A DNA stretch of 64,000 bases from Methylocystis sp. (GTDB lineage: Bacteria > Pseudomonadota > Alphaproteobacteria > Rhizobiales > Beijerinckiaceae). The stretch is from NCBI GenBank assembly GCA_002929055.1, contig PERY01000001.1, positions 1-64,000 of the forward strand. Direction: 5' to 3'. Position numbers and translations under genes: made by a program. The notes beneath the pieces were generated by a model. That model had not been told where the DNA came from. It saw nothing but the letters and a program-made list of their open reading frames with translations, and ran no database searches. Positions 1-64,000 of this stretch are shown here, in pieces (the stretch's first letter is position 1; each line of letters opens with the position of its first letter).

Positions 1-13
1 TCTTGAGAGACAT
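1..13 (-). CDS. rpsP: 30S ribosomal protein S16, first four codons only
   Basis: On the minus strand an ATG at 13-11 opens a frame reading M-S-L-K before the window ends. This is the usual opening of alphaproteobacterial S16, and rpsP commonly follows ffh directly, as here (26 bases after the ffh stop). A purine-rich AAGGAA stretch lies just upstream of the ATG. Only four codons are visible, so the call rests on gene order and these residues. Confidence 0.6.
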
Positions 14-39
14 GTGAGGTTCCTTGCCTGGTTTTCTGG

Positions 40-1575
40 TTACTTCTTTTTGCCGAACGGGTTGAGCCCGCTCAGCAATCCGCCGCCGCCCCCCGGAAGG
101 GCCGGCTTTTTCGCAAAGAGATCGGCCGGGGGAGCGGCCGGTATGCCGGGGGCGCCGGCGGGCGGCCCGCCGAGCTTCTCCTGCAATTTCTGCAATTCTT
201 CCTGCGAGGGCATGTCCATGCCCCTGGGGCCGAGCCCCATCATCTGCGCGGCCTTGCCCATCATCCCGCCGCGCTTTCCGGCGCCGAAGGACTTCATCAT
301 GTCCGCCATGGCGCGATGCTGCTTGAGGAGTTTGTTGATGTCCTCGACCTTCATGCCGGCGCCGGCGGCGATGCGCTTCTTGCGCGACGCCTTGAGGAGG
401 TCTGGGTTGCGGCGCTCCTGCGGCGTCATCGACAGGATGATGGCGCGCTGGCGCTTGACCAGGTTCTCGTCGAGATTGGCCTTGGCGAGCTGGTCCTTCA
501 TCTTGGCGACGCCGGGCAAGAGGCCCATGATGCCGCCAAGACCGCCAAGCTTCTCGACCTGCGCGAGCTGGTCGCACAAATCCTGAAGGTCGAACTTGCC
601 CTTGGCCATGCGCTCGGCGGCCTTGCGGGCCTGCTCCGCGTCGATGGCCGCCGCCGCCTTCTCGACGAGGGCGACGATGTCGCCCATGCCGAGGATGCGG
701 TTGGCGATGCGCTGCGGCGAAAATTCGTCGAGCGCGTCCATCTTCTCGCCGACGCCGATGAGCTTGATCGGCTTGCCGGTGACGAAGCGCATGGAGAGCG
801 CCGCGCCGCCGCGGCCGTCGCCATCCATGCGGGTGAGGACGATGCCGGTGATCCCCACGCGCTCGTCGAAGCTCTTGGCGAGATTGACCGCGTCCTGGCC
901 GGTGAGCGCGTCGGCGACGAGCAGGATTTCATGCGGGCTGGCGTAGGACTTGATGTCCGCCATCTCCTGCATGAGCGGCTCGTCGATATGGGTGCGGCCG
1001 GCGGTGTCGAGCAGCACCACGTCGAAGCCCTGAAGCCGCGCGGCTTCCATCGCGCGCCGCGCGATCTGCACCGGGGTCTGGCCCGCGACGATGGGGAGCG
1101 TCTCCACCTCCACCTGGCGGCCGAGCACGGCGAGCTGCTCCTGCGCGGCGGGACGCTTCACGTCGAGCGACGCCATGAGGACGCGCTTGTTGTGGCGCTC
1201 CTTGAAGCGCTTGGCGACCTTCGCGGTCGTCGTGGTCTTGCCCGCGCCCTGCAGGCCGACCATCATGATGGCGACCGGGGGAGCAGCGGCGAGGTCGATC
1301 GGCTGCGCCGTCTCGCCGAGCGTCTCGATCAGCACGTCATTGACGATCTTGACGACCATCTGGCCGGGCGAGACGGACTTGATGACATTTGCGCCGACCG
1401 CGCGGTCGCGCACCTTGTCCGCGAAGGAGCGCACCACGTCGAGCGCGACGTCCGCCTCGAGCAGCGCGCGCCGGATTTCGCGCAGCGCCTCGCCGACGTC
1501 GGCCTCGGTGAGCGAGCCGCGTTTCGTGATGCGGTCGAATACGGCGGAGAGCTTGTCGGAAAGGCTCTCGAACAT
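40..1575 (-). CDS. ffh: Signal recognition particle protein Ffh
   Basis: Protein component of the signal recognition particle. It binds 4.5S RNA and signal peptides of inner-membrane proteins emerging from the ribosome and delivers them to FtsY. The 511-residue protein shows the N domain, then the SRP GTPase G domain with the P-loop GLQGAGKTTTTAK, DTAGR and the TRMDGDGRGG element, then a methionine-rich M domain and a Gly/Pro/Lys-rich tail. The start MFESLSDKL (ATG at 1575) matches the family; an upstream in-frame extension to 1644 has no homologous character. It lies directly upstream of rpsP, a standard arrangement. Confidence 0.97.
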   Translation of the reverse strand: MFESLSDKLSAVFDRITKRGSLTEADVGEALREIRRALLEADVALDVVRSFADKVRDRAVGANVIKSVSPGQMVVKIVNDVLIETLGETAQPIDLAAAPPVAIMMVGLQGAGKTTTTAKVAKRFKERHNKRVLMASLDVKRPAAQEQLAVLGRQVEVETLPIVAGQTPVQIARRAMEAARLQGFDVVLLDTAGRTHIDEPLMQEMADIKSYASPHEILLVADALTGQDAVNLAKSFDERVGITGIVLTRMDGDGRGGAALSMRFVTGKPIKLIGVGEKMDALDEFSPQRIANRILGMGDIVALVEKAAAAIDAEQARKAAERMAKGKFDLQDLCDQLAQVEKLGGLGGIMGLLPGVAKMKDQLAKANLDENLVKRQRAIILSMTPQERRNPDLLKASRKKRIAAGAGMKVEDINKLLKQHRAMADMMKSFGAGKRGGMMGKAAQMMGLGPRGMDMPSQEELQKLQEKLGGPPAGAPGIPAAPPADLFAKKPALPGGGGGLLSGLNPFGKKK

Positions 1576-1773
1576 GTTGTCTCTCCCGCAGCGGGAGGCT
1601 TGCGCCAGCCGCCGCTCCAAAGCAAAACGCGCCCGGGGGCGCATCGCGCTGCCGGGCGTTGGCCTGCCGCCTCATGGGGCGGCTGGGCGGATTGATCGTG
1701 TCTTCTCTTGCGAGATCGTAAGCGTTTTAGGGGGAACCGCGCGCTGCTGTCAATGGGCGGCCGCCGATAAGCG

Positions 1774-1804
1774 AAAACCCGGCCGCGGGGTGGCCGGGTT
1801 TTGT
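1774..1804 (-). terminator. Rho-independent terminator of the first beta-barrel gene
   Basis: An 11-bp arm (AAAACCCGGCC) and its complement flank a 7-base loop, placed 23 bases after the stop of the beta-barrel gene. The arms end in A and T runs, so the hairpin could work from either side. The 1576-1826 gap otherwise holds the ffh promoter region. Confidence 0.75.
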
Positions 1805-1826
1805 TCTGATGAGTCGCAGCGCGAGG

Positions 1827-2729
1827 TCAGTAGCTCGCGATGACGGGGGCGGCGCCCCAGTTGAAGTGGTAGTTGAGGCCCGCGCGCACGATATTGCCAC
1901 GGAAGCTGGTCCGCATTTCCGGCGCGACGCCGTAGCGCACCCGTCCGTCGGGGAAGGCCGAGAAGAGCGCGGACGGGCTGGTCCGGACGTCGCCCAAGTC
2001 ATAATAGAGATATTCGACCTTGGCGCTCCAGTTGGGCATGAACATCCATTCGACGCCGCCGCCGGCGGTCCATCCCACGCGCGTGTCGGCGACAGCCCCG
2101 GTCGCGGCGCCCGACGTGAGCTGGCCGCCGTTGTTGAAGTGGGTTTGCAATACGCCGAAATTGGCGGAGACGCCGCCATAGGCGAGGCCGCCGGTGCCGT
2201 AGACCATCAGCGTCGGGGTGAACAGCCAGCCCAGACGGCCGCGCACGGTTCCCACATAATCGAGATGCTGCTGGGCGTTCACGAAAGTGGAGACAGGGAA
2301 ATTCGCGCCATTGACGGGAACGGCGTTGACGGAGTTGAAGGTCCGCGAGCCGCCGGCGACGCCCTGGATGTCGGCCTCCAGACCCGCGACGAAGGAGCCG
2401 CCGAACTGCAGATTGTAGCCGATCTGTCCGCCGCCGATGAAGCCGCCCGAGTTGCCGCCCGGAAACCAGGCTGCCCCGCTGAGAACCGCGGAATCGAGAA
2501 TGGCGGGATTGCCGAACTGCGCGTTGTTCACGAACAGCGGGTAGGAATAGACGTTGAGGTTGTTGTTGCCCCATGTGCCGCCGGCGTTCAGACCGACGTA
2601 GAAGCCGGTCCACATCGGCGGAGGGGGCGGAGGCGCGATCGGAGGCGCCTTCCGGGACGGGAGATCGGCGGCGAAGGAGGCGCTCGCGGCAAGGCCTGCG
2701 GCCGCGGTCATCATGAGAAGCTTTTTCAT
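1827..2729 (-). CDS. Outer-membrane beta-barrel protein, Omp31-like (paralog 1)
   Basis: A 300-residue precursor with a typical Sec signal peptide (MKKLLMMTAAAGLAASASFA, cleavage before ADLPS). A proline-rich linker and MWTGFYVGLNAGGTWG follow, the characteristic entry of the Omp31/OmpA-type eight-strand barrel of Hyphomicrobiales surface proteins. The C-terminus ends in an aromatic residue (VIASY), as BamA substrates do, and GLNYHFNW is the usual last strand. Function is probably structural or a small porin. A paralog lies at 3082-4077 with the same layout. An FNR/FixK-like box sits about 58 bp upstream. Confidence 0.9.
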   Translation of the reverse strand: MKKLLMMTAAAGLAASASFAADLPSRKAPPIAPPPPPPMWTGFYVGLNAGGTWGNNNLNVYSYPLFVNNAQFGNPAILDSAVLSGAAWFPGGNSGGFIGGGQIGYNLQFGGSFVAGLEADIQGVAGGSRTFNSVNAVPVNGANFPVSTFVNAQQHLDYVGTVRGRLGWLFTPTLMVYGTGGLAYGGVSANFGVLQTHFNNGGQLTSGAATGAVADTRVGWTAGGGVEWMFMPNWSAKVEYLYYDLGDVRTSPSALFSAFPDGRVRYGVAPEMRTSFRGNIVRAGLNYHFNWGAAPVIASY

Positions 2730-2780
2730 CTACTGCCCTTTTCTTATATACTCCGGGCGGAAGACGTTTACTCTTGCTCT

Positions 2781-2794
2781 TTGATAAAAAGCAA
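2781..2794 (-). promoter_or_regulatory. FNR/FixK-like box upstream of beta-barrel paralog 1
   Basis: The plus strand reads TTGAT-AAAA-AGCAA, one mismatch from the FNR/FixK consensus TTGAT-N4-ATCAA. Its centre is 58 bp from the start codon at 2729, nearly the spacing seen for the perfect box of paralog 2 at 4135-4148. If it acts at -41.5, transcription would start near 2746. Confidence 0.45.
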
Positions 2795-2960
2795 GTAATC
2801 ACACCGATCCGCCACGGTCAACTTTGATCATTTTTCCGCGCGGACCTCAACAAAATTGGTTTTTTCTCGGCGATTCAGGCAACGGCTGTTGCAGCTTGGA
2901 CACATTTTCTGCGTGTATTTTTGACTTTCCGCAATCTTCTTGCGCAAACCTCGCTTCATA

Positions 2961-3012
2961 GAGTTGGCAGTAAAGACTTGGCTGCGGAGACTCGGCTGCG
3001 GAGACTTGGCTG
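2961..3012. repeat. 14-bp tandem repeat, about 3.7 copies
   Basis: Units of the form GACTTGGCTGCGGA run head to tail from 2975. The second copy differs at one base and the third is partial. A degenerate copy precedes them at 2961-2974. The array lies between the promoter of paralog 1 and the terminator of paralog 2, in otherwise non-coding DNA. Confidence 0.7.
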
Positions 3013-3024
3013 TAACAAAGGCGC

Positions 3025-3055
3025 AAAAAACCCGGCCGGATGCTCCGGCCGGGTT
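3025..3055 (-). terminator. Rho-independent terminator of the second beta-barrel gene
   Basis: A 12-bp perfect stem (AACCCGGCCGGA and its complement) with a 3-base loop lies 26 bases after the stop of the gene at 3082-4077. It is followed on the minus strand by six T residues, a strong intrinsic terminator. Confidence 0.88.
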
Positions 3056-3081
3056 CATTCACTCTTGCGAAAGGGGTGCTG

Positions 3082-4077
3082 TCAGTACCCCGCCATCACC
3101 GGCGCGGCGCCGCCGCCGAAGTTGAAGTGATAATTGACGCCTGCGCGGGCCATCACGCCATCATACTGAATGCGGGTCGTCGGGACGTTGGTCAGGAGCG
3201 AACCGCCCAGAATGTTGACCGCTCCGCCAAGCAGCGCGACGTTGATCGGGCTGACCGCGGCGACGCCCGTCGAACCGAAGGAGACGGTGCCGAGATCGTA
3301 ATACAGCGCCTCCGCCTTGAGGCTCCAGCCGGGGGAGAGCATCCATTCGAAGCCGGCGCCGGCGGTCCAGCCGAGCAGCGTGTCCGATTGACGGCCGACG
3401 CCCGCGACGGTCGGGAAGGTCGCCGTGATGTTCGCCAGGGGCGGAAGTATGCCGACGTTGACGATATGGTTCAGCGAGTTCGTCGTATTGGCGTAGGTTC
3501 CGCCATAGGCCAGACCGCCCGTGCCGTAAAGAAGCATCGTCGGCGTGAAGAGATAGCCGACCCGGCCGCGCACCGTGCCCATCCAGTCGATGCCGGCGTT
3601 GATGTCATTGAAGCCGGCCGACGTGCGGGTCACCGACAACGCGCCGCCGCCAAGCGCGAATCCGTCCTGCGCGAAGCCGCCATTGCCGCCGCTGCCGCGG
3701 ATGCCCGCGCCCTGCAGATCGGCTTCGATGCCGATCACGTAGCTGGAGCCCCACTGATAATTGTAGCCGACCTGCGCGCCGCCGATGAAGCCATTGCGCG
3801 TGATGTTCGCGACGCCGGCGTTGGCGAGAGCGCTGCTCCCCGGGATCAGCAGACCCGGCAGCAGAGCGGCTAGCCCGTCCTGCGCAGCCCCGACGGTCGT
3901 CGTGACGCTGTTGTTCATGCCGAAGCTGTATCCGGCGTTCAGACCCGCGTAAAAGCCCGTCCACATCGGGGGCGGGGGCGGGGCGATATAGGGCGCCTTG
4001 TGGGACGGAAGGTCTGCGGCGAACGCCGAGCCGGTCGCGAGCGCTGCAATCGCAGTATTGATGAGAAGTTTTTTCAT
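3082..4077 (-). CDS. Outer-membrane beta-barrel protein, Omp31-like (paralog 2)
   Basis: A 331-residue precursor, signal peptide ending SAFA before ADLPSHKAP, then the same PPPPMWTGFYAGLNAGYSFG entry as the neighbour at 1827-2729. Both share internal motifs (GWTAG, EWML/EWMF, YYDLG) and the terminal NYHFN...GY strand, so they are tandem paralogs. Loops differ in length and are Gly/Asn/Thr-rich. A perfect FNR/FixK box about 64 bp upstream suggests oxygen-linked control. No substrate can be assigned. Confidence 0.9.
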   Translation of the reverse strand: MKKLLINTAIAALATGSAFAADLPSHKAPYIAPPPPPMWTGFYAGLNAGYSFGMNNSVTTTVGAAQDGLAALLPGLLIPGSSALANAGVANITRNGFIGGAQVGYNYQWGSSYVIGIEADLQGAGIRGSGGNGGFAQDGFALGGGALSVTRTSAGFNDINAGIDWMGTVRGRVGYLFTPTMLLYGTGGLAYGGTYANTTNSLNHIVNVGILPPLANITATFPTVAGVGRQSDTLLGWTAGAGFEWMLSPGWSLKAEALYYDLGTVSFGSTGVAAVSPINVALLGGAVNILGGSLLTNVPTTRIQYDGVMARAGVNYHFNFGGGAAPVMAGY

Positions 4078-4485
4078 GTTTCTGCCCTCATGATCATTAA
4101 TTTACTTGATATGCCCCACCAAAGACTTACGTCTTTGATTTTTATCAAGATATGACGGTGTTCTAATTTCGTCATGACTGAAATTGATCATGCAGCAAGC
4201 TGCACAGTCAATGCTCGAATGCGCCTTGAAAACGTAATGATGACCTGATGTTGCTAAAAAGATACATACTGGACAGTTAAATTATATGGCAAAGATCATG
4301 CTTTTAATACTTAATTAACTGATTATTGATGATATTGAGTTCAGCACAACCTGAGCCATATGCGAAATCGCAGACCTTATGCTTAACGGTCGACAAAGCT
4401 CATGCTTCACTATGATGGCTCCAGCGGAGCATGCTGAAACGGGCGGGCGGCAGGATCCTGAATCGTTTCGCGAAGCCGCGCGGCG
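4078..4485. other. AT-rich intergenic region upstream of beta-barrel paralog 2
   Basis: About 400 bases, clearly poorer in GC than the surroundings. It contains the FNR/FixK box at 4135-4148 and an inverted repeat TGCAGC-AA-GCTGCA at 4191-4204. No convincing gene is present; short open frames near 4379-4658 overlap the DUF1877 gene or lack family character. Confidence 0.6.
4135..4148 (-). promoter_or_regulatory. Perfect FNR/FixK box
   Basis: TTGAT-TTTT-ATCAA is an exact match to the TTGAT-N4-ATCAA consensus of the FNR/FixK family. The centre lies 64 bp before the start codon at 4077. A class II position (-41.5) would put the transcription start near 4100, leaving a leader of about 23 bases. 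The match is seen; binding is inference. Confidence 0.65.
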
Positions 4486-5133
4486 TCACAACATCCAGAT
4501 CAGCATGCCCCTGCCTTTGCGCGCCGCGTCGCCGACAAATGACCGCAGGCGCGGGAAATAGCGGGCGAGATCGTCACGCAGATCGGCGCACGACTCCTCG
4601 TCTTGCACGCAATAGACGCCCAGCGCCTTCATCGCCTGCCCATCGAGTCGGGCGGTGAGCGACGCCACCTGCAGCGGTTCGAGGAAGCGCGCGAAATCCT
4701 CTGTCTCCGTCACCGAGAGCATCCGCGGCCGTCCGTAGCCCAGATCCTCGCCGACTTCGCGCCCCCCCGCGAGGAGCGTCGCGACGGGAAGCTCTCCTTC
4801 CCAGGCGTCGCCCGTGAACAGGAAGTGCAGCATGTGCCAGGATTCATGCAGGTCGAGCACCGGCGCGGCGGGCGACCCCATAGGCTTTACGCCGAAGCCG
4901 CGGCGGCGCATCAGGTCGAAATGGTCGAAGAGCATCTCCCGGGCGGCGGGGCTGAAGGCGGCCCGCCCCTCACCGGCGACATAGATGAGTTCGAGCTCCT
5001 TGAGGCGCAGAAAGCTTTCGCCAGCGATATGGCGCTCCTCCTCCACGCCGAGATCGGCGTCGTAAACGCCATCGCGGACGAAGCGCGCGAGGTCAGACTG
5101 CGTCGCGTGCTTGAGGTAGAGGGTCATGCTCAT
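4486..5133 (-). CDS. DUF1877 (YfbM-like) family protein
   Basis: A 215-residue soluble protein opening MSMTLYLKHA, with LDLHESWHMLHFLFTGD in the middle (positions near 95-110), the signature of the DUF1877/YfbM family. The biochemical role is not established. The start codon is immediately preceded by a long perfect hairpin that includes the ribosome binding site (5134-5170), so translation is probably conditional. The gene lies 187 bases downstream of the malyl-CoA lyase gene on the same strand and could be co-transcribed. Confidence 0.85.
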   Translation of the reverse strand: MSMTLYLKHATQSDLARFVRDGVYDADLGVEEERHIAGESFLRLKELELIYVAGEGRAAFSPAAREMLFDHFDLMRRRGFGVKPMGSPAAPVLDLHESWHMLHFLFTGDAWEGELPVATLLAGGREVGEDLGYGRPRMLSVTETEDFARFLEPLQVASLTARLDGQAMKALGVYCVQDEESCADLRDDLARYFPRLRSFVGDAARKGRGMLIWML

Positions 5134-5170
5134 CGGCGAGGCTCCTGCTGTCTTGCAGGGAGCCTCGCCG
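5134..5170 (-). promoter_or_regulatory. Hairpin sequestering the ribosome binding site of the DUF1877 gene
   Basis: The leader RNA forms a stem of 12 perfect pairs (5134-5145 with 5159-5170). An alternative inner pairing CUGC/GCAG around an AAGACA loop extends it at the cost of one bulged base. The only Shine-Dalgarno-like sequence, AGGAG, is in the 3' arm 8 bases before the ATG at 5133. No U-run follows, so a terminator role is unlikely. Confidence 0.65.
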
Positions 5171-5280
5171 GGAAGGGTTAATCGCGCTGGGCCGCAAAAA
5201 GCTAAAAAGCATCGTCAACAAAACGGCCGTTAGCAGATTGGTTTCCGGGTTCTTTTCCATCCGGGCGCGATTTTATCCCC

Positions 5281-5299
5281 CTCCCGCAAGAGGCGGGAG
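5281..5299. other. GC-rich hairpin after the malyl-CoA lyase gene
   Basis: CTCCCGC and GCGGGAG flank AAGAG, 22 bases after the lyase stop codon. There is no adjacent T-run, so this is at best a weak terminator or mRNA 3'-end stabiliser. Confidence 0.35.
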
Positions 5300-5320
5300 A
5301 GGAAGCGGGTTCTGGACCTA

Positions 5321-6361
5321 TCAAAGCCCGTAGATCTTGGCGAAATCGGCGTCCTTGGCCGCGACCTGCTTCGCGAGGTCCACGACGACCTTGCACTGCT
5401 TCCAGGTCGCGTCGTCCTGCATGCGGCCGTCGATCATCACCGCCCCGGTGCCGTCGGGCATGGCCTCCAGCACGCGCCTCGCGAAGGCGACTTCCTTGGG
5501 GTCGGGCGAGAAGACGCGCTTGGCGATCTCGATCTGGGTTGGATGGAGCGACCAGGCGCCGGCGCAGCCGAGCAGGAAGGCGTTGCGGAACTGCGACTCG
5601 CATGCCGCCGCGTCCGAGAAGTCGCCGAAGGGGCCGTAAAAGGCCTTGATGCCCGCCGAGGCGCAGGCGTCCACCATCCTGGCGATGGTGTAGTGCCAGA
5701 GATCCTGCTGAAAGGTGACGCGCGGGGCGTCGCCCTCGGCGTCGGCGATCACCTTGTATTCCGGATGGCCGCCGCCGACGCGGGTCGTCTTCATGGCGCG
5801 CGAGGCCGCAAGGTCGGCCGGGCCAAGGCTGATGCCGTGCATGCGGGGCGAGGCCGCCGCGATGGCGTCGACGTTCTTCACGCCCTCGGCCGTCTCCAGG
5901 ATCGCGTGGATCATGATCGGCTTCGTCACGCCGTTGCGGCCCTCGAGCTGGGCGAGAAGCTGGTCGAGATAGGCGATGTCCCAGGGGCCTTCCACCTTGG
6001 GAAGCATGACGACGTCGAGCTTGTTCCCCACGGCGCCGACGATCTCGATCATGTCGTCGAGCGCCCAGGGGCTGTTCAGCGAATTCATCCGGGTCCACAG
6101 GCCCGTGGAGCCGAAGTCGGTCGACTTCGCCATCTCGATGAAGCCGGCTCGGGCGGCTTCCTTGGCGTCGGCGGGGATCGCGTCCTCGAGATTGCCGAGC
6201 ACCACATCGACCTGCTTCGCGATGTCCGGCACCTTGGCGCGAAATTTTTCGAGATGCGGCGGCACGAAATGGATCATGCGCTCGACCTTGACGGGCGGCT
6301 CGCGATAGGGGGCCGGGGCGCCGATGGCCAGCGGGCGATAGAACTGATTGGGCAGTTTCAT
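5321..6361 (-). CDS. mcl: L-malyl-CoA/beta-methylmalyl-CoA lyase (HpcH/HpaI, CitE-like)
   Basis: Cleaves malyl-CoA to glyoxylate and acetyl-CoA, the closing step of the serine cycle, and in related enzymes also beta-methylmalyl-CoA. The 346-residue protein has the CitE-type TIM barrel with NLEDAIP (metal region, near 55), [29 protein letters not shown] and the C-terminal [12 protein letters not shown]. The N-terminal [13 protein letters not shown]-like opening and overall motif set resemble, from memory, the Chloroflexus-type Mcl more than the shorter methylotroph MclA. The start is the first ATG of the frame. Confidence 0.85.
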
Positions 6362-6446
6362 GGGGCGGGGCTCCGGTCTCAGGCTCGCGTCGAGCTAGCG
6401 CAGGGCGCGCGCCTTGGCAATGGCGCGGGCGTCGTCGCGATCGAAG

Positions 6447-6965
6447 TCAGCGCCCGTCACGCCGCGCCTGCGCGACGCTCGCAGCCTTGCGCTGGCGGCC
6501 CAGCTCCATTGGCCGGACAAGGCTTTTTGCGCGCTGACTGCTCTCGTTTCGCATGCCCTGATGCGCTCGCCGACTGTTGAAGGGCGCATCCGTCTCCGCG
6601 GCTTGCTTCATGGCGAGCGCCTCTTTCGCGGACTCCATGAGCGCAACCCTCGCGGCCATACGACGGCGGCGCTCAGCCTCGCTGTTCAGGCGGCGCATCG
6701 CCATCGCCAGCACAGCGACCTTCAACTGCGATCCTTCGTCGGATCTGGAGGGCGAAGCGCCCCTGGGGGCGGACTTGCCGCGTATCTCGCGGCGGCGCTG
6801 ATCCGCTTGCGTCTTGGCCTTGGCGCGGCGGTCGCGCATCAGTTTCATGAGATCGGCAAGCGCCGCGTCCGACAATTCCTGAACCGTGGGGTGGTGGGAT
6901 TTCTCCACCAGTTCGCGCTCGTCGGCGCTCAAAGCCCGCGCCTCCTCCTTCTGACTGATGGCCAT
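6447..6965 (-). CDS. Conserved basic, helical protein of unknown function
   Basis: 172 residues, rich in Ala, Arg, Lys and Glu, without membrane segment or signal peptide. The first half (ELVEKSHHPTVQELSDAALADL then RDRRAKAK) and the stretch around 80-115 look like amphipathic helices or coiled coil. I recognise no domain. A perfect 7-1-7 palindrome (7001-7015) lies about 36 bases upstream of its start and may be its operator. Confidence 0.6.
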   Translation of the reverse strand: MAISQKEEARALSADERELVEKSHHPTVQELSDAALADLMKLMRDRRAKAKTQADQRRREIRGKSAPRGASPSRSDEGSQLKVAVLAMAMRRLNSEAERRRRMAARVALMESAKEALAMKQAAETDAPFNSRRAHQGMRNESSQRAKSLVRPMELGRQRKAASVAQARRDGR

Positions 6966-7000
6966 AGATGCTCCTTTGAAAATGGTCCGCCGAGTGGCGT

Positions 7001-7015
7001 GTGATCCTGGATCAC
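7001..7015. promoter_or_regulatory. Palindrome GTGATCC-T-GGATCAC
   Basis: A perfect inverted repeat of 7+7 bases upstream of the gene at 6447-6965. It resembles a CRP half-site pair (GTGA/TCAC) but has 7 instead of 6 bases between them, so the binding factor is uncertain. Confidence 0.4.
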
Positions 7016-7102
7016 GTTACGCGATCCGGCCTTCCGTCGCAAAGCGCCAACCAGCCCCGGCGCCTGGATGCGGATCGCGGCGGCTCCGCGCACGGGAAAC
7101 CC

Positions 7103-7369
7103 TCACGGGCACGCCGTCTTCACGATGACCCCGTCCTGATGGCGGTAATATTCGAGGCAGGAGCGCTCGCCGACCAGCACCGGGCGCTTGCCGATCTCGG
7201 CGCTCTTGAGAAAGTCGACCAGCGTCGTGTGGCCCTTGCCGTCCCAGTCCATCTCCGCCCAGCCGTAGCCGGCCCGCCAGGCGGAGAAGGCCCGCATGGA
7301 GAGGAAGAAGGCAGGGACGATCAAGATCGCCACAAGGCTCGTCACAATAAGTCGGCGCTTCTCGAACAT
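7103..7369 (-). CDS. Small membrane-anchored protein of unknown function
   Basis: 88 residues with one N-terminal hydrophobic segment (about 8-27: LIVTSLVAILIVPAFFLSM) and a periplasmic domain containing two cysteines (SCLEYYRHQDG and the C-terminal TACP) that could form a disulfide. No family recognised. It is divergent from the symporter gene at 7510, and the 140-base gap presumably holds both promoters. Confidence 0.6.
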   Translation of the reverse strand: MFEKRRLIVTSLVAILIVPAFFLSMRAFSAWRAGYGWAEMDWDGKGHTTLVDFLKSAEIGKRPVLVGERSCLEYYRHQDGVIVKTACP

Positions 7370-7509
7370 TGGAGATCTTCCTTCTGCGCGCCGGTCGGCG
7401 ACGGCGCCACCATAGCCGTTTCAATGCGGGTCCAAAATGCGCCAGCGCGCTTTGATGACGGGTAATTGCAGGCGATAGTCGCCTCGAGCCAAACCATTCG
7501 AGGTCCATC

Positions 7510-8754
7510 TTGCAAGAAGACCAAGCCGTCCCCGGCGGCGCCATCGCCCGCTGGCGCGCGATCCCGCTCTATGTCCGCATCCTCGCCGGCGTGGCGCTTG
7601 GCGTCATGGCTGGCGTCGCGCTCGGACCGGAGGCGGCGCCGCTCGCGCTTCCCGCCAAGCTGGTGCTGCGCATTTTGGGCGCGCTGGCGCCGCCGCTGAT
7701 CCTGCTCGCCATCGTGCAGGCGCTGATGCGCGCGCATCTTGGCGGCGGGCAGGCGCTGCGGCTCGTGACGCTGCTCCTCACCAATACGCTCGTCGCCATC
7801 GGCGTCGGTCTGCTCGTCGCCAATGTCGTGCGGCCCGGGGCCTGGACGAGGATCGCGGCGGCTCCCGCGCCCGAGAAGGCTTCGGGCGCCGTCGATCCCC
7901 TCACGCAGATTTTCGACGCGGTGCCCAGGAGCATCGCCGGACCCTTCACCGACAATGGCACGGTGATGGGGGTCATCTTCATCGCCGTCGCCTTCGGCGT
8001 CGCGCTTCGCAGCCTGAAGGACCACAAGGTCGAGACGATCGAGGATATTGTTCACGTCGCGCTGACGAGCCTCATCACGATCCTGCACTGGATCATCGAT
8101 CTCGTGCCGCTCGCCGTCTTCGGCATTGTCGCGAGCATCGTCGGCGTGAAGGGTTTTCAGGATTTTCTGGCGCTTGGCGGCTTCGTGCTCGCGGTGCTTC
8201 TGGCGTTGCTGGTGCAGGCTTGTTACTATTTGACGAGGATTCGCCTGCAGAGCTGGGCGCGCCCGCTCGACGTCCTGAAGGGCGTGCGCGACGCCCTGGT
8301 GATGGCCTTCTCCACCGGCAGCTCCACCGCGACGATGCCCGTCACCTATGAATTGCTGCGCAAGAACGTCGGCCTGCGCGAACAATCTGCGAGCATGGGC
8401 GCGCTCGTAGGCGCGAATTTCAACAATGACGGCACGGCGCTTTACGAAGCCATGTCGGCGCTCTTCGTCGCGCAACTTCTCGACATGCATCTGACGCTCG
8501 GCCAGCAGTTCATCGTGGCTTTGACCTCCGTCATCGCATCGGTCGGCGCGGCTGGGATTCCGGAAGCGGGGCTCGTGACGATGACGATGGTCTTCAAGGC
8601 CGTGGCGCTGCCCACCGATTACATCGCCATGCTGCTCACCGTGGACTGGTTTCTGGACAGGTGCCGCACGGCGATCAACGTCATGGGGGACGTGACGGTG
8701 AGCTGCCTGCTGGACGGCAGGACGCGTGAAGACACAAATGGAGAGGGATCATGA
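7510..8754 (+). CDS. Dicarboxylate/amino acid:cation symporter (DAACS family)
   Basis: 414-residue inner-membrane carrier of the GltP/DctA family, moving C4-dicarboxylates or acidic amino acids with H+ or Na+. Family signatures are visible: the serine-rich loop FSTGSSTATMPVT (about 262-274), GANFNNDGTALYEA corresponding to the NMDGT motif, and DRCRTAINVMGD near the end corresponding to the substrate-binding D-x2-RT-x2-N motif. Start is a TTG; no ATG lies in the N-terminal 30 codons before the first helix. Its stop overlaps the next start by four bases. Confidence 0.88.
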   Translation: MQEDQAVPGGAIARWRAIPLYVRILAGVALGVMAGVALGPEAAPLALPAKLVLRILGALAPPLILLAIVQALMRAHLGGGQALRLVTLLLTNTLVAIGVGLLVANVVRPGAWTRIAAAPAPEKASGAVDPLTQIFDAVPRSIAGPFTDNGTVMGVIFIAVAFGVALRSLKDHKVETIEDIVHVALTSLITILHWIIDLVPLAVFGIVASIVGVKGFQDFLALGGFVLAVLLALLVQACYYLTRIRLQSWARPLDVLKGVRDALVMAFSTGSSTATMPVTYELLRKNVGLREQSASMGALVGANFNNDGTALYEAMSALFVAQLLDMHLTLGQQFIVALTSVIASVGAAGIPEAGLVTMTMVFKAVALPTDYIAMLLTVDWFLDRCRTAINVMGDVTVSCLLDGRTREDTNGEGS

Positions 8755-9464
8755 AAGCCGCTCTCGCCCCGATGCTCGCGGCGGCACTTTTCAGCTCGGC
8801 GGCGATGGCGCTCGACGATGCGCATATGTGCCGCAACGGGCTTTTCCCCGAGGAAGGGACCGCCTACAGCCTCGCCAGAATCTCCGGAGAGGGCAGGGCC
8901 TTCCTCATCGAGGACGACGTCTTCTGCGAAAAGGGCAAGACTTGCCCTGTTTGCCCGAAAGACGCCGCCGCCTGCCAGAGCAGGAGCTTCCTTCTCTCCG
9001 GCGACCTCGTCGTCGCCGGCAAGAGCTTCGACGGCTTTCGCTGCATCTTCTATCGGGACCAGAAGAATGTCGCGGGCTCGGCCGGCTACGTGCCCGAAGG
9101 CCGCCTCGAAACGCTGCCGCAGCCAAACGTCACGCAGAAGGACTGGCCCGGCGAATGGCGGATGGGCGACGACTTCATCATGCTGCGCGCCAAAGGCGCC
9201 AAACTCTCCGCGAGCGGCGAAGCCTATTGGCCGTCCGCCAACCCTTCGCCCAAAGAGGTTCCAGGCGGGCCGCACACTGGCGAGATGTCTGGCCTCGCGG
9301 AGCCGAAGGGCGACAAGGTCGCTTTCGCCGACGGGGAGGACGAGTGCCATGTGAGCCTGACGCTTCTGCCGCCCTTCCTGCTGGCGCGAGACAATGACCG
9401 CTGCGGCGGCGCCAATGTGCGGTTCAACGGCGTCTATCTGCGCGCGCCGGGCAAAAAGCGCTAG
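8751..9464 (+). CDS. Secreted cysteine-containing protein of unknown function
   Basis: 237-residue precursor with a Sec signal peptide (MKAALAPMLAAALFSSAAMA, cleavage before LDDAH). The mature N-terminal third has seven cysteines, including CEKGKTCPVCP, suggesting disulfides; the rest is soluble with no recognised domain. It overlaps the upstream symporter gene by ATGA, so the two are translationally coupled and probably act together. Confidence 0.75.
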   Translation: MKAALAPMLAAALFSSAAMALDDAHMCRNGLFPEEGTAYSLARISGEGRAFLIEDDVFCEKGKTCPVCPKDAAACQSRSFLLSGDLVVAGKSFDGFRCIFYRDQKNVAGSAGYVPEGRLETLPQPNVTQKDWPGEWRMGDDFIMLRAKGAKLSASGEAYWPSANPSPKEVPGGPHTGEMSGLAEPKGDKVAFADGEDECHVSLTLLPPFLLARDNDRCGGANVRFNGVYLRAPGKKR

Positions 9465-9779
9465 CCGAGCCTAACGAGACGTGAGCGGACGCGCCGCGTT
9501 GGCCGCGTCATTTCGGGAAAGCGCGCACGCAAGGCGCACAAATGAAGTCCGAATCGGGAGCGCGCGATTCCGGCCGCGCGGGCGTGAAGAGAGCGTTATC
9601 GCAAGCATGGGCGGGAGGAGCGCGTCGAGCGAGGCGGCGATGGTCCTTTGGCGACGCGCGACGCGCGAAGGAACGCGAGCGCGGGCATATCGAAAAAGCC
9701 GATGTATTCAATTCATCCATTCTATTGGTCGACTCTTTTGGAGCCTCCCAACTCTTTAAGCAGGCAAGGGAGAACCACC
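9465..9779. other. Intergenic region, promoter of the small periplasmic protein gene
   Basis: 315 bases. The proximal 200 are GC-rich with many CGCG steps and no gene I can support. The distal part (about 9700-9760) is AT-richer and probably carries the promoter of the gene at 9780. Confidence 0.4.
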
Positions 9780-10040
9780 ATGAGAAAGCTTGCAATACTC
9801 GCGCTGCTATCCACGTCTCTGATCGCCGCCTCGGGACGCGCGTTCGCCGACCAAGAGTTTTCGGATGGACTGCCGCCCTGGTTGCAGCTCGACGAAACCC
9901 CGGGCGCCAAGGCCAAAGCGAAGAAGCTGAGTCCGAAGGTCGCCCCATCGTCGAGCGCGCATTGGGGCGCGCATCACCATCACGGCGTCCATCTCGAGGG
10001 AAGCGAATTCAAGCCCAACCCCGGCGTTGCCTACGACTGA
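9780..10040 (+). CDS. Small periplasmic protein, His-rich C-terminal half
   Basis: 86 residues: a clear signal peptide (MRKLAILALLSTSLIAASGRAFA, cleavage before DQEF), then a lysine/alanine stretch and AHWGAHHHHGVHLEG, which could bind a metal. The ATG at 9780 is preceded by AGGGAGAACCACC. An upstream in-frame extension would bury the signal peptide and is rejected. No family recognised. Confidence 0.7.
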   Translation: MRKLAILALLSTSLIAASGRAFADQEFSDGLPPWLQLDETPGAKAKAKKLSPKVAPSSSAHWGAHHHHGVHLEGSEFKPNPGVAYD

Positions 10041-10146
10041 CCGTGCGGAGCGGGCCGCCGGGAGGGCGGTCCGCTCCTGTCCCGGGACTAAACGGCGCAA
10101 AAGAAATCTACAGCCGTCGAGCACATGATCGAATGCCTGGCCGCGC

Positions 10147-10632
10147 TCAACCCTTCTTGAAGGGCTTCACTTCCGTCAGCGCCCATTCGGCCGTCTTCTC
10201 GCGGCAGGCCGCGCCCTGCAGGCGCTCCACGCTGTCGGCGGCCGAAACGTCGGCGAGAAACGCCCGGCAAATCTTGCCGTCGAGAGGGTAGGCCTGTCCG
10301 ACGGGCGTGAAGGCGCCCCTGGACCCTGTTTGCGGATTGTCCCAATTGACGCTGGCGCCGCTTCCCTGCGGATCGAGCGCCGTGCTCAGCGCGGCGACGG
10401 CGCGGCGCAAATCCTCTGCGTCCAGATGCCGCGAGAGCCTGGGCGGCGTCTTGGGGATCGTGCCCGTGGCGTCGTCGGCGCCGTCCTTCCACATGGCGGA
10501 GGAGGACGACGAGACCGGGATGGCGATCGAGCAGCCGGACAGACCTGTCGCGACGAGATACGCAAGCGCTGCGGCGAGCGGGAATTGAGCAAAGCCGCCC
10601 GCGGCTATATGTCTGTTACGCAAGAACTGCAA
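10147..10632 (-). CDS. RT0821/Lpp0805-type surface lipoprotein
   Basis: 161 residues. A hydrophobic N-terminus ends in a lipobox LSGC (Cys near 34), so lipidation and outer-membrane anchoring are expected. The C-terminal half ([22 protein letters not shown], then DGKICRAF) is the conserved domain of the 17-kDa surface-antigen-like proteins (COG4520) of Hyphomicrobiales. The 5' end is close to the divergent pdxH start, so a somewhat shorter start is possible. Confidence 0.75.
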
Positions 10633-10671
10633 AGCGCCACCTTCAAACGCGCTGCGCCCCTAAGGGCGGTC

Positions 10672-11301
10672 ATGGAGGATTTTCGCGTGAACGCGTTAAC
10701 GTCGGGTGACTTCGTCGAGGCCGCCGAGCCTTTCGCTCTGTTCGAGGAGTGGTTTGCGCAGGCCAGGGAGAAAGAAATCAACGATCCGGAGGCGATGGCG
10801 ATCGCGACGGCGGACCCGGACGGGCTGCCCGACGCGCGCATGGTGCTGCTGAAGGAATGGAGCCCTGAAGGATTCGTCTTCTACACCAATGCCGAGAGCG
10901 CCAAGGGAAGCCAGCTTGGCGCGAATATGAAGGCGGCGGCGCTGTTTCACTGGAAATCGCTGCGCCGGCAGGTGCGCCTGCGCGGCCCCGTGGAATATGT
11001 GAGCGACGCGGAATCCGACGCCTATTACGCGAGCCGCCCCCGTGATTCGCGCATCGGCGCATGGGCGAGCCAGCAGTCGCGCCCGCTCGAAAGCCGCTTT
11101 GCGCTGGAGAAGGCGGTCGCGACCTACGCCGCAAAATACGCCATCGGCGACATTCCCCGCCCGCCCTACTGGCGCGGTTTCCGCATCACGCCCGTCGCCA
11201 TGGAGTTCTGGCAGGACCGTCCGTTCCGCCTGCATGACCGCGTGCGATTCTTTCGCGACCGGCCGGGCGCGGACTGGCGCAAGGAGCGGCTCTATCCATG
11301 A
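10672..11301 (+). CDS. pdxH: Pyridoxamine 5'-phosphate oxidase
   Basis: FMN-dependent oxidase converting pyridoxamine/pyridoxine 5'-phosphate to pyridoxal 5'-phosphate in the cytosol. The 209-residue product shows the full family set: [49 protein letters not shown] (FMN binding), [11 protein letters not shown], and the C-terminal [12 protein letters not shown]...RLYP. I chose the ATG at 10672 (AGGG about 5 bases upstream, family-like length). An in-frame ATG at 10609 would add 21 residues. Confidence 0.95.
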
Positions 11302-11314
11302 AAGTCCCGCCATC

Positions 11315-11881
11315 ATGAGACGAGCCGCCGCGGCCGCCGCCTTCGCGGGCGCCCTTCTGCTGAGCCTCGACGCCGGGGCGCAGGGAATTCTGGAGCTGTT
11401 CGGCCCGGACCAGCCGGACCGCGCCTCGCGGCGCGCGCCGCGGCCCGCCCGCGACATTCCTCGCGCAGAAAGGCCGCGCGCGGAAAAGAACAAGCCTGAG
11501 GCGAAAGCGAAGAAGCGGGACGCCGCCGCGCCCGACGCCGCAGCAAAAGCGGACCCCAAAAACGCCGAAGCGCCCCCGCCGCCCTATGAAGGGCAGATGA
11601 CGCGGCTCTCCGAGGTGCTCGGTGCGCTCTCCTTCCTGCGGAATTTATGCGGCGCGGGCGATGGCGACGACTGGCGCACGAAAATGTCCGCGCTGCTCGA
11701 CGCCGAGGCGCCCGAGGGGCCGCGCCGCGCCAGATTCGTCGCCGCCTATAACCGCGGCTTCCACGGATTCGAGTTCACCTACCGTGTATGCACGCCCAAC
11801 GCCAAAGCCGCGACTGGGCGGTATCTGGCCGAGGCCGCGTCGATCTCCAAGGACGTCACATACCGTTTCGGCAGTCCGTAA
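11315..11881 (+). CDS. TIGR02301 family secreted protein
   Basis: 188 residues with a signal peptide (MRRAAAAAAFAGALLLSLDAGA), a long Pro/Lys/Ala-rich, probably disordered linker (about 30-90), and the conserved domain beginning MTRLSEVLGALSFLRNLCG and ending FEFTYRVCTPNAKAA. This matches the alphaproteobacterial TIGR02301 family of unknown function; the two cysteines (NLC, RVC) are typical. The start follows pdxH by 13 bases, suggesting one transcript. Confidence 0.8.
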   Translation: MRRAAAAAAFAGALLLSLDAGAQGILELFGPDQPDRASRRAPRPARDIPRAERPRAEKNKPEAKAKKRDAAAPDAAAKADPKNAEAPPPPYEGQMTRLSEVLGALSFLRNLCGAGDGDDWRTKMSALLDAEAPEGPRRARFVAAYNRGFHGFEFTYRVCTPNAKAATGRYLAEAASISKDVTYRFGSP

Positions 11882-11958
11882 GAATTTTTTCAACAGCGAA
11901 TTAACCTTTTGGAAAGAGGCGTGTCGCGCGCGTCCTCCGGCTTGTCTAAAGTGGTTTC

Positions 11959-12213
11959 ATGACGCAAACGACATTCGCCTCTTTCGATGAGCCCGGCGCG
12001 GAACAGACCCGCGCCGCCCTCGCCTATGTGACCGAAGCCTTCGCAGAGGCGATCCTCGCCGGGATCGAGAGCGACTCCTTCGCTCAGGCGGCGCTGTCGG
12101 CGGGCCTGCGTGAACTTGTCGCAACCTATGGCGAGGAGGCCGTCGCGACCTTCGCCGAGGCGCTTCCGCAGCGCATTCGCGCCGGCGAATTCACCTTCGC
12201 GGCGCGTCATTGA
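11959..12213 (+). CDS. Small acidic protein of unknown function
   Basis: 84 residues, acidic and alanine-rich with almost no basic residues until the C-terminal RIRAGEFTFAARH, predicted mostly helical. No signal peptide or membrane segment. I recognise no family; the compact helical composition and codon use like the neighbours make it a plausible real gene. Confidence 0.5.
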   Translation: MTQTTFASFDEPGAEQTRAALAYVTEAFAEAILAGIESDSFAQAALSAGLRELVATYGEEAVATFAEALPQRIRAGEFTFAARH

Positions 12214-12363
12214 CGCGCGGCCCGCGCCCGCGCGCAAAAGACCACTGACTTTTGCGTGAAAATCGGGCAGAAGGGCCGGGCGTAACAACGCGGCGGGCGA
12301 ATTCTGCGCAGGCCCGCGCGCATATCGGCCCGGCCGCGCTCGCGCCGCCGCCCCAGACAGCAC

Positions 12364-13461
12364 ATGCCCCGCACGCTCATGTGTCTCGCCCGGCACGGCG
12401 AGACCAATTGGAATATTGAACGACGCTTCCAGGGCCAGTTCGACATTGGCCTGAACGCCCGCGGCCGCGCGCAGGCGGAGGCGCTCGCCCGTGAGCTGGC
12501 CGGCGCCCATTTCGACCGCGTCTATTCGAGCGACCTGCGCCGCGCCCTGACCACCGCCGCGCCCATCGCCGGAGCGCGCGGCCTGGAGGTGCGGGCGACC
12601 CAGCGCCTGCGCGAGAAAGACGACGGCGCCTGGCAAGGCCACACCCATGCCGAGGTGCAGGTCAAATATGCGGAGGTCTATCCGCATTACCTTACGCGCA
12701 AAGCCGACTTCGCCGCGCCCGAGGGAGAGTCGCTCGAGCAATTCGCCGGCCGCGTGCGCGCGGTCCTCACGGACATCGCCCGCGAAAGCGCAGGGCTCAC
12801 GATTCTGGTCGTCGCCCACGCCGGCGTGCTCGACATCGCCTGGCGCATGGCGACCGGAAAAGCCCTCAGCGAGAAGCGCGAGCACCCGGTGCTGAACGCA
12901 ACGCCCAATTGGGTCGCCTTTGAAGACGGGCGATGGTCGCTCGTCGACTGGGCGCGCCCCGACGGTCGGGCCGAGATCGCCGCCCCCTGGGACGGGCTCA
13001 CCCTGCCGCGCCGCGAGGCCGCCCGCGCCCTCATCGTCAATCCGAAGGGCGAAGCGCTGCTCATGCAATACGCCGGCGGCCTCTCCCCGCATTTTCTGGC
13101 GCTGGGCCACCAGCATTTCTGGGCGACGCCCGGCGGCGCCCTCAAGGAGGGCGAGAGCTTCGAGACCGCCCTGCGCCGCGAATTGCGCGAGGAGACGGGC
13201 CTGCTGCTGTCGGGCGAACCCGGACCGGTCGTCGCCACGCGCGAGTTCCCGATGGAGCTCGGCGAAGATTGGCATCAGGCAGTCGAGCGCTATTTCCTCG
13301 TCAGAACGCAAGGATTCGAACCTTCGCCGATGAACCTCACGCCCGAGGAAAAGCTCCATACCCTCGGCTGGCGCTGGTGGTCCGCCGACGCGATCGCGGC
13401 CTCGGACGAGCTGATCTTCCCGGAAGGGCTGGAGGCTTTGCTGCGCAAGGTGAATTCCTGA
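12364..13461 (+). CDS. Fused histidine phosphatase - Nudix hydrolase
   Basis: 365 residues in two catalytic domains. Residues 1-195 are a histidine (phosphoglycerate mutase-like) phosphatase with LARHGETNWN, the RRALTTA arginine and the second histidine in VVAHAGVLD. Residues 215-365 are a Nudix domain with a complete Nudix box: GGALKEGESFETALRRELRE followed by ETGLLL. The first part could dephosphorylate a small phosphoester and the second hydrolyse a nucleoside diphosphate derivative; the substrate is unknown. No Shine-Dalgarno sequence is obvious at the ATG. Confidence 0.85.
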   Translation: MPRTLMCLARHGETNWNIERRFQGQFDIGLNARGRAQAEALARELAGAHFDRVYSSDLRRALTTAAPIAGARGLEVRATQRLREKDDGAWQGHTHAEVQVKYAEVYPHYLTRKADFAAPEGESLEQFAGRVRAVLTDIARESAGLTILVVAHAGVLDIAWRMATGKALSEKREHPVLNATPNWVAFEDGRWSLVDWARPDGRAEIAAPWDGLTLPRREAARALIVNPKGEALLMQYAGGLSPHFLALGHQHFWATPGGALKEGESFETALRRELREETGLLLSGEPGPVVATREFPMELGEDWHQAVERYFLVRTQGFEPSPMNLTPEEKLHTLGWRWWSADAIAASDELIFPEGLEALLRKVNS

Positions 13462-13502
13462 GGGCCGCGCCTCCTCCCCGGGCGCGCCGGATCGGAGGAC
13501 AA

Positions 13503-14819
13503 GTGACACCATCCGCGCCGGCTCTGCGACGCCCAGCCGGGGGCGAGCTGAGACGCTCCATAAGGGTGCCGGAAGGCGGTCGCCTTCTCAGGCGCCTCTT
13601 CGTCTTTCTGGGCCCCGGCTACCTCGTCGCGACGGGTTACATGGACCCCGGCAACTGGGCGACGGCGCTCGCGGGAGGCTCCAAATTCGGCACGGCGCTG
13701 CTCTTCGTCGCGGTGCTCTCCAGCCTCATGGCGATGGTGCTGCAATCGCTTTCGGCGCGGCTGGGCGTCGGCGCCGGGCTCGATCTGGCTCAGGCCTGCC
13801 GCGCGCATACGTCGCCCGGGGTCGCCGTCTGTCTGTGGCTGCTCGCCGAGGCCGGTATCTTCGCGACCGACCTCGCCGAGGTCATCGGCACGGCCATCGG
13901 CTTGCAACTCCTGTTCGGCCTGCCGCTCGCGCTCGGCATTCTCGTCACCACGCTCGACACGTTCCTCGTGCTCGGCTTCGAGCGGCTGGGCTTTCGCAAG
14001 ATCGAGCTTTTCGTCGTGGCGATGCTGGGCCTCATCGGCTTTTCCTTTGCGGCGCAGCTCGTGCTGGCGCGGCCCGATCTCGGGGAGGTGGCGCGCGGGC
14101 TCGTTCCTTCCCGCGCCTTCTTCACCAATCCCGAAATGCTTTATCTCGGGCTCGGCATTCTCGGCGCAACGGTGATGCCGCATAATCTCTTCCTGCATTC
14201 CTTCGTGGTGCAGACCCGCGCCGTGGGCGTGAGCCTCGCCGAAAAACGGGAGGCGATCCGCTTCGCCGTGATCGACAGCGCGCTGGCGCTGCTGTTCGCC
14301 CTGCTGATCAACGGCGCCATTCTGGTTCTCGCCGCCTCCGTCTTCCATGCGCACGGCCACACCGGGGTTGCGGAGCTGGGCGAGGCGCATCGCCTCATCG
14401 CGCCCCTTCTCGGCGAACCCGTCGCTGCGAAGCTCTTCGCCGTTGCGCTGATCGCCTGCGGGCTCAACTCCACCGTGACGGCGACGCTCGCCGGGCAGAT
14501 CGTGATGGAGGGGTTCATCCGGCTGCGCATGTCGCCCGCGAAACGGCGGCTGATCACGCGCGCCATCGCCATCGCGCCGGCCATCGCCGTCACGCTCTAT
14601 GCAGGTGAGACGGCGACGGCGCGGCTGCTCGTGCTGAGTCAGGTGGCCCTGAGCCTGACGCTGCCCTTCGCCGTCGTCCCCCTCGTGCTCTTCACGGCGC
14701 GCCGCGACGTCATGGGCGCGCTGGTCGCCCCGCGGCGCACGACGGCGCTCGCCGCGCTCATCGGCGCGCTGATCGTCGCGCTGAACATGAAGCTGATCTG
14801 GGACGCGCTGGCGGGCTGA
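13503..14819 (+). CDS. Nramp-family divalent metal transporter
   Basis: 438-residue inner-membrane H+-coupled Mn2+/Fe2+ importer of the Nramp/MntH family. The two metal-binding unwound helices are present: DPGNWAT in TM1 and MPHNLFLHS in TM6. About eleven membrane segments follow a short N-terminal arm. The start is a GTG at 13503 with GGAGGA four bases upstream; upstream in-frame sequence overlaps the phosphatase-Nudix gene and is not homologous. The exact metal cannot be fixed from sequence, though MPH favours Mn/Fe. Confidence 0.9.
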   Translation: MTPSAPALRRPAGGELRRSIRVPEGGRLLRRLFVFLGPGYLVATGYMDPGNWATALAGGSKFGTALLFVAVLSSLMAMVLQSLSARLGVGAGLDLAQACRAHTSPGVAVCLWLLAEAGIFATDLAEVIGTAIGLQLLFGLPLALGILVTTLDTFLVLGFERLGFRKIELFVVAMLGLIGFSFAAQLVLARPDLGEVARGLVPSRAFFTNPEMLYLGLGILGATVMPHNLFLHSFVVQTRAVGVSLAEKREAIRFAVIDSALALLFALLINGAILVLAASVFHAHGHTGVAELGEAHRLIAPLLGEPVAAKLFAVALIACGLNSTVTATLAGQIVMEGFIRLRMSPAKRRLITRAIAIAPAIAVTLYAGETATARLLVLSQVALSLTLPFAVVPLVLFTARRDVMGALVAPRRTTALAALIGALIVALNMKLIWDALAG

Positions 14820-14893
14820 CCCGTCCAGGAAGGCCAAAGGAACATAGGTCAGACCCGCGCGTTCGCCCCTGAGTCCCGCAGCAAGGCGCTCCC

Positions 14894-15184
14894 ATGAAAG
14901 TTCCCGCCCTCGGAGAGGCCGAGATCGAACAGGCTCTGATCTCCCCCTCCGCCGTCTTCGACACGCCGCAGGAGGTGCTCGACGCGCCGGCGCTGACGAG
15001 AACCCTCAAGATCGAAATCCTGAAACGCTGGGAGCTGGACGCACGGGCGCTGAGCCGCGCCACCGAGGAGAACATGGCCGGCGGCGAACCCCCTCCCCTC
15101 GACGCCGTCAACGCGGCGCTCGCCGCCCTCGACCCCGAGGGCCGGGCGCAGGAGGATTTCGAGAAGGCGCCGACCAAGCTTTGA
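14894..15184 (+). CDS. Small conserved protein of unknown function
   Basis: 96 residues, acidic, no membrane segment. The central stretch VFDTPQEVLDAPALTRTLKIEILKRWELDARAL resembles short alphaproteobacterial proteins found near stress or membrane genes, but I cannot assign a function. It stands between the Nramp transporter and the DnaJ-class chaperone, with its own ATG 74 bases after the transporter stop. Confidence 0.65.
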   Translation: MKVPALGEAEIEQALISPSAVFDTPQEVLDAPALTRTLKIEILKRWELDARALSRATEENMAGGEPPPLDAVNAALAALDPEGRAQEDFEKAPTKL

Positions 15185-15293
15185 AGGGCGCCGCCGGCGC
15201 TTGCGTTAGGCCAGCGTCTCGCCCACATAATGGCCCAGACATATGCGCCCGCGCCGCTCCGGGCGGGCGCTTCCATGGGCTGATTGGACCAAA

Positions 15294-16301
15294 ATGCGCG
15301 ATCCTTACGACGTACTTGGCGTTTCCAAATCGGCGAGCGCGGCCGACATCAAGAAGGCCTACCGCCAGCTCGCCAAAAAATACCACCCCGACACCAATAA
15401 GGAGGCGAAGGCCAGGGAGCGCTTCGCCGAAGTCACCTCGGCTTACGAAATCGTCGGCGACGAGAAGAAGAAGGCCCAGTTCGACCGCGGCGAAATCGGC
15501 CCGGACGGCAAGCCGCGCTTCACCGGCTTCGAGGGCTTCGGCGCAGGGGCCGGCGCGGGGCCGGGCGGCTTCTCGCGCGGCTGGCGCACGGGCGGCGGAC
15601 CTGGGGGCGGACCTGGGGGCGGACCTGGCGCGGGGCCGGGCGGCGAACAGCATTTCGAATTCAATTTCGGCGGCGGCGGACCCGGCGCGGGGGCAGGCGG
15701 CTTCGACCCCAGCGACCTCTTCGCCGACCTCTTTGGCGGGCGCCGCCGGGGACAGGCCGCGCCGGCGCGCGGCGACGACGTGGCCGCGACGGCGACCGTG
15801 CCGCTCGAGACCGTCGCCAGGGGCGGGTCGGCCCGCGTCATTCTGCCATCCGGCCGCACGCTGGAGGTGAAGATCCCGGCGGGCGTCGACGAGGGGCAGC
15901 AGATCCGCCTGCGCGGCCAGGGACAGCCGGGCGCGCGCGGCGGCGAGCCGGGCGACGCGCTGGTGAGCGTGAAGGTCGCTGCGCATCCCTATTTCAAAAT
16001 AGAGGGCCGCGACCTGCGCCTCGACCTGCCCGTGACGATCTATGAAGCGGCGCTGGGCGCCAAGGTGTCGACGCCGACGCTCGACGGCAAGGTGGAGCTC
16101 GCCGTGCCGGCCGGCTCCAACGGCGGCCGCGTGCTGCGCCTGCGCGGCAAGGGCCTGCCGGCGACGGAGGGCAAACCGGCGGGCGACCTCTACGTGTCGC
16201 TCAAGGTCATGCTGCCCGAGGAGCCCGACGCGGATTTCGACGCCAGGATGCGGGAGCTGCGCGAGCGTCACGGCTACGATCCGCGCCGGAAGATGGGGTG
16301 A
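15294..16301 (+). CDS. DnaJ-class (CbpA-like) co-chaperone
   Basis: 335 residues. A J domain (1-70) with the HPD tripeptide in KYHPDTN stimulates DnaK. A Gly-rich linker (about 85-140) contains a repeated GGGP unit. The C-terminal substrate-binding domain (about 155-330) lacks the zinc-finger CxxCxGxG repeats, so it is CbpA-type rather than canonical DnaJ. The start [10 protein letters not shown] is the usual J-domain opening. An in-frame upstream ATG at 15243 is less likely. Confidence 0.9.
15594..15629 (+). repeat. 12-bp tandem repeat within the DnaJ-class gene
   Basis: Three in-frame copies of GGCGGACCTGGG (last base of copy three differs) encode Gly-Gly-Pro-Gly units of the flexible linker. 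Slippage would change linker length by four residues per unit without frameshift. Confidence 0.8.
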
Positions 16302-16377
16302 GGCCAAGGGGAAACTTGACCCGCGCCCATTTCCGCGCGACTTGAGGACAAAGTCCACCGGAGCCGCGACGAGAGCC

Positions 16378-17673
16378 ATGACCGACGCCGTCGAAACCCG
16401 CCTGCCCGATCCCACCTCGGCCGAACCCGCGAAGCGCAAGAAGACCTGCGCCGTGCGCATCGGCAAGGGGCCGGGCGCCGTGACGGTCGGCGGCGGCGCG
16501 CCGATCGTCGTGCAGTCGATGACCAACACGGACACGGCGGACATCGACTCGACCGTGACGCAGGTGCTGGCGCTGGCGCAGCAGGGGTCGGAACTGGTCC
16601 GCATCACCGTCGACCGCGACGAGGCGGCGGCCGCCGTGCCGCATATTTTCGACAAGCTCGCTCAGAAGGGCTGTCACGTCCCGCTCGTCGGCGACTTCCA
16701 TTATATCGGCCACAAGCTGCTCGCCGACCATCCGGCCTGCGCCGAGGCGCTGGCCAAATATCGCATCAATCCGGGCAATGTCGGCTTCAAGGACAAGAAG
16801 GACAAGCAGTTCTCGGCGATCGTCGAACTGGCGGCCAGGCATGACAAGGCGGTGCGCATCGGCGCCAATTGGGGCTCGCTCGATCAGGAGTTGCTCACCC
16901 ATCTCATGGACATCAACGCGGCCTCCGACCGGCCGATCGACGCCCGCGCCGTGACGCGCGAGGCGCTCACCCGCTCGGCGCTGCTGTCAGCGGCGCGCGC
17001 CGAGGAAATCGGCCTGCCGAAGAACCGCATCGTCATCTCCGCCAAGGTCTCGGCGGTGCAGGACCTCATCGCCGTCTATCGCATGGTCGCGGCGCGCAGC
17101 GACTATGCGCTGCATCTCGGCCTCACCGAGGCCGGCATGGGCTCGAAGGGCATCGTCGCCTCCGCTTCGGCGCTGGGCGTCTTGCTGCAGGACGGCATCG
17201 GCGACACGATCCGGGTCTCGCTGACGCCGGAGCCCGGCGGCGACCGCACGCTCGAAGTGCGCGTCGCGCAGGAAATCCTGCAGACGATGGGCTTTCGCAC
17301 CTTCGTGCCGCTGGTCGCGGCCTGCCCCGGCTGCGGGCGCACGACCTCGACCGTCTTCCAGGAACTCGCGCGCGACATTCAGGGCCATATCCGCGAGCGC
17401 ATGATCGAGTGGCGGGCGCAATATCCGGGCGTCGAGACGCTCAATGTCGCGGTGATGGGCTGCATCGTGAACGGACCCGGCGAATCCAAGCACGCCGATA
17501 TCGGCATTTCCCTGCCCGGCACCGGCGAGACGCCGGCCGCGCCCGTCTTCATCGACGGCAAGAAGGCGATGACGCTGCGCGGCGAGGGCATAGCCGAAGA
17601 GTTCACGCGGATCGTCGACGATTATGTCGTGCGGCGCTTCGGCGGCGTGAAGGAAGGCGAGGCGGCGGAGTAA
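16378..17673 (+). CDS. ispG: 4-hydroxy-3-methylbut-2-enyl diphosphate synthase (flavodoxin)
   Basis: Converts 2-C-methyl-D-erythritol 2,4-cyclodiphosphate to HMBPP in the MEP isoprenoid pathway, using a [4Fe-4S] cluster. In 431 residues: [13 protein letters not shown] at the start of the TIM barrel, the cluster ligands Cys316 and Cys319 (ACPGCGRTT), Cys362 (GCIVNGPGE) and the glutamate of that motif. Length fits the alphaproteobacterial form. The ATG at 16378 is chosen because upstream in-frame sequence overlaps the dnaJ-like gene. Confidence 0.97.
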
Positions 17674-17685
17674 CGCCCTTCGCCC

Positions 17686-17711
17686 GTCATTGCGAGCGAA
17701 GCGAAGCAATC
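17686..17711. repeat. REP-like palindromic element
   Basis: GTCATTGCGAGCGAAGCGAA plus GCAATC follows the ispG stop. ATTGC/GCAAT form the stem ends. This core is a widespread short interspersed repeat in alphaproteobacterial genomes, as I recall it; only one copy is in this window, so its repetitive nature here is inference. Confidence 0.5.
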
Positions 17712-17757
17712 GAGAGCCGCACGCGGCGCTAGAGTTGCGTCGCCGCTGCGCTCTTGG

Positions 17758-18582
17758 TCATGCCTTGGAGGCCGCCCGCAAGTCCCTCCAGGCCGTGGGC
17801 TTCAGGCCCGGGCTTTTCAGGATCGACTCCAGACTGTTGAACACATAGGCGCGCGCCGCATGCGCGCCGCATTGCACGTCGAAGGGTCTGCCGCGCAACT
17901 GCGCCACCGTGTCCCTCGTCTCCAGCAGCGCCCGCGCCGGCGCCTCGCCGAAGAGCAGCAGAACCTTGGGCCGCGCGATCTCCACATGGCGGCGCGCGAA
18001 GGGCGCGAAGACCGCCAGTTGCTGCGGCGTCATCGACATCACGCCGGGCGGACGCCAGGGCGAGACATAGGCCAGATAGGCGCTCTCGCGCGTCAGGGAA
18101 ATCGCCTTCAGCATATTGCCCAGAAGCCGCGCCTGATCGCCGCTGAAAGCCTCTCCGGTCGATTCTTCCGTGACGCCGGGCGCGGCGTCGAGGACCATGA
18201 GCGGCGCACCGGGCGTTCCCGCCGAAAACAGGAAATGCTGCGCCATCGCGCGGAAGGGCGCGTGCGGAAATCCCGCGAGGGCGGCGGCGAGTTCATCGAG
18301 CGTCTCAGCCCCGGCGGCGGCGGCCTCGGCGGCGCGGGCTGCGTCGTCCGGCGCGGCGACGCTGGGCGCAGGACGCGGGCGGGCGGCGGGCGCCTCGGTT
18401 GCAAAAGACGGTTGCGCCTCGCGGGGCGCAACGGGCGCCGTTTCAGCGACGGGCGCGCGCGCGCTGTCGGCGTAGCGATCATGCGCCGCCTCGTCGAGCG
18501 CGAGATCGACCCCGCTCTCGACATACCAATCGAGAAGCGCGATCAGCGCGGCGCGGGATTCGGGCGGTTGGGCGAGGGCCAT
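17758..18582 (-). CDS. Degenerate family-4-like uracil-DNA glycosylase homolog
   Basis: 274 residues. An Ala/Pro-rich N-terminal half (1-95) precedes a UDG-superfamily fold: LMVLDAAPGVTEESTGEAF corresponds to the VGEAPG-x-EED-x-G-x-PF motif, and YLAYVSPWRPPG to the N-x-V-PWRPPGN motif. The four Fe-S cysteines of family-4 enzymes are missing (only one Cys in the protein), and the C-terminal HPSxLLR motif reads NSLESILKS. Either a divergent glycosylase or a non-catalytic DNA-binding relative. It converges with ispG. Confidence 0.7.
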   Translation of the reverse strand: MALAQPPESRAALIALLDWYVESGVDLALDEAAHDRYADSARAPVAETAPVAPREAQPSFATEAPAARPRPAPSVAAPDDAARAAEAAAAGAETLDELAAALAGFPHAPFRAMAQHFLFSAGTPGAPLMVLDAAPGVTEESTGEAFSGDQARLLGNMLKAISLTRESAYLAYVSPWRPPGVMSMTPQQLAVFAPFARRHVEIARPKVLLLFGEAPARALLETRDTVAQLRGRPFDVQCGAHAARAYVFNSLESILKSPGLKPTAWRDLRAASKA

Positions 18583-18621
18583 GAGGAGAGTTTACTCCAC
18601 TCTCTCCTCAAGGGGGAGGCG

Positions 18622-18852
18622 CTAGCAGCAGCGAAAGGCCCGCGCGCCGCCAGCGCCGAAACGCGCATTCTCTCGCGCACGGAAAAACGCCGCGCGCGTC
18701 ATGATGGGTTGTCCATCATGCTTCTCCTGCACATGAGCGACATAGGCGTCGTAATCGCCCTGCCCGACCATCAGCCGCGCACCGTCGCGCAGCTTTGACG
18801 CGAGCCTCGAGAGATCAAGCCCGAACTTACGCTCCTGCGGGCAGCAGTTCAT
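18622..18852 (-). CDS. YbdD/YjiX family small protein
   Basis: 76 residues with the conserved core ARLMVGQGDYDAYVAHVQEKH, then QPIMTRAAFFRARENARFG and a terminal CC, the hallmark of the YbdD/YjiX (DUF466) proteins. These are the usual genetic partners of CstA-family transporters. The ATG at 18852 lies inside the 3' end of cstA (26-base overlap), indicating translational coupling. Confidence 0.88.
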   Translation of the reverse strand: MNCCPQERKFGLDLSRLASKLRDGARLMVGQGDYDAYVAHVQEKHDGQPIMTRAAFFRARENARFGAGGARAFRCC

Positions 18853-20899
18853 CTTCGCTCTCCCTGGTGGTGACGGTCTCGCTCGCGCGCGCCTGCCGTA
18901 TGGACGAAATCGCAAAGCCGAGAATTGACAGCACAAGCACGATGTAGATCGCGCAAAGGCCGGCGTCGACGTAGTCGTTGAAGATGACGCGATGCATCTC
19001 TTCCAGCGTCTTCGCCGGCGCCAGCATCTGGCCCTTGTCGGCGGCGGCCGTGAATTTCCTTGCGTGCGACAGGAAGCCGATGCGCGGATCGTCGTGGAAG
19101 ATTTTCTCGAGCCCCGCTGTCATGGTGCAGATGTAGAGCCATGTCGCCGGGACGATCGCCACGAAGGCGTAGCGCTCGCGCTTCATGCGGAAGAGCACGA
19201 CGACGCAAAGGGTGAGCGCCATTGCAGCAAGCATCTGGTTGGCGATGCCAAAGAGCGGCCACAGCGTGTTGATGCCCCCCAGGGGATCGATGACGCCCTG
19301 ATAGAGAAAGTAACCCCAGCCCGTGACGGCGATGGCGGTCGCGGCGAGGTTCGGCCCCCAGGACTGCGTGTTGCGGAAGGACGGCGCGAATGTGCCGATG
19401 AGGTCCTGAATCATGAAGCGCGCGACGCGTGTGCCGGCGTCGATAGTCGTGAGGATGAAGAGCGCCTCGAACAGAATTGCAAAGTGATACCAGAAGGATT
19501 TCGCCGCCACGCCGCCGATGACGGAAGAGAGAATATGCGCCATGCCGACGGCGAGCGTCGGCGCGCCGCCGGTGCGCGAGAGGATCGTCTTCTCTCCGAC
19601 GTCATGGGCGACCCCGGCCAGCGTCTCCGGCGTCACTGCGAAGCCCCATGCGGAGATGGCGGCGGAGGCGGCCTCGGGCGTCGCGCCGATGAGGGCGGGC
19701 GCGCTGTTCATGGCGAAATAGACGCCGGGCTCCAGCACGCTCGCTGCGATCAGCGCCATGATGGCGACGAAGCTCTCCATCAGCATGGCGCCATAGCCGA
19801 TAAAGCGCGTCTGCGTTTCGTCGGCGATCATCTTGGGCGTCGTGCCGGAAGAGACCAGAGCATGGAAGCCCGACACCGCGCCGCAGGCGATGGTGATGAA
19901 GAGGAAGGGGAAGACGCTGCCCGCGAAGACCGGCCCCGTGCCGTCGATGAAGCGCGAGACTGCCGGCATCTGCAGATCGGGCCAGACGACGAAGATGCCG
20001 AGCGCCAGCGAGAGGATCGTGCCGATCTTGAGGAAGGTCGAGAGGTAATCGCGCGGCGCGAGCAGCAGCCAGACCGGCAGCACCGACGCGACGAAGCCAT
20101 AGGCGATGAGCATGAAGGCGAGCGTCTCGCCCTTGTAGGTGAAGAGCGGCGCCAGCGTCTCGCTCTGCGCCACATTGCGCCCGAAGGCGATGCTGGCGAT
20201 GAGCGCCACGAAGCCGATGACCGACATTTCGCCGATCTGTCCCGGGCGGATGTAGCGGCCATAGACGCCCATGAAGACGGCGATGGGGAGCGTCGCGAAG
20301 ACGGTGAAGAAACCCCACGGGCTGTCGGCCAGCGCCTTGACGACGACGAGCGCCAGCACCGCAAGCAGAATGATCATGATGGAGAGTATGCCCACCATCG
20401 CGATCACGCCCGGAACCTGCCCCATCTCCGTCTTGATGAGATCGCCGAGCGAACGCCCGTCACGCCGCGTTGAAACGAACAGTATCAGAAAATCCTGCAC
20501 CGCGCCGGCGAAGATGACGCCGGTCAGCAGCCAGAGCGTGCCGGGCAGATAACCCATCTGCGCGGCGAGCACCGGGCCGACGAGCGGGCCGGCGCCGGCG
20601 ATGGCCGCGAAGTGATGGCCGAAGAGCACCCATTTGTCGGTCGGCACATAATCGAGCCCGTCGTTGCGCCGATGCGCCGGCGTGCGGCGCCGCGCATCGA
20701 GACCGAGCACCGTTTCGGCGATGAAGCGCGAATAGAAGCGATAGCCGATGGCGTAGACGCAGATCGCCGCCGTGACGAGCCACATGGCGTTGACCGGCTC
20801 GCCCCGCGCCGTCGCAAGCGTGAAGAGCGCGTAGAGCGCGAGCAGGAAAACGAGCGCCCAGGGGGCGAGGGAAAGCGGCGACTGTCGAAGGCTCTGCAT
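18827..20899 (-). CDS. cstA: CstA-family carbon-starvation transporter
   Basis: 690-residue inner-membrane protein with about 16-18 hydrophobic helices. CstA/BtsT homologs take up pyruvate (and peptides have been proposed) during carbon limitation. Visible family blocks are DYVPTDKWVLFGHHFAAIAG near the N-terminus, GPLVGPVLAAQMGYLPG, GAVQDFLILFVSTRRDGRSLG and SSGTTPKMI. The ATG at 20899 has GAGAGG just upstream; the earlier in-frame ATG at 20926 lacks one. YbdD follows. Confidence 0.93.
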   Translation of the reverse strand: MQSLRQSPLSLAPWALVFLLALYALFTLATARGEPVNAMWLVTAAICVYAIGYRFYSRFIAETVLGLDARRRTPAHRRNDGLDYVPTDKWVLFGHHFAAIAGAGPLVGPVLAAQMGYLPGTLWLLTGVIFAGAVQDFLILFVSTRRDGRSLGDLIKTEMGQVPGVIAMVGILSIMIILLAVLALVVVKALADSPWGFFTVFATLPIAVFMGVYGRYIRPGQIGEMSVIGFVALIASIAFGRNVAQSETLAPLFTYKGETLAFMLIAYGFVASVLPVWLLLAPRDYLSTFLKIGTILSLALGIFVVWPDLQMPAVSRFIDGTGPVFAGSVFPFLFITIACGAVSGFHALVSSGTTPKMIADETQTRFIGYGAMLMESFVAIMALIAASVLEPGVYFAMNSAPALIGATPEAASAAISAWGFAVTPETLAGVAHDVGEKTILSRTGGAPTLAVGMAHILSSVIGGVAAKSFWYHFAILFEALFILTTIDAGTRVARFMIQDLIGTFAPSFRNTQSWGPNLAATAIAVTGWGYFLYQGVIDPLGGINTLWPLFGIANQMLAAMALTLCVVVLFRMKRERYAFVAIVPATWLYICTMTAGLEKIFHDDPRIGFLSHARKFTAAADKGQMLAPAKTLEEMHRVIFNDYVDAGLCAIYIVLVLSILGFAISSIRQARASETVTTRESEDELLPAGA

Positions 20900-21013
20900 G
20901 AAACCTCTCGGGCGATGCGGGCGCAAATTGCCCTGCGACTGGGCGATCTTCGCAGCCGTGAGCGTTGCGCCAGCTTAAGAGAGGGGGCGAGCCCCTTCAA
21001 CCGCGCGACATGC

Positions 21014-21048
21014 AAAAAAGAGACGGCGCGACCCCGGGGAGCGCGCCG
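21014..21048 (-). terminator. Rho-independent terminator after metH
   Basis: CGGCGCG and CGCGCCG arms (21024-21030 and 21042-21048) around an 11-base loop lie 20 bases after the metH stop and are followed on the minus strand by TCTCTTTTTT. It closes the sahR-like/metF/metH operon. Confidence 0.82.
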
Positions 21049-21068
21049 CCCAAAAACTTTCAGCCGTC

Positions 21069-24000
21069 TTACTCCGCCGCAATCGCCGCCGGCTCGTAGT
21101 TGAGAATCGGTGCGAGCCAGCGCTCGACTTCCGCGACCGACATGCCTTTGCGCGAGGCGTAGTCCTCGACCTGATCGCGCTCGACCTTCGCGACACCGAA
21201 ATAATGCGCCTGCGGGTGGCCGATATAGAGGCCGCTGACGGACGCCGCCGGCGTCATGGCGAAGCTTTCGGTGAGCTTGACGCCCGTGCGCTTCTCGACG
21301 TCGAGAAGGCGGAAGAGCGTCTCCTTCTCCGTGTGATCGGGTTGCGCGGGATAGCCCGGCGCCGGACGGATGCCCGCGTAGGGCTCGGCCGGAAGTTCGT
21401 CGGGCGTGAAGTTCTCGTCCTTCGCATAGGCCCAGAATTCGCGGCGCACGCGCTCATGCATGCGCTCGGCGAAAGCTTCCGCGAAGCGGTCCGCGAGCGC
21501 CTTCACCATGATCGAACCGTAGTCGTCATTGGCGCGCGCGTAGCGGGCGGAGATCTTCTCCTCCTCGGCGCCGGCGGTGACGACGAAGGCGCCGACATAA
21601 TCGGCCTTGCCGCTGTCCCTGGGCGCGACGAAATCAGCAAGAGCGATATTGGCCTTGCCGTCGCGTTTTCCAAGCTGCTGACGCAGCGTGTAGAAGGTCG
21701 CAAGCGGATCGGCGCGCGACTCGCCGTTGTAGAGCACAATGTCGTCGCCCACGCTGTTCGCGGGCCAGAAGCCGATGATCGCCTTCGGCGTGAACCAGCG
21801 CTCTTCGACAATGCGCTTGAGCATCGCCTGCGCATCTTCAAAGAGCCGGCGCGCCGCCTCGCCCTTCCCGGGATCGTCGAGCAGCGCCGGATAGCGGCCC
21901 TTGAACTCCCATGTCTGGAAGAAAGGCGTCCAGTCGATATAGGGCACGAGCTCCGCGACATCGTAGCTTGCGAAGGCGCGGGCGCCCATGAAGCCCGGCT
22001 TCGTCGGCTCATAGGCCGCCCAGTCGATCCTGTAGGCGTTGGCGCGCGCCTGCGCGATCGGCACGCGCTGCTTGTCGGCCTGCGCGCGCGCATGGGCTTG
22101 CGCGACGCGCTCATATTCGGCGCGCGTGTCCGCCATATAGTCAACGCGCGTCTTCTCTGAGACGAGCGCCTGCGCCACCCCGACCGCCCGGCTTGCGTCC
22201 GTCACATAGACCGCCTGTCCGCGCTTGTAGTTGGGGCTGATCTTCACAGCCGTATGCACGCGGCTCGTCGTCGCGCCGCCGATGAGCAGCGGCACGTCGA
22301 GGCCTTCGCGCTCCATTTCCGCTGCGACGAAACACATCTCGTCCAGCGACGGCGTGATGAGGCCCGAGAGGCCGATGAGATCGACGTTCTCCTTCTTGGC
22401 GACATCGAGAATCTTCGCGCAAGGCGTCATGACGCCAAGATCGATGACCTCGAAATTATTGCAGCCGAGAACGACGCCGACGATATTCTTTCCGATGTCG
22501 TGGACGTCGCCTTTCACCGTCGCGAGAAGAATTTTGCCGGCGGTTGAGCGCTCGCTCTTGTCGGCCTCCATGAAGGGCATGAGATAGGCGACCGCCTGCT
22601 TCATCACGCGCGCCGATTTCACGACCTGCGGCAGGAACATCTTGCCCTGCCCGAAGAGATCGCCAACGACGTTCATGCCCGCCATCAATGGACCTTCGAT
22701 GACGTCGAGCGGACGCGTGGAGCGCTGGCGCGCTTCCTCCACATCTACTTCGACATAATCGGTGACGCCGTTGACGAGCGCATATTCCAGTCGCTTCTCG
22801 ACCGTGTTTTCACGCCAGGCGGCGTCCTTCTCCTGCGACTTGGCGCCGGCGCCCTTGAACTTCTCGGCAAGCTCCACGAGCCGCTCCGTCGAATCCTTGC
22901 GGCGGTTCAGCACAACGTCTTCGCAAAGGTCGCGCAGTTCGGGATCGATCTCCTGATAGACGGCGAGCTGACCGGCGTTGACGATGCCCATGTCCATGCC
23001 CGCCTGAATGGCGTGGTAGAGGAACACGGAGTGCATCGCCTCGCGAACGGGCTCGTTGCCGCGGAATGAGAAGGAGAGATTCGACACGCCGCCGGAAATG
23101 TGGACATGCGGCAGGTCACGCTTGATGACCCGCGCGGCCTCGATGAAATCGACGCCGTAATTCTCATGTTCCTCGATGCCCGTCGCCACCGCGAAGATAT
23201 TGGGATCGAAGATAATGTCCTGCGGCGGGAAGCCGACCTCTTCGGTGAGAATCTTGTAGGCGCGCGCGCAGATTTCCGTCTTGCGCGCGAGCGTGTCGGC
23301 CTGACCGGTTTCGTCGAAGGCCATGACGACGACCGCCGCCCCGTAGCGGCGAACCTTCAGCGCCTCTGCGATGAATTTCTCCTCGCCTTCCTTCAGCGAG
23401 ATGGAGTTGACGACGCCCTTGCCCTGCAGGCATTTCAGACCGGCTTCGATCACCTCGAACTTGGAGCTGTCGACCATCACCGGCACCCGGGCGATGTCGG
23501 GTTCCGCGGCCAGCAGGTTGAGGAAATCCACCATCGCCTGCTGCGAGTCGAGCAGGCCTTCGTCCATGTTGATGTCGATGACCTGCGCGCCATTGGCGAC
23601 CTGATCGCGCGCGACGTCGAGAGCGGCGGCGTAGTCATTATTGGTGATGAGCTTGCGGAACTTGGCCGAGCCCGTGACATTGGTGCGCTCGCCCACGTTG
23701 ACGAAGGGAATGTCCCTGGTCAGCGCGAAAGGCTCGAGGCCGGAGAGGCGCAGCATCGGCTCGATCTTGGGCACGATGCGGGGCTTCATGCCCTGCACCT
23801 TCTGCGCGATGGCGCCGATGTGGTCCGGCGTCGTGCCGCAGCAACCGCCAAGGACGTTGACGAGGCCGGCGCTCGCGAATTCCCCGACGAGCTCCGCCAT
23901 ATATTCCGGGCTCTCGTCGTAGAGGCCGAATTCGTTCGGCAGGCCCGCATTGGGGAAGGCGCAGACGCGCGTGTCGGCGGCGCGGCCGATCTCGGCGATG

Positions 24001-24788
24001 TGCTGGCGCATCTCGCGCGCGCCGAGCGCACAGTTGAAGCCGATGGAGAAGGGCCTGGCGTGCGCGAGCGAATCCCAGAAGGCGATCGACGTCTGGCCAG
24101 AGAGCGTGCGGCCGGAAAGATCGGTGATCGTGCCCGAAATCATGATGGGGAAGCGGGTGCCGACTTCCTCGAATGCGTCTTCGAGCGCGTAGATCGCGGC
24201 CTTGGCGTTGAGCGTGTCGAAGACGGTCTCGACCAGCATGATGTCGGCGCCGCCTTCGATGAGGCCCAGCGCCTGTTCCTTATAGGCGGCGCGCAGTTCG
24301 TCGAAGGAGGTGGCGCGGTAGCCGGGATTCGACACGTCCGGCGAAATCGACGCGGTGCGGTTCGTCGGCCCCAGAGAGCCGGCGACGAAGCGGCGCACGC
24401 CGGTCCTCGCGGCCACTTCGTCGGCCGCCGCGCGCGCGAGTTTGGCGCCCTCGCGGTTCAGCTCGAAAGCGAGATGCTCCAGCCCGTAATCGGCCTGCGC
24501 GATCGTTGTCGAGGAGAAGGTGTTCGTCTCGATGATGTCGGCGCCGGCTTCGAGATAGGCGACATGGATCGCCTTGATCGCCTCGGGCTGCGTGAGGATC
24601 AGGAGATCATTGTTACCGCGCAGATCCTTCGGGTGATCCTTGAACCGCTCGCCGCGAAAGTCCGCTTCCTCGAATTTGTGGCGCTGGATCATCGTGCCCA
24701 TGGCGCCGTCGAGAATGAGGATGCGGCTCGTCGCCGCCTCTTCCAGCGCCTTGAGGATCTTGGGGCCGTGGGACGTGTCGAAGGTCAT
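21069..24788 (-). CDS. metH: Cobalamin-dependent methionine synthase
   Basis: Transfers the methyl group of 5-methyltetrahydrofolate to homocysteine through methylcobalamin. The 1239-residue protein has four modules in order: homocysteine-binding barrel with the zinc cysteines ([10 protein letters not shown]), pterin-binding barrel ([13 protein letters not shown]), the B12 module with [20 protein letters not shown] (DxHxxG), and the C-terminal AdoMet reactivation domain with [11 protein letters not shown] and [11 protein letters not shown]. Full length for the family. The start overlaps the metF stop by ATGA, so translation is coupled. Confidence 0.98.
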
Positions 24789-25684
24789 GCGTCTACTTTC
24801 TCGCGAAGGGGACGAACGCCGAGCAGATGGCAGATGGCGAAAACCATGTCGGCGCGGTTGTTGGTGTAGAAATGGAACTGGTCGACGCCGGCGCGGGCAA
24901 GGCCCATCACCTGCTCGACCGCCGTGGTGGCGGCGACGAGCGCGCGCGTCTCGGGATCGTCGTCGAGGCCCTCGAAACGCTCCGCCACCCAGCGCGGCAC
25001 GCTGGCGCCGGCCTTGGTCGCGAAGCTGGAGACCTGCCTGAAATTGCGGATCGGCATGATCCCGGGCACAATCGGGATCGTGACGCCCCGCGCGCGCGCC
25101 TTGTCCAGAAACTTGAAGTAGATGTCATTGTCGAAGAAGAACTGCGTGATGGCGCGCGTGGCGCCGGCGTCGATCTTGGCTTCGAGCGCGTCGAGATCCT
25201 GCTCGATCGAGCCGCTTTCGGGATGTCCCTCCGGATAGGTGGAGACGGAAATCTCGAAATCATGCAGCCTGCGAATGCCGCGCACGAGATCGCAGGACTT
25301 GGCGTAGCCGGTGGGGTTCGCCTCGAATTTCGTGCCGACGCCCGTGGGCGGATCGCCGCGCAGCGCCACGATATGGCGCACGCCAGCCTCCCAATAGCCC
25401 TCCAGAATGTCGTCGATCTCTTCTTTCGAGGACGACACGCAGGTGAGATGCGCGGCGGGCTTCATCTGCGTCTCACGCGCGATGCGGGAGACGATGGCGT
25501 GGGTGCGCTCGCGCGTCGAGCCGCCCGCGCCATAGGTGACCGAGACGAAGTGCGGATTAAGCGCCTTGAGGCGCTTCACAGTCTCCCATAGCTGCGTCTC
25601 CATCTCCGGCGTCTTCGGCGGGAAGAACTCGTAGGAGATGTTGAACCGCTTGCCGGAAGCGGTTGGATGAAGCGCGTTGAACAT
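24785..25684 (-). CDS. metF: 5,10-methylenetetrahydrofolate reductase
   Basis: FAD-dependent TIM-barrel enzyme supplying 5-methyltetrahydrofolate to MetH. In 299 residues: YEFFPPKT (N-terminal strand), [46 protein letters not shown] and the final [11 protein letters not shown], all family hallmarks. The start codon overlaps the stop of the upstream ArsR-methyltransferase gene (shared base at 25684), and its stop overlaps metH, forming a tightly coupled three-gene operon. Confidence 0.97.
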
Positions 25685-26694
25685 CAGACGGTCTCATAGG
25701 AAGAAGCGGGAATGGGGTCTGCGACGATGCGCGGATCGCGCGCCAGCCACAGCGAGACGGTGAGCTTTGCGCCTTCCCTGGCGCCGGGCGCAAGCTCCCG
25801 ATGGAGAATGGTTTCGAGTCCCGCCTGGGCAAGAAGACCCGTGATCTCCGCGTCCGAGAAGCCAAGGCGGCGATGCGCGTGCTTGTCGCGCAGCGCCTCC
25901 TCCTGATGGGGGGCGAAGTCGACGACGAGGAGGCGGCCGCCCGGCGCAAGGACGCGCGCGGCCTCGCGCAGCGCGCGGGCCGGATCGTCGAGGTAATGGA
26001 GCACCTGATGCATGATGGCGATATCGACGGAGTTGCGCTCGATCGGCAGCGCATAGATGTCGCCCTGACGCAGCTGGATATTGCGCAGGCCCGTCTCCTC
26101 CAGCCGTCCGCGCGCGACGGCGAGCATGGCGGTGGAGAGGTCGACGCCGACGGCGCGCTCGGCGAGCGGCGCGAAAAGCTCCAGCATCCGGCCTGCGCCC
26201 GTGCCGATATCCAGAATGAAGCGGGCGGGTTTCTCGCCGACCGCGTCGCGCATCGCGTCCTCGACCAGCGCCTCGGGCGCGTGCAGGGAGCGAATGTCGT
26301 CCCATTCGGCGGCGTGCGCGGCGAAGTAGCGGGCGGCGGCCTCGGTGCGGGCGTGGCGAACCTCGGAAAGACGCGCCTGATCCTCCGCCAGGATGGGATC
26401 CCTGGGGTCGAGCCAGGCGGCGATTTCACGCGCCAGCGCCGCAGCGCCGCTCGCGGAGGACAGGCGGAAAAAGGCCCAGGCCCCCTCGCGGCGCCGCTCG
26501 ACGAGGCCGGCTTCGACGAGAAGTTTCAGATGGCGGGACACCCGCGGCTGGGACTGGCCGAGAATGGTGACGATCTCGCTGACGGTGAGTTCGGACTGGG
26601 CGAGGAGCGCAAGAAGGCGCAGTCGCGTCTCTTCCCCGGCGGCGTTGAGGGCCGCGAGCGCGGGCTCGAGCCGGAAGGGGTGCAGGGCGGTCAT
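25684..26694 (-). CDS. ArsR regulator fused to SAM-dependent methyltransferase (SahR-like)
   Basis: 336 residues. The N-terminal winged helix (about 8-95) has ETRLRLLALLAQSELTVSEI and QSQPRVSRHLKLL, an ArsR-type reader without the CxC metal site. The C-terminal class I methyltransferase domain (about 130-330) has ILDIGTGAGRMLELF and the acidic VGVD. Such fusions head met operons in alphaproteobacteria and probably sense S-adenosylhomocysteine or SAM through the methyltransferase fold. The ATG at 26694 is chosen; an in-frame extension upstream would cross the operator. Confidence 0.85.
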   Translation of the reverse strand: MTALHPFRLEPALAALNAAGEETRLRLLALLAQSELTVSEIVTILGQSQPRVSRHLKLLVEAGLVERRREGAWAFFRLSSASGAAALAREIAAWLDPRDPILAEDQARLSEVRHARTEAAARYFAAHAAEWDDIRSLHAPEALVEDAMRDAVGEKPARFILDIGTGAGRMLELFAPLAERAVGVDLSTAMLAVARGRLEETGLRNIQLRQGDIYALPIERNSVDIAIMHQVLHYLDDPARALREAARVLAPGGRLLVVDFAPHQEEALRDKHAHRRLGFSDAEITGLLAQAGLETILHRELAPGAREGAKLTVSLWLARDPRIVADPIPASSYETV

Positions 26695-26706
26695 CTGGCC
26701 TCTCGA

Positions 26707-26726
26707 ATAGATATAAAGATATCTAT
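26707..26726. promoter_or_regulatory. Operator-like palindrome before the sahR-like/metF/metH operon
   Basis: ATAGATAT-AAAG-ATATCTAT is a perfect 8-bp inverted repeat with a 4-base spacer, 13 bases upstream of the regulator start. Its AT-richness and position suit autoregulation by the ArsR-type protein and possible overlap with the -10 region. Confidence 0.65.
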
Positions 26727-26988
26727 ATGCGTTGATCAGCCTCGGCGCAAGGGGCAAATGCACAGCCCGGGAGGCAGCCGCGCGCGCCCCAACTTGCCCC
26801 TTGACGGAATTGGGAATCGAGCGCAACCTTTTCAAATATCGCAACCGCTTCTGTCACGAGAGAGGCGGGATCGCTCGGGCGGGACCTCGATGCGGAAGCG
26901 ATTCAGGAACGCCGGCGTACTCCCCTGTCGTCGACGAAACCGAAGCAACGAAGTTGCGAGAAGGAGCATGACGCCACCGGGTCAGATC

Positions 26989-27208
26989 GATTGACCGGCG
27001 TTTCGGTTCCGGTCAAATCGGGAAATTCGGGTCAGCGCTGACCTATTGTCCTCCCGATCCTTCCTACGTTCTACCGCATGACCGAGGATAGCCCGCCGCG
27101 ACGGCCAAGCAGCGGGCGATCCGATCTCTAGCTGGATCATCCCAGAGCGCTTCCTCGAAGGAAGCAAATCGGCCCCGTGCGCCTCAGGCGACGGGGCCTT
27201 CGCTTTTT
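26989..27208 (+). ncRNA. Candidate structured small RNA ending in an intrinsic terminator
   Basis: No protein gene fits this 220-base stretch, but the plus strand folds into a series of hairpins. They are TTGACCGG/CCGGTCAA (26991-27016); ATCGGGA/TCCCGAT (27017-27058) enclosing the 14-bp palindrome at 27030-27043; GGAT-A-GCCCGC/GCGGGC-G-ATCC (27086-27122); GCTTCC/GGAAGC (27149-27165); and a terminator at 27171-27208. The nearest downstream gene is on the opposite strand, so the terminator has no coding transcript to end. The 5' end is a guess; no known RNA family recognised. Confidence 0.45.
27171..27208 (+). terminator. Plus-strand intrinsic terminator without an upstream gene
   Basis: GGCCCCGT/ACGGGGCC with an inner CGCC/GGCG pairing, then TTCGC and five T residues on the plus strand. 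On the minus strand no T-run follows. It points to a plus-strand transcript starting in the 26.7-27.1 kb gap. Confidence 0.75.
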
Positions 27209-27225
27209 CTGGCTCCGTCCCGAAT

Positions 27226-27252
27226 GTAAAACGGCCGCCCGGAGGCGGCCGT
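27226..27252 (-). terminator. Intrinsic terminator of the CoA-transferase gene
   Basis: A 9-bp perfect stem (ACGGCCGCC, 27231-27239, with 27244-27252) lies 20 bases after the CoA-transferase stop and is followed by a short T-run on the minus strand. Confidence 0.75.
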
Positions 27253-27272
27253 CCTGATCTCTATATGCCGCC

Positions 27273-29234
27273 TTACGCCGGCGCCTTCTCTTCTTCCCCG
27301 GCAACGACCTCGAGGAAGGTCTCCGCCGCCTCGCGGCGCTCGAAGACATGGGGCTGCAGGCCGCGCTTGGCCATCGCCTCCTTCATCTTCATGCGAGCGA
27401 AGGCCGACGTCGCATAACGCGTGGTCGTCAGATAATAGTGCTGCGAGAGATATTCGACCATCTCCGCGTAATCGTCATAGAGACCTTCATTGATGCGAGC
27501 GCCGTCATGGTTCACGACGGAGTTGACGCGCTTGCCGACCCTGTCGCAGGCGGTGATGAGCGCCTTGCGCATCTCGTCGATGTCCTTCTTCGTGCGCGCA
27601 TGCCAGCCCTCGAGATTGAGGAAGAGGATGTTGCGCGCCGGATCGTAGCTGATGCGCTGATCGAGATTGAGATTGAGCAGATCGTTGATCAGGCCCATCG
27701 GCTCGTCGATGAAGATGCGCTTGTCCATCAACTCGGGCTCGTTGATGATCGGCTTGAAGTCCATGAAGGGCAGGATGTGCTTGTCGATGTCGATGCCCGG
27801 CGCGACCTCGATGAGTTCGAGGCCGTTATCCTTGAGCTGGAACACGCAGCGCTCGGTCACGTAATAGACCGGCTGCTTGCGCTTCTGGGCGAATTTGCCC
27901 GAGAAGGTCGTCTGCTCCACCGAGTTGAGGAACTTCTTGTTGCGGCCTTCCTGGAGAATATGGACCTTGCCGTCGGCGACCTCGACCTTGAGGCCGCCAT
28001 TGGTGAAGGTGCCGGCGAAGACCACGAGACGCGCGTTCTGGCTGATGTTGATAAAGCCGCCGCAGCCGTTGAGGCGGCCGCCGAACTTCGAGGTGTTGAC
28101 GTTGCCCTGCAGATCGCACTCGGCCATGCCGAGGCAGGTCATGTCGAGGCCGCCGCCGTCGTAGAAGTCGAACTGCTGGTTCTGCTGGATGATGCTGTCG
28201 GCGTTGGTCGCCGCGCCGAAGCTCGAGCCCGAAGCCAGGACGCCGCCGATGGCGCCGGCTTCCGTGGTCAGGGTGATATAGGGCGTGAGCTTTTCCTCAT
28301 TCGCCACAGCGGCGATGCCTTCCGGCGCGCCGACGCCGAGATTCACCACGCCGTTCGGCGGAAGCTCGAAGGAGGCGCGGCGCGCAATGACCTTGCGCTC
28401 GTCGAGAGTCATTTTCGCGAACTTCTCGACCGGCACGCGAATTTCGCCCGCCAGCGCCGGATTATACATCACGCCGTAATTCATGCGGTGCATCTCGGGC
28501 TGGTCCGCGACGACGACGGCGGAGACCAGAATGCCGGGGACATGCACATCCTTGGGCTTGATCGAGCCCTGTTCGACGATGCGCTCGACCTGGGCGATCA
28601 CGAGGCCGCCATTGTTGTGGGCGGCCATCGCCTGGGCGAGATTGTCGAGGACAAGCGCCTCCTTCTCCATGCTGATGTTGCCGGAGGGGTCGGCCGAGGT
28701 GCCGCGGATGAAGGCGACGTCGATCTTGGTGGCGATATAGAAGAGCCACTCCTCGCCCTGAATGTTGTGGTACTTGACCATGTCCTCCCTGGTGCGCTCG
28801 TTCACCTTGCCGCCGCCGAAGCGCGGATCGACATAGGTGTAGAGGCCGACCTTGGAGAAGAGGCCGGGCTGGCCGGAGGCGCAGGCGCGGTAGAGCTGCG
28901 AGATGACGCCCTGCGGCAGGTTGTAGCCGCAGATCTTCTCTTCCTGCGCGGCCTGGGCGACCTTGGGCATACGGCCGAAATTGGCGGCGATGACGCGCTT
29001 GAGCAGGCCCTCGTGATGGAAGCGCCCGGTGCCGAGGCCCTTCGAGTCGCCGGCGCCGGCGGTCATGATGAGGGTCAGGTCGCGCGGATGCTGCGATTCG
29101 ACGAAACGCTTCTCCAGGGCGGCGTGAAGGGCTTCGGGGATGCAGCTCTGGACGAAGCCCGTCGTGGTGACGACGTCGTTGTCGCGAATGAGCGCAATCG
29201 CCGCGTCGGCGCTGATGACCTTGTTGTTCGCCAT
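27273..29234 (-). CDS. Acyl-CoA:acetate CoA-transferase (Pct/YdiF type)
   Basis: Family I CoA-transferase carrying both the alpha-like and beta-like halves in one 653-residue chain, similar to propionate CoA-transferase/YdiF. It moves CoA between short acyl-CoAs and acetate or a similar acid via a glutamyl-CoA intermediate; the catalytic Glu is in TTEAGAIGG (about 325-333). Other blocks are TTTGFVQSCIPEALH at the N-terminus and NLGVGAPEGIA. The start MANNKVISADAA (29234) is chosen; the upstream extension is a basic, non-homologous stretch. Confidence 0.85.
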   Translation of the reverse strand: MANNKVISADAAIALIRDNDVVTTTGFVQSCIPEALHAALEKRFVESQHPRDLTLIMTAGAGDSKGLGTGRFHHEGLLKRVIAANFGRMPKVAQAAQEEKICGYNLPQGVISQLYRACASGQPGLFSKVGLYTYVDPRFGGGKVNERTREDMVKYHNIQGEEWLFYIATKIDVAFIRGTSADPSGNISMEKEALVLDNLAQAMAAHNNGGLVIAQVERIVEQGSIKPKDVHVPGILVSAVVVADQPEMHRMNYGVMYNPALAGEIRVPVEKFAKMTLDERKVIARRASFELPPNGVVNLGVGAPEGIAAVANEEKLTPYITLTTEAGAIGGVLASGSSFGAATNADSIIQQNQQFDFYDGGGLDMTCLGMAECDLQGNVNTSKFGGRLNGCGGFINISQNARLVVFAGTFTNGGLKVEVADGKVHILQEGRNKKFLNSVEQTTFSGKFAQKRKQPVYYVTERCVFQLKDNGLELIEVAPGIDIDKHILPFMDFKPIINEPELMDKRIFIDEPMGLINDLLNLNLDQRISYDPARNILFLNLEGWHARTKKDIDEMRKALITACDRVGKRVNSVVNHDGARINEGLYDDYAEMVEYLSQHYYLTTTRYATSAFARMKMKEAMAKRGLQPHVFERREAAETFLEVVAGEEEKAPA

Positions 29235-29423
29235 TTCCTTAGATGTCCCCTCGAGACCGCTCTTTTTCGCGCGGCGCCCGTTGCGCTGCCGCCTGGCGGT
29301 CTTTTTGCTCAAATGACGGGCGCAAGCGTAGAGACGACCGCCTGCTTTCGCAATAGCGACGATGCCGCAGGATTGCTATCAGTTGAGATTAGGGATTTAC
29401 CGCTGTCTCATGAAGGGGCATTA

Positions 29424-29457
29424 AACGGCTGCGCTTGGGCGCAGCCGTTGCTTTTTT
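29424..29457 (+). terminator. Strong plus-strand hairpin terminator in an intergenic gap
   Basis: AACGGCTGCGC/GCGCAGCCGTT with a TTGG loop, followed by GC and six T residues on the plus strand. On the minus strand it directly follows the stop of the orphan gene at 29456 and may end that transcript too, but the T-run there is weak. No plus-strand gene precedes it. Confidence 0.7.
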
Positions 29458-29749
29458 AGATTTCTCCAGCCCAAGCCTGCACGGGCTCCGGGGTTTTTTT
29501 GGTTATTACAAGATATTCGTGCATGGCCTCGAATATGTACAGTTCACCCCTATCTCTTCCGCCAGAATGAAACTCCCAAGTATCTAACAAGGTCTTCCAA
29601 GTGCCTTGCGCTCTACTTCCCTTACCTAAGAATCTCCAGAGCTTAAATATGTGGATAACAACAAAGCCTTTGTCGTCTATTTCAGAGAACAGATTCTCTA
29701 ATTCGTATTTCTTGAACTCAGCGAGGATTTTTTCTTCCATAGCGCCCAT
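29456..29749 (-). CDS. Orphan small protein in an AT-rich islet
   Basis: 97 residues opening MGAMEEKILAEFKKYELENLF, soluble, with mixed charged and aromatic residues (HIFKLWRFLGKGS, TWEFHSGG). I recognise no family. Base composition is much lower in GC than every neighbour, codon use is unlike theirs, and the flanking 70 bases upstream are very AT-rich, so recent acquisition is likely. It stands alone between the CoA-transferase and queD. Confidence 0.55.
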   Translation of the reverse strand: MGAMEEKILAEFKKYELENLFSEIDDKGFVVIHIFKLWRFLGKGSRAQGTWKTLLDTWEFHSGGRDRGELYIFEAMHEYLVITKKTPEPVQAWAGEI

Positions 29750-29868
29750 AAATTGGCTCCCTTATTTCTGCCTCCAACCATCATAAAATAGCACAGATTT
29801 TCAAAAATGCAATAACTTTTAAAATGTGCGCATTTTTTAAATACTCGCGCTTTTCAGCCGTGCTCGCG

Positions 29869-30243
29869 TCAGTCGCCCCGGTAGACGCAGCCCTCGAAAC
29901 AGCTGTCGCGGAAGACGCCAACCTCGCTGAGCCCGGGGAGCGACGCCGCGAGATCCCCCCAGATGTAGAGGCACAGGTTTTCGAGCGTCGGCTTGCCCAG
30001 GCCCTCTAGGTCGTTGAGGAAGGAGTGATCGAGCCGCTCCCGCAGTTCCGCGAGGCGGCGGCCGAGCTTGCCGAGATCGATCACCCATTGCTCCTCGGGG
30101 TGACGCTCGCCGCGCAGGGTCACGCGCACCCGGAATGAATGCCCGTGGAGGTTGCGGTATTTGCCGCCATCCTTCGCCTCGGGGTCGTAGAGGGCGTGCG
30201 CCGCCTCGAAATAGAACTCGCGGTGAACCTCGAACGTCGGCAC
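29869..30243 (-). CDS. queD: 6-carboxytetrahydropterin synthase-like protein (QueD)
   Basis: 124 residues of the PTPS/QueD family, which turns 7,8-dihydroneopterin triphosphate into 6-carboxy-tetrahydropterin in queuosine synthesis. The three zinc histidines are present: His16 (EAAHAL), His33 and His35 (LHGHSF), plus LDHSFLND and PTLEN. The catalytic cysteine of the CxxxHGH motif is replaced by Tyr29 (Y-R-N-L-H-G-H). It sits next to queE, which supports the pathway assignment despite the missing residue. Confidence 0.85.
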   Translation of the reverse strand: MPTFEVHREFYFEAAHALYDPEAKDGGKYRNLHGHSFRVRVTLRGERHPEEQWVIDLGKLGRRLAELRERLDHSFLNDLEGLGKPTLENLCLYIWGDLAASLPGLSEVGVFRDSCFEGCVYRGD

Positions 30244-30323
30244 TTCTCTTTATCCCTTGCCCCTCGCATGAGCTCGGCGTCGTTTCGCTCCTGACCCAAC
30301 AACGCCGGTTCTGCCCGGCCGCG

Positions 30324-30956
30324 CTACTTCACCCCGATCATCTTGTGGGTCTGCAGCGACAGCCGCCAGCGCGGATGGGCGAGGCAGTACTCGACCGCGG
30401 CCCTCGTATTGCGCAGAATTTCCGGCCCGTCCATGGGCTGAAGCAGGAAATGGCGGAAGTCGAGCCCCTCATATAGGCCCGGCTCGGCGCCCGCCTGCGG
30501 GAAGATCAGCTTCAATTCGTCGCCCGAGGTCTGGACGAGGGCGGCGCCCGCCTTGGGCGAGACGCAGATCCAGTCGAGTCCCGGCGTCGCCGGCAGCGTC
30601 CCGTTTGTCTCGACCGCGATCTCGAAGCCTTCCGCATGAAGAGCGTCGACGAGCGCCGGGTCGATCTGGAGCATGGGCTCGCCGCCGGTGAGCACGGTGA
30701 AGCGGCCGTCGCGCCCCGGGCCCCAGAGCGCGGCGAGATGGGCCGCCAGTTCAGACGCCGCGCCGAACTTGCCGCCGCCTTCGCCGTCCGTCCCGACGAA
30801 GTCCGTGTCGCAGAAGCGGCAGACCGCCTTCTCGCGGTCGTCCTCGCGCCCGCTCCAGAGGTTGCAGCCGGCGAAGCGGCAGAAGACCGCGGCGCGGCCC
30901 ATGTGCCGCCCCTCGCCCTGCAGGGTCTTGAAGGCTTCCTTGACCGCATAAGTCAT
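30324..30956 (-). CDS. queE: 7-carboxy-7-deazaguanine synthase (radical SAM)
   Basis: Radical SAM enzyme making 7-carboxy-7-deazaguanine from the QueD product. The 210-residue protein has FKTLQGEGRHMGRAAVFCRF, then the cluster cysteines in the extended pattern C-x14-C-x2-C (CNLWSG...CRFCDTDF), a known QueE variant of CxxxCxxC. LTGGEPMLQ and VETNGT follow for SAM and substrate binding. The start is the ATG at 30956; a longer frame upstream crosses the cytochrome gene region and is not homologous. Confidence 0.93.
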   Translation of the reverse strand: MTYAVKEAFKTLQGEGRHMGRAAVFCRFAGCNLWSGREDDREKAVCRFCDTDFVGTDGEGGGKFGAASELAAHLAALWGPGRDGRFTVLTGGEPMLQIDPALVDALHAEGFEIAVETNGTLPATPGLDWICVSPKAGAALVQTSGDELKLIFPQAGAEPGLYEGLDFRHFLLQPMDGPEILRNTRAAVEYCLAHPRWRLSLQTHKMIGVK

Positions 30957-31006
30957 GGCGCGCTTTAGCGCGCGCCGCGACGCGGGTCCAGCGTCGCCGA
31001 TCCGCG

Positions 31007-31384
31007 CTACCCCTTCCTGGGCTGCTCCTCGTCCTTTTCCTTTTGCTCCGGCGGCTGCGGGCGAGGATCGAGGCTGCGGATATAGGTGGTGATGTCGTCG
31101 ATCTCCTTGCGGGAGAGATGCATGTCCGGCATCGGCGGATGCGGGTTGATGAGAAAGTTGGCGATCTGCTTCTTGTCCGGCCGCCGCCGGGCGATGTCGG
31201 CGAAGGAGGGCGCGTCCGCGTCGGCCGACGTCTGATCCCTGGCGACGACGTGGCAGCTCGCGCACCAGCGCTTGGCGATGGCGCCGCCCTTTTGCGCGTC
31301 GCCGGCGACCGCGCGGTCGTTGGCCGCGAGCGTCGCCAGCGCCATGAGGCTGAGGGCGGTTACGGCGCGAGAAGAAAGACCCAT
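31007..31384 (-). CDS. Class I c-type cytochrome
   Basis: 125-residue precursor: a signal peptide (MGLSSRAVTALSLMALATLAANDRAVA), then GDAQKGGAIAKRWCASCH, a single haem c site (CASCH near 41-45), and the axial methionine region PPMPDMHLSRKEIDDI followed by the C-terminal helix with YIRSLDP. The tail is charged (EQKEKDEEQP). It carries electrons in the periplasm. The partner cannot be read from its neighbours. Confidence 0.88.
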   Translation of the reverse strand: MGLSSRAVTALSLMALATLAANDRAVAGDAQKGGAIAKRWCASCHVVARDQTSADADAPSFADIARRRPDKKQIANFLINPHPPMPDMHLSRKEIDDITTYIRSLDPRPQPPEQKEKDEEQPRKG

Positions 31385-31890
31385 GCAACATTCCTTTTTT
31401 GCGCGCGCCTTGTTTGCGCGCTGTGCGGCGCGAAGACGACGCGTGATTCGGACTCCAGCCTATGGACGAAGACGTAAGCACAAGTCCGCAGGCGTGGGAA
31501 TCGATCGGGTCGGGGAAACATTGGCCGGCGGTTGCGGCCAAAACCCGCAGCGCCAGGCCTGCGTTCGCCTCCCGGCCCCGCGGTTGCTGCAATCTTGCAA
31601 CAGTGGTTGTGCCCTTGTTGCAACAGTGCCGAAGATTAGCGGCGGCCGGCTCGAGGGCGCGCCACAAGCCCCTTTTCAGCCATAAATGCTGAGGTAAGGT
31701 CTTCTTGTCACTTGCTCATCCAGGACGCGGGAAGACATCCACCCCGGCGAGACCTCTCGCAAGGGCATGGGCTCCTTTTTTCCAAATCGGGCCTTAACTA
31801 AGGCTAGGCGACAAGGACGGGTGGCGACAGGTCGGTCGCGCGTGTGCGTCGTTTCAGGGGTTCAAGGTTTTGAGGAATTTGGAACGGATT
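31385..31890. other. Intergenic region upstream of exoR and the cytochrome gene
   Basis: About 500 bases between divergent genes. It contains a pair of direct repeats (31595-31628) and a palindrome GCCTTA-AC-TAAGGC (31791-31804). Short open frames here lack family character. It presumably carries both promoters. Confidence 0.5.
31595..31628. promoter_or_regulatory. Direct repeats TTGCAACAGTG
   Basis: Two exact 11-base copies start 23 bases apart (31595 and 31618), about two helical turns, placing them on the same DNA face. The second copy overlaps the palindrome TGTTGCAACA. A dimeric regulator could bind here; no factor is assigned. Confidence 0.45.
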
Positions 31891-32778
31891 ATGGTTCGAT
31901 CTGCGCATAAGGACGTCCGCTCGACAGCGTCGCAAGCATTCCGGCGCGCCGGCCTGCAGGCGGGCCTTCTCGCCGCGAGCCTTGCAATGCTGGTGACGGC
32001 TTTCGTCGATCCGGCCCCGGCGCTCGACGCGCCGGCGGCGCGCTCGCCCGAAACGACTCCCCTTCCCATGTTCAAGAATCCGCGCGCCGCGCTGCGCGCC
32101 GGCATCGAGAGCTATCATGCGGGAGACGCCGGCGCCTCGGTCGCCGCTTTGGCCTACGCCGCCGACGGCGGCGAGCCGCTGGCCCAATGGAAGCTCGGCC
32201 GCATGTACGCCGAGGGCGACGGCGTGAGGCGCGACGACGCCAAGGCCTTCGACTATTTCTCCAAGATCATCGAGCATTTCTCCGACGACGAGCCTGATCC
32301 GCGGGAGCGCTCGATGGCGGCGAACGCCTTCGTCGCGGTCGGCCTCTATCTGAAGGACGGCGTCTCGACCGCGAATATTGCGCCCGACCTCGATCGCGCC
32401 GTGGAACTGTTTCGCTATGCAGCGACCTATTTCCGCAACGCTGACGCCCAGTATCAGCTCGGCCGGATGTATCTCGACGGTCAGGGCGTGAAGAAGGATT
32501 TGCGCCAGAGCGTCAACTGGCTGGAGCTCTCAGCCCGCAAGGGACATCCGCAGGCCCAGGCGGTTCTCGGCCGGCTGATGTTCGACGGCGAGATCGGCGG
32601 CACGCAGGAGAAGCCGCGCGGGCTGATGTATCTGACTCTGGCGCGAGACGCCGCGGCCGGGAACGCGAGCGAACAGTGGATCGTCGACCTCCACGCCAAG
32701 GCTTTGGCGGCGGCGACCGAGCGGGACCGCAAGACCGCAGTCTCCATGCTCGAAGATTATCTGCGCGAGCGCAATTGA
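31891..32778 (+). CDS. exoR: ExoR-like Sel1-repeat periplasmic regulator
   Basis: 295 residues with an N-terminal hydrophobic export segment (about 22-42) and several Sel1-like repeats: PLAQWKLGRMYAEGDGV, NADAQYQLGRMYLDGQGV and HPQAQAVLGRLMFDGE. In Hyphomicrobiales ExoR inhibits the ChvG/ExoS sensor kinase in the periplasm and thereby controls exopolysaccharide and motility. Sequence layout and length fit ExoR. The ATG at 31891 is preceded by GAGG; a TTG 21 bases upstream is less likely. No ChvG/ChvI gene is in the window. Confidence 0.85.
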   Translation: MVRSAHKDVRSTASQAFRRAGLQAGLLAASLAMLVTAFVDPAPALDAPAARSPETTPLPMFKNPRAALRAGIESYHAGDAGASVAALAYAADGGEPLAQWKLGRMYAEGDGVRRDDAKAFDYFSKIIEHFSDDEPDPRERSMAANAFVAVGLYLKDGVSTANIAPDLDRAVELFRYAATYFRNADAQYQLGRMYLDGQGVKKDLRQSVNWLELSARKGHPQAQAVLGRLMFDGEIGGTQEKPRGLMYLTLARDAAAGNASEQWIVDLHAKALAAATERDRKTAVSMLEDYLRERN

Positions 32779-32781
32779 GCC

Positions 32782-33660
32782 TTACGGCGCCGCTCTGCCG
32801 CGGAACTTCACCGGCGACAGCAGGCGGCGCATTCCGTCCGGGCCAGGCGGCGGAAAGCGGCCGGCGCGAATATTCACCTGGATCGAGGGCAGCAGCAGGC
32901 GCGGCGCGGCAAGCGCCTTGTCGCGCTTTTCGCGGGAAGCGACGAAGTCGTCCTCGCTGACGCCGTCCCTGATCTGCACATTCTCCGCACGCTCCTGCGC
33001 GACCGTCGTTTCCCAAAGGTAGACGTCGCGGCCGGGCGCCTTGTAATCGTGGCACATGAAGAGCCGCGTCTGCGGCGGCAGCGCCAGGATGCGGCGGATC
33101 GAGCGGTAGAGCGCGCGGGCGTCGCCGCCGGGAAAGTCGGCGCGCGCCGTCCCGTAATCCGGCATGAAGAGCGTGTCGCCGACGAAGACCGCGTCGCCGA
33201 TCCTGTAGGAGACGCAGGCCGGCGTATGGCCGGGGGTGTAGAGAACCTCGACCTCCAGTTCGCCGATCCGGAAACGCTCGCCGTCCTTGAAGAGATGGTC
33301 GAAGTCGCGCGCCTCCGGGGCGATGTCGTCGGCCAGGAAGACGGGACGGAAGATGTCCTGAACCTTGGCGATGTGCTCGCCGATCCCGATCCTGGCGCCT
33401 GTCGCGGCCTTCACCACCGGGGCGGCGGAGAGGTGATCGGCGTGGGCGTGCGTCTCCAGCACCCATTCCACCGTCATCCCGCGGTCCCGGGCTTCCGCGA
33501 GAACGGCGTCGATCGAGCGCGAATCCGCGACGCCGCCGCCCGGGTCGTAATCCAGCACGGGATCGATGATCGCCGCCTTTTTCGTCGCGGGGTCGCAGAC
33601 GAGATAGGTGATGGTGAAGGTGGGCTCGTCGAAAAACGCCCGGATCGTCGGCTGCGACAT
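32782..33660 (-). CDS. blh: Persulfide dioxygenase-like MBL-fold hydrolase (Blh/ETHE1 type)
   Basis: 292-residue metallo-beta-lactamase fold protein with THAHADH (His71, His73, Asp75, His76), TPGHTPACVSYRIG and VGDTLFMPDYGTARADFPGG, the iron-binding and substrate region of ETHE1/Blh enzymes that oxidise glutathione persulfide to sulfite. It is divergent from a TauE/SafE permease that could export the sulfite. The shared intergenic region has two copies of the island's AT-rich motif and a good promoter for this gene. Confidence 0.88.
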   Translation of the reverse strand: MSQPTIRAFFDEPTFTITYLVCDPATKKAAIIDPVLDYDPGGGVADSRSIDAVLAEARDRGMTVEWVLETHAHADHLSAAPVVKAATGARIGIGEHIAKVQDIFRPVFLADDIAPEARDFDHLFKDGERFRIGELEVEVLYTPGHTPACVSYRIGDAVFVGDTLFMPDYGTARADFPGGDARALYRSIRRILALPPQTRLFMCHDYKAPGRDVYLWETTVAQERAENVQIRDGVSEDDFVASREKRDKALAAPRLLLPSIQVNIRAGRFPPPGPDGMRRLLSPVKFRGRAAP

Positions 33661-33695
33661 GTTTTCTCCTCGCCGCGTTGACGGCTTGCGGGCAA

Positions 33696-33723
33696 GATAT
33701 ATGCGGGCTATCTAAATAAGCAA
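33696..33723 (-). promoter_or_regulatory. Predicted promoter of blh
   Basis: On the minus strand TTGCTT (33723-33718), a 16-base spacer and TATATC (33701-33696) look like -35 and -10 elements. One copy of the sulfide motif lies inside the spacer, a position for repression. Confidence 0.45.
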
Positions 33724-33735
33724 TATCTAATGTAG
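33709..33735. promoter_or_regulatory. Sulfide-island motif A (two half copies), blh/tauE intergenic
   Basis: TATCTAAATA (33709-33718) and TATCTAATGTAG (33724-33735) carry the CTAA-N-TTAG core with one mismatch each. GCAATATC-TAAT is shared almost exactly with motif D at 43738. The sites lie between divergent blh and the TauE gene and could serve both. Confidence 0.5.
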
Positions 33736-33756
33736 TCGCTTCCGGAGACGCGGCTG

Positions 33757-34545
33757 ATGCTCACACCCGAAATTATCAGGCTCGCAGCCGGAACGCTCTC
33801 GGGCGTCTTCGTCGGTTTCTCGCTCGGGCTTGTCGGCGGCGGCGGCTCGGTGCTCGCCGTGCCGCTGCTCGTCTATTTCGTCGGGGTTTCAGACCCGCAT
33901 GTCGCCATCGGCACCAGCGCCGTGGCGGTCGCCGCCAATGCGCTCGTGAGCCTCGCCAACCACGCCCGCGCCGGCACGATAAAATGGCGCTGCGCTTCCG
34001 TCTTTGCGCTCTTTGGCGTCGCCGGGGCCTATGGCGGCTCGACGCTCGGCAAGATGATGAATGGCGAAAAGCTTCTCGCGCTCTTCGGCGTGCTCATGCT
34101 CGTCGTCGGCGTGCTGATGTTCCGCAGCCGCAGCGGCGAGGGCTATCCGCAGGTGCGGCTCAACCGCGAGAATTTTCCTCGCCTCGCCGCGACCGGCGTC
34201 GCGACCGGCGCGCTCTCGGGCTTCTTCGGCATTGGCGGGGGCTTTCTCATCGTGCCGGGGCTGATGCTCGCCGCCGACCTTCCCATTATCAACGCCATCG
34301 GCTCGTCGCTCGTGTCGGTCACGGCCTTCGGCGTGACGACGGCCGCGAACTACGCTTTCTCCGGGCTGGTCGATTGGTCACTGGCCGCGACGATTCTCGG
34401 CGGCGGCGTCATCGGCGGGCTGATCGGCGCGGCGACGGCGCGGCGGCTCGCGGGCCGGCGCGGGACGCTGGCGGCGATATTCGCCGGAATCGTCGTGGCG
34501 GTCGCGCTATATGTCATCTGGCGGGCGGTCGGCGCGCTGACCTAA
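33757..34545 (+). CDS. TauE/SafE family permease
   Basis: 262-residue inner-membrane protein with about eight helices and the duplicated TauE/SafE pattern: GFSLGLVGGGGSVLAVPLLVYF in the first half and GALSGFFGIGGGFLIVPGL in the second. The family exports sulfite, sulfonates or other sulfur anions. Divergent pairing with a persulfide dioxygenase makes sulfite export the natural reading, but the substrate is inference. The stop codon abuts the convergent xthA stop. Confidence 0.88.
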   Translation: MLTPEIIRLAAGTLSGVFVGFSLGLVGGGGSVLAVPLLVYFVGVSDPHVAIGTSAVAVAANALVSLANHARAGTIKWRCASVFALFGVAGAYGGSTLGKMMNGEKLLALFGVLMLVVGVLMFRSRSGEGYPQVRLNRENFPRLAATGVATGALSGFFGIGGGFLIVPGLMLAADLPIINAIGSSLVSVTAFGVTTAANYAFSGLVDWSLAATILGGGVIGGLIGAATARRLAGRRGTLAAIFAGIVVAVALYVIWRAVGALT

Positions 34546-35328
34546 TCAGGCGAATTCCGCATAGATCGGCACATGGTCTGACGGCTTCTCGCCCGCCCGC
34601 ACGGCCTTCACGATCTCGACCCGCTGGAGCCTGTCCGCGGCCTGCGGCGAAAGCAGCAGATGGTCGATGCGAATGCCCTTGTTCTTCTGCCAGGCGCCCG
34701 CCTGATAGTCCCAGAAGGTGTAGAGCCCAGCATCGTCCGTGACGGCCCGTAGCGCGTCCGTGTAGCCGAGGTTGAGAAGCCGGCGCCAGGCGGCGCGGCT
34801 CTGCGGCAGGAAAAGCGCGTCCCCCGCCCAGGCGGCAGGATCATGCACGTCGCGATTTTCGGGAATGATGTTGTAGTCGCCGGCGAGCACGGTCGCTTCC
34901 TCGAGCTTCAAAAGCGCCGCCGCATGCGCCGTCAGCGCCTCCATGAATTTCAGCTTGTAGGCGTATTTGCCCGTCTCGGGCGGATTGCCGTTCGGCGCGT
35001 AGATGGAGCCGACGCGGACCACGCCGCCGTCGCCATGCGTAATCACCGCCTCGATGTAGCGCGACTGCCCCTCGTGATCGAAACCGGGCAGGCCGACTGT
35101 CGTTTCCTCGATCGGGAATTTCGAAAGGATCGCGACGCCGTTGAAGGTCTTTTGGCCATGCAGGACGACATTGTAGCCCGCGTCCTCGACCTCCATGCGC
35201 GGAAAGGCGGCGTCCTCGCATTTGAGCTCTTGCAGGCAGAGGACGTCGGGCGCGGCCTCCTTCAGGAATGACAGCAGCGGCGCGAGCCGCTGCCGCACGG
35301 AATTCACATTCCAGGTGGCGATGCGCAA
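34546..35328 (-). CDS. xthA: Exodeoxyribonuclease III (AP endonuclease)
   Basis: 260-residue Mg2+-dependent nuclease of the exonuclease III/APE1 family for base-excision repair. Visible motifs: IATWNVNSVRQR, LCLQELKCED (metal Glu), SIYAPNGNPP, LAGDYNIIPENRDVHDP and the C-terminal IRIDHLLLSP with SDHVPIYAEF. The start is a TTG (35328) with AAGGAG ten bases upstream and gives LRIATWN, the normal family opening. An upstream ATG would add a non-homologous extension. Confidence 0.93.
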   Translation of the reverse strand: MRIATWNVNSVRQRLAPLLSFLKEAAPDVLCLQELKCEDAAFPRMEVEDAGYNVVLHGQKTFNGVAILSKFPIEETTVGLPGFDHEGQSRYIEAVITHGDGGVVRVGSIYAPNGNPPETGKYAYKLKFMEALTAHAAALLKLEEATVLAGDYNIIPENRDVHDPAAWAGDALFLPQSRAAWRRLLNLGYTDALRAVTDDAGLYTFWDYQAGAWQKNKGIRIDHLLLSPQAADRLQRVEIVKAVRAGEKPSDHVPIYAEFA

Positions 35329-35365
35329 TGTTCCAAAGCTCCTTTCACGGAGCTTTTGCGCTCCT

Positions 35366-35884
35366 TCAATCGAGCCGGTAGGCGGCGTGACAGGCGTTGC
35401 AGGCTTGCACGGTTTGGCCAAGCTCGGCAAGCGCCGGACGCAGGTCGCCGCCCTGTTTCACCCTGGCGGCTTCTTCCGCGAATTTTGTCGCCTGCGCGTG
35501 CATCGTCATGCCGAGCGCGCGCATCTCGTCGGGCATGTGGCTCGCCATCATCTTGGGCATGTCGCCGAGTTCGCCGGACTTCGCATTGGGCTTGCACGCG
35601 GCGGAGCCCGGCGAGCCCATGCCGAGCCTGTCCTCGGCGATCTTCGCGGCGGCGGGGCCGTCGCCCTTGGCGAGCGCGGCCAGAATTTCCGCGATCGCCT
35701 GCTGATGTCCGCGCATGTTCTCGAGCATCTTCGCCTTCATCGGATCGGGCACGTCGACCTCGATGCGCGCATCCCTGGCCATTTTGGACATCATCTGCAT
35801 GTGGTCGTGATGATCCTCCGCAATCGCGGCGGCGCCGATGAGAGAGAAGCCGCCAATCGCGGCGACGAGAAATTTTTTCCGCAT
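35366..35884 (-). CDS. Cytochrome c' family (class II) cytochrome
   Basis: 172 residues: a signal peptide (MRKKFLVAAIGGFSLIGAAAIA), a helical body rich in Met, His and Ala, and a haem c site CNACH close to the C-terminus, the class II/cytochrome c' arrangement. Such proteins bind NO or act as electron carriers in the periplasm. The ATG at 35884 has GGAGG eight bases upstream; ATGs at 35890 and 35899 are poorer. The gene stands between xthA and the HMA-TauE fusion in the sulfide island. Confidence 0.85.
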   Translation of the reverse strand: MRKKFLVAAIGGFSLIGAAAIAEDHHDHMQMMSKMARDARIEVDVPDPMKAKMLENMRGHQQAIAEILAALAKGDGPAAAKIAEDRLGMGSPGSAACKPNAKSGELGDMPKMMASHMPDEMRALGMTMHAQATKFAEEAARVKQGGDLRPALAELGQTVQACNACHAAYRLD

Positions 35885-35952
35885 CCTCATGTCCTCCACT
35901 TGAACGCGCGAAGACTAGCGCGATGCGCCGCTTTTTTCGCGACGGCGAATCG

Positions 35953-37524
35953 TCACGGCGCCGGCAGCGTCAGGACGCGTCCCGGTTTCAGCTTGCCTTT
36001 GCGCAGGCCGGGATTGGCCGCGGCGATGTCGCGCCAGCGCTTCGGGTCGCCGTAGATTTTCTTCGCCACGCTCTGGAGAGTGTCGCCGCGCTGGACGGCG
36101 TAGATCGCAGGCCTCGCGTCGGCGGGGGGCGGGGGCGCTACGCTCGCCGGAGGCGGAAGCTGCGTCGCTTGCGGGGGCGGAGTTGCGCCGGGCTCGACCA
36201 CGAGAAACTCGCCGCGGATCATTCCCATCCAGCAGCTCCAGGGAATGACGCCAGCTTTTTGAGGCGTAAACTCGATCGTCTGCCGGCCCGGCTTCAGATC
36301 GAATTCGAGGCCAAGCAAGGGGACGACGATGGCCTTGTTGCATTCCGTGATTTCCGCGGCGTTGATCGCCCACTTCACCGGAACGCCGCGGATGAGCGTG
36401 AAGCGCGACGGCGTGTAGCCCAGCGCATTCGCATCCATCTCGATTGTTTGCGCGGCGGGCGCGGGCTCGCTCGTCGTTGCGACAGGCGCTTCGTCCTGAC
36501 GCAACCTTGCGACGACCGACGCAAGGTCGTAGCCGGCGCCGGTCAGAATGATACCTCGATTGATCATCACGGCGCCGAGCGCGACGACGATCACGCCCGA
36601 GGCCTTCAGCAGCCGATGCGTCACGGCGCTCGACAGCATGGAGGCGACGACGCCGAAGGCGAGCATGACCGGCAGCGTGCCGACGCCGAATGCGAAGAGC
36701 ATCTTCGCGCCCTCGACCGGACTGCCCGTGCCCGCCGCCATCACATACATCGCCTGCAAAGGGCCGCAGGCGATCATGAGGCCATTGAGCAGGCCGATGA
36801 CGAATGGCCGGCGCCGTCCGCTCGCCTGAGCATAGACCCAACGCTCCAGCGGCGCCGGCAACCCGAGCCGAAAGCGCCGCAGCGGCGCGAAAAGCCCGAG
36901 CATGTTGAGCCCGAAGACGATGAGAAAAAGCCCGGCCGCCATGCCCGCCGCGCCGCGCAACAATGGCGTGAAGGCGATGAACGCCCCGATGGCGCCAAAG
37001 AGCGCGCCGATGGCCGTGTAGGAGAGCGTCTTGCCCGCGCCAAAGGCGACATGCGACGGCAGCGACGAGCGGTCTGCGGCGGCGTCCGCCGCAGTGTAGC
37101 TGACCACAAAGGCGCCGCACATGCCGATGCAATGAAAGCCCGTGACGAGGCCGAGCAGGAAGATGAGCCAAAGACTCATGTGCTGCGAAATATCGGGCGC
37201 GCCGCCGGCGCTGATCCATCGCGTATCGAAGAGGATGAGCGCTGCGAGAACGGCGAACGCGCCGCCGATCAGCGCGAGCCGCCGAAGGAGGGAAGGTTCG
37301 CGCCGCTCGCCCTCTTCGACGCGATAGCCGTTCTCCTCGACGCTGCGACGGATGGCGTCGAAGCCGATTGTCCCGGCGTCGAAGTCGACCGTTACGGTTT
37401 CGGTCGGATAATCGGCGCGCGCGCGGCGCACCCCCGCGAGCTTTCGCAAGCCCGCCTCGATGACATGTTCGCACCCGTGGCAATGCATGCCATGGGCGCG
37501 AAAAGTGACTGCGCTGTCGCTCAT
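35953..37524 (-). CDS. Four-domain HMA - TauE/DsbD-like - cupredoxin - LysM membrane protein
   Basis: 523 residues. 1-70: heavy-metal-associated domain with Cys15-x2-Cys18 (GMHCHGCE). About 80-330: six-helix COG2836-type permease (FHCIGMCGAFV and ACGPLQAMY motifs). About 355-440: cupredoxin-like domain ending IPWSCWMGMIRGEFLVV, a plausible Cu site. About 470-520: LysM domain (YAVQRGDTLQSVAKKIYG). HMA, permease and cupredoxin fusions are known copper-related proteins; the C-terminal LysM is unusual. Upstream on the same strand is a DUF2892 gene 48 bases away. Confidence 0.85.
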   Translation of the reverse strand: MSDSAVTFRAHGMHCHGCEHVIEAGLRKLAGVRRARADYPTETVTVDFDAGTIGFDAIRRSVEENGYRVEEGERREPSLLRRLALIGGAFAVLAALILFDTRWISAGGAPDISQHMSLWLIFLLGLVTGFHCIGMCGAFVVSYTAADAAADRSSLPSHVAFGAGKTLSYTAIGALFGAIGAFIAFTPLLRGAAGMAAGLFLIVFGLNMLGLFAPLRRFRLGLPAPLERWVYAQASGRRRPFVIGLLNGLMIACGPLQAMYVMAAGTGSPVEGAKMLFAFGVGTLPVMLAFGVVASMLSSAVTHRLLKASGVIVVALGAVMINRGIILTGAGYDLASVVARLRQDEAPVATTSEPAPAAQTIEMDANALGYTPSRFTLIRGVPVKWAINAAEITECNKAIVVPLLGLEFDLKPGRQTIEFTPQKAGVIPWSCWMGMIRGEFLVVEPGATPPPQATQLPPPASVAPPPPADARPAIYAVQRGDTLQSVAKKIYGDPKRWRDIAAANPGLRKGKLKPGRVLTLPAP

Positions 37525-37572
37525 GACCTCCGCCCGCCGTTGGCGTCGATCCCATTCCGCTAATCTATGGCT

Positions 37573-37758
37573 CTACTTGCCGCAGGTGTTCACGCCCAGG
37601 ATCTTGTATGCGGGGCAAAAATTGATGAAGGCGGTGACGAGCGGCACAATGCCAACGAGCCCCAGCCATGTCTTTGGCCCGACGAAGACCAGGCTCAGCA
37701 GAAGAACCCCCGCGACGATGCGGACGATCCGATCGGTCTTTCCGACATTTATTTCCAT
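37573..37758 (-). CDS. DUF2892 inner-membrane protein
   Basis: 61 residues with two hydrophobic helices and the DUF2892 pattern: NVGKTDRIVRIVAGVLLLS and FINFCPAYKILGVNTC. This domain is found alone or fused to rhodanese (YgaP) and is typical of persulfide-responsive clusters. A second copy is at 43077-43277. The Cys in NFCPAYK and the penultimate TCGK could carry sulfur; this is inference. Confidence 0.88.
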   Translation of the reverse strand: MEINVGKTDRIVRIVAGVLLLSLVFVGPKTWLGLVGIVPLVTAFINFCPAYKILGVNTCGK

Positions 37759-37770
37759 CTTCGATCTCCC

Positions 37771-37798
37771 ACGAATGGATGAACCGCATCCTATTCGT
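37771..37798. promoter_or_regulatory. Inverted repeat ACGAAT-N16-ATTCGT before the DUF2892 gene
   Basis: Perfect 6-base arms 13 to 40 bases upstream of the start at 37758. Further matching bases inside (GGATG/GCATCC) extend the symmetry. The ATTCGT arm also occurs in sulfide motifs B and E. Confidence 0.4.
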
Positions 37799-37825
37799 CG
37801 GCGAGCGCGAATCCGCGACTAAGTC

Positions 37826-38023
37826 TCACGGCTCCCGCGGCGGATCGTCGCGCGCGGGCTTGGGCGCCCCGAATAGCGCGCTCAGCGCGCTCTTTTTCTC
37901 GACGGCGCGCCGCTCACGCTCGGCGTCCGATTCGTCTTCTTCGTCCAGCTCGAGCCACATGGCGTTGAGAATGCCGAAGGCGCAGGCGAGGCCAAGGCCC
38001 AGAATCCAGGAAAAATACCACAT
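37826..38023 (-). CDS. cydX: CydX-like small subunit of cytochrome bd oxidase, with extended tail
   Basis: 65 residues. The first 25 (MWYFSWILGLGLACAFGILN then AMWLE) are the canonical CydX/YbgT membrane segment that stabilises the haems of cytochrome bd. About 40 further residues form a charged, Pro-rich cytoplasmic tail, longer than the usual 37-40-residue subunit. It follows cydB by 14 bases in the cyd operon. Confidence 0.92.
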   Translation of the reverse strand: MWYFSWILGLGLACAFGILNAMWLELDEEDESDAERERRAVEKKSALSALFGAPKPARDDPPREP

Positions 38024-38037
38024 GCCTGTTCTCCCGG

Positions 38038-39174
38038 TCAGTAAAAGTGATCGTCGCCCTTTTGGATCGCCGCCTCGGTCACGGCGCCGCGCAATACCCA
38101 ATAGACCCATGACGTATAGGCGAGAATGATCGGCAGGAAGAAGACGGCGGCGACAAGCATGAGCCCGAGCGTCATCTGGCTGGAGGATGCATCCCAGACG
38201 GTCAGGCTCTGGCCCGGATGCGAGGACGAGGGCATGAGGAACGGGAACAGGCTGAAGCCCGCCGTGGTCACGACGCCCGCGACGGAGACGCTCGAGGACA
38301 AGATGGCGAAACGCGATCCGGTCGCCAGCAGGATCGACGAGCCGAGCGCGCCGAGCAGGGCCGCGAGCGGCGCAAGCGCGGCCAGCGGATGACGCGCATA
38401 ATTCAGGAGCCAAGAGCCTGCGCCGACCACCACATCCTTGCCGAACGGGTTGGAGGGCGCCGAGAAATCCATCTGCGACTCTATCCGATATCCTTCTATC
38501 GAAGTTGCGATCCAGAGCCCCGCCACGAGGAGCAGCATGACCAGCGTCAACGCCGCGAGGGCGCCGATCCGCTGCGCTCGCGCGGCGATTTCTCCCTCGC
38601 TCTTGCCGGCCAGCCATGCCGAGCCCTGCATGATGAGCATTGTGACGCTGACAAGACCGCATAGTAGAGCGAAGGGACGCAACAAGCCGAGCAATCCGCC
38701 CTCATATTGAAACCGCAGCGCTTGATCGAAGTGGAAGGGAACCCCGAGCAGCAGATTGCCGAAGGCGACGCCGAACAGCAGCGAGGGAAGCGCGCCCGAA
38801 ACGAAGAACAGCCAGTCCCAGGTCGCGCGCCAGCGCGGGTCGTCCCGCTTGCTGCGGAAGGTGATGGCGACCGGCCGGAGTATAAGCCCGAGCAGCACGA
38901 GCAGCATCGCCAGATAGAAGCCGGAGAAAGAGGCCGCATAGAGCGGCGGCCAGGCCGCCAGAACGGCGCCGCCGCCCAGGATGAACCAGACCTGATTGCC
39001 TTCCCACACGGGCCCGATCGTGTTGATCAGCACGCGGCGCTCGACATCCTTCTTCGCGACGAACGGATGCAGCATCGCCACGCCAAGGTCGAAGCCGTCG
39101 AAAATCGCGAAGCCGACCAGAAGCACGCCGAGAAGCGCCCACCAGATGAAGCGCAGAGTCGCATAGTCGAACAT
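38038..39174 (-). CDS. cydB: Cytochrome bd ubiquinol oxidase subunit II
   Basis: 378-residue integral membrane subunit that pairs with CydA. Hallmarks are MFDYATLRFIWWALLGVLLVG, AIFDGFDLGVAML, GPVWEGNQVWFILGGGA and the C-terminal WDASSSQMTLG...AYTSWVYWVLRG. Length is typical. The ATG at 39174 follows cydA's stop by ten bases; an in-frame start at 39330 would overlap cydA and has no family character. Confidence 0.97.
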   Translation of the reverse strand: MFDYATLRFIWWALLGVLLVGFAIFDGFDLGVAMLHPFVAKKDVERRVLINTIGPVWEGNQVWFILGGGAVLAAWPPLYAASFSGFYLAMLLVLLGLILRPVAITFRSKRDDPRWRATWDWLFFVSGALPSLLFGVAFGNLLLGVPFHFDQALRFQYEGGLLGLLRPFALLCGLVSVTMLIMQGSAWLAGKSEGEIAARAQRIGALAALTLVMLLLVAGLWIATSIEGYRIESQMDFSAPSNPFGKDVVVGAGSWLLNYARHPLAALAPLAALLGALGSSILLATGSRFAILSSSVSVAGVVTTAGFSLFPFLMPSSSHPGQSLTVWDASSSQMTLGLMLVAAVFFLPIILAYTSWVYWVLRGAVTEAAIQKGDDHFY

Positions 39175-39184
39175 GGAGCTTTCC

Positions 39185-40762
39185 CTAGCGCGAGGCGTCA
39201 AAGGCGGGCTGCGCCTGCGGGAGCGGACCGGCCAGCGGCGCTTCCTCCGGCTCGGCATGCGGGCCTTTGCGAATATATTTCGCCAGCAGCGCCACATCGA
39301 CGACGGCCAGCGCCGTATAGAAGACGACAAAGGCCGCGAGGCTTATGGCGACATTGGAGGCGGGGACGCTCGAAACGCCGATGAAGGTCGGCATGATTCC
39401 GTCGATGATCCAGGGCTGGCGGCCCGATTCGGCGACGATCCAGCCAAGCTCCGCCGCGACCCAGGGCAGCGGCAGGCTGAACATCACGAGCTTTAGGAAC
39501 CAGGGCTGACCGATGCGCCGCCGGCTCGACAGATAGAAGGCGACGCCGAATAACGCGATGAAATAGAAACCCAGCGCGACCATGATGCGGAAGGACCAGA
39601 AGAGCACGGGCACGTCGGGGATGGTCGAGCGCGCGGCTTCAGCGATTTCTTCGCCTGTCGCGTTCTCAATGTCCTGCCGGATGCGCTTCAACAGCAGGGC
39701 GTAACCGACATCGCGCATGGACGCTTCGAGTTCAGGCGGCACGACGGCGCCCGGGCGGCCGCCATTCTCGGCCATCCATCTGTAGCCGGGCAGCCCGTTG
39801 CGGATGCGCGCTTCATGGTGCTTCACAAGCGGCTTGATGCCTTCGACCGGCGTGTCGAGCGAACGCGTCGCGATGATCCCGAGAAGGTATGGGATATGAA
39901 CGCCATAATTCGTCGTCTCGGTCTCGAGGTCGGGAAGGCCAAAGAGCGTGAAAGAGGCTGGAGCGGGCTCCGTCTCCCACATGGCCTCGATGGCGGCGAT
40001 CTTCATCTTCTGGCTCTCGCCCGCCGTATAGCCGCTCTCGTCGCCGAGCACGACGACAGATAGCGCTGACGCGAGGCCGAAGCTCGCGGCGACCGTCATG
40101 GAGCGTCGCGCGACCGCGGCGTGGCGGCCGCGCAGCATGTAATAAGCGGAGATCGACATGACGAACATGGCGCCGGTCACATAGCCCGCGCTGACCGTGT
40201 GCACGAACTTCGACTGTGCGACCGGATTGAACAGCACCTCCTTGAACGAGGTCAGCTCCATGCGCATCGTTTGCGGATTGAAGGCCGCGCCTACGGGATT
40301 CGACATCCAGGCGTTGGCGACGAGGATCCAGAGCGCCGAGAAATTGGTGCCGAGCGCGACGAGCCAGGTCACGACGAGGTGCTGGACCTTGGTGAGCCGC
40401 TTCCAGCCGAAGAAGAAGAGGCCGACGAAGGTCGCCTCCAGGAAGAAGGCCATCATCCCTTCGATGGCGAGCGGGACGCCGAAAATGTCGCCGACATAGT
40501 GCGAGTAATAGGCCCAATTGGTGCCGAACTGGAACTCCATGGTGATTCCGGTCGCGACGCCCATGACAAAATTGATGCCGAACAACGTTCCCCAGAATTT
40601 CACCGCATCGCGCCACACCGTGCGCCCGGTCATGACATAGACGCTCTCCATGATGGCGAGGAGCAGCGCGAGACCGAGCGTGAGGGGCACGAAGAGGAAG
40701 TGATAAAGGGCGGTTAGCGCGAACTGGAGGCGGGACAGCGTGACGACGTCGAGTTCGAACAT
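39185..40762 (-). CDS. cydA: Cytochrome bd ubiquinol oxidase subunit I
   Basis: 525 residues, the haem-bearing subunit reducing O2 to water with quinol. His21 (TALYHFLF) is the haem ligand region; GINFVMGVATGITMEFQFG, the Q-loop with AIEAMWETEPAPASFTLFG and the GRQPW segment are present. The Q-loop is the long (L) form, as in bd-I. Its ATG overlaps the cydP stop (TAATG). The operon lies downstream of sqr, fitting the sulfide-resistant oxidase role. Confidence 0.97.
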   Translation of the reverse strand: MFELDVVTLSRLQFALTALYHFLFVPLTLGLALLLAIMESVYVMTGRTVWRDAVKFWGTLFGINFVMGVATGITMEFQFGTNWAYYSHYVGDIFGVPLAIEGMMAFFLEATFVGLFFFGWKRLTKVQHLVVTWLVALGTNFSALWILVANAWMSNPVGAAFNPQTMRMELTSFKEVLFNPVAQSKFVHTVSAGYVTGAMFVMSISAYYMLRGRHAAVARRSMTVAASFGLASALSVVVLGDESGYTAGESQKMKIAAIEAMWETEPAPASFTLFGLPDLETETTNYGVHIPYLLGIIATRSLDTPVEGIKPLVKHHEARIRNGLPGYRWMAENGGRPGAVVPPELEASMRDVGYALLLKRIRQDIENATGEEIAEAARSTIPDVPVLFWSFRIMVALGFYFIALFGVAFYLSSRRRIGQPWFLKLVMFSLPLPWVAAELGWIVAESGRQPWIIDGIMPTFIGVSSVPASNVAISLAAFVVFYTALAVVDVALLAKYIRKGPHAEPEEAPLAGPLPQAQPAFDASR

Positions 40763-40941
40763 TACGGCTTTTCCTGCATTGACGTCCCCGGGGCGCTCAC
40801 TCTGAGAGCGGCCGCCATGTCCGCCGGAGTCACATGGGTGCGATGCGCCGGGCTGAAGAACAATGAATATAGCAAGAAAATTGCCACGACCTTGAAGGCG
40901 ATCGCCAGGGTGAGTTCGCGCCGGAGGGTGCTGCGCGCCAT
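40762..40941 (-). CDS. cydP: CydP-like small cytochrome bd accessory subunit
   Basis: 59 residues: MARSTLRRELTLAIAFKVVA opens a basic N-terminus and a single membrane helix ending LLYSLFFSPAHRTHVT, the CydP pattern found before cydA in many proteobacteria. The stop codon overlaps the cydA start (TAATG), indicating strict coupling. Start ATG at 40941. The 86-base gap to sqr upstream lacks an AT-rich promoter, suggesting read-through from sqr. Confidence 0.82.
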   Translation of the reverse strand: MARSTLRRELTLAIAFKVVAIFLLYSLFFSPAHRTHVTPADMAAALRVSAPGTSMQEKP

Positions 40942-41027
40942 TGCCTTCGCATCCTTGCGTCTCTTGCGGCCTCTCGCGTCCTGGCGCGCCGCATCGCGGC
41001 TCCAAGACGCCAGCGGAGACTGCCTCG

Positions 41028-42308
41028 TCAGAGGATGCGACGCAAGCGCTCGATTCCAAGCAGCTTCATGACATAACGTTCGTAAACCGGCTCGCTCTGG
41101 CCGTAGCGGACCTTGCGCAGGAAGTATCTCTCATAGGCGACCTTCGCCCAATGCACCCAGCGCCCCTGGCTGGACCAGTTGACGTTGCGCGGCGGAATTT
41201 GCGGCTGGGCCACGAAGGCGACGCCCTTGTCGCCGAAGTCGGCGAGGCAGACCGCGTTCCAGGTGCCTTCTTCCTTCGGCTCCTTGCCATCGATGACGGC
41301 GGCGATGTTATGCGCCGTCGCCGTCACCATCGATTCGATCATGTAGCCGGTCTTGGGCATGCCGGTGGGAACCGGAGTGGGCTCCGCTGGCGGAATCGCG
41401 ACGCAGACCCCGACGCTGAAGACGTTCTTGAAGGTCGGATTGCGCTGGTTCTTGTCGATGAGAACGAAGCCGCGCGGGTTGACGAGCCCCTCGATGCCCA
41501 TCAGCGCATCGATGCCCGTGAAGGCGGGCATCATCATGCCGAATTTGAACGGAACCTCGTGCTCCTTTTTAACAGAACCGTCGTCATTGAGCTCCTGGCA
41601 CTTGAGAAGTCCCTGCTCGACGGCGGTGGTCCTGGCGTTGGTGATCCATTTGATGTCACGGTCGCGGAAGGCGGATTCGAGCATGCCCTTGGTGTCGCCG
41701 ACGCCGCCAAGGCCAAGATGGCCGATATAGGGCTCGGCGGTCACGAAGGTCATCGGCACCTTGTGGCGGATGCCGCGGCGGCGCAGGTCGGTTGCGACGA
41801 TCATCGCGAATTCATAGGCCGGGCCGAAGCAGGAGACCGCCGGCGCCGCGCCGATGACGATGGGGCCGGGATCCTTGCAGAAGTCGTCCCAGGCTTTCGA
41901 GGCGAGTTCGGCGTGCTGCAGCGTGCAGATGGAATGCGTATGGCCGCCATGCGGGCCAAGGCCGGGAATCTCCTGGAAGGCGAGCCTTGGTCCCGTGGCG
42001 ATCACGAGATAGTCATAGGCGATGCTCTCGCCGTCGTTGAGTTCGATGCGGTTCTCGGTGGGATGCACGCGCTTGGCGCCGACATCCGTGAAGCCGATGT
42101 TCTTCTTCTTGAAGACAGGCGCGAGCGGCACCTTGAGTTCTTCCGGCTTGCGCCAATTCACCGCGAGCCAGGGATTGGACGGGGTGAACTGGAAATTCGG
42201 AAGATCGGAAGCCACTGTCACCTGATGCTGCTTTTTGAGCGCATCGCGGATTTCGATCGCGGCGGCGACGCCGCCGATCCCTGCGCCGAGAATAACGACA
42301 TGAGCCAT
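41028..42308 (-). CDS. sqr: Sulfide:quinone oxidoreductase
   Basis: 426-residue FAD enzyme of the membrane surface, oxidising sulfide to polysulfide or persulfide and reducing quinone. The FAD-binding ILGAGIGGVAAA is at the N-terminus. The three redox cysteines of the family are all present: Cys128 (HSIC), Cys160 (VSCFGPAYEF) and Cys354 (NAVC). The positions agree with my recollection of the Acidithiobacillus enzyme. TPVPTGMPKTGYMIESM is the quinone-side motif. The ATG at 42308 has GGGAGGG six bases upstream. It leads the cydP-A-B-X genes. Confidence 0.94.
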   Translation of the reverse strand: MAHVVILGAGIGGVAAAIEIRDALKKQHQVTVASDLPNFQFTPSNPWLAVNWRKPEELKVPLAPVFKKKNIGFTDVGAKRVHPTENRIELNDGESIAYDYLVIATGPRLAFQEIPGLGPHGGHTHSICTLQHAELASKAWDDFCKDPGPIVIGAAPAVSCFGPAYEFAMIVATDLRRRGIRHKVPMTFVTAEPYIGHLGLGGVGDTKGMLESAFRDRDIKWITNARTTAVEQGLLKCQELNDDGSVKKEHEVPFKFGMMMPAFTGIDALMGIEGLVNPRGFVLIDKNQRNPTFKNVFSVGVCVAIPPAEPTPVPTGMPKTGYMIESMVTATAHNIAAVIDGKEPKEEGTWNAVCLADFGDKGVAFVAQPQIPPRNVNWSSQGRWVHWAKVAYERYFLRKVRYGQSEPVYERYVMKLLGIERLRRIL

Positions 42309-42352
42309 TGGACACCCTCCCACGCACGCGGCGAAACCCGCGACGCTTTTAT

Positions 42353-42375
42353 ATATTCGTATTATCTAATTTAGA
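42353..42375 (-). promoter_or_regulatory. Sulfide-island motif B upstream of sqr
   Basis: ATTC-N8-TAAT (42355-42370) overlaps the perfect palindrome TCTAA-T-TTAGA (42365-42375). It is 47-67 bases upstream of the sqr start. ATTC-N8-GAAT is the published SqrR site as I recall it, one base away from this form. Confidence 0.6.
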
Positions 42376-42392
42376 AGGTTCGCAACAGAGAC

Positions 42393-43061
42393 TTAGTCAC
42401 GCTCGGCTTCGCAGAGGGCGCGCAACGCGGCCGCATCCGTTATCTCGGCGCCGCCGCGCGACAGTTTGACCCAGCCGGAGCGCTCGAAGCTCTTCAGCGT
42501 GCGCCCGACGACTTCGCGTGCGGTGCCGAGGTCGGCCGCCAGCGCCTGCTGGGTGACGGAAATGCGATCGCCCGCGCCGCGCAAGGCCAGAAGCCGCTCC
42601 GCGAGCCGGACATTGATGCGCGTGCAGACGATTTCCTCGATCCGCGACATGAGCGTCGCGATGCGCCGGCTGTATCCGTCGAACACGATGGCGCGAAAGC
42701 CCGAGGAGGCGTTCATGAGCGCTGCGAAGCGCTCTGAAGGGACGATGTATGCGACGACATCGGTCTCCGCCACGCCCTCAGCGGCATAGTTGTCGGCGGA
42801 GAGAAGCGAGGCGGTGGTCAGAATGCAGGTCTCATTTGTGGAGACCCGATAAAGCACGATCTCGCGCCCTGATTCCGTGATCCGCTGGATACGAACCGTA
42901 CCCGAGACGATCAGCGGAAACTGCACGCATTGGTCGCCCGGGCGAAAGAGGATGGCGCCGCGCGGGATCTGCTTGCGTATGGCCGACTCACGCAACAACG
43001 TCTTCGTGGGCTCATCGAGCCCGCGAAGAAGCGGCGCCTGCTCAATCCAGTCCGAGGCCAT
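42393..43061 (-). CDS. Crp/Fnr-family transcriptional regulator
   Basis: 222 residues: cyclic-nucleotide-binding-like beta barrel (about 15-130, FRPGDQCVQFPLIVSGTVRIQR), a dimer helix, and a winged helix with the recognition helix REVVGRTLKSF. That pattern (R-E-x-x-G-R) is CRP-like, not the E-x-x-S-R of FNR/FixK. The FNR N-terminal cysteine cluster is absent; cysteines occur near 45, 78 and 145. It lies 15 bases after the DUF2892 gene, so it belongs to the arsR transcript, and precedes sqr. Confidence 0.85.
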   Translation of the reverse strand: MASDWIEQAPLLRGLDEPTKTLLRESAIRKQIPRGAILFRPGDQCVQFPLIVSGTVRIQRITESGREIVLYRVSTNETCILTTASLLSADNYAAEGVAETDVVAYIVPSERFAALMNASSGFRAIVFDGYSRRIATLMSRIEEIVCTRINVRLAERLLALRGAGDRISVTQQALAADLGTAREVVGRTLKSFERSGWVKLSRGGAEITDAAALRALCEAERD

Positions 43062-43076
43062 GCGCTCGCCGATCTG

Positions 43077-43277
43077 TCAGAAGGCCGCGCCGGGCTTCAC
43101 GCCCATACGCTTGAGGATCATGGCCAAGGGGCACAAGCCTGTAAAGGCCGCCTGCAGCAGATTGAGGCCGACAAAACCGGCGAGCAGCATCCACCAGGGG
43201 GAGACGAAATGCGCCAGCAAAAGACTGACGAGAATCATAGCGCCCGCAAACGCCATGACAATGCGATCGATGCTCAT
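43077..43277 (-). CDS. DUF2892 inner-membrane protein
   Basis: 66 residues with two membrane helices and the family ending [17 protein letters not shown] (Cys in GLCPLA). Its start overlaps the arsR stop by ATGA. DUF2892 proteins accompany BigR/SqrR-type regulators in persulfide detoxification clusters; the molecular role is not settled. Compare the second copy at 37573-37758. Confidence 0.88.
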
Positions 43278-43639
43278 GACGCTTTCCTTTCTGTCACGCG
43301 CGGCGGCTTCTTGCGTGATCCGGATTTCGCGCCGCATCCTTCCGCGCAGAACATATCGTACAGAAGCCCGATGACGCGCGAGACGTTTTCATCCGCGAGA
43401 GAGTAGAAAATGGTCTGCGACTCGCGCCGGGTCTTGACCAGATTGTCCTCGCGCAGGCGCGCCAGATGCTGCGAAAGCGAAGATTGACTGAGGCCAATCG
43501 CGGCCTGCAGCTTCGTCACGGACAATTCACCCTTGTGCAACTCGCACAGAACCATCAGCCGGTGGCGGTTGGCGAGCGCTTTCAGGAAGCTCTCCGCCTG
43601 CTCAGCCCTCGGCGCGAGGTCAACGGCTTTTATATTCAT
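43274..43639 (-). CDS. BigR/SqrR-type ArsR-family persulfide-responsive repressor
   Basis: 121-residue winged-helix protein. Cys32 ([11 protein letters not shown]) and Cys98 (LYDMFC) match the two cysteines that form a disulfide or polysulfide link in SqrR/BigR, and Cys102 follows. The ArsR metal site CxCxxC is absent. [14 protein letters not shown] is the recognition helix. A promoter with -10 only 8 bases before the ATG predicts a nearly leaderless mRNA. The shared motif covers that -10 and the start codon, implying autorepression. DUF2892 and crp follow on the same strand. Confidence 0.9.
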
Positions 43640-43653
43640 AAACGCTAATTTAC
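43634..43653 (-). promoter_or_regulatory. Sulfide-island motif C over the arsR start
   Basis: ATTC-N8-TAAT (43634-43649) with a CTAA-T-TTAC core (43645-43653) overlaps both the arsR start codon and the predicted -10 hexamer. Confidence 0.55.
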
Positions 43654-43674
43654 AGTCCCCTCATATTGAGTCAA
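43647..43674 (-). promoter_or_regulatory. Predicted promoter of the arsR operon
   Basis: Minus-strand TTGACT (43674-43669), a 16-base spacer and TAAATT (43652-43647). The expected start point falls within a base or two of the ATG at 43639, so the mRNA would be leaderless. Confidence 0.55.
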
Positions 43675-43734
43675 GCCCTCCTCGCGGGGCGCGGGCGTTT
43701 CGATTTGTCGCATTTCGGGCCCGGGCGTCGCCGT

Positions 43735-43757
43735 TATATTAGATATTGCGCATTTAA
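43735..43757 (+). promoter_or_regulatory. Sulfide-island motif D upstream of the HiPIP-like gene
   Basis: The reverse complement reads GCAATATC-TAAT-ATAA, nearly identical to motif A (GCAATATC-TAAT-GTAG). It lies 35-55 bases before the ATG at 43789 and includes TATATT, a possible -10. Confidence 0.5.
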
Positions 43758-43788
43758 CAGCGCCCATGAAAGGAATACGGAGGACGCC

Positions 43789-44043
43789 ATGAAACATCGG
43801 GACGGCATTTGCGACCGGCGGCGCGCGTTGAAGCTGCTGGGCGCAGCGACGACATGCGCAGGGGCCGCGGCGCTTGTCGGCGCCTCGCCCGCTAGCGCAG
43901 CAAGCAAATCAGCAGCTGCCTATCGCGCTTCGCCCAATGGCCGTCAGCGATGCGCCAATTGCTCCTGGTTCGCGCCGCCGTCGGGTTGCGGCGTCGTGCG
44001 GGGCTCGGTCAACGCGAACGGCTGGTGCAATCTCTGGGGCTGA
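43789..44043 (+). CDS. Tat-exported high-potential iron-sulfur protein (HiPIP-like)
   Basis: 84 residues. The N-terminus has a twin-arginine signal (DRRRALKLLGAATT, cleavage near SPASA-AS). The mature part has four cysteines spaced C55-x2-C58-x8-C67-x12-C80 with GW before the last, the HiPIP [4Fe-4S] pattern. Such proteins carry electrons in the periplasm. The ATG at 43789 has GGAGGA five bases upstream. It is divergent from arsR and shares the island motif. Confidence 0.82.
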   Translation: MKHRDGICDRRRALKLLGAATTCAGAAALVGASPASAASKSAAAYRASPNGRQRCANCSWFAPPSGCGVVRGSVNANGWCNLWG

Positions 44044-44093
44044 TCTGCCCGCATGCGCCTTCTTTGGCCGGGGCCGCGCGGCGCTGTCACTAA

Positions 44094-44124
44094 ATTCGTA
44101 CTTGCTAAATTAGATTCCACGAAT
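44094..44124 (+). promoter_or_regulatory. Sulfide-island motif E upstream of the RND operon
   Basis: ATTC-N8-TAAA (44094-44109) overlaps the perfect core CTAA-A-TTAG (44105-44113); ATTC-CAC-GAAT follows at 44114-44124. A likely -35 TTGCTA (44103-44108) lies inside the motif and -10 TATAGA at 44124-44129. Confidence 0.55.
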
Positions 44125-44158
44125 ATAGATAGGGAAGCGTCGCCGCGTGGGAGATTTG

Positions 44159-45124
44159 ATGGGCCGCTTTCGCGTTTTTCTGCTTCTCGCCGCGTCTGCA
44201 GCGCCCGCCGCCGCCGGTGAAGTCACCGTCCATGTCGCTCCAGTCGACGACATGAAGGCTGTCGTCGCCTCGGTGGAGCCCGCGCACCAGCTCGTGGCGC
44301 GCGCGCGCATCGGCGGCACGGTCACGACGCTCAAGATCAAGGAGGGCGACACGGTGGCCGCCGGCGCCGAGGTCGCAGCCATCGCGGACCAGAAGCTTTT
44401 TCTTCAGATGCAGGCGCTCGACCAGCGCATTCGCTCGCAGCAGGCGCAGCGCGACAAGGCGCAGGCGGATTTCGACCGTGCGCAGGAACTGCTCCGCCGA
44501 GGGGTGACGACCAAGGTCATGCACGATCAGGCCAAGACGGGTCTCGACGTCGCGGATCGCAATCTCGCAGCGCTGCGTTCCGATCGCAGCGTCATCGAAC
44601 AGCAGGCGGCCGAGGGCTCCGTCAAGGCGCCGGGACCGGGTCGCATTCTGACGATACCCGTCTCCATCGGCCGCGTCGTGATGCCGGGCGAAACCATCGC
44701 CACGCTGGCGGAAGACAATTACATCCTGCGTCTGCAACTCCCGGAACGGCATGCTCGCTTCATGCGGGCGGGCGACCGCGTCGAGATCGGCGCGCGCGGC
44801 CTGCACGAGGATGCGGGCGGCGCACGCAAGGAAGGGCGCGTGCGCATCGTCTATCCGGAGATCCAGGGCGGACGCGTCATCGCCGACGTCGATGTGAAGG
44901 GGCTCGACAATTATTTCGTCGGCGAGCGCGCCCGGGTCTATGTCATGACCGGAAAGCGCGACGCCATTCTCGCGCCAAAGGCCGCCGTCTATCGCCGCGC
45001 CGGCGTCGACTTCGTCAAGCTTGCGGACGGCGCCGAAGTTGCGGTGCAGGCCGGCGACGTGCACGGCGACGCGGTGGAGATTCTCTCCGGCCTGCACGAT
45101 GGCGACGTGGTGCGGACGCCATGA
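44159..45124 (+). CDS. RND efflux periplasmic adaptor (membrane fusion protein)
   Basis: 321 residues: a signal peptide (MGRFRVFLLLAASAAPAAA, cleavage before GEVTV), lipoyl/barrel-sandwich halves (RIGGTVTTLKIKEGDTVAAG and SVKAPGPGRIL) around a short helical hairpin (about 95-150), then beta-barrel and membrane-proximal domains. It links the inner-membrane pump to an outer-membrane channel, for which no gene is present. The lipobox cysteine is missing. The ATG at 44159 has GGGAG five bases upstream. It overlaps the pump gene by four bases. Confidence 0.87.
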   Translation: MGRFRVFLLLAASAAPAAAGEVTVHVAPVDDMKAVVASVEPAHQLVARARIGGTVTTLKIKEGDTVAAGAEVAAIADQKLFLQMQALDQRIRSQQAQRDKAQADFDRAQELLRRGVTTKVMHDQAKTGLDVADRNLAALRSDRSVIEQQAAEGSVKAPGPGRILTIPVSIGRVVMPGETIATLAEDNYILRLQLPERHARFMRAGDRVEIGARGLHEDAGGARKEGRVRIVYPEIQGGRVIADVDVKGLDNYFVGERARVYVMTGKRDAILAPKAAVYRRAGVDFVKLADGAEVAVQAGDVHGDAVEILSGLHDGDVVRTP

Positions 45125-48100
45125 GCGAAGACACGGCTGACGGCCGCATGGCTGCGCCCGAGTTTCATCCGGGCATCTCCGGCACGCTGACGCGGACCTT
45201 CATCAACTCGCCGCTCACGCCGCTCCTGCTCCTCGCCTCGATTCTCGTCGGCCTCATCGCCTTGCAGGCGCTGCCGCGCGAAGAGGAGCCGCAAATTTCC
45301 GTGCCCATGGTGGACATCATGGTGCAGGCGAATGGCTACAAGGCGGAAGACGCGATCGAGCTCATCACGCGTCCGCTCGAGGACATCATCAAGGGCGTCA
45401 ATGGCGTCGAGCATGTCTATTCGCAGACGCGCGACGACAATGTGATGGTGACGGCGCGTTTCTTCGTCGGCACGCCGCAGGACAACGCCGTGCTGCGCGT
45501 GCACGACAAGATCCGCGCCAACATCGGGGGCCTGCCAAAGGGAATCCCCGAGCCGCTCATTGTCGGGCGCGGCATCGACGACGTCGCCATCGTCGTGCTG
45601 ACGCTTTCGGCGAGGCCGGAGCGCGCAGGCGGCTGGACCGACAACGGCCTCTTCCAGGTTGCGGAAGAGTTGCAACATGAGCTGACCAAAGTCGACAATG
45701 TGGGCTTGAGCTATATCGTCGGCGGCAGCCCGAACCAGATTCGCGTCGAGCCCGACCCGGAGCGCCTGTCGCAATATGGCGTGACGCTCAACCAGCTCAT
45801 CGACAAGCTGACCAACGCCAACCGCTCTTTCCAGGTCGGCGCCTTTCGCGAGGGCGACCGCTCGGTTCCGGTCGTCGCCGGGCAGACGCTGCAGGGCGTG
45901 CCGGACATCGGGCTGCTGTTGCTCACGACGCGCGACGGCCGCCCGGTCTATGTGAAGGACGTCGCAAACGTCATCGTCGGCGCCTCGGAGCCGGACAGAC
46001 GCAGCTGGACGATGACGAAAGGCAAGGACGGCGCGCTCGTCAAGCGTCCCGCCGTCAGCATCGCCATCGCCAAACGCAAGGGCGCCAATGCTGTGATCGT
46101 GGCTGAGGAGGTGCTGCATCGGCTCGAGTCCGTCAAGGGCCGCATCGTTCCGGAAGACCTCGAAATCGCCGTCACGCGCAATTACGGCGAGACCGCCACG
46201 GAGAAGGCGAACGAGCTTCTGTTCCATCTCTCGCTGGCGACCGTTTCCATCGTGCTGCTCATCGTCGTCATGGTCGGCTGGCGCGAGGGCGTCGTCGTTT
46301 TCGTCATCATCCCGACGACAATTCTTCTCACGCTCTTCGCCTCCTGGCTGATGGGCTACACGATCAACCGCGTCAGCCTCTTCGCGCTTATCTTCTCTAT
46401 CGGCATTCTCGTCGACGATGCGATCGTCGTCGTCGAAAACATCGTGCGCCACTGGCAGATGCGGGGCGAGCGCAGCCTGATCGACTCCGCCGTCGAAGCC
46501 GTGGCGGAAGTCGGCAATCCCACCATTGTCGCGACGCTCACCATCATCGCCGCGCTGTTGCCGATGATGTTCGTGTCGGGCCTGATGGGGCCCTATATGA
46601 GCCCCATTCCCGCCAATGCGTCGCTTGCGATGGTCTTCTCCTTCTTCGTCGCCATGACGATCACGCCCTGGCTTCTCCTGAAGATCGCAGGCAGGCATTT
46701 CGAGCAGGCGGGCGGCGCCGGCCACGACCATTCCCACGCGCGCGGCGCCATGGGCGATTTCTACGCGCGCATTGCGACTCCCCTGCTCGAGGGCCGCACG
46801 CGCTCCCAGCGTTTCCTCACGGCCGTGGGCGTCGCGACGCTTCTCTCCATGGGCCTGTTCTACACAAAGAGCGTGCGCGTGAAGCTGCTGCCTTTCGACA
46901 ACAAGTCGGAGATCGCGGTCGTCGTCGATCTGCCGCGCGGCGCCTCGCTTGAGGAAACCGACCGCGTGTTGACGGCCGCCGCGCAGCGCCTGAAGGACAT
47001 TCCGGAACTCACCTCGATTCAATCCTATGCCGGCGCGGCGGCGCCCTTCAATTTCAACGGCCTCGTGCGGCATTACTATGTGCGCGCCATGCCCGAGATG
47101 GGCGATCTTGCCATCAATCTGCTGCCGAAGGACGAACGCAAGCGCGCAAGTCACGCCATCGCTCTGGAAATCCGCGAAAAGCTCAAGGGCCTTCCGGTTC
47201 CGGAACACACGGCCGTGAAGGTCGTCGAAGTGCCGCCCGGCCCGCCGGTGCTGTCCACGCTGCTGGCGGAAGTCTACGGTCCGGACGCACAAGCGCGTCG
47301 AGACCTCGCGACGAAACTGCGCAAGGCCTTCGACAATGTCGACTTCGTGGTCGATACGGACGATAGTTTCGGCCAGCGCGCGGAGCGGCTGCGCTTCGCG
47401 ATCGATCAGGACGCGCTCGAATATCACGGCGTCGAGGAACGCGCGGTCTATGACACGATCGGCGCTCTGGTCGGCGGCGTGAAGATCGGCTTCTCGCAGC
47501 GCGGCGGCGGCGCGAAGCCCATCGACGTCACGGTCGCCCTCCCGCGCTCGCAGATGACGACGGGCGAACGCATTCTCTCGACGCCCTTGCCTGCGGGCGG
47601 GACGGTGCGGCAGGGCGCCAATGTCGAGCTTGGCGACGTGGTGAAAGCGACGCGCGAACTCGGCTCCTACCCGATCTTTCGGCACAACGGCCGGTTCGCC
47701 GAGATGGTCAGCGCGGAAGTCGCCGGGCGCTTCGAGGCGCCGATCTACGGCATGTTCGCCGTGGAGGACGAGATCAAGAAGCTCGACTGGGGCAAGGACG
47801 GCGCCCCGGCCATCAAGTATCACGGCCAGCCGCTCGATGATTCACAGCCGACGCTTCTCTGGGATGGCGAGTGGGAAGTCACTTATGTCACCTTCCGCGA
47901 CATGGGCGCGGCCTTCATGGTGGCGCTGCTCGGCATCTATCTTCTCGTCGTCGCGCAATTCGGCTCGTTCAAGCTGCCGCTCGTCATCCTTGCGCCCGTG
48001 CCGCTGACGCTCGTCGGCATCGTCATCGGGCATCTGCTCTTCAACGCCGCCTTCACCGCGACCTCGATGATCGGCTTCATCGCGCTTGCGGGCATCGTCG

Positions 48101-48405
48101 TGCGCAATTCGATCCTGCTGGTCGATTTCATCCGTCATCTGCGGGAAAAGGGCATGCCCCTGCGCGCGGCTCTGGTGGAGGCGGGCGCCGTTCGCTTCAA
48201 GCCTATCTTCCTCACCGCCGCGGCCGCGATCATCGGCGCGGCCTTCATTCTCACAGATCCCATCTTTCAGGGGCTGGCGATCTCTCTCGTCTTCGGCCTC
48301 GCGTCGTCGACGGCGCTGACGCTGCTCGTCATCCCCGCCATATACGTCGTATTGCGCGACGACGAACGGCCGCCGCCGGCGCGGCATGAAAGGACGCCCG
48401 CATGA
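45121..48405 (+). CDS. RND superfamily efflux pump
   Basis: 1094-residue inner-membrane proton-driven pump: TM1 then a large periplasmic porter domain, TM2-TM6, a second porter domain, and TM8-TM12. The proton-relay acidic pair is in TM4 (ILVDDAIVVVENI, Asp432-Asp433). It reads as an AcrB/AcrD/AcrF-like protein rather than CzcA. Translation is coupled to the adaptor before it and to a CMD-family gene after it. The substrate is unknown; context suggests a sulfur or reactive compound. Confidence 0.92.
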   Translation: MSEDTADGRMAAPEFHPGISGTLTRTFINSPLTPLLLLASILVGLIALQALPREEEPQISVPMVDIMVQANGYKAEDAIELITRPLEDIIKGVNGVEHVYSQTRDDNVMVTARFFVGTPQDNAVLRVHDKIRANIGGLPKGIPEPLIVGRGIDDVAIVVLTLSARPERAGGWTDNGLFQVAEELQHELTKVDNVGLSYIVGGSPNQIRVEPDPERLSQYGVTLNQLIDKLTNANRSFQVGAFREGDRSVPVVAGQTLQGVPDIGLLLLTTRDGRPVYVKDVANVIVGASEPDRRSWTMTKGKDGALVKRPAVSIAIAKRKGANAVIVAEEVLHRLESVKGRIVPEDLEIAVTRNYGETATEKANELLFHLSLATVSIVLLIVVMVGWREGVVVFVIIPTTILLTLFASWLMGYTINRVSLFALIFSIGILVDDAIVVVENIVRHWQMRGERSLIDSAVEAVAEVGNPTIVATLTIIAALLPMMFVSGLMGPYMSPIPANASLAMVFSFFVAMTITPWLLLKIAGRHFEQAGGAGHDHSHARGAMGDFYARIATPLLEGRTRSQRFLTAVGVATLLSMGLFYTKSVRVKLLPFDNKSEIAVVVDLPRGASLEETDRVLTAAAQRLKDIPELTSIQSYAGAAAPFNFNGLVRHYYVRAMPEMGDLAINLLPKDERKRASHAIALEIREKLKGLPVPEHTAVKVVEVPPGPPVLSTLLAEVYGPDAQARRDLATKLRKAFDNVDFVVDTDDSFGQRAERLRFAIDQDALEYHGVEERAVYDTIGALVGGVKIGFSQRGGGAKPIDVTVALPRSQMTTGERILSTPLPAGGTVRQGANVELGDVVKATRELGSYPIFRHNGRFAEMVSAEVAGRFEAPIYGMFAVEDEIKKLDWGKDGAPAIKYHGQPLDDSQPTLLWDGEWEVTYVTFRDMGAAFMVALLGIYLLVVAQFGSFKLPLVILAPVPLTLVGIVIGHLLFNAAFTATSMIGFIALAGIVVRNSILLVDFIRHLREKGMPLRAALVEAGAVRFKPIFLTAAAAIIGAAFILTDPIFQGLAISLVFGLASSTALTLLVIPAIYVVLRDDERPPPARHERTPA

Positions 48406-48770
48406 CCAATGACTGGCCCGAACTCGCAAAGGCTCTGACCGCCGACATTCGAAATCTGCGCGTTGGCGCGCCAGATGTCATGAAGGCCTTTTCCTCTATG
48501 GCGACTTCTGCGGGCGCGACAGGCGCGCTCGACGCGAGGACGAAGGAGCTTGTCGCGCTGGCTGTCAGCGTCGCAGTGCGCTGCGACGATTGCATCGCCT
48601 TGCACGCCAAGGCCGCGGCGGAGCGCGGCGCGACGCGTGAGGAGATCTTGGAAACCCTCAGCATGGCGATCTACATGGGAGCCGGGCCTTCGGTGATGTA
48701 CGCCAGCCACGCGCTTGCAGCCTTCACGCAGTTCGAGGCCGGCAAAAACCCCCAACCGCAATCCGCCTGA
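48402..48770 (+). CDS. Carboxymuconolactone decarboxylase/AhpD-like protein
   Basis: 122 residues of the CMD fold, all-helical. The redox motif Cys61-x2-Cys64 with His68 (RCDDCIALHAKAA) is the AhpD-type thiol-disulfide centre, so reduction of a peroxide or disulfide/persulfide partner is more likely than decarboxylation. It overlaps the RND gene by ATGA and precedes a rhodanese by 19 bases. Confidence 0.88.
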   Translation: MTNDWPELAKALTADIRNLRVGAPDVMKAFSSMATSAGATGALDARTKELVALAVSVAVRCDDCIALHAKAAAERGATREEILETLSMAIYMGAGPSVMYASHALAAFTQFEAGKNPQPQSA

Positions 48771-48789
48771 TCACAGAAAGGAAAATCCA

Positions 48790-49134
48790 ATGTTCTCTGG
48801 CCTGATCTCAAAGCTCACCGGCGCCGGCGACGCTCTGCCGACGATCGAGCATGACGATTTCGCGCGCATCGTGAAAGATCACTCCTGCGCCATCGTCGAT
48901 GTGCGGGAGCCGCATGAATACGCCGCCGGCCATGTGCCCGGCGCGCGCAACCTGCCGCTCTCGCAGTTCCAGCCCTCGCAACTGCCCAAGGGCGACTGCG
49001 TCATCATTTGCCAGGCCGGCGGCCGCTCGGCCAAGGCGCTGACGCAGGCGGTTCAGTCCGGGCGAAAGGACGTTCGCCATTACGCGCCGGGCACGGGCGG
49101 ATGGCGCGCCCGCGGAGGCGACGTCACGGCGTGA
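48790..49134 (+). CDS. Single-domain rhodanese-like sulfurtransferase
   Basis: 114 residues: IVDVREPHEYAAGHVPGARNLPLSQF is the rhodanese signature, and the active-site loop is Cys74-Q-A-G-G-R-S. It transfers sulfane sulfur, for example from thiosulfate or persulfide to a thiol. There is no signal peptide, so it acts in the cytosol. It is the last gene of the RND operon; AAAGGAAAATCC precedes its ATG. Confidence 0.92.
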   Translation: MFSGLISKLTGAGDALPTIEHDDFARIVKDHSCAIVDVREPHEYAAGHVPGARNLPLSQFQPSQLPKGDCVIICQAGGRSAKALTQAVQSGRKDVRHYAPGTGGWRARGGDVTA

Positions 49135-49147
49135 ATTTGCAGCATTC

Positions 49148-49171
49148 GCTCCCGCCCCACGGGGCGGGAGC
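49148..49171 (+). terminator. GC-rich hairpin after the rhodanese gene
   Basis: GCTCCCGCCCC and its complement with an AC loop, 13 bases after the stop. No T-run follows on either strand, so termination is only possible. Confidence 0.4.
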
Positions 49172-49220
49172 CGGCGCGCTCCGGCGGCCGAAATTATGTC
49201 TGGCCGCCGAAACGAAACGC

Positions 49221-49808
49221 TTACGCCGCGCGGCCCGCCGCTGTGGCCTCTGCGACCTCGTTGAGCTTTCCGGTCTTCACGTCGTAGACATAGCCATAGA
49301 TCGGGACATTTTTCGGCGCGAGCGGATGCGAGCGGATGCGCTTGACGTCCTCGACGACGCTGCCTTCGATGGATTTGATCGTGTGCCATTTGATGAAATG
49401 GCCCGCGACGCAGCCGCCGCCATGCTGCGGGTTCGACCATTTCAGGGTCGACATATCCAGCGCCGCCGTCGCGAGGCTGTCCTCCAGAAGATCGCCCATC
49501 ACCTCGTCGCAAAACAGCTCCATGCCGCAATTGGTGTGATGGATCACGAACCATTCCCTGGTGCCGAGCAGCTTGTGTGAAATGACGAGCGAGCGGATTG
49601 CGTCATCCGAGGCGCGCGCGCCGGCGTTGCGGATCACATGCGCATCGCCTTCGGAGAGGCCGGCGTATTTGGCCGGATCGAGGCGCGCGTCCATGCAGGT
49701 GAGAATCGCAAAGCCGCGCGCCGGCGGAAGCGCGAGATCGCCCCTGGCGCCGAAGCCCGAGACATAAGCCGCGTTGGCGGCCATCACTTCATCGACGATC
49801 TTGCTCAT
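49221..49808 (-). CDS. Beta-class carbonic anhydrase
   Basis: 195 residues with the zinc ligands and Asp-Arg pair in [11 protein letters not shown] and the second ligand pair in HHTNCGM. It interconverts CO2 and bicarbonate, useful for carboxylating enzymes of C1 metabolism. Length and the [12 protein letters not shown] segment are those of the short cytosolic beta-CA group. The ATG at 49808 is preferred over 49868, which would add a basic tail lacking a family match. Confidence 0.9.
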
Positions 49809-50034
49809 TGCATTTCTCTCCCTCGAGCTTTTTTTGCTGTTTGTCGCGCGGCGTTTGACCTTGGCCAAATGTGAAGCGCTTCGTCGCGCATTACAAGCAA
49901 AGTAAGGTCATCAAATCCGTGACAAAGTCGCTTGACCGCGCGAGATAAGAAAAGTCGTGGTCACGTCGCTAAGCGTTACTATATAACATCCGCTCTCGCA
50001 GGCTGCGGCCCACTCGTTGAACATGGTTGAGGTA

Positions 50035-50913
50035 ATGAACGAACTCGCTGATCTCCTTCCCGGCTTCGCTTCGCACTGGATCGACACGCAGGCTGGTAAA
50101 ATCTTCGCGCGGTCTCACGGCGCCGGTCCCGCCGTCATTTTGCTGCATGGCTTCGGGGAGACTCATGCTGCATGGCGAATGATCGCGCCCAAGCTGGCTG
50201 AACGCTTCACCGTCGTCGTTATGGATCTGCGCGGCTATGGATGGTCGGCGGCGCCAGCCAGCGAGAAGGGTGAAGCTTACACGAAGCGCGAGATGGCGGA
50301 CGACGTGGTCAAGGTCATGGAGGCGCTCGGCCATGTGCAGTTCGCGCTCGCCGGCCATGATCGCGGCGCACGTGTCGGCTTGCGCCTCGCGCTCGATCAT
50401 CCCGGCCGACTGACAAGGCTCGCGCTCATCAACATTGCGCCCGTGGACGACGATTTCGGCGGCGCGGATCTCTGGCGTCTCGGCCGCGCGCGCTTCCTCG
50501 CCACGGAAGCGCCGCGCCCCGAGGAGCTGCTCGCGCTCGATCCTGCGGAGTTTCTGAACGACGCGCTGAAGGATTCGACAAAGGCGAAGTCGCTCGACGT
50601 CTTCGGAGCGCAGGCGCTCGCGCATTATCACGCGGCTTTCAACGATCCCGCGCGCATCCACGCCTTCTGCGAGGACTTCCGCGCCGGGGCGGGCGTCGAC
50701 AAGGAGGCGATTCTCGCCGACAAGACGGCGGGCAAGAAGCTGCTCGTCCCGACGCGCATCATCTATGGAGGGGCGACCTTCCCCGACGGCGCGGCGCTGG
50801 AGAGCGCATGGAAGGAATGGGGCGTCGACGACGCTTGCGGCCTCGACAGCGGCCTTTACGCCATGGAGGAGGCGCCCGAGGCGACGCTGCAGGCGCTCGA
50901 AAGCTTCCTTTGA
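50035..50913 (+). CDS. Alpha/beta hydrolase, haloacetate dehalogenase-like
   Basis: 292 residues. The alpha/beta hydrolase core shows ILLHGFGETHAAWRM (oxyanion region), VVMDLRGYGWSAAP and the nucleophile elbow GHDRGARVGLRLALDHP, where Asp replaces the usual Ser, as in fluoroacetate/haloacetate dehalogenases and epoxide hydrolases. The substrate is not known. ATG at 50035 has GAGG directly before it; 50023 is an alternative. Stop and next start overlap (TTGA). Confidence 0.83.
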   Translation: MNELADLLPGFASHWIDTQAGKIFARSHGAGPAVILLHGFGETHAAWRMIAPKLAERFTVVVMDLRGYGWSAAPASEKGEAYTKREMADDVVKVMEALGHVQFALAGHDRGARVGLRLALDHPGRLTRLALINIAPVDDDFGGADLWRLGRARFLATEAPRPEELLALDPAEFLNDALKDSTKAKSLDVFGAQALAHYHAAFNDPARIHAFCEDFRAGAGVDKEAILADKTAGKKLLVPTRIIYGGATFPDGAALESAWKEWGVDDACGLDSGLYAMEEAPEATLQALESFL

Positions 50914-51782
50914 CGAAGACTGCGGAGTTGCTCGCCGGCAAGAGCGTCGCCGTCGCTCTCGGCGGCGGCGGCGCGCGGGGCCTCGCTCATATCAGCGTTC
51001 TGCAGGCGCTCGACGACATGGGCGTTCGCCCCGTCGCCATTTCCGGCACCTCCATCGGCGCCATCATCGGCGCGGCCTATGCGGCGGGCTTTTCCGGCGC
51101 AGAGCTGCGGGCGCACACGGAAGCCATTCTCGGCAATCGGATCGGCCTTGCGCGCAAGCTTCTCTATGCGCGCGCGCGCCGGCGCCAGCCGCTGCTGACG
51201 CGCCTCGCCCATCCATTGCTCTTCGACGGCGCGCGTTTCCTGGAGGTCTTCTGGCCGAAGGGCATGCCGGAGCGCTTCGAGGATCTCGAAATTCCGATGA
51301 CGGTGGTGGCGACGGATTTCCGCCGGCGTTGCGAAGCCGTGTTCTCGCAGGGGCCGCTGCGTCCGGCGGTCGCGGGCTCCATGGCGATACCCGGCGTCGT
51401 GCGCGCGCCCAGGAGCGAAATCGGCTATCTCGTCGACGGCGGCCTCGTCAATCCGCTCCCCTATGATCATCTTGCGGGACGCGCCGACATCGTCGTGGCG
51501 GTGAACGTCTCCGGCAATTCGGGCGTGGAGAGCGACGCGCGCGCGCCCTCTCCCATACAAACCATGATCGTCGCCACTCAAATCCTGATGAACACGATCA
51601 GCGCGCGCATGATCGAGGAAAGCCCGCCCGACGTGCTCATCGCCCCGGCCGTGCATCAATATCTCGCGCTGGACCTCTTCAAGACCTCGCGCATCTTCAT
51701 GGCCGGCGACGCCTGCCGCGACGCGCTGCGCAAGGGGCTGCTGCAGGCCGCAGAGCGGCTGGAGGCTCAGCGCCTCGCCTGA
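50910..51782 (+). CDS. Patatin-like phospholipase (RssA-type)
   Basis: 290 residues with the patatin oxyanion loop LGGGGARGLAHISVL, nucleophile Ser in GTSIG (about 45-49) and the catalytic Asp in VDGGLVNPLP. The Ser-Asp dyad is complete. It probably hydrolyses acyl esters of lipids. The start is a TTG overlapping the stop of the alpha/beta hydrolase gene; no ATG or GTG is closer to the conserved domain. Confidence 0.88.
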   Translation: MTKTAELLAGKSVAVALGGGGARGLAHISVLQALDDMGVRPVAISGTSIGAIIGAAYAAGFSGAELRAHTEAILGNRIGLARKLLYARARRRQPLLTRLAHPLLFDGARFLEVFWPKGMPERFEDLEIPMTVVATDFRRRCEAVFSQGPLRPAVAGSMAIPGVVRAPRSEIGYLVDGGLVNPLPYDHLAGRADIVVAVNVSGNSGVESDARAPSPIQTMIVATQILMNTISARMIEESPPDVLIAPAVHQYLALDLFKTSRIFMAGDACRDALRKGLLQAAERLEAQRLA

Positions 51783-52213
51783 AAGAAACCGCGCAGAAGT
51801 TCGGCCGCCTCGCTCTCGCGTATGCCGCCATAGACCTCGGGCGCATGGTGGCAGGTGGGTTGCGAGAAGAAGCGCGGCCCATGCTCGACCGCCCCGCCCT
51901 TTGGGTCGCACGCAGCGAAGTAGAGCCGCCGGATGCGCGCGAAGGAAATGGCGGCCGCGCACATGGCGCAGGGCTCGAGCGTGACATAGAGATCGCACTC
52001 CAAGAGGCGCTCGTTGCCGATCGCTTCGCAGGCGTCGCGGATGGCCAGCATCTCGGCGTGCGCCGTGGGATCGCGATCGCGCAAGGTGCGGTTGCCCGCC
52101 GCCGCGATCACCGCCCCCGCCCGCACGACCGCGGCGCCGACCGGCACTTCCTGTGCGGCCGCAGCGGCGCGGGCGGCTTCAAAAGCGGCGGCGAAGGGGT
52201 CGGCGGCGGTCAT
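51767..52213 (-). CDS. tadA: tRNA-specific adenosine deaminase
   Basis: 148 residues. The zinc deaminase motifs HAEMLAIRDA (His-Ala-Glu) and PCAMCAAAI (two Cys) are complete, and VPVGAAVV and GNRT precede them. TadA turns A34 into inosine in tRNA-Arg. It converges with the patatin gene and overlaps its end by 16 bases. ATG at 52213 follows a GGGAG. Confidence 0.93.
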   Translation of the reverse strand: MTAADPFAAAFEAARAAAAAQEVPVGAAVVRAGAVIAAAGNRTLRDRDPTAHAEMLAIRDACEAIGNERLLECDLYVTLEPCAMCAAAISFARIRRLYFAACDPKGGAVEHGPRFFSQPTCHHAPEVYGGIRESEAAELLRGFFQARR

Positions 52214-52283
52214 TCCAGCATTTCTCCCGAGGTTCACACTTCATCGCGCTTCAAAGCGCTGCGCGCGCCTGCTATCAGAACGC

Positions 52284-54302
52284 ATGGCCGACAAAAAACC
52301 AACCAGGCGCCCCGGCGCCCCCGGCGGCGACCGCCTCATGCGCCGCCGCGACTCCCGATCCGACGCGACGCAGGGCGAGGCGCGCAAGAATTCCGCTCCG
52401 GGCAAAAGCTTCTCTTCGGGTAAACCCAATTCCGGCAAGCCTGCTTTCAAGAAGCCGCATGCGGATAGCGATGTGAAGAGTTTCGCCCCGAAAGGGGCAA
52501 GGCCCCTCAAAGGAATACGCGCCAAAGCAAGACCCGCCCCCGCGCCGGTGGAGAAGACCAGCGCCTTCGAGGGCGAACGCATCGCCAAGGCGATGGCGCG
52601 CGCCGGCGTCTGCTCGCGCCGGGACGCCGAGGAGTGGATCGCGGCGGGCCGCATCGCCGTCAATGGCCGCGTGCTGACGGCTCCGGCCGTCAATGTGACG
52701 GAGGCCGACAAGATCACCGTGGACGGCGCGCCCATGCAGGCGCGAGAGCGCACCCGCCTCTTTCTGTTTCACAAGCCGCAGGGCCTCGTGACGACGGCGA
52801 GCGATCCGGAAGGACGCCAGACCGTCTTCGCCTATCTCGAGGACCGCCATCCCGATCTGCCGCGGCTCATGAGCGTCGGCCGGCTCGACATCAACACCGA
52901 AGGGTTGCTGCTGCTGACCAACGACGGCGGCCTTTCACGCACTCTGGAGCTTCCCGCGACAGGCTGGACCCGGCGCTATCGCGTGCGCGTGCATGGCGAG
53001 ATCGATCAGGCGCGCCTCGATGAACTCAAGAAGGGCGTCACCGTCGACGACGTTACCTATGCGCCGATCGAGGCGCGGCTGGAGCGCGTGCAGGGGGCCA
53101 ACGCCTGGATCGCGATGAGCCTCACCGAAGGCAAGAACCGCGAAGTCAAACGCGTCATGGAGCATCTCGGTCTGGATGTGACGCGGCTGATCCGCATCTC
53201 CTACGGGCCCTTCCAGCTTGGCGATCTCGCCGAAGGCGTGGTCGAGGAAGTGAAGCTCAAGACCTTGCGCGAACAATTGGGCAAGAGCCTCGCCGAACTT
53301 GCGGGAGCGGATTTCGCCTCGCCGCTGCGCGAAGCGACGCCGGCAGAGACGCAGGAGCGGCGCGTGCGCACCGAGACGCGCGCGCGCAAACATGTGTCCG
53401 TGCTGCGCCAGGAGCGGGACGAAAAGAGCGAGAAGGGGCCGCGTGCGCGCATCGAACGCGGCGCCACGGCAGACCGCAAGGGCCGGGCCGTCGCCGTCGA
53501 GCGCGTGACGCCGACTCGTCGAAAGCAAACCGATGAAGAAGCGCCTTCGCGCAACGCCAGACGCTTCGATGCGATGCGCAGCGGCGGCGACCGCAAGCCT
53601 GGAGGCGAAGCCGGCGAGCGTTCCGGCAGGCCCGCGCGCGCCGCGCGGGGACCGCGCGAGGAACGTTTCGGCCGCGAGGAGGCCGGACGCAGCGACGCAA
53701 GGCGCGCGCCCGAGCGGCGATCCGCGCGCTTCGACGAACAGCGGGGCCAGCGGCCCCCACGGGCGGCGCGCGAAGGCGGCGAGCCGAGGCGCGACGCGCG
53801 CCCGCGCGGCGAACGCAGTTTCGAGCGGGGTTCGGATGAGCGTCCGCGCGGCCGGACGAACGCCAGCGCGCCGCGCACGGGAGAGCGGCCCAACCCCCGC
53901 GCCGGCGCCCGTGACGAGGGACGTTTCGAAAGACGTCCGCCGCGGCGGGACCGCGACGAACCGCGCCGCGACACTCGTCCCGACGCTCGCGCGCCGCGCG
54001 CCGCAGCCAGCCGCGACGAACGGCCCCGCAAATTCGACCGGCCGCGCGAAGGCGCCGAGGGCAGGCCTCCGAGAAGCGACAAGCCGACGCGCAGCGACAA
54101 GCCGCCGCGAGCGCCCCGCAGCGCAAGCGACAGAGGCGGCGCCAAGGGGCCGCACAGAAGCGGCGGCGCGGAACGTGGCGCAGGCTTTGGCAAGGGGCCG
54201 CCGCGCGGTCGCGGCGGGCCGGGGAGAGGCCCAGGTAAAGGCCCCAGCAAGGGCCCCGCCAAGGGCGCGCCGCGAGGGCCGCGCAAGCCGCGCGGGGAAT
54301 AA
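52284..54302 (+). CDS. rluB: RluB-family 23S rRNA pseudouridine synthase with long disordered tail
   Basis: 672 residues. An S4 RNA-binding domain (about 95-150, AKAMARAGVCSRRDAEEW) is followed by the RsuA/RluB synthase core with catalytic Asp202 in GRLDINTEGLLLL and KNREVKRVMEHLGL. From about 330 to the end the chain is Arg/Gly/Pro/Asp-rich with many RG and RP repeats, probably disordered and RNA-binding. Length is about twice the core. The 3' 1 kb is strongly biased in composition. rsmD begins three bases after the stop. Confidence 0.9.
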   Translation: MADKKPTRRPGAPGGDRLMRRRDSRSDATQGEARKNSAPGKSFSSGKPNSGKPAFKKPHADSDVKSFAPKGARPLKGIRAKARPAPAPVEKTSAFEGERIAKAMARAGVCSRRDAEEWIAAGRIAVNGRVLTAPAVNVTEADKITVDGAPMQARERTRLFLFHKPQGLVTTASDPEGRQTVFAYLEDRHPDLPRLMSVGRLDINTEGLLLLTNDGGLSRTLELPATGWTRRYRVRVHGEIDQARLDELKKGVTVDDVTYAPIEARLERVQGANAWIAMSLTEGKNREVKRVMEHLGLDVTRLIRISYGPFQLGDLAEGVVEEVKLKTLREQLGKSLAELAGADFASPLREATPAETQERRVRTETRARKHVSVLRQERDEKSEKGPRARIERGATADRKGRAVAVERVTPTRRKQTDEEAPSRNARRFDAMRSGGDRKPGGEAGERSGRPARAARGPREERFGREEAGRSDARRAPERRSARFDEQRGQRPPRAAREGGEPRRDARPRGERSFERGSDERPRGRTNASAPRTGERPNPRAGARDEGRFERRPPRRDRDEPRRDTRPDARAPRAAASRDERPRKFDRPREGAEGRPPRSDKPTRSDKPPRAPRSASDRGGAKGPHRSGGAERGAGFGKGPPRGRGGPGRGPGKGPSKGPAKGAPRGPRKPRGE

Positions 54303-54305
54303 GCC

Positions 54306-54863
54306 ATGCGCATTGTCGGCGGCGCGCTGCGCGGGCGCGCGCTTTCCACGCCGCGCTCGCAGGCGATCCGCCCCACATCGGACCGTCTGCGCGAATCCGT
54401 TTTCGACATTCTCGCGCATAGATTCGACGATGCTGTCGCCGGCGCGCATGTCATCGACCTTTTCGCCGGCACCGGCGCGCTCGGGCTCGAAGCGCTGTCG
54501 CGCGGCGCAAAGCGCGCGCTTTTTGTCGACGATGGATCGGAAGCCCGCGCGCTGCTGCGCGCCAATATCGAGGCGCTCGGCCTCGGCGGCGTGACCCGCA
54601 TCTTCCGCCGCGACGCGACGAAGCTCGGCGATGCGCCGCCGGGCGAGGCCTTCTCCCTCGCCTTTCTCGATCCGCCCTATGGCAAGGGGCTCGCCGAGCC
54701 GGCGCTGCATGCGCTCATAGACGGCGGCTGGCTCGCGAGGGACGCATTGCTCGTCATCGAGGAATCGGCCGATACGGCGGTCGAATTGCCTGCGGCGCTC
54801 AAACAGGAAGACGAACGCCGCTATGGCGATACGCAATTCGTCTTCGCGCGATACGCGCTTTAG
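54306..54863 (+). CDS. rsmD: 16S rRNA (guanine966-N2)-methyltransferase
   Basis: 185-residue SAM methyltransferase: MRIVGGALRGRALSTP, RPTSDRLRESVFDIL, VIDLFAGTGALGLEALSRGA (SAM loop) and the catalytic LDPPYGKG. It modifies G966 of 16S rRNA. Stop overlaps the convergent mutS stop by four bases. It probably shares a transcript with the pseudouridine synthase gene. Confidence 0.95.
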   Translation: MRIVGGALRGRALSTPRSQAIRPTSDRLRESVFDILAHRFDDAVAGAHVIDLFAGTGALGLEALSRGAKRALFVDDGSEARALLRANIEALGLGGVTRIFRRDATKLGDAPPGEAFSLAFLDPPYGKGLAEPALHALIDGGWLARDALLVIEESADTAVELPAALKQEDERRYGDTQFVFARYAL

Positions 54864-57514
54864 AATTTCCGTTTTAACTCATACAAGACCGCAAGCGCAT
54901 CGCGCGGGCTGAGTTGATCCGGATCGATCTGCGCCAGCGCCTCCCGCAGCGCGTCTTTCGGGGCGCCGCTCTCGACGACATGCGCAAAGAGCGGGAGATC
55001 GTCGATCAGCGCCTCCACCGGCGCGCGTCTGTCCGCCGCTTCGAGCTCCGCAAGGATCGCATGGGCGCGCGCCACGACGCCTGGCGGCAGGCCCGCGAGC
55101 TGCGCGACATGCACGCCATAGGAGCGGTCCGCCGCGCCCTTCACGACTTCATGCAGGAAGACGACGTCGCCCGCGTGATCCGTCACCTTCATGGTGAGAT
55201 TGACGAGGCGCGCCATGCGCTTTGTGAGCTGCGTGAGTTCGTGGAAATGGGTGGCGAAGATGGCGCGCGAGCGATTGACCTCGTGCAGATGCTCGATCGT
55301 CGCCCAGGCGATGGAAAGCCCGTCGAAGGTCGCAGTGCCGCGGCCGATTTCATCGAGGATCACGAGCGAGCGCGATGTCGCGCAATTGAGGATCGCCGCG
55401 GTCTCGACCATCTCCACCATGAAGGTCGAGCGCCCGCGCGCAAGATCGTCCGAGGCGCCGACGCGCGAGAAGAGGCGGTCCATCACGCCGATCCGCGCCG
55501 CGCTCGCGGGCACATAGGAGCCCGCCTGCGCGAGCAGCGCGATGAGCGCGTTCTGGCGCAGGAAAGTGGATTTGCCGGCCATGTTGGGACCGGTGACGAC
55601 CGCGATGCGGCCCGCCTTCTCGCCGGAAAGATCGCAGTCGTTCGCCGCGAAGGCCTTTCCCTGCGACTGAAGGGACGCTTCCACGACAGGGTGGCGCCCA
55701 CCGACAATGTCAAAGTCCAGCGAACGATCGACCTGAGGCCGAGTCCATCCGTGCTTTTCGGCCACTTCGGCAAGCGCGCTGAAGACATCGAGCCGCGCGA
55801 AGGCCTGGGCGAGATTTTGCAGCTCCTGCGCGCGCGAGAGAATGGCGGACGATAATTCCTCAAAGATGGCGAGCTCCCGCGCCAGAGCGCGATCCGCGGC
55901 GGAGACGATCTTGCTTTGCAGTTCGACAAGCTCGCGCGTCGAAAAGCGCATGGCGTCGGCCATTGTCTGGCGATGGGTGAACGTCTGATCGAACGGCGGC
56001 CGCAGCAGCTTCTCGCCCTGCGCTGCCGGAAGCTCGAGGAAATAGCCCAGAAAGTTATTGTGCTTGATCCTGAGCCTCGTGCCTGTCGCTTCTGCGTAAC
56101 GCGACTGCAGCGAGGCGATGACCACCCGGCTCTCGTCGCGAAGCGACCGCGCTTCATCCAGTTCCGCGTCGCGGCCCTCGCGAATGAAGTCGCCGCCGCG
56201 CTTGTCGAGCGGGACGCTCTCTTTCAGGCTGCGGGCGATCTCCTGCGCCAGCGTGGCGTCGGCGCCTGCGAGCGTCGCCGCTTCGCGCGCGGCTTCGGCC
56301 GGCGCCCCTGTCCCCACAAACAGACCGGCGACATCGCGTGCGGCGTCGAGCGCGGCGCCGATGCTTGCGAGATCGCGCGGGCCGCCGCGTTGCAGCGAAA
56401 GGCGCGAGACGGCGCGCGCGAGATCCGGCGCACGCGCGAGCCGCACGCGCAGCGCGGCGCGAGTGTCGGACTTCTCCAGAAGGAAGGAAACCGCGTCGAG
56501 ACGCGCGCCGATGAGGGCCGGATCGGTGGAGGGCGCGGCGAGTCGCTCCGCGAGCAACCGGGCCCCCGCCGACGTCACTGTAAGATCGATGACGGAGAGC
56601 AGCGACCCGTCGCGCGCGCCGGCGAGCGTGCGCGTCAGCTCCAGATTGGCGCGCGTCGCGGCGTCTATGTCGAGCGTCGCGCTCTCGCGAAGGCTCACGG
56701 GCCGCGCAAGCGCCGGGCGGTTTCCCTTCTGCGTTCGCTCGACATAGAGAATCGCCATCGCCGCCGCCGCAAGCTCGGCCTCCGTCAGCGCGCCGAAGCC
56801 GTCGAGCGTCGACACCTCATAGAAATCCATCAACCGTCGCGGCGCATCGCCCGCCTCTCGCCCGAGCGGCGCGACAGGCGCATTGACGTTCACAAACGCG
56901 GCGGAAACCTCCACCTCGCGGCACAGCGACTCGGCGGCGACGATCTCGCGCGGCTCGAGACGTGCGAGCGTCGAGGAAAGTTCATTCTCCGCGCATTGCG
57001 CCACTGTGAAGACGCCCGTGGAGATGTCGACGCTCGCGACGCCATAGAGCCACAGCGCATTCGCGCCGCGCGTGCGGGCGACCGCCGCAAAGGCGTTGGC
57101 GCGCGCCGGATCGAGCAGCGCGTCTTCGGTGATGGTGCCGGGCGTGACGAGCCGGACGACATCGCGCTTCACAACCGATTTCGCGCCGCGCTTTTTGGCT
57201 TCCGCCGGGTCTTCTATCTGCTCGCAGACCGCGACGCGGTGGCCGAGCGCGATGAGCTTTTGCAGATAGTCGTTGGCGCGCTCCACCGGCACGCCGCACA
57301 TGGGAATGTCGTCGCCCAGATGCTTGCCGCGCTTTGTGAGCATGATGCCGAGCGCGCGGGCCGCAACCTCGGCGTCGTCGAAGAACAATTCGTAGAAATC
57401 GCCCATGCGATAGAAGAGCAGGCAGTCCGTGTTGGCCGCCTTGATCTCCATATATTGCGCGATCATCGGCGTCGCGCGCTGGGTCGCGGCCTGATCCTGG
57501 GCTTTCTGAATCAT
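54860..57514 (-). CDS. mutS: DNA mismatch repair protein MutS
   Basis: 884 residues, full length. Domain I has FYRMGDFYELFFDDA (mismatch-reading Phe-x-Glu motif), then connector, lever and clamp, then the ABC-type ATPase with TGPNMAGKSTFLRQ (Walker A), LVILDEIGRGTATFDG (Walker B/D loop) and ATHFHELT. It recognises mismatches and recruits MutL. Start ATG at 57514; the in-frame extension to 57676 overlaps the upstream terminator and is not homologous. Confidence 0.97.
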   Translation of the reverse strand: MIQKAQDQAATQRATPMIAQYMEIKAANTDCLLFYRMGDFYELFFDDAEVAARALGIMLTKRGKHLGDDIPMCGVPVERANDYLQKLIALGHRVAVCEQIEDPAEAKKRGAKSVVKRDVVRLVTPGTITEDALLDPARANAFAAVARTRGANALWLYGVASVDISTGVFTVAQCAENELSSTLARLEPREIVAAESLCREVEVSAAFVNVNAPVAPLGREAGDAPRRLMDFYEVSTLDGFGALTEAELAAAAMAILYVERTQKGNRPALARPVSLRESATLDIDAATRANLELTRTLAGARDGSLLSVIDLTVTSAGARLLAERLAAPSTDPALIGARLDAVSFLLEKSDTRAALRVRLARAPDLARAVSRLSLQRGGPRDLASIGAALDAARDVAGLFVGTGAPAEAAREAATLAGADATLAQEIARSLKESVPLDKRGGDFIREGRDAELDEARSLRDESRVVIASLQSRYAEATGTRLRIKHNNFLGYFLELPAAQGEKLLRPPFDQTFTHRQTMADAMRFSTRELVELQSKIVSAADRALARELAIFEELSSAILSRAQELQNLAQAFARLDVFSALAEVAEKHGWTRPQVDRSLDFDIVGGRHPVVEASLQSQGKAFAANDCDLSGEKAGRIAVVTGPNMAGKSTFLRQNALIALLAQAGSYVPASAARIGVMDRLFSRVGASDDLARGRSTFMVEMVETAAILNCATSRSLVILDEIGRGTATFDGLSIAWATIEHLHEVNRSRAIFATHFHELTQLTKRMARLVNLTMKVTDHAGDVVFLHEVVKGAADRSYGVHVAQLAGLPPGVVARAHAILAELEAADRRAPVEALIDDLPLFAHVVESGAPKDALREALAQIDPDQLSPRDALAVLYELKRKF

Positions 57515-57585
57515 GGGCCGCCACTCTAGCGGCGCCTTCCCGGCGGCGCCATTCGCGGGCCCTATTTGGATGTGGAGCGCTGTGC

Positions 57586-57618
57586 AGAAAAAAGGCCCCG
57601 GGGGACGCCGGGGCCTTT
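57586..57618 (-). terminator. Rho-independent terminator of the small membrane-protein operon
   Basis: AAAGGCCCCGG/CCGGGGCCTTT with a 6-base loop and a run of six to eight T residues on the minus strand, four bases after the stop of the 24-codon gene at 57622. Confidence 0.85.
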
Positions 57619-57621
57619 CGC

Positions 57622-57696
57622 TCAGCGCCAGAACGCCAGCAGAACGATGATGGGGATCGGCACGCCGAGCAGCCAAAGCAGGATTGAACGACCCAT
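57622..57696 (-). CDS. 24-residue hydrophobic micro-protein
   Basis: A single membrane segment, MGRSILLWLLGVPIPIIVLL plus AFWR. A clean GGAGG lies 7 bases before the ATG, and a strong terminator follows the stop. It is the third cistron after the membrane protein at 57708. Similar 24-residue one-helix proteins are conserved in Hyphomicrobiales, as far as I recall; their role is unknown. Confidence 0.72.
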   Translation of the reverse strand: MGRSILLWLLGVPIPIIVLLAFWR

Positions 57697-57707
57697 ATTC
57701 GCCTCCT

Positions 57708-58631
57708 TCACCAGCGCGTCAGCGCCGAGAAACCAAGATTCTCATCGCGATGCCGACCGCCCAGCGTCGCGCCGCCCCAGGCGGAGGCCGCAGCCAGGAG
57801 CATGGCGGCTGCCGCTATGAAGCTTGCGACGACGCCAGCCTTTCGCGCCTTTTCGGCAAGCTCCTTGGCGCGCGCATTGTCCTCTTTCACTTGCTGGGCC
57901 AGCGCATCGACGCGGGCGCGCGCATCCGCCTGACCCATTCCCGCGCCGGCGAGCGTGCTGGCGAGAAAACTGCGGTCTTCCTCATTGACCTCGCCGGTCG
58001 CCTGCCCCCGCGCCACAATGCGCGAGGCGATCTGGCGCGTTTCAGCCTGGTTCTGCGCGGCCCCTTGCGCGCCGCCTTGCGCGCCGCCTTGCGCCGACGC
58101 TGGCGCCGACACGCCGCCGGGGCCCGCTGGAGCCGCGCCGCGCATGAGCCGATCGACCCTGTAGTCGACTGGATTGGTTGCGAGGCCGCTCTTCTGGGCC
58201 TGCTGCGCCGCCGTATCGACCCCGGCCTTGCCGAGGCTGTAAATGGACGAACCTGCGGCATAGGCGACGATGATCATGGCTGTCGCCCAGACGACGAGCC
58301 CGTGCGCGCCATCGCGCGCCTCCACCTCTTCATGCGGAACGTCGACGGCCCGCCTCCGCAACCGTCCGCAGACGTAGCCTCCCGCGGCATAGCTCGCGAC
58401 AGTGACCCAGAGCACCCACAAGGCGAGAGCAATGGCGTGCGTCATGGGCGAGGCGCCTTCATAGGGCGAAGCGAGCGACAGCCCGACGCCCGAACCGAAT
58501 GCGGCCATGACGAAGGAGATCGCCGTCGCCACGGCGACGCCCGCGAGAATGGCGCCCCAGTCGACGGCGGTGAACCGGTTCAGACCTGCGGCGATAGCGG
58601 GCTCGGCGCCCGTACGGATGACGTCGGACAT
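57708..58631 (-). CDS. PhnA-like multi-pass inner-membrane protein of unknown function
   Basis: 307 residues with hydrophobic segments near 26-48, 65-90, 112-135 and 270-290. A Gly/Ala/Gln-rich stretch (about 165-195) and a charged helical region (200-260) lie between the third and last segment. The opening NRFTAVDWGAILAGVAVATAIS and YAAGGYVCGRLRRR are typical of the rhizobial PhnA-like membrane proteins. It is sandwiched between two 24-codon genes. Confidence 0.72.
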   Translation of the reverse strand: MSDVIRTGAEPAIAAGLNRFTAVDWGAILAGVAVATAISFVMAAFGSGVGLSLASPYEGASPMTHAIALALWVLWVTVASYAAGGYVCGRLRRRAVDVPHEEVEARDGAHGLVVWATAMIIVAYAAGSSIYSLGKAGVDTAAQQAQKSGLATNPVDYRVDRLMRGAAPAGPGGVSAPASAQGGAQGGAQGAAQNQAETRQIASRIVARGQATGEVNEEDRSFLASTLAGAGMGQADARARVDALAQQVKEDNARAKELAEKARKAGVVASFIAAAAMLLAAASAWGGATLGGRHRDENLGFSALTRW

Positions 58632-58640
58632 ATCCCCCTC

Positions 58641-58715
58641 CTACCGCAGACCGAGAAGAGAAAGGATCGCCATCACGATCACGATCAAGCCAACGATGTA
58701 GATGATGCTGTTCAT
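58641..58715 (-). CDS. 24-residue hydrophobic micro-protein
   Basis: MNSIIYIVGLIVIVMAILSL plus LGLR, one membrane helix with a C-terminal Arg. GGAGG lies 7 bases before the ATG, the same layout as the micro-protein at 57622. It is the first cistron of the small membrane operon, 9 bases before the 307-residue gene. Confidence 0.7.
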   Translation of the reverse strand: MNSIIYIVGLIVIVMAILSLLGLR

Positions 58716-58893
58716 TGCCGCCTCCTTCTCGGCGCGCGAGAGCGCCGGGCGCAAAAAGAGAAGCGGAAACCCGGGACGCGGGCGATTGTTCCTGCCCCCG
58801 GGTGGCTGCCGCCAGGGGAGAAAACCTTGTAGAGGCTCACGCTTCGGCTGTATGTTGCGGCGCGAAAGAGCGAGCGTGAAAGGTTGAGGCCGC

Positions 58894-61176
58894 ATGACGA
58901 AGGACAAATCGACGCCGCAGGAGCGTCCGGTGTTTTCCGACAAGGAGGCGCTGCTCTTCCATTCGCGCGGGCGCCCCGGCAAGCTGGCCGTCGTCGCGAC
59001 GAAACCAATGGCGACGCAACGCGACCTCTCGCTCGCCTATTCGCCCGGCGTTGCGGCGCCGGTCCTCGCGATCGCCAGGGATCCTTCGCTCGCCTACGAC
59101 TATACGACGCGCGGCAATATGGTCGCCGTCATCACCAACGGCACGGCGATTCTGGGCCTCGGCGATCTTGGACCGCTCGCCGCAAAGCCGGTGATGGAAG
59201 GCAAGGCCGTCCTCTTCAAGCGCTTCGCCGACATCGACTCCATCGATCTCGAGCTCGACACGAAGGAAGTCGACGAATTTGTCAACGCCGTGCGTTATCT
59301 CGGCCCCTCCTTCGGCGGCATCAATCTGGAGGACATAAAGGCGCCCGAGTGTTTCGTGATCGAGGAGCGGCTGCGCGACCTCATGGACATTCCCGTCTTC
59401 CACGACGATCAGCACGGCACCGCGATCATCTCTGCCGCCGGCCTCGTCAACGCGCTTCTGCTAACGGGCCGCGACATCAAGTCGACGAGGCTCGTCTGCA
59501 ACGGCGCGGGCGCCGCCGGCATCGCCTGTCTCGATCTCGCCAAGGCGCTCGGCTTCGACCCGCGCAACATCACGCTCTGCGACACCAAGGGCGTCGTCTA
59601 TCGCGGACGCGAGGAAGGCATGAACCAGTGGAAGAGCGCACACGCCGTCGAGACGAAAGCGCGCACGCTCGCCGAGGCGCTTGACGGCGCCGACATCTTC
59701 TACGGCCTGTCGGTGAAAGGCGCGCTCACGCCCGAGATGCTGAAGTCGATGGCGAATGATCCCATCATCTTCGCCATGGCCAATCCCGATCCGGAGATAA
59801 CGCCCGAAGAAGCGCGCGCGGCGCGGCCAGACGCGATCATCGCGACCGGGCGCTCGGACTATCCGAACCAGATCAACAACGTCCTGGGCTTTCCCTACAT
59901 CTTCCGCGGCGCGCTCGACGTGCGCGCCAGAACGATCAACATGGAGATGAAGATCGCCGCCGTGCAGGCGCTCGCCGATCTCGCGCGCGAGGACGTGCCG
60001 GACGAAGTCGCCAACGCCTACCGCGGCGCGCGTCCGCGCTTCGGGCGCGACTATCTCATCCCCGCGCCCTTCGATCCGCGCCTCATCCATGTCGTGCCCC
60101 CGGCCGTGGCGCGCGCGGCGATGGAGTCGGGCGTCGCGCGCCGGCCGATCATCGACATGAAGGCCTATCGCCATGAGCTCTCGGCGCGGCGCGATCCGAT
60201 CGCGGGCCTGATGCAGACCGTCGTCGAGCGCGTGCGGCGCGAGCCCAAGCGCGTCGTCTTCGCGGAAGGCGAGGAGCAGCAGGTGATCCGTGCGGCGGTG
60301 ACCTTCGTGAACCAGGGCCTCGGCACGGCCGTGCTGGTGGGCCGTGAGGACCGCGTGAAGGCGGCGGCGGCGAATGCGGGCGTGGAGCTCACCAAGGACA
60401 TCGAGATCCACAACGCGAAGCTGTCACTGCGCAACGCCGTCTATGCGCAGTTCCTTTTCGAGCGCCTGCAGCGCAAGGGCTTCCTGCTGCGCGACTGCCA
60501 GCGCCTCATCAACCAGGACCGCAATCATTTCGCCGCCGCGATGGTGGCGCGCGGCGACGCGGACGCCATGGTGACGGGCGTGACGCGCAATTTCTCCAAT
60601 GCGCTCGAGGAAGTGCGCCGCGTCGTCGACCACAAGCCGGGACATCGCGTGATCGGCGTCTCGCTCATTCTGGCCAAGGGCCGCGTCGTCGTCGTCGCGG
60701 ACACGGCGATCACGGAGTTGCCCGAGGCGCCGGAGCTTGCGGAAATTGCGATTGAAGCGGCCGGCGTCGCGCGGCGCATCGGCCTCGTGCCGCGCGTCGC
60801 CATGCTCGCCTTCTCGACCTTCGGCTATCCGCCGGGCGAACGCACCGAGCGTGTGCACGAGGCCGTGCGCATGCTCGACCAGCGCCGGATCGACTTCGAG
60901 TATGAGGGCGAGATGGGCGCGGATATCGCGCTCAACAAGGAGCTGATGGGCGCCTATCCCTTCTCGCGCCTGAAGGACACTGCGAATGTCCTGATCATGC
61001 CGGCGTTCCACTCGGCCGCGATCTCGACCAAGATGCTGCAGGAACTGGGCGACGCCACCGTGCTCGGCCCGCTGATCGTCGGCCTCGACAAGCCGATCCA
61101 GATCGTTCAGCTCGGCGCAACCGATACGGAGATCGTGAATATGGCGGCGCTCGCCGCCTTCGGGATCGGAGGCTGA
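58894..61176 (+). CDS. maeB: NADP-dependent malic enzyme with phosphotransacetylase-like domain
   Basis: 760 residues, the large bacterial MaeB form. 1-430: malic enzyme with [38 protein letters not shown] (NADP site) and [10 protein letters not shown]. 430-760: a phosphotransacetylase-like domain ([16 protein letters not shown]) that in homologs binds acetyl-CoA as an allosteric site. It converts malate to pyruvate and supplies NADPH. Start ATG at 58894. Confidence 0.96.
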
Positions 61177-61194
61177 GTCCAGCCGGCTTCGCGC

Positions 61195-61413
61195 TCAGAC
61201 GCTCCCGAGCGCGAACCAGCACGGCATGCGCGAGGCGAGGAAGAAGCCTACCGCGATGTGGATGAGAAGCGAAGCCGAGCCGAAGCCGAAGATGAAGAGC
61301 CCGAGGTTTTCGAGCGCGCGCCTCGGCATGCGGCCGCTTGCAAGCTTCGCCCTTGCGTCCGGTTGCGAGACGCTGGCGGCGAGAGTCGGCGAGGACAGGT
61401 CGATCAGGCTCAT
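61195..61413 (-). CDS. Small one-helix membrane protein of unknown function
   Basis: 72 residues; a hydrophobic segment at about 38-60 (LGLFIFGFGSASLLIHIAVGFFL) is preceded by a basic stretch (GRMPRRALEN). No family recognised and no clear ribosome binding site seen, so this is a tentative gene convergent with maeB. Confidence 0.4.
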   Translation of the reverse strand: MSLIDLSSPTLAASVSQPDARAKLASGRMPRRALENLGLFIFGFGSASLLIHIAVGFFLASRMPCWFALGSV

Positions 61414-61722
61414 GGCGAAGGCCCCGATGTATGCGATTGCCGCAGGTTTGGTTGCCGTTTCGTAGCCTGGATAGGATAGCCGGCTCCGCTTAATGGACGC
61501 CGAATTGGATCGCGCGAATTGTGCGGTTTACGGCTCCATGTGCTGGTTTCGCCGCGGCGGCGGGGCGCCGAGCATCTCAGGAGAGGCGCAATTGCGCCGT
61601 GCCTTTGTGTGTGAACAGGGATTTTGTTGTGGGGGATCGTACTCGAGCTGGGCCAGGCGAGCGGTGGAACCTACCGCTCGCGCACATTCGCCGGCAATGC
61701 GCCCCTTGTCGCCATCCGCCGC
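61414..61722. other. Intergenic region between two minus-strand genes
   Basis: About 310 bases with no supported gene. It contains the perfect 14-base palindrome GGCGCAATTGCGCC at 61585-61598. Short plus-strand frames here have no family character. Confidence 0.4.
61585..61598. repeat. Perfect 14-bp palindrome
   Basis: GGCGCAATTGCGCC, self-complementary without spacer, 125 bases downstream of the hemA stop. Without a T-run it is not a terminator; it may be an operator or a chance event. Confidence 0.35.
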
Positions 61723-63009
61723 TTACTGCGCCGCGAGCTTGATCTCGGGATAGGTGCAGCGCTCGTCGCTCTTCTCCTCGACGTGGAGATGCGCCGGCGG
61801 CTCGACGAAGGCGATGCCGAGCGTGCGCCAGACATCGACCATCGCTTCCACGAGATGGGCGATGTGCTCATGCGTGTGGCGCGGCGTCGGCGTCACGCGC
61901 AGGCGTTCGGCGCCCTTGGCGACGGTCGGATAGTTGATCGGCTGGATGTAGATGTTGTGGCGCGTCAGCAGCAGGTCGCTCGCCGCCTTGCACAGTTCGG
62001 CGTCGCGCACCATCACCGGCACGATATGCGAGCCGTTTTCCAGAACCGGAAGTCCGGCGGCCGACAGCGCATGCTTGGTGATATGCGCCGCGCGCTGATG
62101 CGCCGCGCGCAGATCGGAGCGGCGCTTGAGAAAACGGACCGACGCGCAAGCCGCGGCGGCGACGGACGGCGGCAGGGCCGTCGAAAAGATGAAGGCGCCT
62201 GCGTAAGAGCGGATCGCGTCGATGACGAGCGCGTCGCCGGCGACATAGCCGCCGATCACGCCGAAGCCCTTGGCCAGCGTGCCCTCGATGACGTCGATGC
62301 GCTCCATCACGCCTTCACGCTCGCAGATGCCGCCGCCGCGCGCGCCATACATGCCAACCGCATGAACTTCGTCGACATAGGTCATGGCGCCATAGCGCTC
62401 GGCGAGCGCGGCGATCTCTTTGACCGGCGCGATATTGCCGTTCATCGAATAGAGGCTCTCGAAGACGACGAGCTTGGGGCGGTCCCCGGCCTCGATCAGC
62501 AGCTCCTCGAGATGGGCGAGATCGTTGTGACGGAAAATCCTGCGCTCGGCATGCGAGCGCTTCACGCCCTCGATCATGGAATTATGGTTCGAGGCGTCGG
62601 AGAGGATGACGCAATTGGGCAGCAGATCGGCGATGGTCGAGATCGCCGCGAGATTGGAGATCCAGCCCGAGGTGAAGACGAGCGCCGCCTCCTTGCCGTG
62701 AAGATCGGCGAGTTCGCGCTCGAGCTCCACGATGGCGTGGCTGGTGCCGGAAATGTTGCGGGTGCCGCCGGCCCCGGCGCCGACGCGCGAGGCGGTGTCG
62801 ACCATGGCCGAGATGACCTCGGGGTGCTGGCCCATGCCGAGATAGTCGTTGGAGCACCAGACCGTGACATTCTCGACGCTGCCGTCGTCCCGGTGCCATC
62901 TGGCGACGGGGAAGTTCTCGACGTCGCGCTCGAGATGGACGAAAACGCGATAGCGGCGTTCGTCCTTCAGACGGGAGACGGCCGCCTCGAAATATCGCCG
63001 ATACACCAT
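61723..63009 (-). CDS. hemA: 5-aminolevulinate synthase
   Basis: PLP enzyme condensing glycine and succinyl-CoA to 5-aminolevulinate, the first step of haem (and cobalamin) synthesis in alphaproteobacteria. In 428 residues: [61 protein letters not shown], and the PLP lysine in [14 protein letters not shown]. Length fits. The ATG at 63009 starts [10 protein letters not shown]; the upstream in-frame extension is non-homologous. Haem supply links it to the cytochrome genes of the window. Confidence 0.97.
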
Positions 63010-63330
63010 GATACGGAACCCTTCGTTCTCATGTCGTCCACTCGGCTGAACCGCGGCCCCGTCCTGCCGTCGATCCAGTTTGGACGTTTTCTTACATAGC
63101 CCAACTCGAGCCGGATTGCGAGCGGCGAATTGCCGCGTGTTGGCAGGGATTTGGGGCGCTCCGGCCATGCCGCCGGGCGCCGGAATGATGGCGCCACGGC
63201 TCGCGGTTGCGCGCCTGCGCAAGGCGGCCGGCCCCGCAGGCCATACGCCTGCCAGGAGGGATCGAGAGATCGGGAAAACGCGCTTCCAGGGCTGCGCGCA
63301 GCGCAGGTCGCGGGGCGAGCGTCCGCCCGT
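63010..63330. other. Intergenic region upstream of hemA
   Basis: About 320 GC-rich bases with a short AT-rich patch (TTTCTTACATAG, near 63088) that may carry the hemA promoter. No TTGAT-N4-ATCAA box and no supported gene. Confidence 0.4.
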
Positions 63331-64000
63331 CTAGGACGCCAGCGCGTGGAGCACCCGCGCCCAGCTCCGGGCGCCCTTGTGAAAGCTCGTGTAGCTGTAT
63401 TTCTCATTGGGCGAATGGATGCGGTCGTCGTCCAGCGCGAAGCCGATCATCAGCGCGTCCATATTGAGGTCGCGCTTGAAGGCGCCGACGATGGGGATCG
63501 AGCCGCCGCAGCCGGCGAGCGCGGCGTCCTTGCCCCATTCCTCCGCGAGCGCGCGCCGGGCGCGCGACAGCGCCTCAGAGCCGAAGGGAAGCTGCAGCGC
63601 GTTCGAGGCGCCGTGATTGATGAACTCGGCCCTGGCGTCCTCCGGCAGCCGCTCGCGCACAAAGGCCCGAAAACTTTCCAGCACCGCCCTCGCGTCCTGC
63701 TTGCCGACGAGCCGGAACGAGAACTTCGCGCTGGCCTGCGCCGGCAGAACCGTCTTCGAGCCCTTGCCCGTATAGCCGCCCACGATGCCGTTCACGTCGC
63801 AGGTCGGTCGCGCCCAGATTTGCTCCATGATCCCGCGCCCCGCCTCGCCGCCGACCTTTGTGAGGCCGATATCGGCGAGCCACTGGCTCTGGTCGAATTC
63901 GAGATTGCGCCATTGCTCGGCGACGTCCTCGGGAAGCTCCGGCACGCCGGCGTAGAAGCCGGGAAGGGTCACCTTGCCTTCGGCGTCATGCAGATCGGCG
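63331..64000 (-). CDS. M20-family metallopeptidase (dipeptidase), C-terminal part
   Basis: The frame is open to the window edge, so the N-terminal half, including most zinc ligands, is outside. The visible 222 residues start inside ADLHDAEGKVTLPGFYAGV, a typical M20 dipeptidase segment. They then show the dimerisation/lid domain (VLPAQASAKFSFRLV) and the return of the catalytic domain with GCGGSIPIVGAF and the C-terminal His region (SPNEKYSYTSFHKG). It is probably a cytosolic dipeptidase; the exact substrate is unknown. Confidence 0.85.
   Translation of the reverse strand, partial: ADLHDAEGKVTLPGFYAGVPELPEDVAEQWRNLEFDQSQWLADIGLTKVGGEAGRGIMEQIWARPTCDVNGIVGGYTGKGSKTVLPAQASAKFSFRLVGKQDARAVLESFRAFVRERLPEDARAEFINHGASNALQLPFGSEALSRARRALAEEWGKDAALAGCGGSIPIVGAFKRDLNMDALMIGFALDDDRIHSPNEKYSYTSFHKGARSWARVLHALAS

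Follow-up and report, generated by a model that had tools for sequence, protein, structure and literature searches.

The window analysed here is a stretch of 64,000 nucleotides of Methylocystis sp. DNA (contig PERY01000001.1). An earlier note, made from the sequence alone, had described a sulfide/persulfide island at positions 32,782 to 49,134. The following genes were assigned there:

32782–33660, minus strand: metallo-beta-lactamase sulfur (persulfide) dioxygenase, corresponding to Blh without its sulfurtransferase half
33757–34545, plus strand: TauE/SafE permease (tauE), probable sulfite exporter (PF01925, 175 bits)
35953–37524: HMA-DsbD_2-LysM protein with a cupredoxin match below cut-off
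38038–39180, minus strand: cydB, cytochrome bd subunit II (PF02322)
39185–40780, minus strand: cydA, cytochrome bd subunit I (PF01654)
41028–42323, minus strand: sulfide:quinone reductase, sqr (PDB 3sz0, 512.8 bits)
42393–43061, minus strand: Crp/Fnr-family regulator between the DUF2892 gene and sqr, without an operator of its own (PF00027, PF13545)
43077–43277, minus strand: DUF2892 (YgaP-like transmembrane) protein downstream of arsR (PF11127, 49.6 bits)
43274–43639, minus strand: arsR, SqrR/BigR-like repressor of 121 amino acids (HTH_5), proposed reader of the operators
43789–44043, plus strand: high-potential iron-sulfur protein (HiPIP) with a Tat-like signal (PF01355)
44147–45124, plus strand: RND periplasmic adaptor, MFP (TIGR01730, 107.6 bits)
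45121–48405, plus strand: RND permease, multidrug-like (PF00873, 482 bits)
48402–48770, plus strand: CMD/AhpD-like protein with CxxC (PF02627, TIGR00778)
48790–49134, plus strand: single-domain rhodanese (PF00581, on the 48715–49134 reading)

The identities proposed earlier for SQR, cytochrome bd (cydAB), ArsR, HiPIP, the MFP-RND-CMD-rhodanese genes and the dioxygenase were confirmed. SQR is similar over its full length to the solved SQR 3sz0 (residues 6–428), and the order sqr-cydA-cydB was found in all 11 examined stretches containing sqr. HiPIP scored 25.0 bits against a PF01355 cut-off of 22 (on the 43666–44043 reading) and has four cysteines in its C-terminal half; its closest solved relative is PioC (6xyv, 47.7 bits). 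The rhodanese start at 48790 was taken from the sequence, and the protein was also searched as 48787–49134. Other assignments had to be revised. The supposed Blh has the dioxygenase half and lacks the sulfurtransferase half, its match to the bifunctional profile NF040641 reaching 359 bits, below the at least 625 needed, and covering profile positions 140–420 only. One of two presumed TauE-type permeases is a clear TauE, the other being the HMA-DsbD_2-LysM protein, and a single DUF2892 protein was found instead of two (tblastn, and a profile scan covering part of the small ORFs).

The ArsR-family repressor

The best PDB matches of ArsR were, in this order, HlyU (3jth), the 6o8k set, NolR, the biofilm growth-associated repressor 3pqj and YgaV. 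The 6o8k match (87.6 bits) is to an ArsR-family protein that we take to be SqrR. ArsR is thus nearest to the SqrR/BigR/HlyU/YgaV winged-helix proteins, while its score with the BigR equivalog profile NF040642 is 94.0 bits, below the cut-off of 155. It contains the two sensing cysteines proposed earlier, C32 and C98, which align with cysteines of the third PDB match, and additionally C102. Both C32 and C98 are kept in 48 of 48 homologues with at least 47% identity and in 11 of 13 below 47%, counts that include at least two duplicate contigs. At E 1e-12, one ArsR match was obtained in this genome, and we propose this protein as the one SqrR/BigR-like sulfane-sulfur sensor found in it.

A predicted 22-bp operator in five intergenic regions

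The variants of ATTC-N8-TAAT and CTAA-N-TTAG described earlier for five intergenic regions are present in all five, as parts of a fuller, ArsR-type operator of 22 bp, TAwATTcG-N6-CtAATwTA. With a matrix trained on 25 ArsR|pump gaps taken from other bacteria (25 sites, records not titled Methylocystis), six strong sites of 26–34 bits, spanning these five regions, were found in the window, the next best scoring 14.8 bits. Strong sites and overlapping weaker ones are:

33713–33734, plus strand: predicted operator in the divergent dioxygenase/tauE gap (27.0 bits)
33698–33719: weaker site overlapping the preceding one (11.2 bits)
42352–42373, plus strand: predicted operator upstream of sqr-cydAB (34.0 bits)
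43631–43652, plus strand: predicted operator on the arsR -10 and start codon (26.3 bits)
43646–43667: weaker site overlapping the preceding one (9.3 bits)
43735–43756, minus strand: predicted operator upstream of HiPIP (28.0 bits)
44091–44127, plus strand: composite predicted operator upstream of MFP-RND (28.6 and 27.0 bits)

The composite operator consists of two 22-mers 15 bp apart (44091–44112 overlapping 44106–44127) and thereby of three half-sites, CTAA-N-TTAG being the half-site common to both. The arsR-proximal operator runs partly into the coding start; promoter-like hexamers, TTGACT-16-TAAATT, lie at 43674–43647 on the minus strand. The SqrR palindrome ATTC-N8-GAAT, quoted correctly in the earlier note (PMC9774250), is absent at these sites, which read ATTC-N8-TAAT or variants of it. 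A further candidate pair lies at 4149–4185 of the window.

The view of the 16-kb block as one unit was rejected, because in the stretches examined no site lies upstream of the XthA-like, cytochrome c', DsbD-like and carbonic anhydrase genes; here, the genes at 34546–37524 have no operator site.

Specificity within the genome

In 20 order-1 Markov copies of the window, no site of at least 15 bits was obtained with the cross-genus matrix, and for each of four intergenic regions the observed score was reached in 0 of 5000 shuffles. Whole-genome scans covered a 3.0-Mb genome of 89.4% completeness. Allowing one mismatch at most, the symmetric consensus matched six places, all in the cluster (control: 0); with exactly two mismatches there are 11 more places outside the cluster (control: 13 at up to two). 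An asymmetric pattern with one mismatch matched three places outside the cluster. Specificity of the motif, named beforehand as the point on which the proposal could fail, therefore holds for the full 22-bp form and not for the short form ATTC-N8-TAAT, which has 13 exact places in the genome, only three of them within the island.

Conservation in Methylocystis and other genera

In all 30 fetched Methylocystis arsR loci, our main genus sample, the operator is found upstream of arsR (30/30), and it also precedes the pump gene MFP (26/26) and lies within 160 nt of HiPIP (22/22, some of these windows including the arsR site too). Upstream of sqr it was present in only 9 of 29 loci, so that elsewhere sqr would need read-through from arsR or another control. 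None of 65 control promoters carried a site (crp 0/26, DUF2892 0/30, RND 0/8, DsbD 0/1). In 13 stretches from 11 genomes, 50 of 56 target promoters had a site compared to 0 of 113 controls, one site being common to dioxygenase and TauE in this count; the target rates lean upward because the stretches were chosen by a pattern-search match. This is seen for sqr (7/11 versus 9/29 in all fetched loci), while the other targets stayed complete. The dioxygenase/tauE gap had its site in all seven chosen stretches with this gene pair. Neighboring genes were also read for eight extra one-mismatch Methylocystis sites, among the matches listed. At locus L177, with the pump operon at a distance of 3.2 Mb on the contig, the composite operator is retained; at L179 and L193, with this operon following cydB, there is no operator. 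As the genomes are related, these counts are not independent events.

The same operator appears to mark the pump promoter in many related bacteria, with the three-half-site architecture recurring between ArsR and MFP in other genera. In 55 RND loci outside the training set, 37 of 43 sites of at least 18 bits lie upstream of module genes; such a site stands at MFP in only 19 of the 55, and of 32 ArsR|MFP gaps from other genera, 7 match the consensus badly. Outside Methylocystis, the partner genes include SQR, dioxygenase, TauE and rhodanese.

Among the ArsR loci examined, the type of operator follows the recognition helix. SQHL helices pair with TAAT-type sites (45/48) and QVPMSQQL helices with SqrR-type GAAT palindromes (7/9); no cross-match between the two types was seen, and exact GAAT palindromes occur only alongside QVPMSQQL helices. 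This suggests a helix-to-operator code dividing two classes of persulfide sensors.

An unlinked multicopper oxidase

An operator site was also detected at an unlinked, CueO-like Tat multicopper oxidase in 27 of 27 Methylocystis genomes having an arsR orthologue, this genome included; this site is new here. Outside the 27 are the 'mid' genomes G160 (with the site), G161 and G089 (without it) and G149, as well as the 'none' genomes, of which seven were read (G165 had no oxidase match). G179, 97% complete, retains the oxidase site and has no ArsR match. AT-rich genomes without an arsR orthologue gave 13.5–17.5 bits at other distances.

Proposed regulon and alternative explanations

The sites, their specificity and conservation, the cysteines and the helix/site covariation are observed directly in the sequences. 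They lead us to propose, with a probability of about 0.85, that ArsR controls through one operator type the sulfide genes, HiPIP, the RND operon and the distant oxidase, and is relieved by persulfide. The core of this, one SqrR/BigR-type repressor acting through a single kind of operator on sulfide genes, HiPIP and RND, was put forward in the earlier note and gains support from the cross-genus matrix, the 22-bp specificity, the promoter conservation versus controls and the helix/operator covariation. ArsR, which probably senses reactive sulfur, would bind as a dimer to the 22-bp operators, often overlapping pairs 15 bp apart, and would block the promoters of dioxygenase/tauE, sqr-cydAB, arsR-DUF2892(-crp), HiPIP, MFP-RND-CMD-rhodanese and the unlinked Tat multicopper oxidase. 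Per- or polysulfides formed when SQR oxidises sulfide would then bridge C32 and C98 and take ArsR off the DNA, so that the cell would produce enzymes of sulfide oxidation together with a terminal oxidase tolerant of sulfide, an exporter of sulfite and an efflux pump. Binding, inducer and derepression, along with operon extents, pump substrate and the roles of HiPIP and oxidase, are what we infer.

An AT-rich motif of this kind might instead be a shared promoter element or reflect AT-rich intergenic bias, with no repressor site involved. A site does overlap promoter-like hexamers at arsR (TTGACT-16-TAAATT), intergenic DNA is AT-richer and short motif forms occur elsewhere in the genome, but the controls (0/113 and 0/65), the shuffles (0/5000 per region), the restriction of the full form at up to one mismatch to this cluster within 3.0 Mb and the tracking of the ArsR recognition helix by site type make this explanation highly improbable. 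We give just as little credence to a different regulator reading the motif, for example the Crp/Fnr protein (42393–43061), which is encoded within the cluster and kept in Methylocystis: a Crp match was obtained in only 2 of 76 RND loci (L072 and L117 among L067–L142), yet the operator persists in many, and its type again goes with the ArsR helix.

ArsR could also read the sites while sensing a metal, nitroxyl or peroxide, the sulfide genes then being part of a wider redox regulon. None of HiPIP (nearest PioC), the CueO-like multicopper oxidase and the AhpD-like protein is annotated as a sulfide enzyme, and the sqr site occurs in only part of the genus. Against this stand both sensor-family cysteines, kept in 48/48, and the presence of SQR, dioxygenase, TauE and rhodanese among the partners in other genera, and we regard such a signal as unlikely.

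Relation to known systems and significance

The predicted regulon is a variant of the known SqrR/BigR regulon. SqrR of Rhodobacter capsulatus acts as a repressor of sqr and of a rhodanese gene and is released from DNA when a tetrasulfide forms (PMC9995734); its operator is ATTC-N8-GAAT (PMC9774250). The likeness lies in an ArsR protein of the same subfamily, whereas here the second half-site is TAAT instead of GAAT, operators overlap in pairs, and the predicted regulon also takes in HiPIP, RND and multicopper oxidase. BigR of Xylella and Agrobacterium is a sulfide-responsive repressor of a sulfur dioxygenase (PMC5823870); in contrast, the dioxygenase here has neither the sulfurtransferase half nor an adjoining regulator, and its control seems to come from the ArsR next to the RND operon. 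YgaV of E. coli, a SqrR/BigR homologue whose binding region contains a sequence like the SqrR one (PMC9774250), differs in gene set and organism. The earlier note took the joint regulon to be undescribed. A Hyphomicrobium denitrificans survey of sHdrR/SoxR-related ArsR regulators already reports in general terms that genes for sulfane-sulfur ArsR proteins occur in the neighbourhood of sqr, pdo, rhodanese, TauE and RND genes; its section 2.1 gives no operator for RND genes and does not mention HiPIP, cytochrome bd or a multicopper oxidase (PMC12423496).

Methanotrophs meet sulfide at sites of methane consumption, and its effect on them was called virtually unknown in a 2023 abstract (PMC10205796). 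With the operator and the genes spelled out, the sulfide response can be tested in cultured Methylocystis, and the predicted regulon would tie an RND pump to sulfur stress in Alphaproteobacteria. More tentatively, an unnamed, widespread alphaproteobacterial sulfide module may exist, in which SQR-DUF2892-ArsR faces MFP-RND across a three-half-site operator and the RND pump expels sulfane-sulfur compounds; the Methylocystis version might have absorbed dioxygenase/TauE and recruited HiPIP, cytochrome bd and the periplasmic multicopper oxidase. If this were true, sulfide exposure would reprogramme methanotroph electron flow and copper chemistry.

Operator motif and specificity

Alignment of the five motif-bearing intergenic regions of the sulfide island at 32782-49134 (33709-33735, 42353-42375, 43634-43653, 43735-43757 and 44094-44124) yielded a 22-bp ArsR-type operator, TAwATTcG-N6-CtAATwTA, with the half-site TAxATTxG. 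For scanning, a matrix was built from the RND-side site of the gap between arsR and the gene of the RND periplasmic adaptor (MFP), using records not titled Methylocystis, a choice made against circularity; one of them, L067, is an unclassified Methylocystaceae MAG. Of 32 such gaps inspected in the loci L067-L120, 25 satisfied an 18-of-24 rule and seven failed it. The matrix detected six sites in the window at 26.3-34.0 bits, which together cover all five regions and so bear out the shared motif proposed for them in the earlier note. The next-best score was 14.8 bits at 4164. No site of at least 15 bits was present in 20 Markov copies of the window, and the observed score was never matched in 5000 shuffles of each of four intergenic regions.

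In the whole genome (G000; 3.01 Mb in 63 contigs, with the window on contig C1), six places match the symmetric consensus with one mismatch or none, all in the island (reversed control: none). Exactly two mismatches add 11 further places, one of them upstream of a multicopper oxidase gene, while the control gave 13 places at up to two mismatches. A looser site-derived pattern had five exact places, all within the island, and three one-mismatch places outside. The short form ATTC-N8-TAAT named previously does occur in the island but is not a specific marker of it, as only three of its 13 exact places in the genome lie there. A weak operator-like pair of overlapping sites (8.5 and 14.8 bits, 15 bp apart) was also seen at 4149-4185, within AT-rich DNA upstream of a gene for an outer-membrane-like protein (3082-4077).

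Overlapping operators spaced 15 bp apart have one half-site in common. At the pump promoter both are strong, while at dioxygenase/tauE and at arsR the partner is weaker than the main operator. The arsR operator spans a promoter-like TTGACT-16-TAAATT as well as the start codon. The same three half-sites are often present in the ArsR/MFP gap of other genera, and the HiPIP gene, where Methylocystis has one, lies in or beside this gap.

Proposed reader of the operator

The source genome holds a single ArsR match at E 1e-12, the SqrR/BigR-like repressor at 43274-43639 (minus strand). Among 61 ArsR matches compared, at least two rows of which represent the same contig twice (L063/L182, L065/L185), proteins with SQHL helices were accompanied by TAAT-type sites in 45 of 48 cases (none in three), those with QVPMSQQL helices by exact ATTC-N8-GAAT in seven of nine (none in two), and those with other helices by a TAAT-type site in one of four. 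For SqrR itself, PMC9774250 gives the GAAT form. Both C32 and C98 are kept in 48/48 proteins with at least 47% identity and in 11/13 below.

A second ArsR clade near MFP-RND genes combines the QVPMSQQL helix with exact ATTC-N8-GAAT palindromes (L116, L122, L124-L127, L129). In four relatives (L070, L073, L075, L076), the sequence at the start of ArsR is diverged, reading CATATTGCAATAT or a close variant, and perhaps represents another operator type.

Conservation in Methylocystis

The RND permease of the window is 94% identical to that of Methylocystis sp. Sn-Cys and 89-90% identical to those of M. suflitae, M. rosea and Methylocystis sp. H62, so that the source genome is taken to be Methylocystis-like. 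Eleven Methylocystis genomes supplied 13 stretches, picked via pattern-search matches. In these, a site scoring 14 bits or more within 160 nt upstream was found at the dioxygenase (7/7) and tauE (7/7), which have one site in common, at arsR (11/11), HiPIP (9/9), MFP (9/11) and SQR (7/11), and at none of 113 control promoters of twelve gene types. All eight fetched stretches with HiPIP have a separate site on the HiPIP side, scoring 16-34 bits. Both MFP misses are genomes with MFP-RND downstream of cydB. In L179 and L193, sqr-cydA-cydB and then MFP-RND run along one strand, about 140-210 nt apart, in the manner of a single operon. The pump operon of G150, some 3.2 Mb distant along the contig, retains the composite operator.

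A less biased set comprised all 30 fetched arsR loci of a genus search that matched 33 of 39 genomes. Here, sites were found at arsR (30/30), HiPIP (22/22), MFP (26/26) and sqr (9/29), and none at crp (0/26), DUF2892 (0/30), RND (0/8) or DsbD (0/1); in these counts, upstream windows of adjacent genes partly overlap and the genomes are related. The strong sqr site of the window is therefore a minority trait, and elsewhere sqr may be transcribed from arsR through DUF2892 and crp.

Further genes of the island were noted. An unusual fusion (35953-37524) joins a heavy-metal-associated domain to a DsbD_2 membrane part and to LysM, and also matches cupredoxin below the cut-off; it adjoins a cytochrome c'-like gene (35366-35899) and is kept in Methylocystis islands without an operator. 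A beta-carbonic anhydrase gene (49221-49868) lies beside rhodanese at the end of the island, as in the fetched Methylocystis loci L180, L182, L184, L185 and L188.

Unlinked multicopper oxidase

Each of the eight extra genus sites fetched is located upstream of the same multicopper oxidase, which has a Tat signal. In the source genome the features are:

C18:27726-29330, Tat multicopper oxidase, unlinked to the island (L217, L018)
C18:29381-29402, operator upstream of it, 19.2 bits

The protein resembles CueO, SufI and bilirubin oxidase, with no NCBIfam cut-off reached. A TonB-like gene faces it in eight other genomes fetched (Pfam typing is that of the L181 pair). With arsR orthologues defined by E ≤1e-51, a site of 15.0-32.9 bits was present at the oxidase in 27/27 genomes with an orthologue; its distance from the Tat motif downstream is 48-62 nt in 26 of them and 170 nt in one. 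Among seven parsed genomes without an orthologue, a convincing site was found in G170 (64% complete) and G179 (97%); the remainder gave 6.8-17.5 bits at other distances. The oxidase itself occurs in 38/39 genus genomes at E 1e-60. At E 1e-120 it is found in 7/149 family genomes; six of these belong to the genus, and in the locus of the seventh no site reaches 12 bits. Judged from sequence, the multicopper oxidase is a new predicted target of the operator.

Titles and abstract openings among the literature matches listed, weighted to open access, contain nothing on the operator, HiPIP or the oxidase. The combination of SqrR, RND, ArsR and sulfide appears in PMC12423496, and that of SQR, RND, ArsR and rhodanese in one genome paper, among the matches listed.

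Predicted function and loci beyond the genus

By the chemistry described for the sensor family (PMC9995734, PMC12423496), SQR would produce persulfide that links the two ArsR cysteines and thereby frees the promoters. SQR and the dioxygenase would oxidise sulfide, TauE would export sulfite, rhodanese would move sulfane sulfur, and cytochrome bd would respire despite sulfide (from the title of a reference in PMC10205796); PMC10205796 itself already notes putative SQRs in Methylocystis. The closest solved relative of HiPIP is PioC.

In the best 80 of 590 RND relatives found (combined 1.49 Mb), ArsR-DUF2892 often faces MFP-RND, with an outward-facing ArsR within 900 nt of MFP in 40 and SQR frequently nearby. 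These loci hold 85 sites scoring 18 bits or more, and 78 of them lie upstream of module genes, that is, genes of the sulfide/RND set around ArsR. Without the 25 training loci the figure is 37/43, with an 18-bit site at MFP in 19/55 loci. Dioxygenase matches occurred in 68/149 family genomes, and 26 of the best 30 loci lie outside the genus; in 17 of these 26, a site scoring 14 bits or more (only 14-15 bits in two) lies upstream of the dioxygenase. Several have the gene set ArsR-rhodanese-DUF2892-TauE in an operon resembling that of bigR. Given these non-genus ArsR/MFP-RND loci and bigR-like dioxygenase operons, Methylocystis may have brought two gene sets, each already known, under the control of a single regulator.
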